Shown here in pieces: positions 1 through 64,000 of a stretch of 64,000 nt of DNA. The DNA is from Chondrosia reniformis. Its lineage: Eukaryota; Porifera; Demospongiae; Chondrillida; Chondrillidae. A program made the position numbers and the translations under genes. Numbering within the stretch: the stretch's first letter is position 1; the number at the start of each line of letters is the position of its first letter. The notes under the pieces are model-generated. The model made no database searches and had not been told where the DNA came from. It saw only the letters and a list, made by a program, of their open reading frames with translations. The stretch spans positions 8,370,001 through 8,434,000 of the forward strand of contig OX359190.1 in assembly GCA_947172415.1 (NCBI GenBank), in the 5' to 3' direction.

Positions 1-1110
1 GTTTAAAACTGTTCTCAAATTTAAAATTTCAATTGCAGTTAATGAAGAACATGTAAGTTGTTGTTGTGTTCTAAGTGGTGCTAAAATAGTGGCCTATATA
101 TAGCTACAGGAGTTATAGCTAAGATAGATTATTCTAATTAGGATCTTAGCCATTATATGGATAAGAGCAAAATCGAATTGGCATCACACGGGCACCCAAT
201 TGCAAGCAAAACTATATATATAAGACTACTGATATCAATCATACAGTCACACCTCTACATACTGAAAAGCATGGAGGGTGAGCTAATGTTTGATTTGGGG
301 AACAAGGACTATACTGTTTTAAATAAGTATCAAGAGAAGGTTGATCTGTGCTTAGGGCAGAGAGGTATGACAAGGATAAAAGCACTGGCTAGAAGCTATG
401 TGCATGGTGGACTGGTTTTGATAATGACATCAAGAGGTAGAGCTAGGACAGTCATTCTTGCCCGAGAGCCAAAAGCTCTCCTCCAGCAGTACCCCATGCA
501 TCACCCATGGATATAGCCTACCAGACCTTGGGCCAGGATACATGTGGGCTTTGTTGGCCCCTTTCAGGGCAAATCTCACCCCTTAGCAGCGAGACTGAAA
601 ATGGCCTCCCATCCAGTTAACCTCAAGTTAATTAAACAACTTTATGAAGACTATAATGGTATCAACCATGCATATTCATGTGCTTCATGCATCTTATAAA
701 TTATCACTTCTAATTAAGCATACTATGAGAGCATCATTCAATAATGAATTTTTTCACAGAGAAAATTAGCTACACTACAGAATACTCGATCCACACTCCA
801 CCAACTGTTACACAATCCAAAAAGGCATTTGAAGCAAGGAACTTAAAAATTGGCCCATGGGATGTAATAAACCACAGAACCACAAATAGGAAATCTTTAG
901 GTCATTCTCATGCAAGTACATATGCATTTAGGAAATAACAATCTCCAGGGAATCATGATAAGTACGTATATATATACACTAAACTCATTCTGTATCTAAC
1001 TTTTTATATGGCTTTATTTGTGTTGGTAATATCTACAGCTATGTAGATCTGTTATCAAATTGTTGGACATATTTGGGCTCTCTTTAATTAGGTTTCTATC
1101 AGTTAAAGCT
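1..1110 (+). repeat. Composite repeat R1, copy 1
   Basis: Sequence shared with 5725-6660, 31700-32750 and 39005-39905 in the same orientation. Its distal part occurs in reverse complement at 6930-7540, 30060-30520, 40100-40560, 46100-46590, 52650-53130 and 59700-60020. The middle holds retroelement integrase debris (next entry). The rest is AT-rich and I see no gene in it. Short open frames here differ between copies and contain stops, so I do not call them genes. Confidence 0.75.
281..640 (+). mobile_element. Ty3/gypsy-type integrase remnant
   Basis: The frame from about 365 reads RIKALARSYV, the usual start of the integrase zinc-binding region of animal Ty3/gypsy elements. After a stop near 515 it resumes as RPWARIHVGFVGPF and QGKS, the start of the integrase catalytic core. 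Stops and at least one frame change within about 300 bases show that it is dead. No LTR or reverse transcriptase is visible around it. The family call rests on recognised motif order, not on a search. Confidence 0.6.
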
Positions 1111-2100
1111 GATTTCACTTTAGTTGTGTTACAAATTGATATCATGAATTGATGACAATTTAAATTACTCATATATATATGCATAAAGAGATTAATACAT
1201 CTATATACACACACTCTATATAGCTGCTACTATAATAGAGAACTATAAATGTATACACATGCATTGTATTATGTTTCAGTTAAAAGAAAGGTATATAGTA
1301 GCAAAATGTTGTTTAATTATGTGTTCAGGATTTTCCAATTGTGTTATAAATCTTATCATAGGCTGGATTATTTATCATTGCAATTGGTTTGCATGGAACT
1401 GCATACGTATGGTCTCCATCGCCATTCTTCCTATATAATAATGTATAAAGGATGATGACAAATTATATGGGTTCATAAAAAGATTATACAAAATGCCAAG
1501 GAATTGGAGAGTGAATCAAGTCATTAATATGCATTATTGAAAGTGGGTTTTACCAAAATGCCTTATCACACAACTTGACCCACACGCTGAGCTAGTGCCA
1601 TAAATCATGTAAAGCACTCCTAGCCCACTTTGAATGATCTAGAGTGCCTTAACTGCTGGCCTTTTCATGTAAATCTGTTTTCCTGCAATCTGATTGGCTG
1701 ACTATACTGTTGTGCCCATTGCATAATCTGCAAGCCAATTGACTGACGTTTAAAAGTGCTTTTTATAAATTAAAGTACAGTGTACTCACAACAGTAACCT
1801 TGGGCCAGGATACATGTGAGCTTTGTTGGCCTCTTTCAGGGCAAGTCTCACCTCAACCTCAAATAAAACAATTTTATGAAGACTATAATTAATGGTATCA
1901 ACCATGCATATTCATGTGCACCTTATATATATCATAATTAAACATGCAAGCTAGCCCACTTTGAATGATATAGAGTGCCCTGCATGGCAGAACTGCTGGC
2001 CTTTTCACGTAAATTGGCTTTATGGAAGTTAAAGTACTCAAAATTGTTTTGCCCATGCAATTGCAAGTCACTTTACATACTCATATAGAATCCCTCACAG
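1111..2100. repeat. AT-rich repeat mosaic without a gene
   Basis: 1260-1460 recurs at 6730-6925 and 39905-40090. 1795-1945 is a short extra piece of the R1 integrase repeat. A motif with ctttgaatgat and aactgctggccttttca occurs twice, near 1630-1670 and 1955-2012. No supported coding region was found. Confidence 0.55.
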
Positions 2101-2121
2101 TAGCTACACATATATACATAC

Positions 2122-2308
2122 TTTTCCTCGGATTGTTCACTCCTCTTCCTGAATTTTTTCATGTTAGGGACTCCCCAGACAACCCTTGCTGTGGCACATG
2201 AAATGATAGTCCCAAAAAACAAACCTACTACTACCCCACCAACAGCACCGACTGCATATGCAGATATGCAATCACTTGAAAATGATGTTTCAATGCCCTC
2301 AGGAATTT
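2122..2308 (-). pseudogene. Transmembrane exon of an FN3 receptor-like gene fragment
   Basis: On the minus strand a 3' splice site (gtatttacag) precedes an open exon reading EIPEGIETSF, then a 25-30 residue hydrophobic stretch rich in Gly/Val/Ala (AVGAVGGVVVGLFFGTII), then basic residues (KKFRKR) and a GTATGT donor at 2121-2116. This is the pattern of a single-pass receptor: extracellular stalk, membrane span and stop-transfer charges. The exon starts in phase 1, and the FN3 exon at 2536-2813 ends in phase 1, so the two would splice in frame across a 227-base intron. No further downstream exon was found, so I treat it as a gene fragment. Confidence 0.55.
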
Positions 2309-2535
2309 CTGTAAATACATTAAACACACACAATATAAGTTCAACATGAAAAGGAAGTTGTGATCATATAATCATGATCAATTGCACATAGCCCCTGTAA
2401 AGGCTACTAAAAGTAATCACTAGAAGGGCATTTCATCAGACTAGCCTATGTATATAATTATAGCTATATAGTGACTAAAGTGACGGCATGAACCAAAATG
2501 GCTGGCAATATAAGTATGTATGTATATAGATTCAC

Positions 2536-2813
2536 CACTATAAGCATTTTCTCCAACTACTTCACTCCAAGATCCATTTCCAAATTCAGATATAGCCCTT
2601 ACTCTCACTTGATAGGTATTTCCTCTTTGAAGATCAGTCAATGTTGCAAAATTAGATGTAGGATATGGATTCCATGCATGTACTCCAATAGACAGAGATA
2701 AACACCTTATAGTCTAACTGATAGTGTTGTATGGGACAACCACTTGAAGGAACTGACCATTTAACAGTTAATATTAACTGAATTTCCTGGATAGTTCTCA
2801 TTAAAGTTAAATG
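2536..2813 (-). pseudogene. Fibronectin type III domain exon, frame-shifted
   Basis: Minus-strand exon bounded by an acceptor (tatcacag, 2814) and a GTGAAT donor. The first part reads LTVKWSVPSSG...IQHYQLDYK, like FN3 strands B-C. The last part reads LTDLQRGNTYQVRVRAIS followed by EFGNGSWSEVV, the typical FN3 strands E-G with the Y-x-V-R-V-x-A signature. The two parts lie in different frames, so there is a frameshift around 2700. The same break is present in the copy at 32916-33193, so it predates that duplication. The neighbouring exon at 2122-2308 supplies a membrane span. Probably a captured, inactive piece of a receptor gene; FN3 identity is fairly sure. Confidence 0.6.
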
Positions 2814-2879
2814 CTGTGATACCAGTACCACAAAGTTATATATTTGTATAATAATAATAATAATATGACCCACGTTCCT

Positions 2880-3340
2880 TTCATTTCATTCTATATGTGT
2901 CTTATAGTTAATACATCTCATTCAATATTTTGATACCAAAAGGTGTGTATAATATTGTCGTGGTAATTTACTAAATTGAAGTAGAAGGGTGCTATTGAAG
3001 GTGCTGAAAACAGAAGATCTCTGAATTTGGTGCTTGTATATACGTATATGTGCCTGTCTTGCATGGAAGTGTAACCTTGTAGGCATATAAGTGGTAAAGG
3101 TTTATAATGCTAGCAGGTAGTTGAGCCATATATACATACCTGGGTGGACGGTCTGGCAGCCCCTTGCAAGTGGTGATGGTTTGTAGCCCTGTATGTATAT
3201 AATAAGCACTCTAATTCTAATAATAATATAATACCCCTATATTTAGCATGGCAGTTCTATGCCCCTGTAACATGTGACCAGTTGACTTTGACTGGTGTCC
3301 ACGAGATCATACATATTCATGTACATGGTGGTCTCTCTTA
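2880..3340 (-). repeat. Repeat R2, copy 1, with exon-like pieces
   Basis: Also present at 19110-19520, 27200-27610, 33260-33690, 44030-44420 and 50570-50950. On the minus strand it holds a 49-base piece (3140-3188) bounded by a tatacatacag acceptor and a GTATGT/GTACGT donor, preceded by SWTPVKVNWSHVTG, which looks like an FN3 B-strand in other copies. The exon-like features suggest derivation from a receptor gene, but no continuous frame joins them. Confidence 0.4.
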
Positions 3341-3561
3341 AAAGAGCCATAATTGGGTTTAGCAGTTTGACTCAGTGTCTCAATTCAAGAAATCCCTCCT
3401 GTGGTATGTGTATTAACTGGTTTACATTTAGCATCAAAGCGTGGCTAATATATTTTGAACAATAAAAAGTACACTTTGATGATATAAATTGTACACTGTG
3501 GGCCTTCTTTCTTTCATTTGGTTCATATTGCTTGGTTAATGACTCTTAACTGTGTAGGTAG

Positions 3562-3664
3562 GTAAAAGATAGAGCTGGCCAACAAGCAAACCGTTGAATT
3601 ATATACTGTGCTATATATAGGAAATTTACAAGGCAGAAAAGGATTTTCTGGAAAGGAGCCCCAG
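3562..3664 (+). pseudogene. Decayed aralar-type carrier exon
   Basis: Aligns base for base with the intact exon at 12261-12363, including the flanking gtgtag acceptor area and the CCAG|GTAA donor. It carries substitutions, an internal deletion and an in-frame stop soon after the AGQQ motif. It could not encode the carrier segment. Confidence 0.6.
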
Positions 3665-3669
3665 GTAAT

Positions 3670-3864
3670 TGCATACAAGATCACATGCATATATACTAGA
3701 TATACATACCTCTAGTGCATGGTATCCTCCAAGCTAAACTCACCCTCTAAGATTACTCTATGCATAATATACTTGATTACTTGTACCCTTTAATAGGCCA
3801 ATTGAAGTTATATTCTCACTGCATGTATATAAAATGCCAAGTTTCAAATCTATACCAAGTTAAA
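3670..3864. other. AT-rich spacer
   Basis: Sequence continuing from the carrier exon copy. Similar sequence follows the exon copies at 34063 and 57032. From about 3810 it turns into the 5' flank of the cysteine-rich gene family. No gene seen. Confidence 0.4.
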
Positions 3865-4060
3865 CTCTTTTATAGGAGAATCTATAGTAACTATTAACTG
3901 TTTTTATATTGTATTATTATAATTAGCTAGCTAGTATATATATATTTAGCCGGGCATCCTTATTATGTACAAAGTAGAGGTAAGCTCTTGCTAGTGATTA
4001 TACGTAAATTTTCTAGGAAAGCGTGGGCAAATGAGGGGAGGAGTTAAGGCTTCATGGAGG
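3865..4060 (-). promoter_or_regulatory. Orphan promoter of the cysteine-rich family, no gene attached
   Basis: Contains the family TATA box (CCTATAAAAGAG on the minus strand, 3865-3876) and the conserved upstream block ending at 4060 with cgtgggcaaatgagggg. It matches the promoter of gene 6 (36837-37032) closely. The homology also covers the leader down to about 3812, but there it runs into unrelated sequence and the start codon and coding region are missing. Confidence 0.6.
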
Positions 4061-5724
4061 ATATACTATATATAGTGAAAGTTACAAAATACCATAATAA
4101 TCCGTACCTAATTGATAATATTAATAATTCATACGGTTGGACCTCATTCATTCTAAACTGTATAGTACTATAATTATATATATAATAGTGGCATGGTAAA
4201 TATAGAATTTAAAAACCCTCCTAGGAGCCATATGAATTGCGCCTTATTTAGTCATTTACATATTCAGAAAGATTAGTATAACAGTATTACCCTAGATTAC
4301 CGTATATCTACAGTATATATGGTCCCTGCTGATAAACCTCTAATAACAATGTGTAAGACATATATAGATAAATCATATAAAGAACCCAGCAGTTGATTTC
4401 TTAAAACTAGAAAACCTAGAACCCAAACTTACCTGGTGCAACCACCTTTTGTTAGATACTTTAACATTCCTTTCATTTCATCATGTGTCTTAGTTAATAC
4501 ATCTCCTTCAATGTTTTGGTACCAAAAGGTGTGTATAATATTGTCGTGGTAATTTACTAAATTGAAGAAGAAGGGTGCTGTTGAAAACAGAAGTATCTTC
4601 AAACTTGCTGCTTGTGTACATGCCTGTCTGGGAAGTGTGTCCTTGTAGCCATAAGTGGTGAAGGCTTAATGCACCCAGGCAGTTAAGCTATGTACGTACC
4701 TGGGTGGACGGCTTTACAAGTGGTGATTGTTTATATAATTATATGTGTCCAGGTATAGTCCTGTGCACTGCATGGTTGGTATTTATCTACACCTAAACTA
4801 TATGCATAGGCACTCTAGTAATAATAATAATAATAACACCCCTAGATGTAGCATCAAGAGCCAAGGATTCACAAAAGATCAAGAAAGAGACAAAGACTCC
4901 CAGAGTCACTGAAGGGTGAAATTCCCCAAAACAGCTGTCTGGTCCAGCGGCAAAAGAAGACATAGATGAGTACTCTTATCAGGTTTAGTTCCCTATATAT
5001 AGCTTTTTTAATTTATTACAGAGTAGGCATATATAGCATGTAGGAAAATGTTTACAAAGGTACCTCATGCAGACAAGCTCCTTTCTATATACATGCAGAT
5101 AGCCTGATATCTAAATTTAGTTTTAATATTGTTTTTCTTACCCACTATAATATACCTATACAGGTGTTAGTTTGAACATATATATGTATAGCATTATCCA
5201 GTGACTCCCCTTAATAATATAAAAGATCTAAATAATATATACTAATACATATATACAGTGCTCTCTAGATTTGAGCTATATAATTTGAACATATATATGT
5301 ATAGCATTCTCCATGTATCCAGTGACTCCCCTTAATAATATATAAAGTAATTTTCAGATCAATGTAATAATCAGAGGTACGTACATATATACCATTTATA
5401 CATTTTATAACTGATTTAAGTTGCTTGAAGTAATGAAGGAACTTAAATTGCTGAAGCCATATTCAAAGTGGTTTAAACTACAGAACCACTATATATTAGG
5501 AAATCAAATTAAATATGCATTATGTTGACTCTCAAAAAAGCAAGCACTAAACTGAATCTATATGTATTTACCAGTCAATCAGGTTCTATATATAGAACTG
5601 TAATAATTTCTATTCATGAAGAACTATAATAACATTTGTAATAAACACTAGCTCTTCTACATAATATATGACTGTATGTTTTCCAGCATATACGTACATC
5701 TAAATTGAATATAATTCCCACAAT
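4061..5724. repeat. Segmental duplication shared with 37030-39000
   Basis: AT-rich DNA closely matching 37030-39000; 4970-5540 also matches 30950-31570. A stretch at 4850-4925 reads as a lysine-rich open frame (KDSQKIKKETKTP) ending in TGA and recurs at 38222-38297, with an inverted degenerate copy near 15180-15245. It might be an exon remnant. Nothing else gene-like seen. Confidence 0.5.
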
Positions 5725-5984
5725 GAAGTTTAAAATTATTCTCAAAATTTCAATTGCAGTTAATGAAGAACATGTATGTTGTTGTTGTGTTCTAAGTGGT
5801 GCTAAAATAGCTATATATATATAGCTACAAGAGTTATAGCTAAGATAGATTATTCTAATTAGGATCTTAGCCATTATATGGATAAGAGGATAATCGAATT
5901 GGCATCACACAGGTACCCAATTGCAAGCAAAACTATATAAGACTATTGATATCAATCATACAGTCATGGCTGTACATACTGCAT

Positions 5985-6330
5985 GAACAGCATGGAGGGG
6001 GAGCTAATGTTTGATTTGGGGAACAAAAACTATACTGTTCTATTTAAGTGTCAAGTGAAGGTTGATCTGTGCTTGGGGGCAAGGATAAAAGCACTGGCTA
6101 GAAGCTATGTGCATAGTGGACTGGTTTTGATAATGACATCAAGAGGTAGAGTTAGGACTATCACTCTTGCCAGAGAGCCGAAAGCTCTCCTCCAGCAGTA
6201 CCCCATGCATCACCATGGATATAGCCTACCAGACCTTGGGCCAGGATACATGTGGGCTTTGTTGGCCCCTTTCAGGGCAAGTCCCACCTCTTACCAGTGA
6301 GACTGAAAATGGCCTCCCATCTAGTTAACC
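5985..6330 (+). mobile_element. Ty3/gypsy-type integrase remnant, R1 copy 2
   Basis: Carries the same KALARSYV and GPFQGKS landmarks as copy 1. It lacks the ggtatgac segment upstream of the first motif, so the two copies broke independently there. It forms the left arm of a large inverted repeat with 7370-7540. Confidence 0.55.
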
Positions 6331-6639
6331 TCAAGTTAATTAAACAATTTTATGAAGACTATAATGGTATCAACCATATTCATGTGCTTCATGTACCTTA
6401 TAAATTATCACTTCTAATTAAGCATGTAAGCTATGAGAGCATCATTCAATAATGAATTTTCTTCACAGAGAAAATTAGCTTCACTACAGAATACTCGATC
6501 CACACTCCACCAACTGTTACATAATCCAAAATGGGATTTGAAGTAAGGAACTTAAAAAATTGGCCCATGGGATGTAATAAACCACAGAACCAAAATTAGG
6601 AAATCTTTACTTGATTCTCATGACAGTACGTATGCATTT

Positions 6640-7370
6640 AGGAAATCATGATCTCCAGGGACCACTCTATAGCTACTATATAGAGAACTATAAATGTATA
6701 GATTCCTTATATAGGTATAATTGTATTATATTTCAGTTAAAAGAAAGCTATATAGTGGCAAAATGTTGTTTAATTATGTGTTCAGGATTCTCCAATTGTG
6801 TTATAAATCCTGGATTATTTATCATTGCAATTGGTTTGCATGGAACTGCATACGTATGGTCTCCATCACCATTATTCCTATATAACAATGTATATAAAGG
6901 ATGATGACAAAATTATATATATGGGTTACCTAATTAAAGAGAGCCCAAATATGTCCAAAATGTTGATAACAGATCTGTATAGCTGTAGATATTACCAATA
7001 CAAAGCCATATAAAAGTTAGATACAGAATGAGTTAGCGTGATTCCCCAGGCCTGCATAGATCGTGATTTCCTAATTGCAAACTTGCATGAGAATGACCTA
7101 AAGATTTCCTAATTGTGGTTCAGTGGTTTATTACATCCCATGGGCCAATTTTTAAGTTCCTTGCTTCAAATCCCATTTCGATTTGTGTAACAGTTGGTGG
7201 AGTGTGGATCGTAGCTAATTTTCTCTGAGAAGAAAATTCATCATTGAATGATGCTCTGATAGCTTGCGTGCTTAATTAGAGGTAATAATTCATAAGATGC
7301 GTGAAGCACATGACTATGATTGATACCATTAGTCTTCATAAAACAGTCTAATTCACTTGAGGTTAACTAT
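6640..7370. repeat. Centre and right arm of R1 inverted repeat
   Basis: 6730-6925 is the spacer segment also seen at 1260-1460. 6930-7370 is the reverse complement of the distal part of R1 (compare 640-1110). No gene seen. Confidence 0.6.
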
Positions 7371-7540
7371 AGATGGGAGGTCATTTTCAGTCTCACTGCT
7401 AAGAGGTGAGACTTGCCCTGAAAGGGGTCAACAAAGCCCACATGTATCCTGGCCCAAGGTCTGGTAGGCTATATCCATACATGGGTGATGCATGGGGTAC
7501 TGCAGGAGGAGAGCTTTTGGCTATCTGGCAAGAGTGACTA
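7370..7540 (-). mobile_element. Ty3/gypsy integrase remnant, inverted copy
   Basis: Reverse complement of the integrase piece in the direct R1 copies (tgcccaagg and gggcttt landmarks reversed). It stops short of the zinc-binding motif; just beyond it begins the IMPDH-carrying repeat R3. Confidence 0.5.
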
Positions 7541-7592
7541 ACTCTACCTCTTGTATCTGTAATATGTATCTCCTTAAATGTTGGACACAAAG

Positions 7593-7653
7593 CTAACCAG
7601 AGGTATTCTACTTTGCACTCCATTTGTCAGCTCTCCAATGGATACTGTTACAG
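7593..7653 (+). pseudogene. IMP dehydrogenase exon fragment, copy 1
   Basis: A 61-base exon preceded by AG and followed by GTCAGC. It translates to LTRGILLCTPFVSSPMDTVT with one leftover G. VSSPMDTVT is the highly conserved core of IMPDH, the rate-limiting enzyme of guanine nucleotide synthesis; in the full enzyme the next residue is Glu, which the split codon G|A- would supply. No neighbouring IMPDH exons were recognised, so this is a stranded exon inside repeat R3, which also occurs at 40880-41690, 47430-48230 and 53970-54740. Confidence 0.6.
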
Positions 7654-8576
7654 GTCAGCCTGACAGGGTGTTTACACACTCAATATTATCAAAGGTATCC
7701 ATACCTGGATGTGTACAGACACATGTACGTGGCCTTTGGGTTACAGACTATCTTGGTACATTGTGCACAAGGCATTTCTAACTGAAGTCTTATTATATCA
7801 TTATCCTTTATTGTGAGTAAGCAAAGCGTACATACATTCCTCAGGTAACCTAGGGTGGAACAGGTCTACAGGTTATCCAGATTGGCACACTTAAAAGTCA
7901 CAGACCGACGGTCTCTTGAATGGTGGGGTGTGGAGTGTTCTGCATGTAGAACTGTATATAATTGATGAAGCCATTAGGGCAGCGTTCAATAAAGAATTAT
8001 CTTCAGAGAAACTTAGCTACTCTACCAGCCTTTCTACAGTTCCATCTGATAAGGCACACACATGAATATGATACCACATACATATACCACATACCACCAT
8101 ATACCACCACATTCAACACCACAACAATTGTCTTATTCTCGGGCTACTTGGAATTTGAATGGCAGTTTTGGTCTCATCATTTTACATGCATGATCCTGTT
8201 TATATATAAGTTCAAAATATAATATCATATGGACCCACATATGCATGTTCATGCAGGGAGTTTTCTACACTAGTCGTATATATAATAAAATATATTTTAT
8301 GTACATGCATGGGCACTTTAATAATAATAATATATAATATATATAAAGCTGTATATATTTAATTGTTGATGAAGGCCCCTTTGGGTTGAAATATATATTC
8401 TTTTCTAAAGAATTCATTGTTACTGAAGCTTGCTATAATTTGTGATCCCAACAACTATATACTCCATATCTTTATATAAATGATGGTAGGTAGTCAAGTG
8501 TAACTAAACATTACATTCAATTTGTTATATTGATTGTTGATTAATTTGGTTTACATTGAATAGGGTGCACCATATA
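7654..8576. repeat. Repeat R3, non-coding remainder, copy 1
   Basis: Shared with the three later IMPDH-carrying blocks. It contains the ATATACCAC-rich stretch near 8075-8110 and a hammerhead-like motif (ttgatga...gggttgaaa) near 8362-8390 in which the first core C is T. It ends at the insertion point of foldback element FB1. Open frames here are not conserved in reading frame. Confidence 0.5.
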
Positions 8577-9327
8577 TATAAGAGAACAATAAAAATTTTC
8601 TACAAAAATTGTGAAGATGTAGGGATGGCACAAAAAGCAGAGAAACAAGAAAGGGATGTTACACAGTGAAGCATTAGCTATATATGCATGAATCATACAA
8701 CACCCTTGCTTGTAGGATTCATGCATAGCTAATGCTTCACTGTGTAACATCCCTTTCTTGTTTCTCTGCTTTTTGTGCCATCCCTACATCTTCACAATTT
8801 TTGTAGAAAATGTTTATTGTTCTCTAGTTTCTGTACTTTTTATGGAGCATAAGCTAGGAATTTGTTGTATTTTAAACCACTTTGGTTTTGCAATTTACGA
8901 CTGAATATGACGTCATTAAAATGGCGAATTTATTGAGGTCTTGACTCTTGGGCCATGAAAACTGTCATACTCAATAATAGCGTTATCGCTCTCGCTTCTA
9001 CAAAAGAATACAGCTCGGAAAATTTAGAGTATTTTCGCTTATGAAGTAGTCCGAAGGCTTATTTCGTTTTTTAGTTACAGCGGGCGAAGAAGATGAAGAA
9101 GAAGAAAACCAAAATGGGAGATTTCAAAGTTCGTTCATTTGCCAACGATACACGGTTGCTTGCCTTCAAGGCCAATTTATAGCATGGCTGTTCTATATTT
9201 GACTCTACATAGTCTCGTATCGGCGATTTTCAGCCTAATTCGGAATTTCGCTCCTATACCAATGTATGGGGAAAACGAAACAACCAGTACCATCCCTACA
9301 TAGAGAGTACTACCGTACTCTCTGATA
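8577..9327. mobile_element. Foldback element FB1
   Basis: Begins with a long hairpin (8581-8825; arms of about 116-120 bases, loop cacccttgc) whose arms match almost perfectly apart from a small indel. A body of about 500 bases follows with a purine-rich gaagaagatgaagaagaag run near 9088, then a terminal small hairpin gagagtactaccgtactctc (8-bp stem) at 9303-9322. Paralogous loci (for example 22660-22690) have uninterrupted sequence here, showing insertion. It has no transposase gene, so it would be non-autonomous. The terminal hairpin is shared with FB2 and FB3 although the large hairpin is different. Confidence 0.65.
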
Positions 9328-9607
9328 TTGTTTTTTTGGCCATCCCTACCTAGAGGATACTACTGTATGTATATATCAATGTGGTGGTAAACTTGAAATG
9401 AATGATAAAGCCACTTTGAATTGAATTATATATAACCAACTGAAATTTCTAATTATTTTGAATTCTTACAGAACTGCATAACAATTGTACTACATAGCTA
9501 TAGACTATATGTTATCCTAAAGAATAGTTGACCTGTCTATTCTTGCTATATACTAATGCTTAATCTGTGTTCCTACTATAATGCAGCATCTGTCTTATAA
9601 GAACTCT
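9328..9607. other. 3' flank of cysteine-rich gene 1
   Basis: Nearly the same 200-250 bases follow every promoter-bearing family member (for example 17830-18054, 26030-26230, 55020-55272), so they travel with the gene. No polyadenylation signal can be assigned with confidence. Confidence 0.45.
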
Positions 9608-10213
9608 TTATCTTGCCGACTCTAGTTCACATTCTATATTGTTAGTTTTGCATGTAGCTACAGCAATTTCGTTACCATCAGCTTTTTCAAGACATTCTTC
9701 CAACTCTTTATCACAATCTCTAGGTTCTTCAGGGGCTTGCTCCCTAAATGCCTCACAATATGCTTTTCCTTCTTCCAGCAAGTCTGAGTAGGTTTCAATG
9801 TGTTCGTTGATTAAACATAACAAAAGCTCACTTTGGCATTCAGTTACGTCATTAAGAGGAATTTCTTCCTCCTCTTCTTCATTTTCATGTCCACATTCTA
9901 CAAAATCTTCATAACAGCTAGCATGCCTTTTAATTTCTGAGTGTCTCTTTTTGACTCCCCCACAAAATGCTGGCAAGCTACAGAACCTTTCATTGTACTT
10001 GTACACTTCATCTTCGGTGAAATATGCTAAGGAACATTCCAATAATTCCTTTTCACATTCTTCAAGAGATTGACTTTCCTCACATTTTTGAAGTTGATCT
10101 AAACAATTAGCATCTCTCTTCAGGGTTACCTTTGCATGGTGATCAGTTGCTGGAGCCCCATTAGTGATGACATTTGTTGCCAGTAGGGTAAGGAACAAGA
10201 TCATTCCCTTCAT
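9608..10213 (-). CDS. Secreted acidic cysteine-rich repeat protein, gene 1
   Basis: 201 residues, single exon. I do not recognise the family. Residues 1-19 form a signal peptide. The mature chain has 15 cysteines at 37, 44, 53, 60, 78, 84, 100, 107, 126, 133, 153, 167, 174, 188 and 195. Six of the pairs are spaced C-x6-C and one is C-x5-C, giving three similar modules. Dibasic sites lie at 32-33 (LKR), 88-90 (VKKR) and 95-96 (IKR), and a Glu-rich linker at 111-117. C-x6-C pairs seven residues apart suggest helices pinned by disulfides (inference). The start was chosen at MKGM, not the in-frame Met 22 codons upstream, because the TATA box lies 87-93 bases before MKGM and would put the upstream Met at or near the transcript start. 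The odd cysteine could serve dimerisation. Confidence 0.85.
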   Translation of the reverse strand: MKGMILFLTLLATNVITNGAPATDHHAKVTLKRDANCLDQLQKCEESQSLEECEKELLECSLAYFTEDEVYKYNERFCSLPAFCGGVKKRHSEIKRHASCYEDFVECGHENEEEEEEIPLNDVTECQSELLLCLINEHIETYSDLLEEGKAYCEAFREQAPEEPRDCDKELEECLEKADGNEIAVATCKTNNIECELESAR

Positions 10214-10296
10214 TTTTGAGCCTGTTATGAAGATAATATACCTATTGATATTCTCACTGCAGTATATGCCAAGTTTCAAATCTATACCAAGTTACA

Positions 10297-10454
10297 CTCT
10301 TTTATAGGAGAATCTATAGTTATATATATTAACTGTTTTTATATATTTATTTAGCCGGGCATCCTTATTATGTACAAAGTAGAGCTAAACTCTTGCTAGT
10401 GATTATACGGAAAAGCTTGGGCAAATGTGGGGAGAAGTTAAGGCTTCGTGGAGG
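10297..10454 (-). promoter_or_regulatory. Promoter of gene 1
   Basis: TATA box CCTATAAAAGAG at 10297-10308 on the minus strand. The upstream block (10400-10454) is the most diverged copy: cgtgggcaaatgagggg reads cttgggcaaatgtgggg here. If the block matters, gene 1 may be expressed differently. Confidence 0.6.
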
Positions 10455-11212
10455 ATATACTATATAAAGTGCAAGTTACAAAATACCATAGTAAATCAGT
10501 ACCTAATTGATAATGTTACGGTTAAACCTCATTCATTCTAAACTGTATAGTACTATTATAATAGTGGCATGGTAAATATAGAATGCAAAAACCCTCCTAG
10601 GAGCCATATAAATTGTGCCTTATAACAAATGTACAGTATTGCCTTAAATTACAGTAAATCTACAGTCTAGCACCTGGCCGATAAACCTCGTGTAATTAAG
10701 AAATGAATGAATAAATGAATTTCTCAGACAGCTGTATCTCCAATGCTGGAGGTATATATGTTTAATCCCTTACAACATTATACATATATAAAAGTGGTAA
10801 TACTACAATTAGGCAATAATATTAATTAATTTATAATATATGTAATTCATATGGCTGGACCTAGAAACAGAATGGGCATATAATATACGTATATGAACTT
10901 GTATCCTTATGTGTATCTATTCTAAACTGTATAATATACGTAGTGCTGTGGTACACCCTCCTAGGAGCCATGAATTGCACATTGTTTAGTCATTTACATA
11001 TAATTACAGTATATACAATGTCAACGTGGTAGATCTATAATTATAAATGTAAGATTGTCATATAGCCCTTGCTGATAATCATAATGTTATGTGTAAGACA
11101 TAGGTATTCATTTTACCCCTAACATTAAATTTAATATATGACCTACATTCCATTCATTTCATTATGTATCCTAAGTTAACATCTCATTCAACTTTTTGGT
11201 GCCAAAAAGGTG
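10455..11212. repeat. AT-rich spacer shared with 56150-56700
   Basis: 10710-11160 matches 56190-56650 closely (ctcagacagctgtatctcc landmark). No coding region or RNA gene recognised. It ends where FB2 is inserted into a sequence that is uninterrupted at 56700 and 37880. Confidence 0.5.
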
Positions 11213-12124
11213 TATCAGAGAGTACGGTAGTACTCTCTAAGTAGGAATGGCCGGAAAAAAAAATGGCCGCCCTATCCAATGCATTAGCAATCAACACCTC
11301 ATAAATCGCCAACGAAGCGATTTTCGGATATATTCGGTTATTTGCAGCGATTAATGCACGTTTTCCTAAATGCCAAAACATGTTTCGACGCTCTACATGC
11401 TCTATAGCGTTCAAAAAGCGGCTAACTAGGAATAGACCCACTTCCAAAATTCATTTTTTCTTCTTCTTCTTCTTCTTCTTTTATTGAATAGACTAGCGCT
11501 AATATGCGAACTTATGCGGGCACGTACTAGTTATAAATCGTCATAGATATTTCGGAACTAGGGAATACACAGCCCTAAATCTGAATGCGTTCTACAATAA
11601 GCATGTTAATTGTGAAGAGCGAAAATTGTGGTCTTCTCGGACGCCATTTTTTAATTAAGAGATCATGGTTTTAGGCATATTTCTCTTGTCTAAGACTTTC
11701 AAATCAATTTAAAACAAGTAATATTAAGAGGAAAAAAGGGGGAATACAAGTAAATAAAAAACATTTACAAAAATGATGTTAGAAGTAGTAATGGCAGTGT
11801 TCACTAATACATCTGCAAAAAGTATCAAAACAAGACACTGATTATACGATAAGGCTAATCATACAGAAGTTACATATATACTGAAATTTAAGTAACTTAA
11901 CCATACACTTCTGTGTTTGGGCGCACCATTCCTACTTAAGGTTAGTGCGCCCAAACACAGAAGTGTATGGTTAAGTTACTTAAATTTCAGTATATATGTA
12001 ACTTCTGTATGATTAGCCTTATCGTATAATCAGTGTCTTGTTTCGATACTTTTTGCAGATGTATTAGTGAACACTGCCATTACTACTTCTAACATCATTT
12101 TAGTAAATGTTTTTTATTTACTTT
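11213..12124. mobile_element. Foldback element FB2
   Basis: Starts with the terminal hairpin (tcagagagtacggtagtactctc), continues through a body with a TTC/GAA microsatellite (11459-11483), and ends in a giant hairpin at 11748-12123 with arms of about 180 bases and an 18-base loop around 11927-11944. It is the reverse complement of FB3. The flanks match uninterrupted paralogs (aaaggtgtat...atggtaatttactgaat at 56700-56740), so it is an insertion. A minus-strand open frame of 87 codons (11184-11447) is not preserved in FB3 and is not called a gene. Confidence 0.7.
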
Positions 12125-12260
12125 ATAATGGTAATTTACTGAATTGAAGGGTGCTATTGAAAACACAAGTATATCTCCAAACTTGGTGCTTGTACACCAT
12201 AGTAGGCTTATATATTTCTTTCATTTGGTTGGTATTGCTTAGTAAGTGATTCTTGTGTAG

Positions 12261-12363
12261 GTAAAAGCTAGAGCTGGTCAACAAACATACAGTGGAATTG
12301 TAGATTGTGCTAGGAAGATTTACAAGGCAGAAGGATTTAGGGCTTACTGGAAAGGAGCCCCAG
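12261..12363 (+). pseudogene. Aralar/citrin-type mitochondrial carrier exon (intact copy)
   Basis: A 103-base exon between a ttgtgtag acceptor and a CCAG|GTAACA donor, reading [20 protein letters not shown] then [14 protein letters not shown]. This is the third-repeat matrix segment of the calcium-binding aspartate/glutamate carriers (SLC25A12/13), where R-A-G-Q-x-x-Y-S-G and W-K-G-A are conserved. It splices in frame to the exon at 12801-12894. The rest of the carrier (EF-hands, other repeats) is absent from the window, so this is a captured exon pair, labelled pseudogene for lack of a complete gene. Other copies: 3562, 33955, 44688, 51217 and 56929. Confidence 0.65.
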
Positions 12364-12800
12364 GTAACAGCATGCAAGATCACATGCATATATCTAGTTG
12401 TAGATATAGATTCATCGTCCTACCTGTAATGGATTCCTCCAAGCTAAATTCACCCTCTAAGATTACTGTACATATATAGTATACTTGGCCACTTGTACCT
12501 TTTAATAGGTCAATTGAAATTAAGTTACACTTTAACATGACAGACTTCATCTGTAAAACATTTAATATACATGTATTTTTAAACTGTAAAATTTGTTTGA
12601 AGTAAGGAACCTATTTGCCTTATATGATACAATGTCCTATAATCTAGAGAACCACAATTAGAAAATCACTATGTAGACTCTCACGTATTCATTTTAGAAC
12701 CCCTGCACTTTAGTTCTCTATAGGCTTTTTACAGAGTAGGCATAGCATGTAGGAAAATGGTATATTACATTTTTCACTTGTATTCCTTTTTTGCATACAG

Positions 12801-12894
12801 TTAGAGTTTTCCGATCCTCTCCTCAATTTGGTGTTACTCTCTTAACTTATGAACTCCTTCAGAGAATGTTTCCTGTGGACTTTGGAGCCAAAAA
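12801..12894 (+). pseudogene. Aralar/citrin-type carrier exon, second of the pair
   Basis: A 94-base exon with acceptor gcatacag and donor GTATGT. Joined to the preceding exon it reads [20 protein letters not shown] and continues [14 protein letters not shown]. The string [20 protein letters not shown] is the hallmark of the last transmembrane helix of aralar/citrin. The reading frame crosses the splice correctly, so this pair still looks functional at sequence level. What follows the donor is a different repeat. Confidence 0.65.
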
Positions 12895-12984
12895 GTATGT
12901 TTTTAAATTGTTAATATGCGGCATGACAAATGAGTATGTACGCATGCTAGGGATTTCTTCTAACTGTGCCAAACGTATCTTTGA

Positions 12985-13100
12985 GATGGTTCATCAGTCA
13001 CTGAAGAAGACCCCTAGGGTCAAAACCTCCAAATCTTTAAAGAAATAACTGTGCCTCTAGACGTTCAAAAGTCTAAAAGATAAACCATCTCAAAGATAGT
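12985..13100 (+). repeat. Hammerhead-like repeat, degraded (GAAA to AAAA)
   Basis: Reads CTGAAGA, A, a 5-bp stem GACCC/GGGTC, then AAAAC where a hammerhead core needs GAAA. It is enclosed by an inverted repeat (ctttgagatggtt near 12980 against aaccatctcaaag near 13084-13096). Copies at 15540-15660 and 23815-23945. Confidence 0.4.
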
Positions 13101-14202
13101 TTGTATGTCTTTACCAAAAATGTGCAATTCTTTCTTTGATATACATCATTATATACGATACATAATTTCTTTCTGACTGTGTGCCACCAGGGGAAGTACT
13201 GCCAATTTGACTCCGATGACATCACCACAGAACCCTGATTTGATTGGTGGATTTAGCTTAGCTAAAGCAAGCTTTGCAGCAACAGAAAGACAATACAATT
13301 TGGTGTTTCCATCTCGACCAATATCAAGATATTAAATTAAATTATGTTTCCTATATTGTACCATTTAGGTTTTATAAACAGATTGTAGAATAATGCAAAC
13401 ACCTGTGATTTTACAATATTGTTATTATTTAATTTCAACCTGCTATAGACATTCAAATGATTGTGAGAGGCATACATGAAAATACTAAAGGGGAGTTAAA
13501 TGCACTGAGCTCATCATGAAAATACTTATTAAAATAATATGTTGGACCTATTTGTACATTGTGCTATTATTTGTGTAGTAGTGTAGGCATCATAAATGCA
13601 GGCCTTTGGAAAAAAAAATATTAAATGAAGAATATTCAAAGCTCAAGTGTATTTCTTACAACTTAAATTAAATGTCTATAAAATTTCCAAGTTGCGAATG
13701 CACATCACATATATATAATAACACTCGATACGTATATACTTGTTCCCAGACAGCATATTATATATGTTCATTTAATTTTCATGTGAGGTATATAAACTTA
13801 TTATGTATATGGGCTGTCATTATCTTGCCTAATGATCAGGTAACAGTCTTGTTCATTACTGCAATTATATACTAAACATATTTAACCAAGTTCTCCATAA
13901 TTCTTTACATGCATGTCATCATTTGAAATATGCTACACTTGCTAAAGGAGCTAGTGTATCTGATGCAGGTTTTTTGCTACTGCCTGGTTAATTATAATTG
14001 CTGGCAATTTAAATGTACATGTATTTACTGAAATTTCTAAAACATTGAATTATTTTGAATTCTTACAGAGCTGCATAACAATTGTACTACATAGTTATAG
14101 ACTATATGTTATCCTAAAGAATAGTTGACCTGCCTATTCTTGCTATACTAATGCTTAATCTGTGTTCCTACTATAATGCAGCATCTGTCTTATAAGAACT
14201 CT
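13101..14202. repeat. Repeat unit shared with 15660-16600 and 23945-24850, plus gene 2 3' flank
   Basis: 13170-13335 is a better-conserved, less AT-rich stretch (ccaccaggggaagtactgcc) kept in all three copies at similar quality; I cannot identify it. 14040-14202 is the standard 3' flank of the gene family. Confidence 0.5.
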
Positions 14203-14808
14203 TTATCTTGCCGACTCTAGTTCACATTCTATATTGTTAGTTTTGCATGTAGCTACAGCAATTTCGTTACCATCAGCTTTTTCAAGACATTCTTTCAACT
14301 CTTCATCACAATCTCTAGGTTCTTCAGGGGCTTGCTCCCTAAACGCCTCACAAAATGCTTTTCCTTCTTCCAGCAAGTCTGAGTAGGTTTCAATGTGTTC
14401 GTTGATCATACATAAGACACCTTCACTTTGGCATTCAGTAATGTCATTAAGAGGAATTTCTTCCTCCTCTTCTTCATTTTCATGTACACATTCTACAATG
14501 TCTTCAAAACAATCATGATCCCTTTTAAGTTCAGAGCTTCTCTTTTTGGCTCCCCCACAAAATACGGGCAAGCTGCATAACCTTTCAGAGTACTTGTACA
14601 TTTCATCTTCGGTGAAATATGCTAAGGAACATTCCAATAATTCCTTTTCACATTCTTCAACAGATTGACTTTCCTTACATTCTTCAAATTCATCATAGCA
14701 ATTAGCGCCCCTCTTCACGGTTACCTCTTCATGGTGATCAGTTACTGGAGCCCCATTAGTGATGACATTTGCTGCCAGTAGAGTAAGGAACAGGATCATT
14801 CCCTTCAT
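14203..14808 (-). CDS. Secreted acidic cysteine-rich repeat protein, gene 2
   Basis: 201 residues from MKGM with all 15 cysteines in the gene 1 positions. Differences cluster between cysteines: SVEEC for SLEEC, the block after the convertase-like site reads SSELKRDHDCFEDIVEC, and module two reads QSEGVLCMINEH. Dibasic sites follow VTVKR, GGAKKR and SELKR. It shares the IETYSDLLEEGK segment with gene 1, while most other members read IDTYPHLLEEGK, so genes 1 and 2 are probably nearest relatives in the C-terminal half. Single exon, TATA promoter directly upstream. Confidence 0.85.
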   Translation of the reverse strand: MKGMILFLTLLAANVITNGAPVTDHHEEVTVKRGANCYDEFEECKESQSVEECEKELLECSLAYFTEDEMYKYSERLCSLPVFCGGAKKRSSELKRDHDCFEDIVECVHENEEEEEEIPLNDITECQSEGVLCMINEHIETYSDLLEEGKAFCEAFREQAPEEPRDCDEELKECLEKADGNEIAVATCKTNNIECELESAR

Positions 14809-14885
14809 TTTTGTGCCTGTTATGAAGACCTATTGATTTTTACTGCGGTATAAAATGCCAAGTTTCAAATCTATACCAAGTTAAA

Positions 14886-15055
14886 CTCTTTTATAGGAAC
14901 TGTTTTTATATTGTATTATATAATTAGCTAGTACATATGTATTTAATCAGGCATCCTTATTATGTACAAAGTAGAGCTAAGCTCTTGTTAGTGATTATAT
15001 GGAAATTTCTAGGAAAGCGTGGGCAAATGAGGGGAGGAGTTAAGGCTTCATGGAG
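14886..15055 (-). promoter_or_regulatory. Promoter of gene 2
   Basis: TATA box 14886-14897, 78-89 bases before the start codon, the shortest spacing in the array owing to a shorter leader. The conserved block with cgtgggcaaatgagggg ends at 15055. Confidence 0.6.
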
Positions 15056-15357
15056 GATATACTATATATATATAGTGCAAGTTACAAAATACCATAGTAA
15101 CCTAATATGAATGAATAAATGAATTTCTCAGACAGCTGTATCTCCAATGCTGTCGGTATATAAGTCTAGGAATTCCACCCTTCATCAGTGATTCTGGGAG
15201 TATTTGACTTTTTCTTTATCTTGATCTTCTGTGAATCCTTGGCATGCATTTTAGAACCCCTGCACCTTAGTTCCCAATAAGCTTTTTCAGAGTAAGCATA
15301 GCATGTAGGAAAATGGTTTATTAGATTTTTCATTTGTATTCCTTTTTTTGCATACAG
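15056..15357. repeat. Spacer with partial repeats
   Basis: 15110-15160 repeats the ctcagacagctgtatctcc segment of 10725. 15180-15245 is an inverted degenerate copy of 4860-4925. No gene. Confidence 0.4.
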
Positions 15358-15451
15358 CTAGAGTTTTCCGATCCTCTCCTCAATTTGGTGTTACTCTCTT
15401 AACTTATGAACTCCTTCAGAGAATGTTTCCTGTGGACTTTGGAGCCAAAAA
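15358..15451 (+). pseudogene. Aralar-type carrier exon, copy without its partner
   Basis: Same 94-base exon as 12801-12894. Its first bases, CTAGAG, would give [11 protein letters not shown] after an upstream ...G, which is closer to the usual carrier sequence than the V found at 12801. The donor has decayed from GTATGT to GTATTT, and the preceding 103-base exon is missing. Confidence 0.6.
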
Positions 15452-17400
15452 GTATTTTTTTAAATTGTTAATATGCAGCATGACAAATGAGTATGTACGT
15501 ACGTGTATGTAAGGGATTTCTTCTAACTGTGCCAAACGTATCTTTGAGATGGTTCATCAGTCACTGAAGAAGACCCCTAGGGTCAAAACCTCCAAATCTT
15601 TAAGGAAATAACGGTGCCTCTAGACGTTCAAAAGTCTAAAAGATAAACCATCTCAATGATAATTTGTATGTCTTTACCAAAAATGTGCAATTCTTTCTTT
15701 GATATACATCATTATATATGATACATAATTTCTTTCTGACTGTGTGCCACCAGGGGAAGTACTGCCAATTTGACTCCGATGACATCACCACAGAACCCTG
15801 ATTTGATTGGTGGATTTAGCTTAGCTAAAGCAAGCTTTGCAGCAACAGAAAGACAATACAATTTGGTGTTTCCATCTCGACCAATATCAAGATATTAAAT
15901 TAAATTATGTTTCCTATATTGTACCATTTAGGTTTTATAAATAGATTGTAGAATAATGCAAACACCTGTGATTTTACAATATTGTTATTATTTAATTTCA
16001 ACCTGCTATAGACATTCAAATGATTGTGAGAGGCATACATGAAAATACTTGAAAAAAGGGGAGTTAAATGCACTGAGCTCATCATGAAAATACTTATTAA
16101 AATAATATGTTGGCCCTATTTGTACATTGTGCTATTATTTGTATAGTAGTGTAGGCATCATAAATGCAGACCTTTGAAAAAAAAAGAATATTCAAAGCTC
16201 AAGTTTGTAAAGTGTATTTCTTACAACTTCAAATTAAATGTCTATAAAATTTCCAAGTTGCGAATGCACATCGTGTATATATAATAGTACTCTATACGTA
16301 TATACTTGTTCCCAGACAGCATATATATTATGTTCATTTAATTTTCATGTGAGGTTATATAAACTTATTATGTACATGGGCTGTCATTATCTTGCCTAAT
16401 GATCAGGTATATAACAGTCTTGTTCATTATATAATTACTGCAATTATATAATTTATATACCAAACATATTTAACCAAGTTCTCCATAATTCTTTACATGC
16501 ATGTCATCATTTGAAATATGCTACACTTTCTGATGCAGGTTTTTTTGGCTATATACTGCCTGGTTAATTGCTGGCAATTTAAATGTACATGTATATAATT
16601 TTCCATTACATTGGCTATACATATATATGATAGCCTATTATAATAGCGGAGTTAGTGCAGAGAGGTATACGAGAGAGTAATTAAGTACATATAAAGTATA
16701 ATAAAGATACAGAATAAGCTGGTGCATGTGTTCTTATCATGATGTCCTAATGCATGCTTGGCTAAAGAGATTTCCTAATTGTGGTTCTGTGTTATATTAC
16801 ATCATTTTATGATTTGGCCAATATTTTAAGTTCCTTGCATCAAATCCTATATTTTGGATTCTGTAACAAATGTTAGGTAAATGCCTTAGCCTGTCTAGAG
16901 TAAACATACGTTCCTCAGTTGACCTAGGGTGGAGAAGGTGTATATATACATAGGTTATCCTGATTGGGACATTTCAAAAGTCACATACAGGAGGTCTCTC
17001 AAGTGGTGGAGTGTGGAGTGTTCTGTAGTGTAGCTAATTTTCTCTCAAGATAATTCATTATTGAATGTTGCTCTTGTGGCTTGAAGCGCCAGCCTTTCTA
17101 CAGTTAGAGGTGATAATTAAGGCACACAAAACACGTGAATATGTTTGATAACACATTAGTCACACCTCAACACCACAACAATTTGTCTTACTGGTTGGGT
17201 TGCTAATTAGCCATCGCATAAATCTCGGACCACTTGGAATTCTAATGGCGCAGTTTTGGTCTTACCATTTTACATGCATGATTCTGCTTCTTAATAGGTA
17301 TATATTATTATAAGTTCAAAATAAAATATCTTGTTGAGACATAATATAAGGGCCCACATACATGTTTATGTTCATGCAAGGAGATTTCTGCATGAGCTAT
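15452..17400. repeat. Segmental duplication SD-A, first copy, left part
   Basis: Matches 23790-25640 with an offset of about 8.1-8.3 kb. It includes a degraded hammerhead-like motif (15540-15660) and AT-rich DNA. 16650-17400 also matches 34740-35480. No gene seen. Confidence 0.55.
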
Positions 17401-17409
17401 ATTTAATTG

Positions 17410-17435
17410 CTGATGAAGGCCCTTTTGGGTTGAAA
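17410..17435 (+). ncRNA. Hammerhead-ribozyme-like core
   Basis: CTGATGA, one unpaired A, a 5-bp stem GGCCC/GGGTT with TTTT loop, then GAAA. These are the two conserved strands and stem II of a hammerhead core. The extra A after CTGATGA and the lack of a clear stem III in the following TA-rich DNA argue for a remnant. Same motif at 25657-25682 and 35494-35518; C-to-T variants near 8362, 42218 and 48759. Confidence 0.3.
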
Positions 17436-17636
17436 TATATATTTATAACTGAAGTTTTCTTATTTCTATATATGAATGCAATAACTATATACTCCATATC
17501 TTTTTATAAATGATGATAGATAGTCAAACCTAACTAAAACACATTCAATTTGTTATATTAATTGTTGATTTTTAAATTTTAATTGGTTTACATTGAATAG
17601 GGTGCACGTGGGCATTGTTTTTTTAGCCATCCCTAC

Positions 17637-17795
17637 TTTATAGAGGTCACTGAAGAAGACCCCCAGGGTCGAAACGTTTGGCAGAATGAAGAACCAAAAA
17701 ACTGTTTCTCTAGACGCTCCCAAAGTCAAAAGATACCCTTTCCAAAGATAAGTTCAATGAAGTTATATAGAAGAAATACTTATTCTTTATAGAGG
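17637..17795 (+). mobile_element. Small retroelement-like insertion with 10-bp target duplication
   Basis: The 139-base insert 17647-17785 is flanked by TTTATAGAGG at 17637-17646 and 17786-17795. Uninterrupted homologous sites exist near 55000 and 22685. The insert starts with CACTGAAGAAGACC, has a 5-bp stem (GACCC/GGGTC) and GAAAC, and ends in aaatacttattc. The ribozyme-like start and variable-length copies with a constant 3' part (56739-56802, 35743-35879) fit a 5'-truncating retroelement such as a Penelope-like element or SINE (inference). Confidence 0.5.
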
Positions 17796-18054
17796 GTACT
17801 ACTGTATATATATCAATGTGCATGGTGGTAAAAAATGAATGTAAAGCCACTTTGAATTGAATTCTATATAACCAACTGAAATTTCTAAAACATTGAATTA
17901 TTTTGAATTCTTACAGAGCTGCATAACAATTGTACTACATAGCTATAGACTATATGTTATCCTAAAGAATAGTTGACCTGCCTATTCTTGCTATACTAAT
18001 GCTTAATCTGTGTTCCTACTATAATGCAGCATCTGTCTTATATATAAGAACTCT

Positions 18055-18651
18055 TTATCTTGCTGACTCTAGTTCACATTCTATATTGTTAGTTTTGCAA
18101 GTAGCTACAGCAATTTCGTTGCCATCAGCTATTTCAAGACATTCTTCCAACTCTTCATCACAATCTCTAGGTTCTTCAGGGACTTGCTCCCAAAACAACT
18201 TACAAAATGCTTTTCCTTCTTCCAGCAAGTGTGGGTAGGTGTCAATGTGTTCGTCAATTACACATAAGCCAAGCTCACTTTCGCATTCAGTCATGTCAAC
18301 AAGAGGAATTTCTTCCTCCTCTTCATCATTTTCATGTTCACATTCTACAAAATCTTCATAACAGCTAGCATGCCTTTTAATTTCTGAGTGTCTCTTTTTG
18401 GCTCCCCCACAAAATGCTGGCAAGCTACAGAACCTTTCAGATAACTTGTATAATTCATCTTCGGTGAAATATGCTAAGGCACATTCAACTACTTCCTTTT
18501 CACATTCTTCAAGAGATTGACTTTCCTCACATTCTTCCATCAGTGCATAGCACGGCTTCACAGTTTCCCTTGCATGGTGATCAGTTGCTGGAGCCCCATT
18601 AGTGATGATATTTGCTCCCAGTAGAGTAAGGAACAGGATCATTCCCTTCAT
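18055..18651 (-). CDS. Secreted acidic cysteine-rich repeat protein, gene 3
   Basis: 198 residues. A subgroup form: the N-terminal dibasic site is absent (ETVKPCYALMEEC in place of VTLKRDANCLDQLQKC), so only the central AKKR and IKR sites could be cleaved. The linker is NDEEEEEIPLVDM. The region before the last module reads CKLFWEQVPEEPRDC, with Trp unlike most copies. An in-frame Met lies 20 codons upstream, but the TATA box at 18736-18747 is only 25 bases before it, so MKGM is preferred. Nearest relative is gene 5 in the duplicated segment. Confidence 0.85.
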   Translation of the reverse strand: MKGMILFLTLLGANIITNGAPATDHHARETVKPCYALMEECEESQSLEECEKEVVECALAYFTEDELYKLSERFCSLPAFCGGAKKRHSEIKRHASCYEDFVECEHENDEEEEEIPLVDMTECESELGLCVIDEHIDTYPHLLEEGKAFCKLFWEQVPEEPRDCDEELEECLEIADGNEIAVATCKTNNIECELESAR

Positions 18652-18735
18652 TTTTGTGACTGTTATGAAGATAAAATACCTATTGATTTTCACTGCAGTA
18701 TAAAATGCCAAGTTTCAAATCTATAACAAGTTAAA

Positions 18736-19000
18736 CTCTTTTATAGGAGAATATATTAACTGTTTTTATATTGTATTATTATAATTAGCTAGCTAGTATA
18801 TATTTGCATAGCCGAGCATCATTATTATGTACTAAGTAGAGGTAAGCTCTTGCTAGTGATTATACGGAAATTTTCTAGGAAAGCGTGGGCAAATGAGGGG
18901 AGGAGTTAAGGCTTCATGGAGGTAAGCTCTTGCTAGTGATTATACGGAAATTTTCTAGGAAAGCGTGGGCAAATGAGGGGAGGAGTTAAGGCTTCATGGA
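18736..19000 (-). promoter_or_regulatory. Promoter of gene 3 with duplicated upstream block
   Basis: TATA box 18736-18747. The conserved upstream block is present twice as an exact 80-base tandem repeat, 18841-18920 and 18921-19000, each copy containing gctcttgctagtgattata and cgtgggcaaatgagggg. Every other family promoter has one copy. Confidence 0.65.
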
Positions 19001-20215
19001 GGATATACTATATATAGTGCAAATTACAAAATACCATAGTAATCAGTACCTAATTGATAATATAAATAATTCATATGGTTGGACCTCATTCATTCAATCA
19101 TTCATTCATTTCATCATCTGTCTTAGTTAATACATCTCCTTCAATGTTTTGGTACCAAAAGGTGTGTATAATATTGTCGTGGTAATTTACTAAATTGAAG
19201 TAGAAGGGTGCTGTTGAAGGTGCTGAAAACACCAGTATCTTTGAATTTGGTGCTTGTGTATCTGCCTTGTCTTGGTAGTGTAACCTTGTAGGCATATATA
19301 AGTGGTAAAGGCTTATAATGCTAGCAGGTAGTTGAGCCATATATACGTACCTGGGTGGACGGTCTGGTAGCCCCTTGCAAGTGGTGATGGTTTGTAGCCC
19401 TGTATGTATATAATAAGCACTCTAATTCTAATAATAATATAATACCCCTATATTTAGCATGGCAGCTGTATGCCCCTGTAACATGTGACCAGTTTACTTT
19501 GACTGGAGTCCAGGAGATCATACATATTCATGTACATGGTGGTCTCTCTTAAAAGAGCCATAATTGGGTTTAGCTGTTTGACTCAGTGTATCAATTCAAG
19601 AAATCCCACCTGTTACATGTGTATTAACTGGTTTACGTACATATTATACGTATTACATATATATATAAAAATGCTAAGGGAGCTAATGTATCTGATGCAG
19701 GTTTTTTGCTACTGACTGGTTAACTGCTGGCAATTTATTTTACATGTATTTATCCATTAAATTGGCTATATATATTTAAAGGCCTTTTATAGAGGGGTCA
19801 GTGCAGAGAGGTATATTCTGTATATATGTATGTATGAGAGAGTATTTAAGTATATAAAGATACAGAATAAGCTGGTGTGTACTAAGACTTAATTATGTTT
19901 TCCCTCGATAATGATGTCCTAAATGCATGGCTAGTGATTCCTAATTGTGGTTCTGTGCATGGTTTATTACATCATTTTATGATTTGGCCAATATTTTAAG
20001 TTCTTTGTTTCAAATCCTATATTTTGGATTCTGTAACAAATGTTAGGTAAATGCCTTAGCCTGTCTAGAGTAAACATGTTTCTCAGTTGACCTAGGGTGG
20101 ATAGGTTATCCTGATTGGGACATTTCAAAAGTCACATACAGGAGGTCTCTCAAGTGGTGGAGTGCAGAGTGTTCTGTAGTGTAGCTAATTTTCTCTCAAG
20201 ATAATTCATTATTGA
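19001..20215. repeat. Repeat R2 copy and AT-rich flank, SD-A first copy
   Basis: 19110-19520 is R2. Its minus-strand 80-codon frame (19098-19340) is identical in the SD-A twin at 27191-27433 but frame-broken in the older copies, so identity reflects recent duplication and not constraint. The rest matches 27615-28340. No gene is claimed. Confidence 0.5.
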
Positions 20216-20519
20216 ATGCTGCTCTTGTGGCTGCTTAATTATATAAAGTTCTGCATGCGCCAGCCTTTCTACAGTTCTATCTGCCAAGAGGTGATAAGGC
20301 ACACAAACGTGAATATGCTATCTTTGGAAACAGTCATTTTTCGACTTTTAGGGCATCTAAAGACACAGTATTTCTTGCTTCTTCTTGAAGTCAATCTTTT
20401 TGACCTTAGCTCATATGTATTAAGGCCTGTCACAGGTCTTTGGGGCTGCTTCCTGTTAATGATTAAGTATATTGATTGTTTAGTGGTTAATTAGAATATG
20501 CTCAATAAAATGGCCATTA

Positions 20520-20926
20520 ATAGAAAGTTTTCTTTAAATGTACAAGGGAAGAAAAGTGTACAAAAATAAGGTGTTTTATGTAAATCATAAAATTATAACT
20601 GTGTTCCATGCACTTTTTTATTGTCTTTTTATGGACTGTAACTTCAGATGGTAACACAATTGGTAAAGAGCCATGCTCTTGTATGTGATTCCTTTCAAGG
20701 GTTTTAACTTGTTGTGACAATGAAAAGTAACACTTATAAATCACTTTAACCTGTGACCCAGTCAACAAGGTGTAATGTTGCTTAGTCATGTCTCCTTGCC
20801 AGTTGTTTTTGAGGAGACAACAGAGTTCATCATATCTTGTGAGTTCAGGATAGGTTCTAATTATTTCTGAGATTAATTTTGAGTGGGTAGATTTAGGAGT
20901 AGATTTAAGATTTGGTGTTATCACCT
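20520..20926 (-). other. Unrecognised exon-like open frame
   Basis: On the minus strand a good 3' splice site (cttattcttgcag) is followed by an open frame of about 135 codons starting GVITPNLKSTPKST-like and containing ELTRYDELCCLLKNNW and LLTGSQVKVIYKCYFSLSQQ. Codon use and low stop density look coding, and copies at 28656-28985 and 58060-58459 preserve most of the frame. I do not recognise the protein. It lies downstream of a hAT domain piece on the same strand, so it may be part of a dead transposon gene or another captured host exon. Confidence 0.4.
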
Positions 20927-21124
20927 CTGCAAGAATAAGGTGTAAATTTTAATTTTACATGTAAATCAATTCAGGCCTTTATAGAAGCTTCAATGACACA
21001 ATACATGATAACATGAAATGCACAATATTCTATACAACAATTTTCCTAGGCATATTCTAGTCCATATATGCCTCCTATTGTTTCTAAATCATTATCTGTT
21101 TTTGTGGTGATTTGATTGCAATTT

Positions 21125-21322
21125 TCAACAAGTAAGAAAGTTTTTTTCACCAAATTTATTTCTTAAACCAGTTTTGATCATTTTCATATGTGAAAAGCTT
21201 CGTTCCACTGATGCTGTCCCAACTGGAATTGTCACGCAAATATTGGCCAGGGTATTCAAATTAGGGAACATTGTTTTGAGCATTTCAATTGTTACAAGAT
21301 AGTTTAGAGCTAAAGCAGCCAC
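21125..21322 (-). mobile_element. hAT transposase C-terminal (dimerisation) fragment, copy 1
   Basis: Reads LNTLANICVTIPVGTASVER then SFSHMKMIKTGLRNKFGEKN, the hAT-family dimerisation signature (T-x-x-E-R-S-F-S-x-M-x-x-I-K-T-x-L-R-N). It breaks soon after (KNFLTC). No catalytic region or zinc finger lies nearby; all copies contain only this end. Confidence 0.65.
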
Positions 21323-22200
21323 AAATATCCTTACTCAAAGTGAAGCAGAGAAGACTTAGTACAAAAAGCTTGCAGACAATGTGCATACACTAGTCAGCTT
21401 CTAATTTAGCCTTTTATATTAGGCTACAAGAGGAAACTGTTACAACATGTGACCTAAATGTCACTATATCCTATGTTATATACTTGCAATTAGTTGCTGC
21501 TTTTAGATGCTAAGTAACATAGTATATAGTACATTGAAAGTTAGGTTAGGAAAGTGTACATTAATATCCCCAAGATCAGGAATTCATGATCATACATTAG
21601 CAACACAGGACACAAGGACAAATTTGCCCTGACAGTTGTAAACAGTCCCAAATTGCATCTAATAAAAGGTCCAAAATTAAAATTTCCAAGGGGAGCATGC
21701 CCCCAAACTCTTATAGTGTGCCAAATACTTTGCACATGGATACGTACTTACCCCCCTCCCCCCCAATAATCCATACCATCTCATTTTGCCCCACCCCCCT
21801 TGGGCAAAAAGTTGAAAGAAACCCTGTTCTCAATTGGATTACCTTTGCAGTCATATACGTAGCTGTACATAATATTATGGAGATGGAAGAGCTGTCTGGC
21901 TGGCTAAGATATCTTGCCAGCCTTTTAATATGTCATCTAGTTGTGTCCTAGATGTGCTCCAAAAATGCTACAGGTCAGGACCTTGTTGGTGAGAATCTTG
22001 ATGCGGCTGCCCCCTCTAGAAAGATATATATGGTGACATTCTTTGAAGATGAACTTGCCAACTAGACATCCTAGAAGGTAGGACTTTTTGCAGGGTATGG
22101 CTTTTTTACCCTGCTGAAAGCCTCTTTCATTTGACCAGGGTGAAAGTCATAAGGTATTCTTGTCTCTGGCAATATGATTTCCACTTTTAACAGAAAATAA
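21323..22200. other. Low-repeat spacer
   Basis: Mostly sequence not repeated elsewhere in the window, with C-rich runs near 21755-21800 (cccccctcccccccaa). No gene, RNA gene or element recognised. Confidence 0.4.
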
Positions 22201-22217
22201 ATATAAAAAAAATATAA

Positions 22218-22400
22218 CAGAATTTAAGAATCCGATGGCAGTATATAGCTTCTTAAACAGAATTTAGGAATTGATGGCAGTATATAGCTTCTTAAACAGA
22301 ATTTAAGAATCCGATGGCAGTATATAGCTTCTTAAATACTGTTATATCCCGGCGGTCGTTGCCGGGTATAAAACGATAACGATAACGATAACGATAAGAA
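22218..22400. repeat. Three 40-base tandem repeats plus (CGATAA)4
   Basis: Units begin at about 22218, 22258 and 22297 and carry gatggcagtatatagcttct. A GC-rich hairpin (CCGGC/GCCGG) at 22350-22366 and four CGATAA repeats at 22374-22397 follow. Confidence 0.7.
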
Positions 22401-22420
22401 GCTTCGGAGTATATATCACT

Positions 22421-22537
22421 TATACCACGGCACTTCGGTGTATATGGGTTTATATACGTACTCGCCCTCGGGCGCTACGCGCCCTCGTGACTCAAACGTA
22501 TATATAAAACCCATATACACCTCAGTGCCGTGGTATA
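22421..22537. repeat. Palindromic element with GC-rich centre
   Basis: Arms tataccacggcac...tatatgggttt (22421-22458) and aaacccatata...gtgccgtggtata (22497-22537) are inverted. The centre carries gccctcgggcgc and gcgccctcg, unusually GC-rich for this window. No coding content. Unknown MITE or regulatory palindrome. Confidence 0.6.
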
Positions 22538-22711
22538 ACTAATACATATACCCCATATCTGTATTAGTGATAACAAGTAGTCAAATATATATAACTAATA
22601 ATTACATACAATTTGTTATATTAATTGTTGATTTATTTGGTTTACATTGAATAGGGTGCACATGGCCATTGTTTTTTGGCCATCCCTACTATATGGAGGG
22701 TACTATTTTAT

Positions 22712-23215
22712 ATACAGTGGAACCCCTCTAATCCGGACACTTTGGGACATTCCCAAACTGTCCTTATTATAGGGGTGTCCACTTTTAAGGGGTTTTATTA
22801 TGCAGAACCTAAGGCTCATTCATATATGTCCTATATGTATAGGCAGTTATATACCTTCAGTATAATACACTCACACACTATGCAATACAGGTGACAGGTA
22901 AAGTAAATTGTGGCGCTCGACTTGGTTTGGAGATTCCATGTGCATACCGTCTGTATGGTCTTAAAGCTTACTGTGATCGATTGAAGAAGATTCTTGAAGA
23001 ATCCACCTACTGTAATTATTGTCCGCTTTTTAATAGACTGTATTTTCTATTGTATTGATATACGCTGTACAAGGATATATGTCCACATTACGGAATATCG
23101 AGGTGTCCGTAAATCAGAGGTTAGTTAAATACGTACGTCTACGGGCAACAATCGGGACCTTATACGTATTTGTGTCTGCATAATCGTTATGTCCACATTT
23201 CAGAGAGTCCCGTAT
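22712..23215 (+). mobile_element. Pogo/Tigger-like DNA element, degraded
   Basis: Starts with CAGTGGAACCCCTCTAATCC immediately after TA, the style of pogo/Tigger terminal repeats, followed by ggacactttggg and gtccttattataggggtg. The right end lies before TA at about 23216 and has lost a recognisable inverted terminus. The homologous site at 55015-55035 lacks the insertion. No transposase frame. Confidence 0.5.
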
Positions 23216-23446
23216 AATCAATGTGGTGGTAAAAAATGTGATCAAGCTACTTGAAATCAAATTCTATATATATCAACTGAAACTTTTAAAACATTGAATT
23301 ATTTTGAATTCTTACAGAGCTGCATAACAATTGTACTACATAGCTATAGACTATATGTTATCCTCTAGTTGACCTGCCTATTTTTGTTATACTAATGCTT
23401 AATTTGTGTTCCTACTATAATGTAGCATCTGTCTTATTAGAACTCT
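23216..23446. other. 3' flank of broken family member
   Basis: The usual 3' flank of the cysteine-rich genes (gctgcataacaattgtactac landmark), slightly more diverged than other copies. Confidence 0.45.
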
Positions 23447-23745
23447 TTACCTTGCCGACTCTAGTTCACATTCAAATTGGTTAGTTTCGCATGCAGTTAT
23501 AGCAATTTCGTTGTCCTCAGCTATTTCAAGACATTCTTCATACTCTTCATCACAATCTCTAGGTTCTTCAGGGACTTGCTACCAAAACAACTTACAAAAT
23601 GCTTTTCCTTCTTCCACCAAGTCTGAGTAGGTTTCCATGTGTTCGTCGATTAAACATGAGAAAACTTCATATTGGCATTCAGTAATTTCCTCAAGAGGAA
23701 TTTCTTCCTCCTCTTCTTCATTTACATGTACACATTCCAAAACCT
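23447..23745 (-). pseudogene. Broken cysteine-rich family member (gene 4)
   Basis: Only the C-terminal half remains, from VLECVHVNEEEE to the stop at 23447-23449. A nonsense codon TAG at 23579-23581 replaces GAG in the FWEQVPEEP segment. The signal peptide, first module and promoter are gone; upstream of about 23745 the sequence changes abruptly to the repeat of 23790. The remaining cysteines keep family spacing, so decay is recent. Confidence 0.8.
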
Positions 23746-26230
23746 CGAATACCTACCATAGTAAATAGTAAATAAAAGTGTATGTTAGGGATTTCTTCTA
23801 ACTGTGCCAAACGTATTTTTGAGATGGTTCATCAGTCACTGAAGAAGACCCCTAGGGTCAAAACCTCCAAATCCTATCTAAAGAAATAACTGCATGTGCC
23901 TCTAGACGTTCAAAAGTCTAAAAGATAAGCCATCTCAAAGATAGTTTGTATGTCTTTACCAAAAATGTGCAATTCTTTCTTTGATATACATCATTATATA
24001 TGATACATAATTTCTTTCTGACTGTGTGCCACCAGGGGAAGTACTGCCAATTTGACTCTGATGACATCACCACAGAACCCTGATTTGATTGGTGGATTTA
24101 GCTTAGCTAAAGCAAGCTTTGCAGCAACAGAAAGACAATACAATTTGGTGTTTCCATCTCGACCAATATCAAGATATTAAATTAAATTATGTTTCCTATA
24201 TTGTACCATTTAGATTTTATAAATAGATTGTAGAATAATGCAAACACCTGTGATTTTACAATATTGTTATTATTTAATTTCAACCTGCTATAGACATTCA
24301 AATGATTGTGAGAGGCATACATGAAAATACTTATTAAAATAATATGTTGGCCCTATTTGTACATTGTGCTATTATTTGTATATAGTAGTGTAGGCATCAT
24401 AAATGCAGGCCTTTGAAAAAAAATATTTAAATGAAGAATATTCAAAGCTCAAGTTTGTAAAGTGTATTTCTTACAACTTCAAATTAAATGTATATAAAAT
24501 TTCCAAGTTGCGAATGCACATCGCGTATATATAATAACACTCTATACGTATATACTTGTTCCCAAACACCATATTATGTTCATTTAATTTTCATGTGAGG
24601 TATATAAACTTATTATGTATATGGGCTGTCATTATCTTGCCTAATGATTAGGTATATAACAGTCTTGTTCATTACTGCAATTATATAATTTATATACTAA
24701 ACATATTTAACCAAGTTCTCCATAATTCTTTACATGCATGTCATCATTTGAAATATGCTACACTTTCTGATGCAGGTTTTTTTGGCTATATACTGCCTGG
24801 TTAATTGCTGACAATTTAAATGTACATGTATATATTTATCCATTACATTGGCTATACGTATATATGATAGCCTATTATAATGGTGGAGTTAGTGCAGAGA
24901 GGTATATGAGAGAGTAATTAAGTACATATAAAGTATAATAAAGATACAGAATTAGCTGGTGCATGTGTTCTTATCATGATGTCCTAATGCATGCTTGGCT
25001 AAAGAGATTTCCTAATTGTGGTTCTGTGTTATATTACATCATTTTATGATTTGGCCAATATTTTAAGTTCCTTGCTTCAAATCCTATTCTGTAACAAATG
25101 TTAGGTAAATGCCTTAGCCTGTCTAGAGTAAACATACGTTCCTCAGTTGACCTAGGGTGGAGAAGGTGTATATATACATAGGTTATCCTGATTGGGACAT
25201 TTCAAAAGTCACATACAGGAGGTCTCTCAAGTGGTGGAGTGTGGAGTGTTCTGTAGTGTAGCTAATTTTCTCTGAAGATAATTTGTTATTGAATGTTGCT
25301 TTTGTGGCTTGCTTAAATTAACTTCTGCATGCGCCATCCGTTCTGCATGTACAGTGATAATTAAGGCGCACAAAACACGTGAATATGTTTGATAACACAT
25401 TAGTCACACCTCAACACCACAACAATTGTCTTACTGGTTGGGTTGCTAATTAGCCATCGCATAAATCTCTGACCACTTGGAATTCTAATGGCGCAGTTTT
25501 GGTCTTACCATTTTACATGCATGATTCTGCTTCTTAATAGGTATATATTATTATAAGTTCAAAATAAAATATCTTGTTGAGACATAATATAAGGGTCCAC
25601 ATACATATATGTTCATGTTCATGCAAGGAGATTTCTGCATGAGCTATATTTAATTGCTGATGAAGGCCCTTTTGGGTTGAAATATATATTTATAACTGAA
25701 GTTTTCTTATTTCTATATATGAATGCAATAACTATATACTCCATAATAACTATATACTCCATATCTTTTTATAAATGATGATAGATAGTCAAACCTAACT
25801 AAAACACATTCAATTTGTTATATTAATTGTTGAATTTTAAATTTTAATTGGTTTACATTGAATAGGGTGCACGTGGGCATTGTTTTTTAGCCATCCCTAC
25901 TTTATTAAGGTCACTGAAGAAGACCCCCAGGGTCGAAACATTTGGCAGAATGAAGAACCAAAAAACTGTTTCTCTAGACGCTCCCAAAGTCAAAAGATAC
26001 CCTTTCCAAAGATAAGTTCAATGCAGCCACTTTGAATTGAATTCTATATAACCAACTGAAATTTCTAAAACATTGAATTATTTTGAATTCTTACAGAGCT
26101 GCATAACAGTTGTACTACATAGCTATAGACTATATGTTATCCTAAAGAATAGTTGACCTGCCTATTCTTGCTATACTAATGCTTAATCTGTGTTCCTACT
26201 ATAATGCAGCATCTGTCTTATAAGAACTCT
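23746..26230. repeat. Segmental duplication SD-A, second copy, left part
   Basis: Matches 15520-18050. Contains a degraded hammerhead-like motif (23835-23870), a better core at 25657-25682, and the CACTGAAGAAG insertion at about 25910-26020. Here the right end of that insertion and its target duplication have been deleted. The last 200 bases are gene 5 3' flank. Confidence 0.55.
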
Positions 26231-26827
26231 TTATCTTGCCGACTCTAGTTCACATTCTATATTGTTAGTTTCGCATGCAGCTACAGCAATTTCGTTACCA
26301 TCAGCTATTTCAAGACATTCTTCCAACTCTTCATCACAATCTCTAGGTTCTCCAGAGACTTGCTCCCTAAACGCCTCACAAAATGCTTTTCCTTCTTCCA
26401 GCAAGTGTGGGTAGGTGTCAATGTGTTCTTCAATTACACATAAGGCAAGCTCACTTTCGCATTCAGTCATGTCAACAAGAGGAATTTCTTCCTCCTCTTC
26501 TTCATTTTCATGTGCACATTCTACAAAATCTTCATAACAGTTAGCATCCCTTTTAATTTCTGAGTGTCTCTTTTTGGCTCCCCCACAAAATACTGGCAAG
26601 CTACAGAACCTTTCAGATAACTTATAGAATTCATCTTCGGTGAAATATGCTAAGGCACATTCAGCTAATTCCTTTTCACATTCTTCAAGAGATTGACTTT
26701 CCTCACATTCTTCCATCAGTGCAAAGCACGGCTTCACAGTTTCCTTTGCATGGTGATCAGTTGCTGGAGCCCCATTAGTGATGACATTTGCTCCCAATAG
26801 AGTAAGGAATAGGATCATTCCCTTCAT
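26231..26827 (-). CDS. Secreted acidic cysteine-rich repeat protein, gene 5
   Basis: 198 residues, same subgroup as gene 3 (KETVKPCFALMEEC, no N-terminal dibasic site) with 15 cysteines. It differs from gene 3 by scattered substitutions: GEPRDC after EQVS, EEHIDTYPHL, and a full KRDANC after the central site. The closeness of genes 3 and 5 compared with other members agrees with the block duplication around them. Signal peptide and promoter intact. Confidence 0.85.
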   Translation of the reverse strand: MKGMILFLTLLGANVITNGAPATDHHAKETVKPCFALMEECEESQSLEECEKELAECALAYFTEDEFYKLSERFCSLPVFCGGAKKRHSEIKRDANCYEDFVECAHENEEEEEEIPLVDMTECESELALCVIEEHIDTYPHLLEEGKAFCEAFREQVSGEPRDCDEELEECLEIADGNEIAVAACETNNIECELESAR

Positions 26828-26909
26828 TTTTGTGACTGTTATGAAGATAATACCTATTGATTTTCACTGCAGTATAAAATGCCGAGTTTCAAATCTATAC
26901 CAAGTTAAA

Positions 26910-27095
26910 CTCTTTTATAGGAGAATATATTAACTGTTTTTATATTGTATTATTATAATTAGCTAGCTAGTATATATTTGCATAGCCGAGCATCATTATT
27001 ATGTACTAAGTAGAGGTAAGCTCTTGCTAGTGATTATACGGAAATTTTCTAGGAAAGAGTGGGCAAATGAGGGGAGGAGTTAAGGCTTCATGGAG
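26910..27095 (-). promoter_or_regulatory. Promoter of gene 5
   Basis: TATA box 26910-26921. Single copy of the upstream block, ending near 27095, with agtgggcaaatgagggg (one base changed in the cgtgggc part). Twin of the gene 3 promoter without the 80-base duplication. Confidence 0.6.
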
Positions 27096-27099
27096 AATA

Positions 27100-28655
27100 T
27101 ACTATATATAATGCAAATTACAAAATACCATAGTAATCAGATCTAATTGATAATATAAATAATTCATATGGTTGGACCTCATTCATTCAATCATTCATTC
27201 ATTTCATCATCTGTCTTAGTTAATACATCTCCTTCAATGTTTTGGTACCAAAAGGTGTGTATAATATTGTCGTGGTAATTTACTAAATTGAAGTAGAAGG
27301 GTGCTGTTGAAGGTGCTGAAAACACCAGTATCTTTGAATTTGGTGCTTGTGTATCTGCCTTGTCTTGGTAGTGTAACCTTGTAGGCATATATAAGTGGTA
27401 AAGGCTTATAATGCTAGCAGGTAGTTGAGCCATATATACGTACCTGGGTGGACGGTCTGGTAGCCCCTTGCAAGTGGTGATGGTTTGTAGCCCTGTACGT
27501 ATATAATAAGCACTCTATAATAATAATAATAATATAATACCCCTATATTTAGCATGGCAGCTGTATGCCCCTGTAACATGTGAACAGTTGACTTTGACTG
27601 GAGTCCAGGAGATCATACATATTCATGTATATGGTGGTCTCTCTTAAAAGAGCCATAATTGGGTCTAGCAGTTTGACTCAGTGTATCAATTCAAGAAATC
27701 CCACCTGTGACATGTGTATTAACTGGTTTACGTACATATTATACGTATTACATATATATATAAAAATGTTAAGGGAGCTAATGTATTTGATGCAGGGTTT
27801 TTGCTACTGACTGGTTAACTGCTGGCAATTTATTTTACATGTATTTATCCATTAAATTGGCTATATATATATATATAAGCCTATTAGAGAGGGGTCAGTG
27901 CAGAGAGGTATATTCTGTATATATGTATGTATGAGAGAGTATTTAAGTATATAAAGATACAGAATAAGCTGGTGTGTTCTAAGACTTATGTTTTCCCTCG
28001 ATAATGATGTCCTAAATGCATGGCTAGTGATTCCTAATTGTAGTTCTGTGCATGGTTTATTACATCATTTTATGATTTGGCCAATATTTTAAGTTCCTTG
28101 CTTCAAATCCTATTTTGGATTCTGTAACAAATGTTAGGTAAATGCCTTCGCCTGTCTAGAGTTAACATGTTCCTCAGTTGACCTAGGGTGGAGAAGGTCT
28201 ATATATACATAGGTTATCCTGATTGGGACATTTCAAAAGTCACATACAGGAGGTCTCTCAAGTGGTGGAGTGTGGAGTGTTCTGTAGTGTAGCTAATTTT
28301 CTCTGAAGATAATTCTTTATTGAATGTTGCTCTTGTGGCTTGCTTAAATTATATATAGTTCTGCATGCATTAGCCTTTCTACAGTTCTATCTGCAAGAGG
28401 TGATAAGGCACACAAACGTGAATATGCTATCTTTGGAAATGGTCATTTTTCGACTTTTAGAGCATCTAAAGACACAGTATTTCTTGCTTCTTCTTAAAGC
28501 CAATCTCTTTGACCTTAGCTCAGGTGTATTAAGGCCTGTCACAGGTCTTTGGGGCGGCTTTCTGTTAATGATTAAGTATATTGATTGTTATATGGTTAAT
28601 TAGAATATGCTCAATAAAAATGGCCATTAATAGAAAGTTTTCTTTAAATGTACAA
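27100..28655. repeat. R2 copy and flank, SD-A second copy
   Basis: Corresponds to 19005-20520. Differences are small indels, mostly in TA and TAA runs. No gene. Confidence 0.5.
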
Positions 28656-28985
28656 TTAAGGGAAGAAAAGTGTACAAGAATAAAAAATAAGGTGTTTTAG
28701 GTAAATCATAAAATTATAACTGTGTTTCATGCACTTTTTTATTTTCTTTTTATGGACTGTAACTTCAGATGGTAACACAATTGGTAAAGAGCCATGCTCT
28801 TGTATGTGATTCCTTTCAAGGGTTTTAACTTGTTGTGACAATGAAAAGTAACACTTATAAATCACTTTAACCTGTGACCCAGTCAACAAGGTGTCATGTT
28901 GCTTAGTCATGTCTCCTTGTCTGTTGTTTTTGAGGAGGCAACAGAGTTCATCATATCTTGTGAGTTCCAATAATTTCTGAGATTA
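28656..28985 (-). other. Unrecognised exon-like frame, truncated copy
   Basis: Second copy of the 20520-20926 frame. The 5' part with the splice acceptor is replaced from about 28985 by about 90 bases of unrelated sequence (ctccgtcgcttttatcac), so this copy could not be spliced in the same way. Confidence 0.4.
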
Positions 28986-29255
28986 TGAGTGATATACGTA
29001 TACTCCGTCGCTTTTATCACTAATTTGGCGGGACTTTCAGGATGGCTCAGCTAGCATCTGATTGTTCTTGCATATAAAATGCACAATATTCTATACAACA
29101 ATTTTCCTAGGCATTCTAGTCCATAAGCATGCCTCCTATTTTTTCTAAATCATCAGTTTTTGTGGTGATATGATTGCAATTTTAATCAAGTAAGAAAGAT
29201 TTTTCGCCAAATTTATTCTCTAACAGGTTTTGATCATTTTTATCTGTGAAAAGCT

Positions 29256-29438
29256 TCATTCCACTGATGCTGTCCCAACTGGAATTGTCATGCAAATATT
29301 AGCCAGGGTATTCAAATTAGGGAACATTGCTTTGAGCATTTCAATTGTTACAAGTTTAGAGCTAAAGCAGCCACAAATATCCTTACTCAAAGTGAAGCAG
29401 AGAAGACTTAGTACAAAAAGCTTGCAGACTATGTGCAT
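29256..29438 (-). mobile_element. hAT transposase C-terminal fragment, copy 2
   Basis: Retains LNTLANICMTIPVGTASVE, then loses the frame before the ERSFS part because of base changes near 29240. Otherwise as at 21125. Confidence 0.55.
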
Positions 29439-29459
29439 ATACTAGTCAGCTTCTAATTT

Positions 29460-29680
29460 ATAGATAAAACCTACCAGACCTTGGGCCAGAATACATGTGG
29501 GCTTTGTTGGCCCTTTTCAGGGCAAGTCCCACCTCTTAGCAGTGAATGTACGTGTTCTTTCCAAGTGTCCGGTGATTTATAAGATGTCTAACTAATACCA
29601 CAACTAGTAAGACATTGAGGTCTTAAAGGCCCCCAGTTAACAACCACAGTGAATTTGATGTACCTTGAGAGTGAACTAAG
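29460..29680 (+). mobile_element. Ty3/gypsy integrase core remnant, longer copy
   Basis: The frame with KPTRPWARIHVGFVGPFQGK continues into a region resembling the SKWP-V-I-Y-x-M-S-N part of integrase cores, with several stops. It reaches further 3' than the R1 copies. Parallel copies lie at 45430, 51975 and 58945. Confidence 0.5.
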
Positions 29681-30520
29681 ATATTAATGTTTCACTACAT
29701 TCACACATATGCATGGCTTCTAAGTTATAGACCATTTTGTAACTTGCTGATAACACTCAGTAAGACTGTGACTCTGTTTTCTGTGGCAACTGTATTCGCG
29801 GCCATAAAGAACTGGACACACCCTAAATAGGAAGATACGTACAAACTCTGAAACTGTTGTTCCACTGTAGCCATCCTTGTTGCCAAATGTGATATCATGG
29901 GTTCAATCTAATGAGGTGGCAATCGTGCAACATAAGAATCAACTTATACACAGCTATAGCTCATTCAATCAACTAACTGCTTACAGTAAAATAACACACA
30001 TATTTAAATGACACATGACTCAACATAGTTACACAACATTACAAGAGTATATTGTCACAAATTCAAAATGTAAAGCGCAACTAAAGTGACATCAGCTTTA
30101 ACTGATTGAAACCTAATTAAAGAGAGCACAAGTATGTCCAAAAGTTTGATAACAGATCTATATAGCTGTAGATATTACCAACACAAAGCCATATAAAAGT
30201 TAGATACAGAATGAGTTATATTAGTGTACTTATTGTGATTCCCTAGACCTGCATAGATCGTGATTTCCTAATTGCAAACTTGCATGAGAATGACCTAAAG
30301 ATTTCCTAATTGTGGTTCAGTGGTTTATTACATCCCATGGACCAATTTTTAAGCTCCTTGCTTCAAATTCGGATTGTATAACAGTTGGTAGAGTGTGTGG
30401 ATAGTAGTTAATTTTCTCTGAGAAGAAAATTCATCATTGAATGATGCTCTGATAGCTTGGATGCTTAATTAGAGGTAATAATTTATAAGGTGCATGAAAT
30501 GGGCGGGGTCTTGAATATCA
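29681..30520. repeat. Gypsy-associated repeat and inverted R1 end
   Basis: 29690-30060 recurs in the 45.7, 52.3 and 59.2 kb regions. 30060-30520 is the reverse complement of the R1 distal part. No intact gene. Confidence 0.5.
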
Positions 30521-30618
30521 GCTTGTCTGATGAAGTGAATCACCACTAATTAAGAATATAAACTGATTATTTGGTGTAGTTAGTTTAAGAGGGAGAACAT
30601 GAGAGAGGCATTGCTGTG

Positions 30619-30691
30619 GCAGTTGTAGCTCAGTGGCAGAGCAACTGGTGGTCATAACCAGTTGTCCTCGGTTCGATTCCCGGCAATTGCT
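30619..30691 (+). tRNA. tRNA-like sequence (tRNA pseudogene or SINE head)
   Basis: Acceptor stem GCAGTTG/CAATTGC (one G-T pair), TA at positions 8-9, D arm GCTC-AGTGGCA-GAGC, box A TAGCTCAGTGG and box B GGTTCGATTCC are present, with a T run at 30700-30705 downstream. The anticodon arm is odd: a 6-bp stem AACTGG/CCAGTT leaves a 9-base loop TGGTCATAA containing CAT after T; a tighter 5-bp stem puts TCA at the anticodon without U33. The T stem has a C-C mismatch. The pol III signals are good but the fold is not that of a normal tRNA. Confidence 0.45.
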
Positions 30692-30704
30692 TCTTTCGTG
30701 TTTT

Positions 30705-31700
30705 TCCCTCTTTATGATGTTTCATTGATTATTACTTGTGGTTTGATTATCACATCGATTATTCATAGCTCTCCTATGGTTGATGGTGGCCAGCGACCCA
30801 TTGGTTAAGATGGCCCCTCCCACTGGAGATGGGCTGGGTAGACCTATGTAATGTGTTCTATATATATGTTTCTTAAATATAATGTACTTGCATCTGATAT
30901 ATAATCTAAGACCTACATTCCTTTCATTTATTCATGTGTCTTATAGACAGAGATGAGTGTTCTTACCAGGTTTAGTTCCTTATATATAGCCTATTTTAAT
31001 TTATTACAGAGTAGGCATATATAGCATGTAGGAAAATGTTTACAAAGGTACCTCATGCAGACAAGCTCCTTTCTATATACATGCAGATAGCCTGATATCT
31101 AAATTTAGTTTTAATATTGTTTTTCTTACCCACTATAATATACCTATACAGGTGTTAGTTTGAACATATATATGTATAGCATTATCCAGTGACTCCCCTT
31201 AATAATATAAAATAATTGTCAGATCTAAATAATATATACTAATACATATATACAGTGCTCTCTAGATTTGAGCTATATAATTTGAACATATATATATATA
31301 TGTATAGCATTCTCCATGTATCCAGTGACTCCCCTTAATAATATATAAAGTAATTTTCAGATCAATGTAATAATCAGAGGTACGTACATATATACCATTT
31401 ATACATTTTATAACTGATTTAAGTTGCTTGAAGTAATGAAGGAACTTAAATTGCTGAAGCCATATTCAATGTGGTTTAAACTACAGAACCACTATTATTA
31501 GGATATCCAATATGCATTATGTTGACTCTCAAAAAAGCAAGCACTAAATTGAATCTATATATTTACCAGTCAATCAGGTTCTATAGAGCTGTATTAATAG
31601 TAATTTCTATACATGAAGAGCTAACACTTTTCCACACAAAAATGACTGTATGTTTGCCAGTATATACCTACATCTAAATTGAATATCATTCCCACATGCA
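30705..31700. repeat. AT-rich spacer; 30950-31570 shared with 4970-5540
   Basis: 30705-30870 has a less AT-rich stretch (gatggcccctcccactgg) not repeated elsewhere in the window that I noticed. The remainder is duplicated sequence without coding content. Confidence 0.45.
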
Positions 31701-32750
31701 ATGAAGTTAAAAATTGTTCTCAAAATTTCAATTGCAGTTAATGAAGAATATGTAAGTTGTGTTGTGTTCTAAGTGGTGCTAAAATAGTGGCCTATATAGC
31801 TACAGGGGTTATAACTAAGATAGATTATTCTAATTAGGATCTTAGCCATTATATGGATAAGAGTATAATCTAATTGGCATCACATGGGTACCCAATTGCA
31901 AGCAAAACTATAAAAGACTACTAATATCAATCATACAGTCACAGCTGTACATACTGAACAGCATGGAGGGGGAGCTAATGTTTGATTTGGGGAACAAGGA
32001 CTATACTGTTCTAATTAAGTATCAAGAGAAGGTTGATCTGTGCTTGGGGGCAAGGATAAAAGCACTGGCTAGAAGCTATGTGCATGGTGACCTGGTTTTG
32101 ATAATGACATGTATCAAGAGGTAGAGCTAGGCCATGCAGTCACTCTTGCCCGAGAGCCGAAAGCTCTCCTCCAGCAGTACCCCATGCATCACCCATGGAT
32201 ATAGCCTACCAGACCTTGGGCCAGGATACATGTGGGCTTTGTTGGCCCCTTTCAGGGCAAGTCTCACCTCTTAGCAGTGAGAGTGAAAATGGCCTCCAAT
32301 CTAGTCAACCTCAAGTTAATTAGACAATTTTATGAAGACTATAATGGTATCAACCATATTCATGTACTTCATGCACCTTAAAAATTATCACCTCTAATTA
32401 AGCATGCTATGAGAGCATCATTCAATAATGAATATTCTTCACAGAGAAAATTAGCTACCCTACAGAATACTAGATCCACACTCCACCAACTGTTACACAA
32501 TTCGAAATGGGATTTGAAGTAAGGAACTTAAAAATTGGCCCATGGGATGTAATAAACCACAGAACCATAATTAGGAAATCGTTAGGTGATTCTCATGCAA
32601 GTACATATGCATTTAGGAAATCACGATCTCCAGGGAATCACGATAAGTATGTATATATATACACTAAACTCATTCTGTATCTAACTTTTTATATGGCTTT
32701 GTGTTGGTAATATCTACAGCTATGTAGATCTGTTATCAACATTTTGGACA
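31700..32750 (+). repeat. Repeat R1, copy 3
   Basis: Direct copy of 1-1110, including integrase debris at 31965-32300 with a 4-base insertion (atgt) in the catg part near 32108 that adds a frame change. It ends where the FN3-containing segment begins. Confidence 0.6.
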
Positions 32751-32915
32751 TATAATCATGATCAATTGCACATAGCCCCTGTAAAGGCTACTAAAAGTAA
32801 TCACTAGAAAGGCATTTCATCAGATTAGCCTATGTATATATAGCTATATAGTGACTAAAGTGACAGCATGAACCAAAATGGCTGGCAATATAAGTGTGTA
32901 TGTATATAGATTCAC

Positions 32916-33193
32916 CACTATAAGCATTTTCTCCAACTACTTCACTCCAAGATCCATTTCCAAATTCAGATATAGCTCTTACTCTCACTTGATAGGCATT
33001 TCCTCTTTGAAGATCAGTCAATGTTGCAAAATTAGATGTAGGATATGGATTCCATGCATGTACTCCAATAGACAGAGATAAACACCTTATAGTCTAACTG
33101 ATAGTGTTGTATGGGACAACCACTTGAAGGAACTGACCATTTAACAGTTAATATTAACTGAATTTCCTGGATAGTTCTCATTAAAGTTAAATG
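32916..33193 (-). pseudogene. Fibronectin type III exon, second copy
   Basis: Almost identical to 2536-2813 at a constant offset of 30380 bases, with the same splice sites and frameshift. The transmembrane exon is missing: at about 32750 the homology jumps from the R1 repeat directly into the intron, deleting the equivalent of 2122-2308. Confidence 0.6.
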
Positions 33194-33259
33194 CTGTGAT
33201 ACCAGTACCACAAAGTTATATATTTGTATAATAATAATAATAATATGACCCATAATCCT

Positions 33260-33950
33260 TTCATTTCATTCTATATGTGTCTTATAGTTAATACATCTCA
33301 TTCAATGTTTTGATACCAAAAGGTGTGTATAATATTGTCGTGGTAATTTACTAAATTGAAGTAGAAGGGTGCTATTGAAGGTGGCAGAAGATCTCTGAAT
33401 TTGGTGCTTGTATATACGTATATGTGCCTGTCTTGCATGGAAGTGTAACCTTGTAGGCATATAAGTGGTAAAGGTTTATAATGCTAGCAGGTAGTTGAGC
33501 CATATATACTGTACGTACCTGGGTGGACGGTCTGGTAGCCCCTTGCAAGTACGTAGTGATGGTTTGTAGCCCTGTATGTATATAATAAGCACTCTATAAT
33601 AATAATAATAAAATACCCCTACATTTAGCATGGCAGCTGTATGCCCCTGTAACATGTGAACAGTTGACTTTGACTGGAGTCCAGGAGATCATACATATTC
33701 ATGTATATGGTGGTCTCTCTTAAAAGAGCCATAATTGGGTTTAGCAGTTTGTCTCAGTGTCTCAATTCAAGAAATCCCACCTGTTACATGTGTATTAACT
33801 GGTTTACATACATTTAGCGTCAAAGCCTGGTTAATACATATATTTTGAGCAATAAAAAGTACACTTTGATTATGTAAATTGTACACCGTAGGCCTTTTTC
33901 TTTCATTTGGTTCATATTGCTTGGTTAATGACTCTTAATTGTGTATATAG
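33260..33950 (-). repeat. Repeat R2 copy
   Basis: R2 as at 2880, with the 49-base exon-like piece at about 33522-33575 interrupted by an extra gtac, then the lead-in to the carrier exon copy. Confidence 0.5.
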
Positions 33951-33954
33951 GTAG

Positions 33955-34062
33955 GTAAAAGATAGAGCTGGCCAACAAACAAACCGTTGAATTATATACT
34001 GTGCTATATATAGGAAATTTACAAGGCAGAAGGATTTTTGGCTTTCTGGAAAGGAACCCCAG
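33955..34062 (+). pseudogene. Decayed aralar-type carrier exon
   Basis: Closest to the copy at 3562-3664 but less deleted (GGATTTTTGGCTTTCTGG retained). It contains the same internal stop after the AGQQ region. Confidence 0.55.
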
Positions 34063-34227
34063 GTAATTGCATACAAGATCACATGCATATATGCTAGATA
34101 CTAGATTTACATTGATTCATCGTCCTAGCTACCTCTAATGGTATCCTCCAAGCTAAACTCACCCTCTAAGATTACTCTATGCATAATATACTTGGTCACT
34201 GGTACCCTTTAATAGGCCAATTGAAGT

Positions 34228-34437
34228 TACCGTATATCGAGAATTGAATGCGTGTGTCAAAAGAATGCAAATTGCGAGTTTTGACTGTATGCGCAATCTT
34301 TTGACACGTATTGATTTGACACCTCATAACTTCGTATACACGACCCGTACACCTAAGCTTTATCTTGCCACAATGTCTACTTAAACGCGTAATTCACAAT
34401 CTTTAACTTTCGCATTCATATCCCGATATGTACGGTA
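34228..34437. mobile_element. MITE with TA target duplication
   Basis: 206 bases between TA dinucleotides, with imperfect inverted ends of about 25 bases (ccgtatatcgagaattgaat against ccgtacatatcgggatatga). The paralogous sites at about 3800 and 57180 lack the insertion (gaagttatat). Internal ctttgac/gtcaaaa repeats add further pairing. No coding capacity. TA targeting suggests the Tc1/mariner group (inference). Confidence 0.55.
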
Positions 34438-34439
34438 TA

Positions 34440-36151
34440 TATTATATAAAAAATAAATTACACTTTAACATGCTAAGGGAGCTAATGTATCTGATGCAGG
34501 CTTTTTGCTACTGACTGGTTAACTGCTGGCAATTTAATTTTACATGTATTTATCCATGCTTTAATTTATTTTGAAATATAATATAATATAATTAATATAA
34601 ATAATAATAATTATATAACCACTAACATAATTTTATGTCAATAAATCAATCAATAAATCCATTAAATTGGCTATATATATATATATCAATCAATAAATCC
34701 ATTAAATTGGCTATATATATTATATAAAAGCCTATTATAGGGGGTCAGTGCAGAGAGGTATATTCTGTATATATGTATGTATGAGAGAGTATTTAAGTAT
34801 ATAAAGATACAGAATAAGCTGGTGTGTTCTAAGACTTATGTTTTCCCTCGATAATGATGTCCTAAATGCATGGCTAGTGATTCCTAATTGTGGTTCTGTG
34901 CATGGTTTATTACATCATTTCTGATTTGGCCAATATTTTAAGTTCTTTGCTTCAAATCCTATATTTTGGATTCTGTAACAAATGTTAGGTAAATGCCTTA
35001 GCCTGTCTAGAGTAAACATGTTCCTCAGTTGACCTAGGGTGGATAGGTTATCCTGATTGGGACATTTCAAAAGTCACATACAGCTAATTTTCTCTGAAGA
35101 TAATTCATTATTGAATGCTGCTCTTGTGGCTTGCTTAATTATATAAAGTTCTGCATGCGCCAGCCTTTCTACAGTTAGAGGTGATAATTAAGGCACACAA
35201 AACACGTGAATATGTTTGATAACACATTAGTCACACCTCAACACCACAACAATTGTCTTACTGGTTGTGATGTTAATTAGCCATCACAAAAATCTCCGAC
35301 CACTTGGAATTCTAATGGCACAGTTTTGGTCTTATATATGTACCAATTTACATGCATGATTCTGCTTCTTCATACGTATATATAATTATAAGTTCAAAAT
35401 AAAATATCTTGTTGAGACATAATATAAGGGCCCACATACATGTTCATGTTCATGTTCATGCAAGGAGATTTCTGCATGAGCTATATTTAATTGCTGATGA
35501 AGGCCCTTTGGGTTGAAATATATATTTATTTCTATTTTAGTTACTGAAGCTTTCTTATTTCTATATATATATGATTGCAACAACTATAAATCTTTTTATA
35601 AGTGATGATATAGATAGTCAAATCTAACTAAAAACACATTTCAATTTGTTATATTAATTGTTAATTTATTAAATTTTAATTGCTTTACATTGAATAGGGT
35701 GCACGTGGGCATTGTTTTTTAGCCATCCCTACTTTATAGAGGTCACTGAAGAAGACCCCCAGGGTCGAAACGTTTGGCAGAAGGAAGAACCAAAAAACTG
35801 TGTCTCTAGACACTCCCAAAGTCAAAAGATACTCTTTCCAAAGATAAGTTCGATGCAGTTAGAAGAAATATACTTATTCTTTATAGAGGGTACTACTGTA
35901 TGTATATCAATGTGCATGGTGGTAAAAAAATGAATGATAAAACCACTTCGAATCGAATTCTACATAACCAACTGAAATTTCTAAAACATTGAATTATTTT
36001 GAATTCTTACAGAGCTGCATATATAACAATTGTACTACATAGCTATAGACTATATGTTATCCTAAGAAATAGTTGACCTGCCTATTCTTGCTATATACTA
36101 ATGCTTAATCTGTGTTCCTACTATAATGCAGCATCTGTTTATAAGAACTCT
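34440..36151. repeat. Piece of the SD-A unit, third occurrence
   Basis: Corresponds to 16600-18050 and 57230-57900. Carries a hammerhead-like core at 35494-35518 and a CACTGAAGAAG insertion at 35743-35879 flanked by TTTATAGAGG at 35733-35742 and 35880-35889. A tandem aatcaatcaataaatcc repeat lies near 34640-34700. The last 200 bases are gene 6 3' flank. Confidence 0.5.
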
Positions 36152-36748
36152 TTATCTTGCCGACTCTAGTTCACACTCCATAAAGACAGTATCGCATGTA
36201 GCTACAGCAATTTCGTTACCATCAGCTATTTCAAGACATACTTCCAACTCTTCATCACAATCTCTAGGTTCTTCAGGGGTTTGCTCCCAAAATGCCTCAC
36301 AATATGCTTTTCCTTCTTCCAGCAAGTGTGGGTAGGTGTCAATGTGTTCGTCGATTAAACATAAGACATACTCATTTTGGCATTCAGTTATTTCATTAAG
36401 AGGAATTTCTTCCTCCTCTTCTTCATTTACATTAACACATTCTACAACATCTTCATAACAGTCATAATCCCTTTTAAGTTCTGAGCTTCTCTTTTTGGCT
36501 CCCCCACAAAATACGGGCAAGCTACAGAACCTTTCAGAGTACTTGTACATTTCATCTTTGGTGAAATATGCTAAGGAACATTCCATTGCTTCCTTTTCAC
36601 ATTCTTCAAAATATTGACTTTCCTCACATTCTTCCATCTGTTCAAAGCAATCAATTACCGTTACCTTTGCATTGTGATCAGTTGCTGGAGCCCCATTAAT
36701 GATGACATTTGCCCCCAGTAGAGTAAGGAACAGGATCATTCCCTTCAT
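36152..36748 (-). CDS. Secreted acidic cysteine-rich repeat protein, gene 6
   Basis: 198 residues with the standard 15-cysteine pattern. The N-terminus is VTVIDCFEQMEEC, so the first dibasic site is lost by a different change from the gene 3 subgroup. Other private features: YFEEC, FTKDEM, a hydrophobic VNVNEEEEEEIPLNE linker, and an ending DTVFMECELESAR shared with gene 11. It uses SSELKRDYDC like gene 2, so it mixes features of both subgroups, which suggests gene conversion. Intact signal peptide and TATA promoter. Confidence 0.85.
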   Translation of the reverse strand: MKGMILFLTLLGANVIINGAPATDHNAKVTVIDCFEQMEECEESQYFEECEKEAMECSLAYFTKDEMYKYSERFCSLPVFCGGAKKRSSELKRDYDCYEDVVECVNVNEEEEEEIPLNEITECQNEYVLCLIDEHIDTYPHLLEEGKAYCEAFWEQTPEEPRDCDEELEVCLEIADGNEIAVATCDTVFMECELESAR

Positions 36749-36836
36749 TTTTGTGACTGTTATGAAGATAATATACCTATTGATATTCTCACTGCAGTAT
36801 ATAAAATGCCAAGTTTCAAATCTATACCAAGTTAAA

Positions 36837-37032
36837 CTCTTTTATAGGAGAATCTATAGTAACTATTAACTGTTTTTATATTGTATTATTATAATTAGCT
36901 AGCTAGTATATATATATTTAGCCGGGCATCCTTATTATGTACAAAGAAGAGGTAAGCTCTTGCTAGTGATTATACAGAAATTTTCTAGGAAAGCGTGGGC
37001 AAATGAGGGGAGGAGTTAAGGCTTCATGGAGG
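36837..37032 (-). promoter_or_regulatory. Promoter of gene 6
   Basis: TATA box 36837-36848; upstream block with cgtgggcaaatgagggg ends at 37032. Closest relative of the orphan promoter at 3865-4060, sharing the ctatagtaactattaactg spacer. Confidence 0.6.
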
Positions 37033-39004
37033 ATATACTATATATAGTGCAAGTTACAAAATACCATAATAATCCGTACCTAATTGATAATATTAATAAT
37101 TCATACGGTTGGACCTCATTCATTCTAAACTGTATAGTACTATAATTATATATATAATAGTGGCATGGTAAATATAGAATTTAAAAACCCTCCTAGGAGC
37201 CATATGAATTGCGCCTTATTTAGTCATTTACATATTCAGAAAGATTAGTTTAACAGTATTACCCTAGATTACAGTATATCTACAGTATATATGGCCCCTG
37301 CTGATAAACCTCTAATAACAATGTGTAAGACGTATATAGATAAATCATATAAAGAACCCAGCAGTTGATTTCTTAAAACTAGAAAACCTAGAACCCAAAC
37401 TTGCCTGGGGCAACCACCTTTTTTTAGATACTTAAACTTTATAAACTAGTTGCATATATATATATTCATAATATATATAGATTCATTTATAGATGGTAAT
37501 AATGCTCATGGTGTCTTTATTTCACAACTAATCAGTATTCAGGCTGTATACAGTTATGTAATACAAATACTTTAACCTAAATTTAGCCTTTAAAACTTTC
37601 CTATTCCGTCAGCCTCTAGTTAGAGTTACTATAAGCAAAAAGTAGCTAGTATGCTTGTGGTAGCCCATACTGTGACTCTGCCTTCAAGGAAACAGTTACT
37701 ACTATATATAAGACCTATATATAAGGGTAGACCTATGTAATGTGTATATATGGTTCTTGAATAAAATGTACTTGCATCTGATATATAATCTAATAAACCC
37801 CAACCTTTAAATTTAACATTCCTTTCATTTAATCATGTGTCTTATAAGGTTAACATCTCATTCAACTTTTTGGTGCCAAAAAGGTGTATATATATATATA
37901 CATTGTCGTAGTAATTTACTGAATTGAAGTAGAAGGGTGCTGTTGAAAACAGAAGTATCTCTGAACTTGCTGCTTGTGTACATGCCTGTCTTGGAAGTGT
38001 GTCCTTGTAGCCATAAGTGGTGAAGGCTTAATGCACCCAGGCAGTTGAGCTATGCACGTACCTGGGTGGACGGCCTGGTAGCCCCTTACAAGTGGTGATT
38101 GTTTATATAATTATATGTGTCCAGGTATAGTCCTGTGCACTGCATGGTTGGTATTTATCTACACCTAAACTATATGCATAGGCACTCTAGTAATAATAAT
38201 AATAATAACACCCCTAGATGTAGCATCAAGAGCCAAGGATTCACAAAAGATCAAGAAAGAGACAAAGACTCCCACAGTCACTGAAGGGTGAAATTCCCCA
38301 AAACAGCTGTCTGGTCCAGTGGCAAAAGAAGACATAGATGAGTACTCTTATCAGGTTTAGTTCCCTATATATAGCCTTTTTTAATTTATTACAGAGTAGG
38401 CATAGCATGTAGGAAAATGTTTAGAAAGGTACCTCAGACAAGCTCCTTTCTATATACATGCAGATAGCCTGATATTTTTAATATTGTTTTTCTTACCCAT
38501 TTTCTATACTGGTATTAATTAGTCTTAGTTCTACAGATATTATATATATACAGTACTCTCTAGATTTGAGCTATATAAATTGAACATATAGCATTCTCCA
38601 TGTATCCAGTGACTCCCCTTAATAATATAAAGTAATTTTCAGATCAATGTAATAAGCAGAGGTACATATATACCATTTATACATTTTATAACTGATTTAA
38701 GTTGCTTGAAGTAATGGAGGAACTTAAATTGCTGAAGCCATAATACAATGTGGTTTAAACTACATAAACCACTATATATTAGGAAATCAAATCTTGACTC
38801 TCAAAAAAGCAAGCACTAAACAGAATCTATATATATATTTACCATGCAGTCAATCAGGTTCTATAGAGCTGTATTAATTTTTATACATGAAGAACTATAA
38901 ATAACATTTGTAATAAACACTAGCTCTTCTACATATAAACGACTGTATATATATGTTTGCCAGTATATACGTACGTCTAAATTGAATATCATTCCCACAT
39001 GCAA
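37033..39004. repeat. Segmental duplication shared with 4061-5724
   Basis: Adds a stretch (37430-37860) without a match at 4.4 kb, including an R2-like edge at 37845-38090 with tgggtggacggcctgg. No gene seen. Confidence 0.5.
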
Positions 39005-40560
39005 TGAAGTTGAAAACTGTTCTCAAAATTTCAATTGCAGTTAATGAAGAACATGTACGTTGTTGTTGTGTTCTAAGTGGTGCTAAAATAGTGGCCTATA
39101 TATAGCTACAGGAGTTATAGCTATATAAGATAGATTATTCTAATTAGGATCTTAGCCATTATATGGAGGAGAGGATAATCTAATTGGCATCACACGGGTA
39201 CCCAATTGCAAGCAACACTATATATATAAGACTACTGATCTCAATCATACAGTCATGGCTGTACATATATACTGAACAGCATGGAGGGGGAGCTAATGTT
39301 TGATTTAGGGAACAAAAACTATACTGTTCTAATTAAGTATCAAGAGAAGGTTGATCCGTGCTTGGGGGCTGAGTGATGACAAGGATAAAAGCACTGGCTA
39401 GAGGCTATGTGCATGGTGGACTGGTTTTGATAATGACATCAAGAGGTAGAGCTAGGACAGTCACTCTTGCCCGAGAGCCAAAAGCTCTCCTCCTGCAGTA
39501 CCCCATGCATCACCCATGGATATAGCCTACCAGACCTTGGGCCATGATACATGTGGGCTTTGTTGGCCCCTTTCAGGGCAAGTCTCACCTCTTAGCAGTG
39601 AGAGTGAAAATGGCCTCCCATCTAGTTAACCTCAAGTGAATTAAACAATTTATGAAGATTATAATGGTATCAACCATGTTCATGTGCTTCATGCCCCTTA
39701 TTAATATATCACCTCTAATTAAGTATGCAAGCTTTGAGGGCATCATTCAATAACTCTGTCTACACTACAGAATACTTGATCCACACTCCACCAACTGTTA
39801 TACAATCAGAAATGGGATTTGAAGTAAGGAACTTAAATATTGGCCCATGGGATGTAATAAACCATAGAACCATAATTAGGAAATCTTTAGATGATTCTCA
39901 TGTTTCAGTTAAAAGAAAGGTATAGTGGCAAGATGTTGTTTAATTATGTGTTTAGGATTCTCCAATTGTGTTACAAATCGTATCATAGGCTGGATTATAT
40001 ATCATTGCAATTGGTTTGCATGGAACTGCATACGTATGGTCTCCATCACCATTATTACTATATAATAATGTATATAAAGGATGATGACAAATATATGGGT
40101 TACCTAATTAAAGAGAGCCCAAATATGTCCTAAATGTTGATAACAGATCTATATAGCTGTAGATATTACCAACACAAAGCCATATAAAAAGTTAGATACA
40201 GAATGAGTTAGTGTACTTATCGTGATTCCCCAGGCCTGCATAGATCGTGATTTCCTAATTGCAAACTTGCATGAGAATGACCTAAAGATTTCCTAATTGT
40301 GGTTCTGTGGTTTATTACATCCCATGGGCCAATTTTTAAGTTCCTTGCTTCAAATCCCATTTCGATTTGTGTAACAGTTGGTGGAGTGTGGATCGTAGCT
40401 AATTTTCTCTGAGAAGAAAATTCATCATTGAATGATGCTCTGATAGCTTGGATGCTTAATTAGAGGTAATAATTCATAAGATGGGTGAAGCACATGACTA
40501 TGATTGATACCATTAGTCTTCATAAAACAGTCTAATTCACTTGAGGTTAACTATAGATGG
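39005..40560. repeat. Large inverted repeat built of R1 arms
   Basis: Left arm R1 (39005-39905, integrase debris at 39285-39620), spacer 39905-40240, right arm reverse complement of R1 (to about 40830). The same architecture as 5985-7540, so the palindrome itself was duplicated. Confidence 0.6.
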
Positions 40561-40830
40561 GAGGTCATTTTCAGTCTCACTGCTAAGAGGTGAGACTTGC
40601 CCTGAAAGGGGTCAACAAAGCCCACATGTATCCTGGCCCAAGGTCTGGTAGGCATGGGGTACTGCAGGAGGAGAGCTTTTGGCTATCAGGCAAGAGTGAC
40701 TGTCCTAGCTCTACCTCTTGATGTCATTATCAAAACCAGTCCACTATGCACATAGCTTCTGGCCAGTGCTTTTATCCTTGCCCCCCAGCACAGATCAACC
40801 TTCTCTTGATACTTAATAAGAACTTTTGTG
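40560..40830 (-). mobile_element. Ty3/gypsy integrase remnant, inverted copy
   Basis: Contains the reverse of GPFQGKS-, RPWARIH- and KALARSY-like segments. It extends further into the zinc-binding region than the inverted copy at 7370. About 40 bases of the catalytic-core start (ggatatagcc area) are deleted. Confidence 0.5.
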
Positions 40831-40929
40831 GTTGCTATGTGATTGCTCTGTGGTAGCTCTTGTGGTTGCTATGTGGTTACTTGCCTACTGTATCTGTAAT
40901 ATGTATCTCCTTAAATGTTGGACACAAAG

Positions 40930-40989
40930 CTAACCAGAGGTATTCAACTTTGCACTCGTTTGTCAGCTCTCCAATGGATACTGTTACAG
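40930..40989 (+). pseudogene. IMPDH exon fragment, copy 2 (frameshifted)
   Basis: Same exon as 7593-7653 but one base shorter: cactcgtttg in place of cactccatttg. The frame is lost inside CTPFVSSP. Confidence 0.6.
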
Positions 40990-41693
40990 GTCAGCCTGAC
41001 AGGGTGTTTACACACTCAATATTATCAAAGTTATCCATACCTGGATGTGTACAGACACATGTACGTGGCCTTTGGGTTACAGACCATCTTGGTACATTGT
41101 GCACAAGGCATTTCTAATTGAAGTCTTAGTATATATATCATTATCCTTTATTGTGAGTAAGCAAAGCGTGCATACATTCCTCAGGTAACCTAGGGTGGAA
41201 CAGGTCTACAGGTTATCCTGATTGGTACACTTAAAAGTCACAGACCGACAGTCTCTTGAATGGTGGGGTGTGGAGTGTTCTGCATGTAGAACTTTATATA
41301 ATTGACGAAGCCTTTAGAGCAGCGTTCAATAAAGAATTATCTTCAGAGAAACTTAGCTACTCTACCAGCCTTTCTACCAGCTCCATCTGATAAGGCACTC
41401 ACATGAATATGATACCACATAATTTATACCACATACCACCATATACCACCACATTCAACGCCACAACAATTGTCCTATTCTCGGGCTACTTGGAATTTGA
41501 ATGGCAGCTTTGGTCTCACCATTTTACATGTATGATCCTGCTTATATATAAGTTCAAAATAAAATATCATATGGACCCACATACATATGCATGTTCATGC
41601 AGGGAATTTTCTACACTAGTCGTATATATAATAATAAAATATATTTTATGTACATGCATGGGCACTTTAATAATAATAATATATTATCTAATA
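40990..41693. repeat. Repeat R3 remainder, start of tandem unit 1
   Basis: Start of the first of three tandem units of about 6.54 kb (40.9-47.4, 47.4-54.0, 54.0-60.0 kb). AT-rich, with no supported gene. Confidence 0.5.
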
Positions 41694-42191
41694 CAGTGGA
41701 ACCTCACAAATGCGACCACCTTTGGGAGGTTGGTCTTAATTTTGAGGTGGTCCTATTTCTGAAATTATTACGTACTGTACACGTTGGAAATATCTGTCAA
41801 CAAAATGGTGGACCCTCAGCTGGCTTTCGTTTTCTACCTTAAAAATAAGCTTTTTCTTCCTTGAAAACGTTTGTGCAAGCTTTACCTTAGTAAAAGTGCT
41901 TTCTAAATCCCTTTCACCGGTTCAATGCTCGACGGTAAGGAGATATGGCATTGGCGACGACCGGAACTCGAACTTTGTTTTCACACCTGGTCGTTATACC
42001 GAGGTTATTTGCCGGCTATTTTAATAATATCGGTCCGAAAATAGTGGTTGTAAAAGTGAATTCCGAGGTGGTCGCTTTTCTGAACACCTAAAGTACAGCG
42101 CGAGATACAAGAATTACGCGGGACCAAAAAAGTGTGTTGCAATTTTGAGGTGGTCTTAATACTGAGGTGGTCGTTAAGCGAGGTTCCACTG
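41694..42191. mobile_element. Pogo-like MITE, 498 bases
   Basis: Termini CAGTGGAACCTC and GAGGTTCCACTG in inverted orientation, flanked by TA (41692-41693, 42192-42193). Inside, gaggtggtc motifs recur near both ends. No transposase frame. The homologous place in unit 3 (about 54742, aatacatatataaagctg) is an empty site. Confidence 0.7.
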
Positions 42192-42416
42192 TATATATAA
42201 AGCTGTATATATTTAATTGTTGATGAAGGCCCCTTTGGGTTGAAATATATATTCTTTTCTAAAGAATTCATTGTTACGTACTGAAGCTTGCTTATATTCC
42301 CAACAACTATATATATACTCCATATCTTTTGATAAATGATGGTAGGTAGTCAATACAAATCACATCCAATTTGTTATTTTAAATGTTGATTAATTTGGTT
42401 TACATTGAATAGGGTG

Positions 42417-42458
<42 letters not shown>

Positions 42459-42796
42459 CCCAAGATAATCACACTGAGGTAGATAATATAATACAGATGG
42501 AAATGACTCCCAAAATAATCACAATCAGGTATATAATTAAACGCTACAAGACTTTAGCCACACTGAAATTCTCAACTTCTGCATACAGAGTAGTAGTCTC
42601 TACAGATCATATAAGGTTAAACACATGGCCTTCCAATTACCTTTTCACACCTTAGTATAGACTGAAGATGATGCAACCGCATGCCATTATCAGCAAAAAT
42701 TCCAGTCTCATGTAGGGGGTCTCAGCCAATAATCACCGCGGATTTGACTTGCCTTCAGGAGTACCGTTGGTTGCTTGCATGCATTCACATAAACAA
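42192..42796. repeat. Hammerhead-like variant, (TA)16 and flank
   Basis: 42218-42245 is a ttgatga...gggttgaaa motif. 42421-42452 is a TA microsatellite. 42453-42530 has two imperfect repeats of gtgactcccaagataatcac. No gene. Confidence 0.5.
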
Positions 42797-42902
42797 CAGG
42801 GTTAGAGACAATTTGGTAACTTGCACACAAGGGTCATTATGAAATAAAAGGCCCCAGCCTTTATGTCCCTGTATGCAAGTTACCAAATTGTCACTAACCC
42901 TG
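42797..42902. mobile_element. 106-base foldback MITE
   Basis: Arms of about 36-40 bases: cagggttag...acaatttggtaacttgca and its complement, with the centre ataaaaggccccagcc. Twin copy at 49344-49449 in unit 2. It adjoins the gene 7 3' flank directly. Confidence 0.6.
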
Positions 42903-43057
42903 AAATTATTTTGAATTCTTACAGAGCTGCATAACAAATGTCTACATAGCTATAGACTATATGTTATCCTAAAGAATAGTTGACCTGCCTATTCTGGCTA
43001 TACAAATGCTTAATCTGTGTTCCTATTATAATGCAGCATCTGTCTTATAAGAACTCT

Positions 43058-43654
43058 TTATCTTGCCGACTCCAGTTTACAATCCATAAAGTCAGTATCG
43101 CATGCAGCTACAGCAATTTCGTTACCATCAGCTATTTCAAGACATTCTTCCAACTCTTCATCACAATCTCTAGGTTCTTCAGGGGCTTGCTCCCTAAATG
43201 CCTCACAATATGCTTTTCCTTCTTCCAGCAAGTGTGGGTAGGTGTCAATGTGTTCGTCAATTAAACATAAGGCAAACTCACTTTGGCATTCAGTCATGTC
43301 AATAAGAGGAATTTTTTCCTCCTCTTCATCATTTTCATGTTCACATTCTACAAAATCTTCATCACAGTTAGCATGCCTTTTAATTTCTGAGTGTCTCTTT
43401 TTGGCTCCCCCACAAAATACTGGCAAGCTACAGAACCTTTTAGATAACTTGTAGAATTCATCTTCGGTGAAAAATGTTAAGGCACATTCAACGAATTCCT
43501 TTTCACATTCTTCAATATATTGACTTTCCTCACATTCTTCCATCAGAGCAAAGCACGGCTTCACAGTTACCTTTACATGGTGATCAATTGCTGGAGCCCC
43601 ATTAGTGATGACATTTGCTCCCAGTAGAGTAAGGAACAGGATCATTCCCTTCAT
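43058..43654 (-). CDS. Secreted acidic cysteine-rich repeat protein, gene 7
   Basis: 198 residues, gene 3 subgroup at the N-terminus (VTVKPCFALMEEC). Distinctive points: YIEECEKEFVEC, ALTFFTEDEFYKLSKRF, an acidic linker broken by Lys (NDEEEEKIPLI), and the ending DTDFMDCKLESAR shared only with gene 9. Cysteines are complete. MKGM is chosen over an in-frame Met 20 codons upstream, which lies only 25 bases from the TATA box. It sits in tandem unit 1; gene 9 is its positional twin in unit 2, although the two differ in many residues between cysteines. Confidence 0.85.
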   Translation of the reverse strand: MKGMILFLTLLGANVITNGAPAIDHHVKVTVKPCFALMEECEESQYIEECEKEFVECALTFFTEDEFYKLSKRFCSLPVFCGGAKKRHSEIKRHANCDEDFVECEHENDEEEEKIPLIDMTECQSEFALCLIDEHIDTYPHLLEEGKAYCEAFREQAPEEPRDCDEELEECLEIADGNEIAVAACDTDFMDCKLESAR

Positions 43655-43738
43655 TTTTGTGACTGTTATGAAAATAAAATACCTATTGATTTTCACTGCA
43701 GTATAAAATGCCAAGTTTCAAATCTATAACAAGTTAAA

Positions 43739-43911
43739 CTCTTTTATAGGAACTGTACATGTTTATATATTGTATTATTATAATTAGTTAGCTAGTATAT
43801 ATTTACATCATTATTATTTATTAAGTAGAGGTAAGCTCTTGCTAGTGATTATAAGGAAATTTTCTAGGAAAGCGTGGGCAAATGAGGGGAGGAGTTAAGG
43901 CTTCATGGAGG
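43739..43911 (-). promoter_or_regulatory. Promoter of gene 7
   Basis: TATA box 43739-43750, upstream block ending at 43911. The spacer between them is shorter than for genes 3 and 5 because the agccgagcatc part is missing. Same form as for gene 9. Confidence 0.6.
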
Positions 43912-45062
43912 ATATACTATATATAGTGCAAGTTACAATATACCATAATAGTAATCAATACCTAATTGATAATAAAATTAATTCATATGGTTGGACCTCA
44001 TTCATTCAATCATTCATTCATTTCATATTTAATACATCTCATTCACTGTTTTGGTACCAAAAGGTGTGTATAATATTGTCGTGGTAATTTACTGAATTGA
44101 AGTAGAAGGGTGCTGTTGAAGGTGCTGAAAACACCAGTATCTTCGAATTTGGTGCTTGTGTATCTGCCTTGTCTTGGTAGTGTAACTTTGTAGGCATATA
44201 AGTGGTAAAGGCTTATAATGCTAGCAAGTAGTTGAGCCATATATACGTACCTGGGTGGACGGTCTGGTAGCCCCTTGCAAGTGGTGATGGTTTGTAGCCC
44301 TGTACGTATATAATAAGCACTCTAATAATAATAATAATAATATACCCCTATATTTAGCATGGCAGCTGTATGCCCCTGTAACATGTGAACAGTTGACTTT
44401 GACTGGAGTCCACGAGATCATACATATTCATGTACATGGTGGTCTCTCTTAAAAGAGCCAAAATTGGGTCTAGCAGTTTGATTCAGTGTATCAATTCAAG
44501 AAATCCCATGCATGGTGGTATGTGTATTAACTGGCTTACATTTAGCATCAAAGCATGCATGGTCAATATATATATTTTGAGCAATAAAAAGTACACTTTG
44601 ATGATATAAATTGTACACTGTAGGCCTTCTTTCTTTCATTTGGTTCATATTGCTTGGTAAATGACTCTTAATTGTGTAGGTACGTAGGTAAAAGATAGAG
44701 CTGGCCAACAAACAAACTGTTGAATTATATACTGTGCTATATATAGGAAATTCACATGCATTTATACATTTTATAACTGATTTAAGTTGCTTGAGGTAAT
44801 GAAGGAACTTACATTGCTGAAGCCATATTCAATGTGGTTTAAACTACAGAACCACTATATATTAGGAAATCAAATATGCATTATGTTGACTCTCAAAAAA
44901 GGAGCACTAACTGAATCTATATATTTACCAGTCAATCAGGTTCTATAGAGCTGTATTAATTTTTATGCACGAAGAACTATAAATATATATAAAATCAATT
45001 TAGGCCTTTATATATAGAAGCTTCAATGACACAATACATGATAACATGAAATGCACAATATT
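43912..45062. repeat. R2 copy, carrier-exon stub and flank
   Basis: 44030-44420 is R2. 44688-44753 is the first two-thirds of the aralar-type exon, cut off after aggaaattcaca and so not spliceable. No gene. Confidence 0.5.
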
Positions 45063-45353
45063 CTATACAACAATTTTCCTAGGTCCATATATGCCTCCTA
45101 TTGTTTCTAAATCATTATCTGTTTTTGTGGTGATTTGATTGCAATTTTCATCAAGTATATAAGAAAGATTTTTTTCACCAAATTTATTTCTCAAACCAAT
45201 TTTGATCATTTTCATATGTGAAAAGCTTCGTTCCACTGATGCTGTCCCAATTGGAATTGTCACGCAAATATTGGCCAGGGTATTCAAATTAGGGAACATT
45301 GTTTTGAGCATTTCAATTATTGTTACAAGATAGTTTAGAGCCAAAGTAGCCAC
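45063..45353 (-). mobile_element. hAT transposase C-terminal fragment, copy 3
   Basis: Open over 96 codons, containing LNTLANICVTIPIGTASVER and SFSHMKMIKIGLRNKFGE. A frameshift near YILDENC, after the conserved part, removes the original C-terminus. Confidence 0.6.
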
Positions 45354-45429
45354 AAATATCCTTACTCAAAGTGAAGCAAAGAAGACTTAGTACAAAAAGC
45401 TTGCAGACTATGTGCATATACTAGTCAGC

Positions 45430-46100
45430 TTCTAATTTATAGATAAAACCTACCAGACCTTGGGACAGAATACATGTGGGCTTTGTTGGCCCTTTTCAGG
45501 GCAAGTCCCACCTCTTAGCAGTGAATGTACGTGTTCTTTCCAAGTGTCCAGTGATTTTTAAGATGTCTAACTAATACCACAACTAGTAAGACATTGCATG
45601 AGGTCTTAAAGGGCCCCCAGTTAACAACCACAGTGAATTTGATGTACCTTGAGAGTGAACTAAGATATTAATGTTTCACTACATTCACACATATGCATGG
45701 CTTCTAAGTTATAGACCATCTTGTAACTTGCTTATAAGACTGTGACTGTTTTCTGTGGCAACTGTATTCGCGGCCATAAAGAACTGGACACACTCTAAAT
45801 AGGTAGATACAGACTCTGAAACTGTTGTTCCACTGTAGCCATCCCTGTTGCCAGATGTGATACCGTGGGTTCAAGATAATGAGGTGGCGATCGTGCAACA
45901 TATGAATCAACTTATGCACATGCAGCTATAGCTCATTCAATCAACTAACCGCTTACAGTAAAATAACACACATATTTAAACTACACTTAAGTGATTATAC
46001 ATATAAAACTGATTACAAACGATAACTGACTAGTGACTTAATAGGCATGACTCAACATAGTTACACAACATTACAAGAGAAAATTGTCATCAATTCAAAA
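45430..46100 (+). mobile_element. Ty3/gypsy debris, tandem unit 1
   Basis: Integrase core fragment (45430-45620) followed by the sequence also found at 29681. Stops throughout. The 45720-45860 part, read on the minus strand, has a fragment resembling Gag (see 59166). Confidence 0.45.
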
Positions 46101-46592
46101 TGTAAAGCGCAACTAAAGTGACATCAGCTTCAACTGATAGAAGCCTAATTTAAGAGAGCACAAATATGTCCAAACTTTTGATAACAGATCTATATAGCTG
46201 TAGATATTATTGACACAAAGCCATAAAAATTTAGATCGTGATTCCCTAGAGGCCTGCATAGATCATGATTTCCTAATTGCAAACTTGCATGAGAATCACC
46301 TGAAGATTTCCTAATTGTGGTTCAGTGGTTTATTACATCCCATGGACCAATTTTTAAGTTCCTTGCTTCAAATCTCATTTTGGATTGTGTAAGAGTTGGT
46401 ATAGAGTGTGTGGATCGTAGCTAATTTTCTCTGAGAAGAAAATTCATCATTGAATGATGCTCTGATAGCTTGCATGCTTAAATAGAGGTGATAATTTATA
46501 AGGTGCATGAAGCACATGAATATGGTTGATACCATTAATTATAGTCTTCATAAAGTTGTTTAATTCACTTGAGATTAACTAGATGGGACTCT
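46101..46592 (-). repeat. Inverted R1 end abutting gene 8
   Basis: Reverse complement of R1. It breaks at gatggg (about 46588) exactly where the stop-codon side of gene 8 begins; the R1 homology resumes beyond the start codon at about 47203. Confidence 0.6.
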
Positions 46593-47174
46593 TTATCTTG
46601 CTGACTCTAGTTCACATTCTAGATGTGCAGTTTCACATGCAGCAATATCATTAGTTCTTTCAAGACATTCTTCCAACTCTTCATCACAATGTCTAGATTC
46701 TTCAGGGGCTTGCTCCCTAAATGACTCACATAATGCTTTTCCTTCTTCCAGCAAGTGTGGGTAGTTGTCAATGTGTTTGTCGATTAAACATAAGAAAAAT
46801 TCATTTTGGCATTCAGTTATTTCATTAAGAGGAATTTTTTCCTCCTCTTCATTTTCATGTCCGCATTCAAAACACCTAACATGCCTTTTAAGATCTGAGT
46901 GTCTCTTTTTAGCTCCCCCACAAAATACTGGCAAGCTACAGAACCTTTCCATTAACTTGTTCATTTCATCTTCGGTGAAATATGCTAAGCCGAAACATTC
47001 AAGTCCTTCTTTTTCACATTCTTCAAAAGATTTACTTTCCTCACATTCTTCCATCTGTTCAGAGCAATCAGTGTCTCTCTTCACGGTTACCTTTGCATTG
47101 TGATCAGTTGCTTGAGCCCCATTAGTGATTACATTTGCCCCCAGTAGAGTAAGGAACAGGATCATTCCCTTCAT
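46593..47174 (-). CDS. Secreted acidic cysteine-rich repeat protein, gene 8 (divergent, promoter-less)
   Basis: 193 residues, the most divergent type together with gene 10. The N-terminus is TVKRDTDCSEQMEEC with the first dibasic site kept. The central C-x6-C is shortened to C-x2-C (VRCFECGHEN), the linker is NEEEEKIPLNE, and the last module is reduced (ERTNDIAACETAHLEC); still 15 cysteines. It has an extra Gly (ECFGLAYF) relative to gene 10 from a 3-base insertion. Only about 25 bases of family leader remain before the flank changes to gypsy/R1 sequence, so the TATA box and upstream block are absent. No stops, so it may be expressed from another promoter or be newly dead. Confidence 0.75.
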   Translation of the reverse strand: MKGMILFLTLLGANVITNGAQATDHNAKVTVKRDTDCSEQMEECEESKSFEECEKEGLECFGLAYFTEDEMNKLMERFCSLPVFCGGAKKRHSDLKRHVRCFECGHENEEEEKIPLNEITECQNEFFLCLIDKHIDNYPHLLEEGKALCESFREQAPEESRHCDEELEECLERTNDIAACETAHLECELESAR

Positions 47175-47194
47175 TTTTGTGACTGTTATGAAGA

Positions 47195-47350
47195 TAATGT
47201 GTGATGCATGGGGTACTGCTGGAGGAGCTTTTGGCTCTCAGGCAAGAGTGACTACCTCTACCTCTTGATGTCATTATCAAAACCAGTCCACCCTGCACAT
47301 AGCTTCTAGCCAGTGCTTTTATCCTTGGCCCCAAGCACAGATCGACCTTC
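47195..47350 (-). mobile_element. Ty3/gypsy integrase remnant upstream of gene 8
   Basis: The minus-strand reading includes RIKALARSYV and a following piece with several frame errors. It replaces the normal promoter of gene 8 and lies in the same orientation as the gene. Confidence 0.5.
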
Positions 47351-47483
47351 TCTTGATACTTAATAAGACCTTTTGTGGTTGCTATGTGATTACCTCTAGA
47401 TCTGTGGTAGCTCTTGTGGTTGCTATGTGGTTACTTGCCTACTGTATCTGTAATATGTATCTCCTTAAATGTTGGACACAAAG

Positions 47484-47544
47484 CTAACCAGAGGTATTCA
47501 ACTTTGCACTCCATTTGTCAGCTCTCCAATGGATACTGTTACCG
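47484..47544 (+). pseudogene. IMPDH exon fragment, copy 3
   Basis: Open, 61 bases, reading LTRGIQLCTPFVSSPMDTVT; the last codon is ACC in place of ACA, still followed by G|GTCAGC. Start of tandem unit 2. Confidence 0.6.
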
Positions 47545-48234
47545 GTCAGCCTGACAGGGTGTTTACACACTCAATATTATCAAAGGTATCCATACCTGGA
47601 TGTGTACAGACACATGTACGTGGCCTTTGGGTTACAGACCATCTTGGTACATTGCATTTCTAACTGAAGTCTTAGTATATCATTATCCTTTATTGTGAGT
47701 AAGCAAAGCGTACATACGTTCCTCAGGTAACCTAGGGTGGAACAGGTCTACAGGTTATCCTGATTGGCACACTTAAAAGTCACAGACCGACGGTCTCTTG
47801 AATGGTGGGGTGTGGAGTATTCTGCATGTAGAACTTTATATAATTGACGAAGCCTTTAGAGCAGCGTTCAATAAAGAATTATCTTCAGAGAAACTTAGCT
47901 ACTCTACCAGCCTTTCTACAGCTCCATCTGATAAGGCACACACATGAATATGATACCACATAATTTATACCACATACCACCATATACCACCACATTCAAC
48001 GCCACAACAATTGTCCTATTCTCAGGCAACTTGGAATTTGAATGGCAGCTTTGGTCTCACCATTTTACATGCATGATCCTGCTTATATATAAGTTCAAAA
48101 TAAAATATCATATGGACCCACATACATATGCATGTTCATACAGGGAGTTTTCTATACTAGTCGTATATATAATAATAAAATATATTTTATGTACATGCAT
48201 GGGCACTTTAATAATAATAATATATTATCTAATA
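47545..48234. repeat. Repeat R3 remainder, tandem unit 2
   Basis: Near-identical to 40990-41693. No gene. Confidence 0.5.
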
Positions 48235-48732
48235 CAGTGGAACCTCACAAATGCGACCACCTTTGGGAGGTTGGTCTTAATTTTGAGGTGGTCCTATTTC
48301 TGAAATTATTACGTACTGTACACGTTGGAAATATCTGTCAACAAAATGGTGGACCCTCGGCTGGCTTTCGTTTTCTACCTTAAAAATAAGCTTTTTCTTC
48401 CTTGAAAATGTTTGTGCAAGCTTTACCTTAGTAAAAGTGCTTTCTAAATCCCTTTCACTGGTTCAATGCTCGACGGTAAGGAGATATGGCATTGGCGACG
48501 ACCGGAACTCGAACTTTGTTTTCACACCTGGTCGTTATACCGAGGTTATTTGCCGGCTATTTTAATAATATCGGTCCGAAAATAGTGGTTGTAAAAGTGA
48601 ATTCCGAGGTGGTCGCTTTTCTGAACACCTAAAGTACAGCGCGAGATACAAGAATTACGCGGGACCAAAAAAGTGTGTTGCAATTTTGAGGTGGTCTTAA
48701 TACTGAGGTGGTCGTTAAGCGAGGTTCCACTG
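48235..48732. mobile_element. Pogo-like MITE, second copy
   Basis: Same element and insertion point as 41694-42191, again 498 bases between TA dinucleotides, with only a few substitutions. It was copied with the unit, not inserted separately. Confidence 0.7.
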
Positions 48733-48949
48733 TATATATAAAGCTGTATATATTTAATTGTTGATGAAGGCCCCTTTGGGTTGAAATATATATTCTTTTC
48801 TAAAGAATTCATTGTTACTGAAGCTTGCTTATATTCCCAACAACTATACACTCCATATCTTTTGATAAATGATGGTAGGTAGTCAATACAAATCACATCC
48901 AATTTGTTATTTTAAATGTTGATTAATTTGGTTTACATTGAATAGGGTG

Positions 48950-48995
<46 letters not shown>

Positions 48996-49604
48996 CCCAA
49001 GATAATCACACTGAGGTAGATAATATAATACAGATGGAAATGACTCCCAAAATAATCACAATCAGGTATATAATTAAACGCTACAAGACTTTAGCCACAC
49101 TGAAATTCTCAACTTCTGCATGCAGAGTAGTAGTCTCTACAGATCATATAAGGTTAAACACATGGCCTTCCAATTACCTTTTCACACCTTAGTATAGACT
49201 GAAGATGATGCAACCGTATGCCATTATCAGCAAAAATTCCAGTCTCATGTAGGGGGTCTCAGCCAATAATCACCGCGGATTTGACTTGCCTTCAGTGTGA
49301 GCTAGGAGTACCGTTGGTTGCTTGCATGCATTCACATAAACAACAGGGTTAGAGACAATTTGGTAACTTGCACACAAGGGTCATTATGAAATAAAAGGCC
49401 CCAGCCTTTATGTCCCTGTGTGCAAGTTACCAAATTGTCACTAACCCTGAAATTATTTTGAATTCTTACAGAGCTGCATAACAAATGTCTACATAGCTAT
49501 AGACTATATGTTATCCTAAAGAATAGTTGACCTGCTTATTCTTGCTATACTAATGCTTAATCTGTGTTCCTACTATAATGCAGCATCTGTCTTATAAGAA
49601 CTCT
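48733..49604. repeat. TA microsatellite, foldback MITE and gene 9 3' flank
   Basis: (TA)n at 48953-48990 and the 106-base foldback MITE at 49344-49449 (arms acaatttggtaacttgca). A 13-base insertion (gtgtgagctagga area near 49296) distinguishes this unit from unit 1. Confidence 0.55.
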
Positions 49605-50201
49605 TTATCTTGCCGACTCCAGTTTACAATCCATAAAGTCAGTATCGCATGCAGCTACAGCAATTTCGTTACCATCAGCTATTTCAAGACATTCTTCCAA
49701 CTCTTCATCACAATCTCTAGGTTCTTCAAGGGCTTGCTCCCTAAACTCCTTACAAAAATCTTTTCCTTCTTCCAGCAAGTGTGGGTAGGTGTCAATGTGT
49801 TCATCGATTGCACATAAGAAATACTCATATTCACATTCAGTCATGTCATTAAGAGGAATGTTTTCCTCCTCTTCTTCGTTTTCATGTTCACATTCTACAA
49901 AATCTTCATAACAGTTAGCATGCCTTTTAATTTCTGAGTGTCTCTTTTTGGCTCCCCCACAAAATGCTGGCAAGCTACAGAACCTTTCAGATAACTTGTA
50001 GAATTCATCTTCGGTGAAATATGCCAAGGCACATTCAACTAATTCCTTTTCACATTCTTCCAAAGATCTACTTTCCTCACATTCTTCCAACAGTGCATAG
50101 CACGGCTTCACAGTTTCCCTTGCATGGTGATCAGTTGCTGGAGCCCCATTAGTGATGACATTTGCTCCCAGTAGAGTAAGGAACAGGATCATTCCCTTCA
50201 T
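49605..50201 (-). CDS. Secreted acidic cysteine-rich repeat protein, gene 9
   Basis: 198 residues. The N-terminal third resembles gene 3 (ARETVKPCYALLEEC), the C-terminus gene 7 (DTDFMDCKLESAR). Private changes are concentrated in the second module: ENIPLNDMTECEYEYFLCAIDEH and KDFCKEFREQALEEP. The flanking DNA of genes 7 and 9 is almost identical while the proteins differ at many sites, so change is faster in the coding region than around it (by eye). MKGM chosen over an in-frame Met 14 codons upstream for the same TATA-spacing reason. Confidence 0.85.
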   Translation of the reverse strand: MKGMILFLTLLGANVITNGAPATDHHARETVKPCYALLEECEESRSLEECEKELVECALAYFTEDEFYKLSERFCSLPAFCGGAKKRHSEIKRHANCYEDFVECEHENEEEEENIPLNDMTECEYEYFLCAIDEHIDTYPHLLEEGKDFCKEFREQALEEPRDCDEELEECLEIADGNEIAVAACDTDFMDCKLESAR

Positions 50202-50285
50202 TTTTGTGACTGTTATGAAGATAAAATACCTATTGATTTTCACTGCAGTATAAAATGCTAAGTTTCAAATCTATAACAAGTTAAA

Positions 50286-50458
50286 CTCTTTTATAGGAAC
50301 TGTACATGTTTATATATTGTATTATTATAATTAGCTAGCTAGTATATATTTACATCATTATTATTTACTAAGTAGAGGTAAGCTCTTGCTAGTGATTATA
50401 CGGAAATTTTCTAGGAAAGCGTGGGCAAATGAGGGGAGGAGTTAAGGCTTCATGGAGG
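50286..50458 (-). promoter_or_regulatory. Promoter of gene 9
   Basis: TATA box 50286-50297, upstream block with cgtgggcaaatgagggg ending at 50458. Nearly identical to the gene 7 promoter. Confidence 0.6.
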
Positions 50459-51551
50459 ATATACTATATATAGTGCAAGTTACAATATACCATAATAGTA
50501 ATCAATACCTAATTGATAATAAAATTAATTCATATGGTTGGACCTCATTCATTCAATCATTCATTCATTTCATCATGTGTCTTATTTAATACATCTCATT
50601 CACTGTTTTGGTACCAAAAGGTGTGTATAATATTGTCGTGGTAATTTACTAAATTGAAGTAGAAGGGTGCTGTTGAAGGTGCTGAAAACACCAGTATCTT
50701 CGAATTTGGTGCTTGTGTATCTGCCTTGTCTTGGTAGTGTAACTTTGTAGGCATATAAGTGGTAAAGGCTTATAATGCTAGCAGGTAGTTGAGCCATATA
50801 TACGTACCTGGGTGGACGGTCTGGTAGCCCCTTGCAAGTGGTGATGGTTTGTAGCCCTGTACGTATATAATAAGCACTAGATTTAGCATGGCAGCTGTAT
50901 GCCCCTGTAACATGTGACCAGTTGACTTTGACTGGAGTCCACGAGATCATACATATTCATGTACATGGTGGTCTCTCTTAAAAGAGCCATAATTGGGTCT
51001 AGCAGTTTGACTCAGTGTATCAATTCAAGAAATCCCATGCATGGTGGTATGTGTATTAACTGGCTTACATTTAGCATCAAAGCATGCATGGTCAATATAT
51101 ATATTTTGAGCAATAAAAAGTACACTTTGATGATATAAATTGTACACTGTAGGCCTTCTTTCTTTCATTTGGTTCATATTGCTTGGTAAATGACTCTTAA
51201 TTGTGTAGGTACGTAGGTAAAAGATAGAGCTGGCCAACAAACAAACTGTTGAATTATATACTGTGCTATATATAGGAAATTCACATGCATTTATACATTT
51301 TATAACTGATTTAAGTTGCTTGAGGTAATGAAGGAACTTACATTGCTGAAGCCATATTCAATGTGGTTTAAACTACAGAACCACTATATATTAGGAAATC
51401 AAATATGCATTATGTTGACTCTCAAAAAAGGAGCACTAACTGAATCTATATATTTACCAGTCAATCAAGTTCTATAGAGCTGTATTAATTTTTATGCACG
51501 AAGAACTATAAATATATATAAAATCAATTCAGGCCTTTATATATAGAAGCT
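50459..51551. repeat. R2 copy, carrier-exon stub and flank, unit 2
   Basis: As 43912-45062, but the TAA-rich run of R2 is deleted near 50878, which fuses two open frames into a chance 116-codon frame. Carrier stub at 51217-51282. Confidence 0.5.
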
Positions 51552-51896
51552 TCAATGACACAATACATGATAACATGAAATGCACAATATTCTATACAAC
51601 AATTTTCCTAGGCATTTTCTAGTCCATATATGCCTCCTATTGTTTCTATATAAATCATTATCTGTTTTTGTGGTGATTTGATTGCAATTTTCATCAAGTA
51701 TATAAGAAAGATTTTTTTCACCAAATTTATTTCTCAAACCAATTTTGATCATTTTCATATGTGAAAAGCTTCGTTCCACTGATGCTGTCCCAACTGGAAT
51801 TGTCACGCAAATATTGGCCAGGGTATTCAAATTAGGGAACATTGTTTTGAGCATTTCAATTATTGTTACAAGATAGTTTAGAGCCAAAGTAGCCAC
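51552..51896 (-). mobile_element. hAT transposase C-terminal fragment, copy 4
   Basis: Twin of copy 3, reading TIPVGTASVERSFSHMKMIK, with the same downstream frameshift. No other transposase part is present. Confidence 0.6.
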
Positions 51897-51974
51897 AAAT
51901 ATCCTTACTCAAAGTGAAGCAAAGAAGACTTAGTACAGAAAGCTTGCAGACTATGTGCATATACTAGTCAGCTT

Positions 51975-52640
51975 CTAATTTATAGATAAAACCTACCAGA
52001 CCTTGGGACAGAATACATGTGGGCTTTGTTGGCCCTTTTCAGGGCAAGTCCCACCTCTTAGCAGTGAATGTACGTGTTCTTTCCAAGTGTGCAGTGATTT
52101 TTAAGATGTCTAACTAATACCACAACTAGTAAGACATTGCATGAGGTCTTAAAGGGCCCCCAGTTAACAACCACAGTGAATTTGATGTACCTTGAGAGTG
52201 AACTAAGATATTAATGTTTCACTACATTCACACATATGCATGGCTTCTAAGTTATAGACCATCTTGTAACTTGCTTATAAGACTGTGACTGTTTTCTGTG
52301 GCAACTGTATTCGTGGCCATAAAGAACTGGACACACTCTAAATAGGTAGATACAGACTCTGAAACTGTTGTTCCATTGTAGCCATCCCTGTTGCCAGATG
52401 TGATACCGTGGGTTCAAGCTAATGAGGTGGCGATCGTGCAACATATGAATCAACTTATGCACATGCAGCTATAGCTCATTCAATCAACTAACCGCTTACA
52501 GTAAAATAACACACATATTTAAACTACACTTAAGTGATTATACATATATAACTGACTACAAATGATAACTGACTAGTGACTTAATAGGCATGACTCAGCA
52601 TAGTTACACAACATTACAAGAGTAAATTGTCATAAATTCA
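51975..52640 (+). mobile_element. Ty3/gypsy debris, tandem unit 2
   Basis: Counterpart of 45430-46100, with the RPWDRIH-like variant (ttgggacag) shared between units 1, 2 and 3 but not with 29460. Confidence 0.45.
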
Positions 52641-53133
52641 AAATGTAAAGCGCAACTAAAGTGACATCAGCTTCAACTGATAGAAGCCTAATTTAAGAGA
52701 GCACAAATATGTCCAAACTTTTGATAACAGATCTATATAGCTGTAGATATTATTGACACAAAGCCATAAAAAGTTAGATCGTGATTCTCTATAGGCCTGC
52801 ATAGATCGTGATTTCCTAATTGCAAACTTGCATGAGAATGACCTGAAGATTTCCTAATTGTGGTTCAGTGGTTTATTACATCCCATGGACCAATTTTTAA
52901 GTTCCTTGCTTCAAATCTCATTTTGGATTGTGTAACAGTTGGTAGAGTGTGTGGATAGTAGCTAATTTTCTCTGAGAAGAATATTCATCATTGAATGATG
53001 CTCTGATAGCTTGCATGCTTAAATAGAGGTGATAATTTATAAGGTGCATGAAGCACATGAATATGGTTGATACCATTAATTATAGTCTTCATAAAGTTGT
53101 TTAATTCACTTGAGATTAACTAGATGAGACTCT
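52641..53133 (-). repeat. Inverted R1 end abutting gene 10
   Basis: Same junction as at gene 8 (tagatgagactctttatc), one base different, showing that gene 10 and its flank were copied as a unit with gene 8. Confidence 0.6.
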
Positions 53134-53712
53134 TTATCTTGCTGACTCTAGTTCACATTCTAGATGTGCAGTTTCACATGCAGCAATATCATTAGTTCTT
53201 TCAAGACATTCTTCCAACTCTTCATCGCAATGTCTAGATTCTTCAGGGGCTTGCTCCCTAAATGACTCACATAATGCTTTTCCTTCTTCCAGCAAGTGTG
53301 GGTAGTTGTCAATGTGTTTGTCGATTAAACATAAGAAAAATTCATTTTGGCATTCAGTTATTTCATTAAGAGGAATTTTTTCCTCCTCTTCATTTTCATG
53401 TCCGCATTCAAAACACCTAACATGCCTTTTAAGATCTGAGTGTCTCTTTTTAGCTCCCCCACAAAATACTGGCAAGCTACAGAACCTTTCCATTAACTTG
53501 TTCATTTCATCTTCGGTGAAATATGCTAAGAAACATTCAAGTCCTTCTTTTTCACATTCTTCAAAAGATTTACTTTCCTCACATTCTTCCATCTGTTCAA
53601 AGCAATCAGTGTCTCTCTTCACGGTTACCTTTGCATTGTGATCAGTTGCTTGAGCCCCATTAGTGATTACATTTGCCCCCAGTAGAGTAAGGAACAGGAT
53701 CATTCCCTTCAT
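53134..53712 (-). CDS. Secreted acidic cysteine-rich repeat protein, gene 10 (divergent, promoter-less)
   Basis: 192 residues, nearly identical to gene 8 apart from lack of the extra Gly (ECFLAYF) and CFEQMEEC for CSEQMEEC. It keeps the C-x2-C form of the fourth pair and the short last module. The family promoter is absent, as for gene 8; upstream is gypsy/R1 sequence. The frame is open in both copies, with at least one protein-level and one in-frame indel difference, which suggests the frame has survived the duplication. Whether it is transcribed cannot be told. Confidence 0.75.
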   Translation of the reverse strand: MKGMILFLTLLGANVITNGAQATDHNAKVTVKRDTDCFEQMEECEESKSFEECEKEGLECFLAYFTEDEMNKLMERFCSLPVFCGGAKKRHSDLKRHVRCFECGHENEEEEKIPLNEITECQNEFFLCLIDKHIDNYPHLLEEGKALCESFREQAPEESRHCDEELEECLERTNDIAACETAHLECELESAR

Positions 53713-53739
53713 TTTTGTGACTGTTATGAAGATAATGTG

Positions 53740-53890
53740 TGATGCATGGGGTACTGCTGGAGGAGCTTTTGGCTCTCAGGCAAGAGTGACTACCTCTACC
53801 TCTTGATGTCATTATCAAAACCAGTCCACCCTGCACATAGCTTCTAGCCAGTGCTTTTATCCTTGGCCCCAAGCACAGATCGACCTTCTC
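53740..53890 (-). mobile_element. Ty3/gypsy integrase remnant upstream of gene 10
   Basis: Identical in layout to 47195-47350. KALARSYV is readable, followed by frame errors. Any promoter for gene 10 must lie here or farther upstream. Confidence 0.5.
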
Positions 53891-54020
53891 TTGATACTTA
53901 ATAAGACCTTTTGTGGTTGCTATGTGATTGCTCTAGATCTGTGGTAGCTCTTGTGGTTGCTATGTGGTTACTTGCCTACTGTATCTGTAATATGTATCTC
54001 CTTAAATGTTGGACACAAAG

Positions 54021-54081
54021 CTAACCAGAGGTATTCAACTTTGCACTCCATTTGTCAGCTCTCCAATGGATACTGTTACCG
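54021..54081 (+). pseudogene. IMPDH exon fragment, copy 4
   Basis: Open, matches copy 3 including the ACC codon. It starts tandem unit 3. Confidence 0.6.
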
Positions 54082-55272
54082 GTCAGCCTGACAGGGTGTT
54101 TACACACTCAATGTTATCAAAGGTATCCATACCTGGATGTGTACATACTGCACATGTACGTGGCCTTTGGGTTATACAGACCATCTTGGTTCATTGTGCA
54201 CAAGGCATTTCTAACTGAAGTCTTAGTATATCATTATCCTTTATTGTGAGTAAGCAAAGCGTACATACATTCCTCAGGTAACCTAGGGTGGAACAGGTCT
54301 ATAGGTTATCCTGAATGGCACACTTAAAAGTCACAGATTGATGGTCTCTTGAATGGTGGGGTGTGGAGTGTTCTGCATGCAGAACTTTATATAATTGACG
54401 AAGCCATTAGAGCAGCGTTCAATAAAGAATTATCTTCAGAGAAACTTAGCTACTCTACCAGCCTTTCTACAGTTCCATCTGATAAGGCACACACATGAAT
54501 ATACCACCACATTCAACACCATAACAATTGTCTTATTCTCGGGCTACTTGGAATTTGAATGGCAGCTTTGGTCTCACCATTTTACATGCATGATCCTGCT
54601 TATATATAAGTTCAAAATAAAATATCATATGGACCTACATACATATGCATGTTCATGCAGGGAGTTATACTAGTCTTATATATATAAAATATATTTTATG
54701 TACATACATGCATGGGCACTTTAATAATAATAATAGTATATAATACATATATAAAGCTGTATATATTTAATTATTGATGATGGCCCCTTTGGGTTGAAAT
54801 ATATAATATTATTCTTTTCTAAAGAATTCATTGTTACTGAAGCTTGCTTATATTCCCAACAACTATATACTTCATATCTTTTGATAAATGATGGTAGGTA
54901 GTCAATACAAATCACATTCAATTTGTTATATTAATTGTTGATTAATTTGGTTTACATTGAATAGGGTGCACTATATATATATATTTTTGGCCATCCCTAC
55001 TATATGGAGGGTACTACTGTATGTATATCAATGTGGTGGTAATAAATGAATGATAAAGCCACTTTGAATTGAATTCTATATAACCAACTGAAATTTCTAA
55101 AACATTGAATTATTTTGAATTCTTACAGAGCTGCATAACAATTGTACTACGTACATAGCTATAGACTATATGTTATCCTAAAGAATAGTTGACCTGCTTA
55201 TTCTTGCTATATATATACTAATGCTTAATCTGTGTTTTTACTATAATGCAGCATCTGTCTTATAAGAACTCT
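54082..55272. repeat. Repeat R3 remainder and gene 11 3' flank, unit 3
   Basis: Lacks both the pogo-like MITE (empty site near 54742) and the 106-base foldback MITE. The TA run is short here (54970-54984) and continues into ggccatccctactatatgg, the ancestral-looking joint. Confidence 0.55.
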
Positions 55273-55875
55273 TTATCTTGCCGACTCCAGTTCACACTCC
55301 ATAAAGACAGTATCGCATGTAGCTACTGCAATTTTGTTACCATCAGCTATTTCAAGACATTCTTCCAACTCTTCATCACAATCTCTAGGTTCTTCAGGGG
55401 CTTGCTCCCTAAACGCCTCACAAAATGCTTTTCCTTCTTCCAGCAAGTGTGGGTAGGTGTCAATGTGTTTGTCGATTAAACATAAGAAAAGCTCACTTTG
55501 GCATTCAGTTATGCCATTAAGAGGAATTTCTTCCTCCTCTTCTTCATTTTCATGTTCACATTCTACAAAATCTTCAAAACAGCTAGCAAACCTAATTTCT
55601 GAGTGTCTCTTTTTGGCTCCCCCACAAAAAGCTGGCAAGCTACAGAACCTCTTAGATATCTTGTACATTTCATCTTCGGTGAAATATGCTAAGGAACATT
55701 CCATTACTTCCTTTTCACATTCTTCAAGAGATTGACTTTCCTCACATTCTTCCAACTGTACCATGCAATCAATGTCTCTCTTCACGGTTACCTTTGCATG
55801 GTGATCAGTTGCTGGAGCCCCATTAGTGATGACATTTGCTCCCAGTAGAGTAAGGAACAGGATCATTCCCTTCAT
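55273..55875 (-). CDS. Secreted acidic cysteine-rich repeat protein, gene 11
   Basis: 200 residues with 15 cysteines. The N-terminal dibasic site is kept (VTVKRDIDCMVQLEEC), the AKKR site is kept, but the following IKRH is reduced to IRF (SEIRFASCFEDFVEC) by a small in-frame deletion, leaving one central site. The ending DTVFMECELESAR is shared with gene 6. It lies in tandem unit 3 at the position of genes 7 and 9 but belongs to the other N-terminal subgroup, so position and sequence relationship disagree. Confidence 0.85.
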   Translation of the reverse strand: MKGMILFLTLLGANVITNGAPATDHHAKVTVKRDIDCMVQLEECEESQSLEECEKEVMECSLAYFTEDEMYKISKRFCSLPAFCGGAKKRHSEIRFASCFEDFVECEHENEEEEEEIPLNGITECQSELFLCLIDKHIDTYPHLLEEGKAFCEAFREQAPEEPRDCDEELEECLEIADGNKIAVATCDTVFMECELESAR

Positions 55876-55957
55876 TTTTGTGACTGTTATGAAGATAATA
55901 CCTATTGATTTTCACTGCAGTATAAAATGCCAAATTTCAAATCTATAACAAGTTAAA

Positions 55958-56144
55958 CTCTTTTATAGGAGAATATATTAACTGTTTTTATATTGTATTA
56001 TTATAATTAGCTAGCTAGTATATATTTGCATAGCCGAGCATCATTATTATGTACAAAGCAGAGCTAAGCTCTTGCTAGTGATTATACGGAAATTAACTAG
56101 GAAAGCGTGGGCAAATGAGGGGAGGAGTTAAGGCTTCATGGAGG
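55958..56144 (-). promoter_or_regulatory. Promoter of gene 11
   Basis: TATA box 55958-55969; upstream block to 56144 with cgtgggcaaatgagggg. The spacer has the gcatagccgagcatc form of genes 3 and 5, not the short form of genes 7 and 9. Confidence 0.6.
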
Positions 56145-56727
56145 ATATACTATATATAGTGTAAGTTACAAAATACCATAGAAATCTAATATGAATGAAT
56201 AAATGAATTTCTCAGACAGCTGTATCTCCAATGCTGGAGGTATATATGTATATAATAGTCCCTTACAACATTACACATATAAAAAAGTGGTAATACTACA
56301 GTTAGACAATAATATTAATTAATTTATAATAAATGTAATTCATATGGCTGGACCTAGAAACAGAATGGGCTATAATATACGTATATGAACTTGTATCCTT
56401 ATGTGTATCTATTCTAAACTGTATAATATACGTAGTGCTGTGGTATAGAATTTAAAAACCCTCCTAGGAGCCATGAATTGCACATTGTTTAGTCATTTAC
56501 ATAAAATTACAGTATATACAATGTCATCTTATACTTATATATGTAAGATTGTCATATAGCCCCTGCTGATAATCATAATGTTATGTGTAAGACATAGATA
56601 TTCATTTTACCCCTAACATTAAATTTAATATATGACCTACATTCCATTCATTTCATCATGTGTCCTAAGTTAACATCTCATTCAACTTTTTGGTACCAAA
56701 AGGTGTATATATACATTTGTCATGGTA
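56145..56727. repeat. AT-rich spacer shared with 10710-11210
   Basis: Matches the spacer upstream of gene 1 up to the FB2 insertion point, which is empty here (aaaaggtgtatatatacattt). No gene. Confidence 0.5.
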
Positions 56728-56813
56728 ATTTACTGAATCTTTGGGATGTACCATCCCAAAGATAAGTTCGACGCAGTTATAAGGAATCCTTATTCTATTA
56801 TGATTTACTGAAT
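56728..56813 (+). mobile_element. 64-base insertion with 11-bp target duplication
   Basis: ATTTACTGAAT at 56728-56738 and 56803-56813 brackets ctttgggatg...ttattctattatg. The 3' part (aaagataagttcgacgcagt) matches the end of the insertions at 17647 and 35743. The start is a small palindrome (tttgggatg/catcccaaa). It looks like a strongly 5'-truncated copy of the same element. Confidence 0.5.
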
Positions 56814-56928
56814 TTACTGAAGGGTGCCATTGAAAACACAAGTATATCTCCAAACATGGTGATTGTACACCATAGAGGCTTATTTCTTTCTTTTGGTTGG
56901 TATTGCTTAGTAAGTGATTCTTGTGTAG

Positions 56929-57031
56929 GTAAAAGCTAGAGCTGGTCAACAAACATACAGTGGAATTGTAGATTGTGCTAGGAAGATTTACAAGGCAGAA
57001 GGATTTAGGGCTTTCTGGAAAGGAGCCCCAG
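56929..57031 (+). pseudogene. Aralar-type carrier exon, intact copy 2
   Basis: Same 103-base exon as 12261-12363, open, with AFWKGAP at the end (F is the commoner residue in this carrier family; the 12261 copy has Y). Acceptor and donor intact. The partner 94-base exon is absent downstream. Confidence 0.6.
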
Positions 57032-58059
57032 GTAACAGCATGTAAGATCACATGCATATATCTAGCTGTAGATATAGATTCATCGTCCTACCTGTAATGG
57101 CATCCTCCAAGCTAAACTCACCTTCTATATAAGATTACTCTATGCATAATTACTTGTACCCTTTCATAGGCCAATTGAAGTTATATACATTTTTACGTAT
57201 ATATATATATATATATATAAAAATTGCACTATAATATGCTAAGGGAGCTAATGTATCTGATGCAGGTTTTTTGCTACTGCCTGGTTAACTGCTGGCAATT
57301 TAAATTTACATGTATTTATCCATTACATTAGCTACGTATATATATATATGAAAGCTTATTATAGAGGGGTCAGTGCAGAGAGGTATATTCTGTATGTATG
57401 AGAGATTATTTAAGTATATAAAGATATAGAATAAGCTGGTGTGTTCTAAGACTTATGTTTTCCCTCGATAATGATGTCTTAAATGCATGCCTAGTGATTC
57501 CTAATTGTGGTTCTGTGCATGGATTATTACATCATTTTATGATTTGGCCAATATTTAAAGTTCCTTGCTTCAAATCCTATTTTGGATTCTGTAACAAATG
57601 TTAGATAAATGCCTTAGCCTCTCTAGAGTAAACATGTTCCTCAGTTGACCTAGGGTGGAGCAGGTTATCCTGATCGGGACATTTCAAAAGTCACATACAG
57701 GAGGTCTCTCAAGTGGTGGAGTGTGGAGTGTTCTGTAGTGTAGCTAATTTTCTCTCAAGATAATTCTTTATTGAATGTTGCTCTTGTGGCTTGCTTAAAT
57801 TATATAAAGTTCTGCATGCATTAGCCTTTCTACAGTTCTATCTGCCAAGAGGTGATAAGGCACACAAACGTGAATATTCTATCTTTGGAAACAGTCATTT
57901 TCGACATAGAGAACGTCTCTAAAGACACAGTTTTTCTTGACCTTAGCTCAGGTGTATTAAGGTCTGTCACAGATCTTTGGGGCGGCTTCCTGTTAATGAT
58001 TAAGTATATTGATTGTTTTGTGGTTAATTAGAATATGCTCAATAAAAATGGTCATTAAT
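57032..58059. repeat. Piece of the SD-A unit, fourth occurrence
   Basis: Corresponds to 19680-20520 and 27780-28650. (TA)n near 57200-57220. No gene. Confidence 0.45.
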
Positions 58060-58459
58060 ACAAATTTTTCATTAAATGTACAAGGGAAGAAAAGTGTACA
58101 AGAATAAAAAATAAGGTGTTTTATGTAAATCATAAAATTATAACTGTGTTCCATGCACTTTTTTATTTTCTTTTTATGGACTGTAACTTCAGATGGTAAC
58201 ACAATTGGTAAAGAGCCATGCTCTTGTATGTGATTCCTTGCAAGGGTTTTAACTTGTTGTGACAATGAAAAGTAACACTTATAAATCACTTTAACCTGTG
58301 ACCCAGTCAACAAGGTGTCATGTTGCTTAATCATGTCTCCTTGTCTGTTGCTTTAGAGGAGACAACAGAGTTCATCATATCTTGTGAGTTCAGGAGAGGT
58401 TCCAATAATTTCTGAGATTAATTTTGAATGGGTAGATTTAAGAGTAGGTGTTGTCACCT
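58060..58459 (-). other. Unrecognised exon-like frame, third copy
   Basis: Has the splice acceptor (cttattcttgcag, exon start 58459), but the early frame is disturbed and a stop appears before the LLTGSQVKVIYKCYF part, which then stays open. See 20520-20926 for the best copy. Confidence 0.35.
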
Positions 58460-58578
58460 CTGCAAGAATAAGGTGTGAATTTTAATTTTACATGCAAATC
58501 AATTCAGGCCTTTATAGAAGCTTCAATGACACAATACATGATAACATGAAATGCACAATATTCTATACAACAATTTTC

Positions 58579-58809
58579 CTAGGCAAATTCTAGTCCATAT
58601 ATGCATCCTATTGTTTCTATATAAATCATTATCTGTTTTTGTGGTGATTTGATTGCAATTTTCATCAAGTAAGAAAGATTTTTTTCACCAAATTTATTTC
58701 TCAAACCGTTTTTGATCATTTTCATATGTGAAAAGCTTCGTTCCACTGATGCTGTCCCAACTGGAATTGTAATGCAAATATTAGCCAGGGTATTCAAATT
58801 AGGGTACAT
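58579..58809 (-). mobile_element. hAT transposase C-terminal fragment, copy 5 (best end)
   Basis: Contains TIPVGTASVERSFSHMKMIK, then LRNKFGEKNLSYLMKIAIKS, extending further in frame than any other copy and covering most of the usual C-terminal helix. It loses frame after KSPQKQ. No upstream catalytic domain. Confidence 0.65.
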
Positions 58810-58944
58810 GCTTTGAGCATTTCAATTGTTACAAGATAGTTTAGAGCTAAAGTAGCCACAAATATCCTTACTCAAAGTGAAGCAAAGAAGATTTAGTACA
58901 GAAAGCTTGCAGACTATGTGCATATACTAGTCAGCTTCTAATTT

Positions 58945-59165
58945 ATAGATAAAACCTACCAGACCTTAGGACAGAATACATGTGGGCTTTGTTGGCCCTT
59001 TTCAGGGCAAGTCCCACCTCTTAGCAGTGAATGTACGTGTTCTTTCCAAGTGTGCAGTGATTTTTAAGATGTCTAACTAATACCACAACTAGTAAGACAT
59101 TGCATGAGGTCTTAAAGGGCCCCCAGTTAACAACCACAGTGAATTTGATGTACCTTGAGAGTGAA
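58945..59165 (+). mobile_element. Ty3/gypsy integrase core remnant, unit 3
   Basis: GPFQGKS-type landmark present, with multiple stops downstream. Counterpart of 45430 and 51975. Confidence 0.45.
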
Positions 59166-59360
59166 CTAAGATATTAATGTTTCACTACATTCACACATAT
59201 CCATGGCTTCTAAGTTATAGACCATCTTGTAACTTGCTGATAAGACTGCGACTCTGTTTTCTGTGGCAACTGTATTCGCGGCCATAGAGTACTGGACACA
59301 CTCTAAATAGGAAGATACAGACTCTGAAACTGTTGGTCCGTTGTAACCATCCCTCATCAA
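59166..59360 (-). mobile_element. Possible Gag-like fragment
   Basis: Minus-strand 64 codons reading SVSSYLECVQYSMAANTVAT, then ENRVAVLSASYKMVYNLEA. The W/Y-x3-E...AN.....K-V-x-x-L pattern resembles the start of Gag of animal gypsy-like elements. It lies opposite in strand to the neighbouring integrase piece, so the element has been rearranged. Weak call by eye. Confidence 0.3.
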
Positions 59361-59632
59361 TGCAAGCTGGTGAGATAATTACTCATCCGTTTGGCCAAGC
59401 ATATTTGCAAGATTCTAAAGATTCCAGAGTAGATCATTCAAATTCAGAACCAAAGAATATCCGCAATTTGATTCTAGAGTTGCCAGATGTGATATCGTGG
59501 GTTCAAGCTAATGAGGTGGCGATCGTGCAACATATGAATCAACTTATGCATAACCACACTTACAGTAAAATAACACACATATTTAAACTACACTTAAGTG
59601 ATTATACACATAAAACTGATTACAAACGATAA
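59346..59632 (+). other. Exon-like segment unique to unit 3
   Basis: About 130 bases (roughly 59352-59482) present here but deleted in the homologous places at 45842, 52385 and 29877. The frame reads GEIITHPFGQAYLQDSKDSR and continues into shared sequence (LPDVISWVQANEVAIVQHM). No recognised domain. Because the other copies lack this part, it may preserve the ancestral, uninterrupted form. Confidence 0.3.
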
Positions 59633-59639
59633 CTGACTA

Positions 59640-60020
59640 GTGACTTAATAGGCATGACTCAACATAGTTACACAACATTACAAGATTAAATTGTCATCAA
59701 TTCAAAATGTAAAGCGCAACTAAAGTGACATCAGCTTCAACTGATAGAAACCTAATTAAAGAGAGCACAAATATGTCCAAAATGTTGATAACAGATCTAT
59801 ATAGCTGTAGATATTACTAACACAAAGCCATAGATACAGAATGAGTTAGTGTACTTATCATGACTCCCTAGGCCTGCATAGATCGTGATTTCCTAATTGC
59901 AAACTTGCGTGAGAATGACCTTAAGATTTCCTAATTGTGGTTCAGTGGTTTATTACATCCCATGGACCAATTTTTAAGTTCCTTACTTCAAATCTAATTT
60001 CGTATTGTGTAACAGTTGGT
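59640..60020 (-). repeat. Inverted R1 end, last copy
   Basis: Right edge of the duplicated territory. At about 60020 (taacagttggttt) repeat homology stops and low-repeat sequence begins. No cysteine-rich gene sits here, unlike units 1 and 2. Confidence 0.55.
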
Positions 60021-61467
60021 TTACGTCTTTATACTTTATATAATATTTATAGTGCAACTTGAAAGAGAACGATAATTTATATTCAAACGAACATGTACAC
60101 AATTTACCTTTCTACTGCAAGCCTTAAATGTACTGTACTTACTTTTTCCAGTCAATAGGATAAATGAAATGTTTAGAAAAATCCACTTGGATGCAGGCAT
60201 TTGTATCGTCTTATATTTCTCACAGGATTCGATCACTATACTGTGAGTTTGACAGCACAGACAAAACTTCGGTGATTTCAATCGTATTTATACGTATATA
60301 TACACAACATATTTGGCATTCTTCTAGCTGCAAATGAATTTTTTATCAACATTAGAGTAGCGCGTAATGATATTTTATATGAGACATTCAGTCTTTTTCA
60401 AATAGCAAGTACATTCACTGTTACAATATTAATTCTTAATAAGCCTTTTTCTAAAGCAATAAATACACAGACGCTATGCACTTGAGCTAAACGAGCGCCC
60501 CTGATTACAAAATCTTGCGCAATCAATTAAATGTTTAATACCGACTAAGTGTATACCTATCTATAAATTATGTAAGTACAATAGTTAGATTATATTGTAA
60601 TTATATAATGCTTAAAGTTAGAGGATATTATACACACATAACACGCCTAATGATTTAATGATGATTTAATTATATATGATTATGATCATGATCTGCAGTC
60701 ATTCCTAATGCATGACTAGACTATATTGACAACAAACTGACTTAACAATTAAATGGATTTGCAATTGATGGAAGTGTGCCTTTATATATACATTATATAT
60801 TACAGAAGTCTTAATTATACTTCCATCAGCTGCATGCATGGAGAGAGTAAAAATTACCTATATGTTCCAGTGAAAGTATATAACTATGCCCATATTACTT
60901 ATATGCATGCAGTAAAAGATTAATTATTAATTCTGTAACTTACACCAGAGCATATAATAGTATAGTATACAATTGGTAACATTTATATGAACTATATATC
61001 ACTATAGAAAGTTGGCTCTAGCAAATAAGTTTCTATTAACTATTAAAATATTAAGATGTGTGATATGCTGGCCATACGTGCATATTTTAGTTATTTTATA
61101 TTCATTATGGTATATAGAACAGTGCTTTGTTTAAATATATACATATGGCATGGGCCAGCAGAAAACGGAATATAATTACTATAGCCAGACATTACAAAAT
61201 ATCCTTATTCCATCACAACTCAATAAAATAAATTACCATTAATGAGTTTGTGGATGTTCTGAATGCATTAATAAAGTTGTTATGCTGCTGTACCTTTTTA
61301 ACAATTATATTTTATTATATTTTGTATAAATGCACTTTATATTTGTATATATGCATACATGATATACATGTATATATATGAACATCGTCAAGATCATGCA
61401 GTGATTTGTTTGTATACAATCTTCATGTGTTATAAAAATTCAGCTGTCCACTTATTATCAAATTTCA
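60021..61467. other. Low-repeat intergenic DNA
   Basis: AT-rich, not repeated elsewhere in the window as far as I can see. No RNA gene, repeat or conserved frame recognised. It includes the downstream flank of the fucosyltransferase gene. Confidence 0.45.
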
Positions 61468-62424
61468 TTATAATTTGTCTAACTTTTTCTGAGCTACTTT
61501 ACACAACTGACAAATGTATGGTTCTGACTTGCAATACTTCTTTTGCATCCTGTTTGTCTTCTCCCAATCAAATGTGGTGTGATATTCATGTAGAGAGTCT
61601 TCAGCTAAAACTCTTTTGAGATAATTGGCGAGTTCTTTTGGATCAGCATACTTACTAGCATCTATGATAGTGTTGTTTCCAGGAATCCATTGGTAAACAT
61701 CAGAAGGACCCCAATATACTGGAATAGCCCCAGACTTATAAACGACAGCCAACTTTTCACTAATATATTCTTTTTGTATTCTATTCTCAAAAATTATTAC
61801 CATTCGATATTGACTGGCTCTCTCTAAAAAGGTTTTCTCCCATTTGCCTCTCCTATCACTTGCCACTTTAGTGTTGTGAAGACATCCTCCATACGAGTCT
61901 ATATGGATGTATTTCATGAGATCATAAAGGTAAAAATATCTCCATATGAATAAGCAGTTACTCAAAAATAGAGCAATTCCTTTTCTTTTCTTAGCTTCAA
62001 TTGGATAAGAACTTTGTTGCAGGCCACATATGTGATTTAAAAATACTTCCGAAGTCATATGATGATCAATTCGGATATCAGCACTGTTTAGGAGTTCCCT
62101 ACCGGAACTTGTTTCAGCTTCACTGTTTAAAATGGCTACTAGCTGTGATTTGCAGTGCCGGATTGGTTTGTAAAATTTTATAAAACTAACAAACCAAAAA
62201 GCTACATCTGCCTGTGTTGCATGGTCACTATCAGTTATTACATGGCACTTTATATCCTTGTTTAATGTACAATTCTCTGCATCTTTTACTAATTGTTCAA
62301 CCGATCCAAAGAAGGCTCTAAATTTTGATAATTCTTCAAGGAATATTGTAACTGAGCTTTCATCAACATCACAGCTAACATTAGCTGACTTATCCATTAA
62401 TAAGATACATGTTGCAACTAACAT
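61468..62424 (-). CDS. Alpha-1,3-fucosyltransferase-like protein (family GT10)
   Basis: 318 codons from the first ATG. The family transfers fucose from GDP-fucose to glycans in the Golgi. Landmarks in order: LNSEAE at 99-104, FLSNC 153-157, DSYGGC 176-181, IIFENRIQKEYISEKL 210-225 (the FEN...Y-I-T/S-E-K-L donor-binding signature), SGAIPVYWGP 231-240, IIDASKYADP 253-262, and a C-terminal C-x2-C at 305-308. The usual N-terminal membrane anchor is too short from this ATG. In frame upstream the sequence stays open and encodes RKARTLK then VASLSVCTLM, making a normal type II anchor with the first residues, so the true start is probably in an upstream exon or at a non-obvious codon. It lies just outside the duplicated array. 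Confidence 0.8.
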   Translation of the reverse strand: MLVATCILLMDKSANVSCDVDESSVTIFLEELSKFRAFFGSVEQLVKDAENCTLNKDIKCHVITDSDHATQADVAFWFVSFIKFYKPIRHCKSQLVAILNSEAETSSGRELLNSADIRIDHHMTSEVFLNHICGLQQSSYPIEAKKRKGIALFLSNCLFIWRYFYLYDLMKYIHIDSYGGCLHNTKVASDRRGKWEKTFLERASQYRMVIIFENRIQKEYISEKLAVVYKSGAIPVYWGPSDVYQWIPGNNTIIDASKYADPKELANYLKRVLAEDSLHEYHTTFDWEKTNRMQKKYCKSEPYICQLCKVAQKKLDKL

Positions 62425-62673
62425 CAGAGTACATACTGAAAGTGAAGCTACCTTTAGAGTCCTTGCTTTTCTTGCAAGACATGATATATATGTCTTGCTT
62501 AACCTTTATAAAACGAAAATATATACATTTAACTTAGTTCAACTGGATTCAACAACAACCATAGATTCACTAACAACTTATAACCGGGATTGGAATCCAG
62601 ATATTAATACAAAATGTCAACCATGCATGCATGCATGTTACAGATTTGGCTGACATGTAATCATTTCTATATA
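62425..62673 (-). other. 5' flank of the fucosyltransferase gene
   Basis: The first 50-100 bases continue the open frame upstream of the ATG. Farther out there is an (atgc) run at 62624-62636. No TATA box comparable to the cysteine-rich genes. FB3 begins immediately beyond. Confidence 0.4.
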
Positions 62674-62674
62674 T

Positions 62675-63665
62675 AATACAAGTAAATAAAAAACATTTAC
62701 AAAAATGATGTTAGAAGTAGGAATGGTAGTGTTCACTAATACATCTGCAAAAAGTATCGAAACAAGACACTGATTATATGATAAGGCTAATCATACAGAA
62801 GTTGCATATATACTGAAATTTAAGTAAATTAACCATACACTTCTGTGTTTGGGCGCACTAACCTTAAGTAGGAATGGTGCGCCCAAACACAGAAGTGTAT
62901 GGTTAATTTACTTAAATTTCAGTATATATGCAACTTCTGTATGATTAGCCTTATCATATAATCAGTGTCTTGTTTCGATACTTTTTGCAGATGTATTAGT
63001 GAACACTACCATTCCTACTTCTAACATCATTTTTGTAAATGTTTTTTATTTACTTGTATTCCCCCTTTTTCCTCTTAATATTACTAGTTTTAAATTGATT
63101 TGAAAGTTTTCTTGGCGAAGATCTCAAAATAACGTCTTAGACAAGAGAAATATGCCGAAAACCATGATCTCTTAATTAAAAAATGGCGTCCGAGAAGACC
63201 ACAATTTTCGCTCTTCACAATTAACATGCTTATTGTAGAGCGCATTCAGATTTAGGGCTGTCTATTCCCTAGTTCCGAAATATTTATGACGATTTATAAC
63301 TAGTACGTGCCCGCATAAGTTCGCATATTAGCGCTAGTCTATTCAATAAAAGAAGAAGAAGAAGAAGAAGAAGAAGAAGAAGAAGAAGAAGAAGAAGAAG
63401 AAGAAGAAGAAGAAGAAGAAAAAATGAATTTTGGAAGTGGGTCTATTCCTAGTTAGCCGCTTTTTGAACGCTATAGAGCGTGTAGAGCGTCGAAACATGT
63501 TTTGGCATTTAGGAAAGCGTGCATTAATCGCTGCAAATAACCGAATATAACCGAAAATCGCTTCGTTGGCGATTTATGAGGTGTTGATTGCTAATACATT
63601 GGATAGGGCGGCCATTTTTTTTTCCGGCCATTCCTACTTAGAGAGTACTACCGTACTCTCTGATA
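62675..63665. mobile_element. Foldback element FB3
   Basis: Inverted relative to FB2. Giant hairpin at 62675-63060 (arms of about 183 bases with very few mismatches, loop at 62858-62875), body with a long GAA microsatellite, terminal small hairpin at 63641-63660 (gagagtactaccgtactctc). Compared with FB2 the two arms have changed together at five or more positions (see findings). No protein-coding capacity found. Confidence 0.7.
63349..63422 (+). repeat. (GAA)n microsatellite
   Basis: About 24 uninterrupted GAA units inside FB3. The equivalent run in FB2 (11459-11483, opposite strand) has about 8 units and FB1 has a short imperfect run, so the tract expanded in this copy. Confidence 0.85.
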
Positions 63666-64000
63666 ACCTCCGTATATGGGTATAACTTGGCAGAACTATA
63701 TATAAAACTTAGAACGTTTCTCACTGTTTGACCGTAACGATTAAAGATTCGGTATAAGCTTGCCAAATCTCGCGCCCATGCATACAAAATTCTTAGAGAT
63801 AATTTATCGCATGCATGACGATCTACATGGTGATGGCATATTAAAGAAACTCCTAGGCATTCGATTATGCGTGTAGGTAGATACTAAAAACTCGTAGGGC
63901 TACTAGCATAGTTATTTACAAAAGACGGAAATTTGTGGTTGCTCGAACTTCTCGTGTATAGACTCTATTAACTACCTAGGCTGTAGGTCAATTTGTCTAT
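63666..64000. other. Low-repeat DNA at window end
   Basis: Less AT-rich, with no match noticed elsewhere in the window. No gene recognised. Confidence 0.4.

Follow-up and report, generated by a model that had tools for sequence, protein, structure and literature searches.

Site-specific diversifying selection in a tandemly arrayed family of acidic, cysteine-rich and probably secreted proteins of the sponge Chondrosia reniformis

Gene array in the window and family members in the genome

The window, i.e., the whole 64-kb stretch of DNA analysed (C2:8370001-8434000), carries on its minus strand 10 open genes and 1 truncated copy of a single protein family. The open genes, each encoding 15 cysteines, are W09 (9608..10213, 201 aa, single exon), W14 (14203..14808, 201 aa), W18 (18055..18651, 198 aa), W26 (26231..26827, 198 aa, the numbering reference for the selected sites), W36 (36152..36748, 198 aa), W43 (43058..43654, 198 aa), W46 (46593..47174, 193 aa), W49 (49605..50201, 198 aa), W53 (53134..53712, 192 aa, a near copy of W46) and W55 (55273..55875, 200 aa, the query for the first structure model). 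The broken copy (23450..23746, also on the minus strand) is only a C-terminal piece, corresponding to about residues 100-198, with a TAG inside. These are the ten open genes and the broken one, all in the same orientation, that had been described in an earlier sequence-only reading, and tblastn with all ten proteins (E 1e-3) found no further copies in the window. The other nine proteins are 72-84% identical to the first, so that a chance resemblance is excluded. In addition, there is a 7.3-kb direct duplication (40652..54512) whose two copies (40652-47961 and 47206-54512) are 96.5% identical and carry W43 with W46 and W49 with W53, respectively.

In order to place the array in the genome (117,379,552 bases in 15 contigs), a six-frame search was carried out with W26 as the query, and 41 places were obtained at E up to 10. 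Full-length members were present at 35 of them, 34 being without stops and one containing a TGA, and three more queries, chosen from distant members, yielded no new full-length member in the genome. The stretch C2:8,299,898-8,425,875 contains 21 open genes, every one in minus orientation, which form a 126-kb array with the window as its right-hand part; the tandem array proposed earlier therefore exists and is larger than had been claimed. A second group of 8 members is located at C2:6.86-7.08 Mb, and six members are single (C2:7.53, C2:8.11, C1:2.64, C3:5.29, which is the TGA copy, C13:1.50 and C13:5.23).

The tree of the 34 open members divides the family into two clades with a split support of 100/100, and the long branches of L045, L044 and L046 are flagged by the tool. 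Clade I contains 26 members with 15 cysteines each except L031, which has 14. Clade II contains 8 members with 14 cysteines, the sixth being missing; one of them (L044) has an additional cysteine in an upstream stretch of its open frame, and another (L045) lies at the left edge of the 126-kb array. Tree neighbours recur in a broadly similar order along the array (L019-L024-L010, L017-L026-L016 and W09-W14-W18), which, together with the two-gene 7.3-kb duplication, suggests that the array probably grew by block duplication.

The members that were read are open from the leader through the stop and have no introns. TATAAA is found 77-102 bases upstream of the ATG at 23 of the 27 loci outside clade II, while it was absent from this position at all 7 clade II loci examined (of 8). 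W46 and W53 also lack TATAAA at the usual place, and their upstream sequence resembles a dispersed repeat; for W46, neither TATAAA, TATATA nor TATAAG occurs within 300 bases upstream.

Protein form and search for relatives

Counted from the MKGM start, the window proteins are 192-201 aa long, with exactly 15 cysteines in 10/10. Their N terminus consists in every case of a lysine and a hydrophobic stretch ending in NGA, and this MKGM...NGA leader, called from the sequence itself, conforms to the common signal peptide proposed earlier. The full-length proteins have a pI of 4.05-4.60 and are thus acidic, as had been read. As for the cysteines, a fixed pattern dominated by six C-x6-C pairs had been described. 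The number 15 holds throughout and six pairs are present in 8/10 genes, but the genes at 46593 and 53134 have five, their third pair being C-x2-C, and the spacing otherwise varies through small in-frame indels. Since the number of cysteines in the array genes is odd, at least one of them would be free or paired between chains.

The sequence-only reading had also suggested three related helical units. Profile comparison lends support to C-x6-C units being repeated within the protein, most clearly for unit A (Cys 1-4) and unit B (Cys 7-10), for which hhalign gave a probability of 92.7 and an E of 4e-7 for one comparison; A against C is weak (E 0.0013), and B against C is hardly detectable (0.049). 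The similarity of the units is probably driven in large part by their common cysteines. AlphaFold2 predicted, with low to moderate confidence, an all-helical structure both for W55 (pLDDT 59, pTM 0.42) and for a clade II mature chain (pLDDT 70, pTM 0.49), and in both models the predicted helices span the cysteine pairs. That is to say, the relation between A and B and the helical character agree with the suggestion, but the place of unit C is weak.

Between units A and B there is a KKR linker whose middle K is invariant and whose other two residues are nearly invariant among the 28 members compared, and this basic linker overlaps low-confidence stretches of the models (86-96 in the first and 65-70 in the second). 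Both features would be in keeping with precursors that are cut at the conserved linker, with the fragments as the active forms; nevertheless, disulfides could keep the parts together, and such processing seems very unlikely to be the main explanation of the family.

The relatives of the family were searched for in Pfam, NCBIfam, PDB (sequence and fold) and GTDB, with this genome as the only sponge covered. Among the 28 members scanned, no match at E 0.001 or better appeared in Pfam (best stray E 0.012) or in NCBIfam (best stray E 0.0061), and the commonest weak profile matches were zf-TRAF_2 in 5/28 (0.018) and NF009591 in 9/28 (0.012). The PDB sequence profile search gave no relative, one chain being listed at E 0.29; the PDB fold searches with the two weak models gave no fold match, and the GTDB scan gave no relative. 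The profile match to a known domain family that would have spoken against the earlier reading did not appear, and as far as Pfam, NCBIfam and PDB sequence and fold were searched, the family is as unrecognised as it had been called. No description of it was found among the literature matches listed, and it is known so far from this genome only.

Several known cysteine patterns were compared with that of the family. Alpha-hairpinins are helical hairpins with a pair of C-x3-C motifs, and the CHCH domain has a twin C-x9-C; neither agrees with the C-x6-C spacing found here. The pattern of insect chemosensory proteins, C-x6-C-x18-C-x2-C, does not fit either: unit B is C-x6-C-x18-C-x6-C in 8/10 window genes, and there is no Pfam match.

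Diversifying selection on the mature part

By counting, the pooled dN/dS is 0.38 in the leader and 0.93 in the mature part, where 70 of the 170 pairs have a value above 1. When one omega was fitted to the whole mature region, it did not differ from 1 (p 0.92), and neither did that of any partition; the case for selection therefore rests on site models. These models were written for this analysis and are not those of PAML. They were applied to 178 codons of the 20 clade I array genes, of which 19 were included and one (W53) was left out as a near copy of W46. Neutrality was rejected among these 19 paralogues (M1a/M2a LRT 101.8, M8a/M8 LRT 100.6), with an estimated omega of about 5 at about 18% of the 178 codons. 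When three segments were analysed, each on its own tree, the LRT values were 26.7, 20.4 and 33.4, and 12 representatives gave an LRT of 115.4.

Because tandem genes exchange sequence, such a signal might arise artificially from gene conversion, or from copies that are relaxed and decaying; one broken copy and the TGA copy do exist. As a control for recombination, 20 neutral data sets were simulated, each combining the three segment trees in a mosaic, and every set was analysed on one tree. The LRT of this null ranged from 0.01 to 19.9; it passed 5.99, the nominal 5% limit, in 9/20 and exceeded 17 in two. Recombination between copies therefore does inflate the test, although none of the 20 runs reached 100. 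The inflation and the whole-region omega not different from 1 speak for an artefact. However, the observed LRT of 102 exceeds the null maximum fivefold, the segments remain significant on their own trees (although values of 20-33 lie near the null maximum and are less convincing on their own), and all 15 cysteines are retained in the array genes analysed. Taken with this evidence, an artefact is highly improbable, and the mature parts of the array paralogues are under strong site-specific diversifying selection, which is the new observation made here.

The selected sites were taken from plug-in posteriors obtained in the first fit, which had converged less well (27% of sites, omega 4.3), and the 23 sites with a posterior of 0.95 or more were used onward. 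Of these 23 sites, 12 fall in columns in which over 90% of the residues are hydrophobic, compared with 33 of the remaining 140 sites that are not cysteines (Fisher p 0.006). The interior of C-x6-C pairs is likewise enriched, with 10 of the 23 compared with 26 of the 140 (p 0.011). Moreover, the second pair has selected sites at Cys+4 and Cys+5, counted from its first cysteine, in all three units (6/6); this pattern was noticed before it was tested, and its 1e-5 is descriptive.

Venom and effector families are rapidly evolving secreted families built on a cysteine scaffold. When the sponge family was compared with rapidly evolving secreted effector or binding families, tandem expansion, a fixed leader with fixed cysteines and site-specific positive selection were all found in it. 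The likeness to venom and effector families thus lies in the fixed leader and cysteines, the tandem copies and the positively selected residues, while the scaffold of the sponge family differs in being acidic, helical (as predicted) and composed of three units, with half of its selected sites in hydrophobic columns.

Possible binding role and proteins of the cytotoxic extract

The earlier suggestions for the role of the family were immune effectors, allorecognition and structural secretions. The diversifying selection fits binding or defence and speaks against a purely structural role; it is characteristic of proteins whose binding partners vary or change. Tentatively, therefore, the family may be best regarded as secreted binding or defence proteins with a diversified hydrophobic contact surface. 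The proteins would be acidic, all-helical and probably secreted, with three related units held by paired cysteines. Their single-exon genes, most of which have a TATA box, may have been multiplied by repeated block duplication into the 126-kb array, after which the mature proteins would have diverged under positive selection, with the leader and cysteines staying fixed. Most likely, they would act outside the cell as binders whose hydrophobic pocket or contact face is tuned differently in each copy, and their partners may be microbial, competitor or small-molecule. This reading of retuned binders is drawn from the hydrophobic nature of half of the clearest changing sites and from the equivalent helix position that six of them take up across the three units; hydrophobic swaps at the selected sites could also come about by drift in a buried core, the models being weak. 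More speculatively, the family might represent a new animal class of extracellular carrier or recognition proteins, in which equivalent hydrophobic positions of three disulfide-stapled helical units are jointly retuned, giving a panel of at least 34 genome-encoded binders for symbiont, competitor or dietary metabolites.

Sponges face dense microbial communities without adaptive immunity, and the combination of 34 open copies, no relatives found and an omega of about 5 at defined sites points to a molecular arms race or ligand diversification in an early-branching animal. The proteins might instead be molecules of self/non-self recognition, since they are tandem, variable, probably secreted and under diversifying selection; yet no known recognition domain was found in Pfam and no membrane anchor was seen by eye, and this role is considered improbable.

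Another possibility is an abundant soluble protein of the matrix, mucus or secretory granules of the collagen-rich body, whose many copies would serve dose, with variation being tolerated. Acidic proteins, many near-identical copies, a TATA promoter and an average omega near 1 would suit it, and so would the finding by mass spectrometry, in a soluble extract, of proteins whose length, mass and pI agree with those of five clade II genes (PMC7459819). However, dose alone does not predict an omega of about 5 at 18% of the sites, and the explanation, while possible, is given less credence than retuned binders.

A sponge protein that may serve as a model for what the family might do is okadaic acid binding protein 2 of Halichondria okadai, which binds a small cytotoxin tightly and is likewise without sequence relatives (review PMC5754374). 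It differs in its overall structure, which the review calls aequorin-like. It was absent from the PDB profile and fold match lists, the fold queries being weak models.

The study of Scarfi et al. 2020 (PMC7459819), in which cytotoxic fractions of Chondrosia reniformis were purified, also describes chondrosin, a protein of 199 aa with a full-length pI of 5.27, a signal cut between AEA and SK, a mature part of 178 aa with a pI of 5.11 and no database relatives (best E 5.9). Chondrosin resembles the present family in that it comes from the same sponge and the same kind of protein extract, is secreted and of similar size, and has no database relatives. Its description nevertheless sets it apart from the window proteins, all ten of which have the MKGM...NGA leader and a pI of 4.05-4.60. 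No chondrosin-like leader (AEA before SK) was found among the members read, and no chondrosin-like match appeared when the genome was searched with four proteins of the family, matches being accepted to an E of 10.

Besides chondrosin, mass spectrometry identified isotig02770/02771 in spot 6 of the cytotoxic peak P4, with 203 aa, 23.3 kDa, a pI of 4.59/4.55 and a best database match of E 4.4 (PMC7459819). At C2:6.928-6.980 Mb, five clade II genes all encode 203 aa, with 23.28-23.31 kDa and a pI of 4.53-4.62, so the two isotigs agree with them in length, mass and pI and, by these three numbers, are likely members of clade II.

The family could also be a group of cytotoxins that account for part of the protein cytotoxicity known from C. 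reniformis. In its favour, the isotigs were in P4, and P4 alone gave a calculable EC50 on two human lines. On the other hand, all four identified spots of peak P5, the purer active fraction, were chondrosin (PMC7459819), and the potency of P5 on two mouse lines is about that of P4 (EC50 on RAW 264.7, 1.12 vs 1.99 µg/mL; on L929, 4.9 vs 3.56 µg/mL, for P5 and P4, respectively), so that the main cytotoxic activity probably does not depend on the family. Furthermore, the link through the isotigs rests on the three numbers and concerns clade II rather than the array of the window. A toxin role is thus unlikely and is not favoured. If the isotigs belong to clade II, the family is translated and soluble; likely close relatives in a published sponge proteome make it testable now, and two hitherto unexplained proteins from the cytotoxic extract of this biotechnologically interesting sponge could thereby be given an identity.

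Cysteine loss and partial copies outside the window

In L031 (C2:6919843-6920451, on a contig of the same genome, G000), a member of the 15-cysteine clade I, the eleventh cysteine is missing, while in clade II it is the sixth that is missing instead, and these differing losses can help in working out the disulfide pairing. Genome searches with the family proteins also found three family fragments on another contig of G000 (C3:5289756-5295696), close to the full-length copy interrupted by TGA, which cover only about residues 5–58 of the family protein.

Upstream regions of W46 and W53

The TATA region of the sibling genes is absent from two copies in the array, W46 (window 46593-47174) and its near copy W53 (53134-53712). 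Judged by eye, homology in these two copies runs from about 24 bases 5′ of the ATG to about 5 bases 3′ of the stop codon, with none beyond. Their upstream sequence, also by eye, resembles a dispersed repeat, that of two similar short open frames on the plus strand (157-516 and 5983-6300).

Other features of the window

Similar copies of another short open frame are interspersed with the array genes on the minus strand (20517-20924, 28656-28970 and 57993-58334) and probably belong to a repeat or to a unit that was duplicated; the first had no Pfam match above cut-off. A hAT transposase dimerisation remnant lies at 51552-51896 (minus strand, E = 8e-06), and the array is adjoined by a C-terminal match to Glycosyltransferase family 10 (fucosyltransferase) at 61468-62424 (minus strand, E = 3.7e-26).
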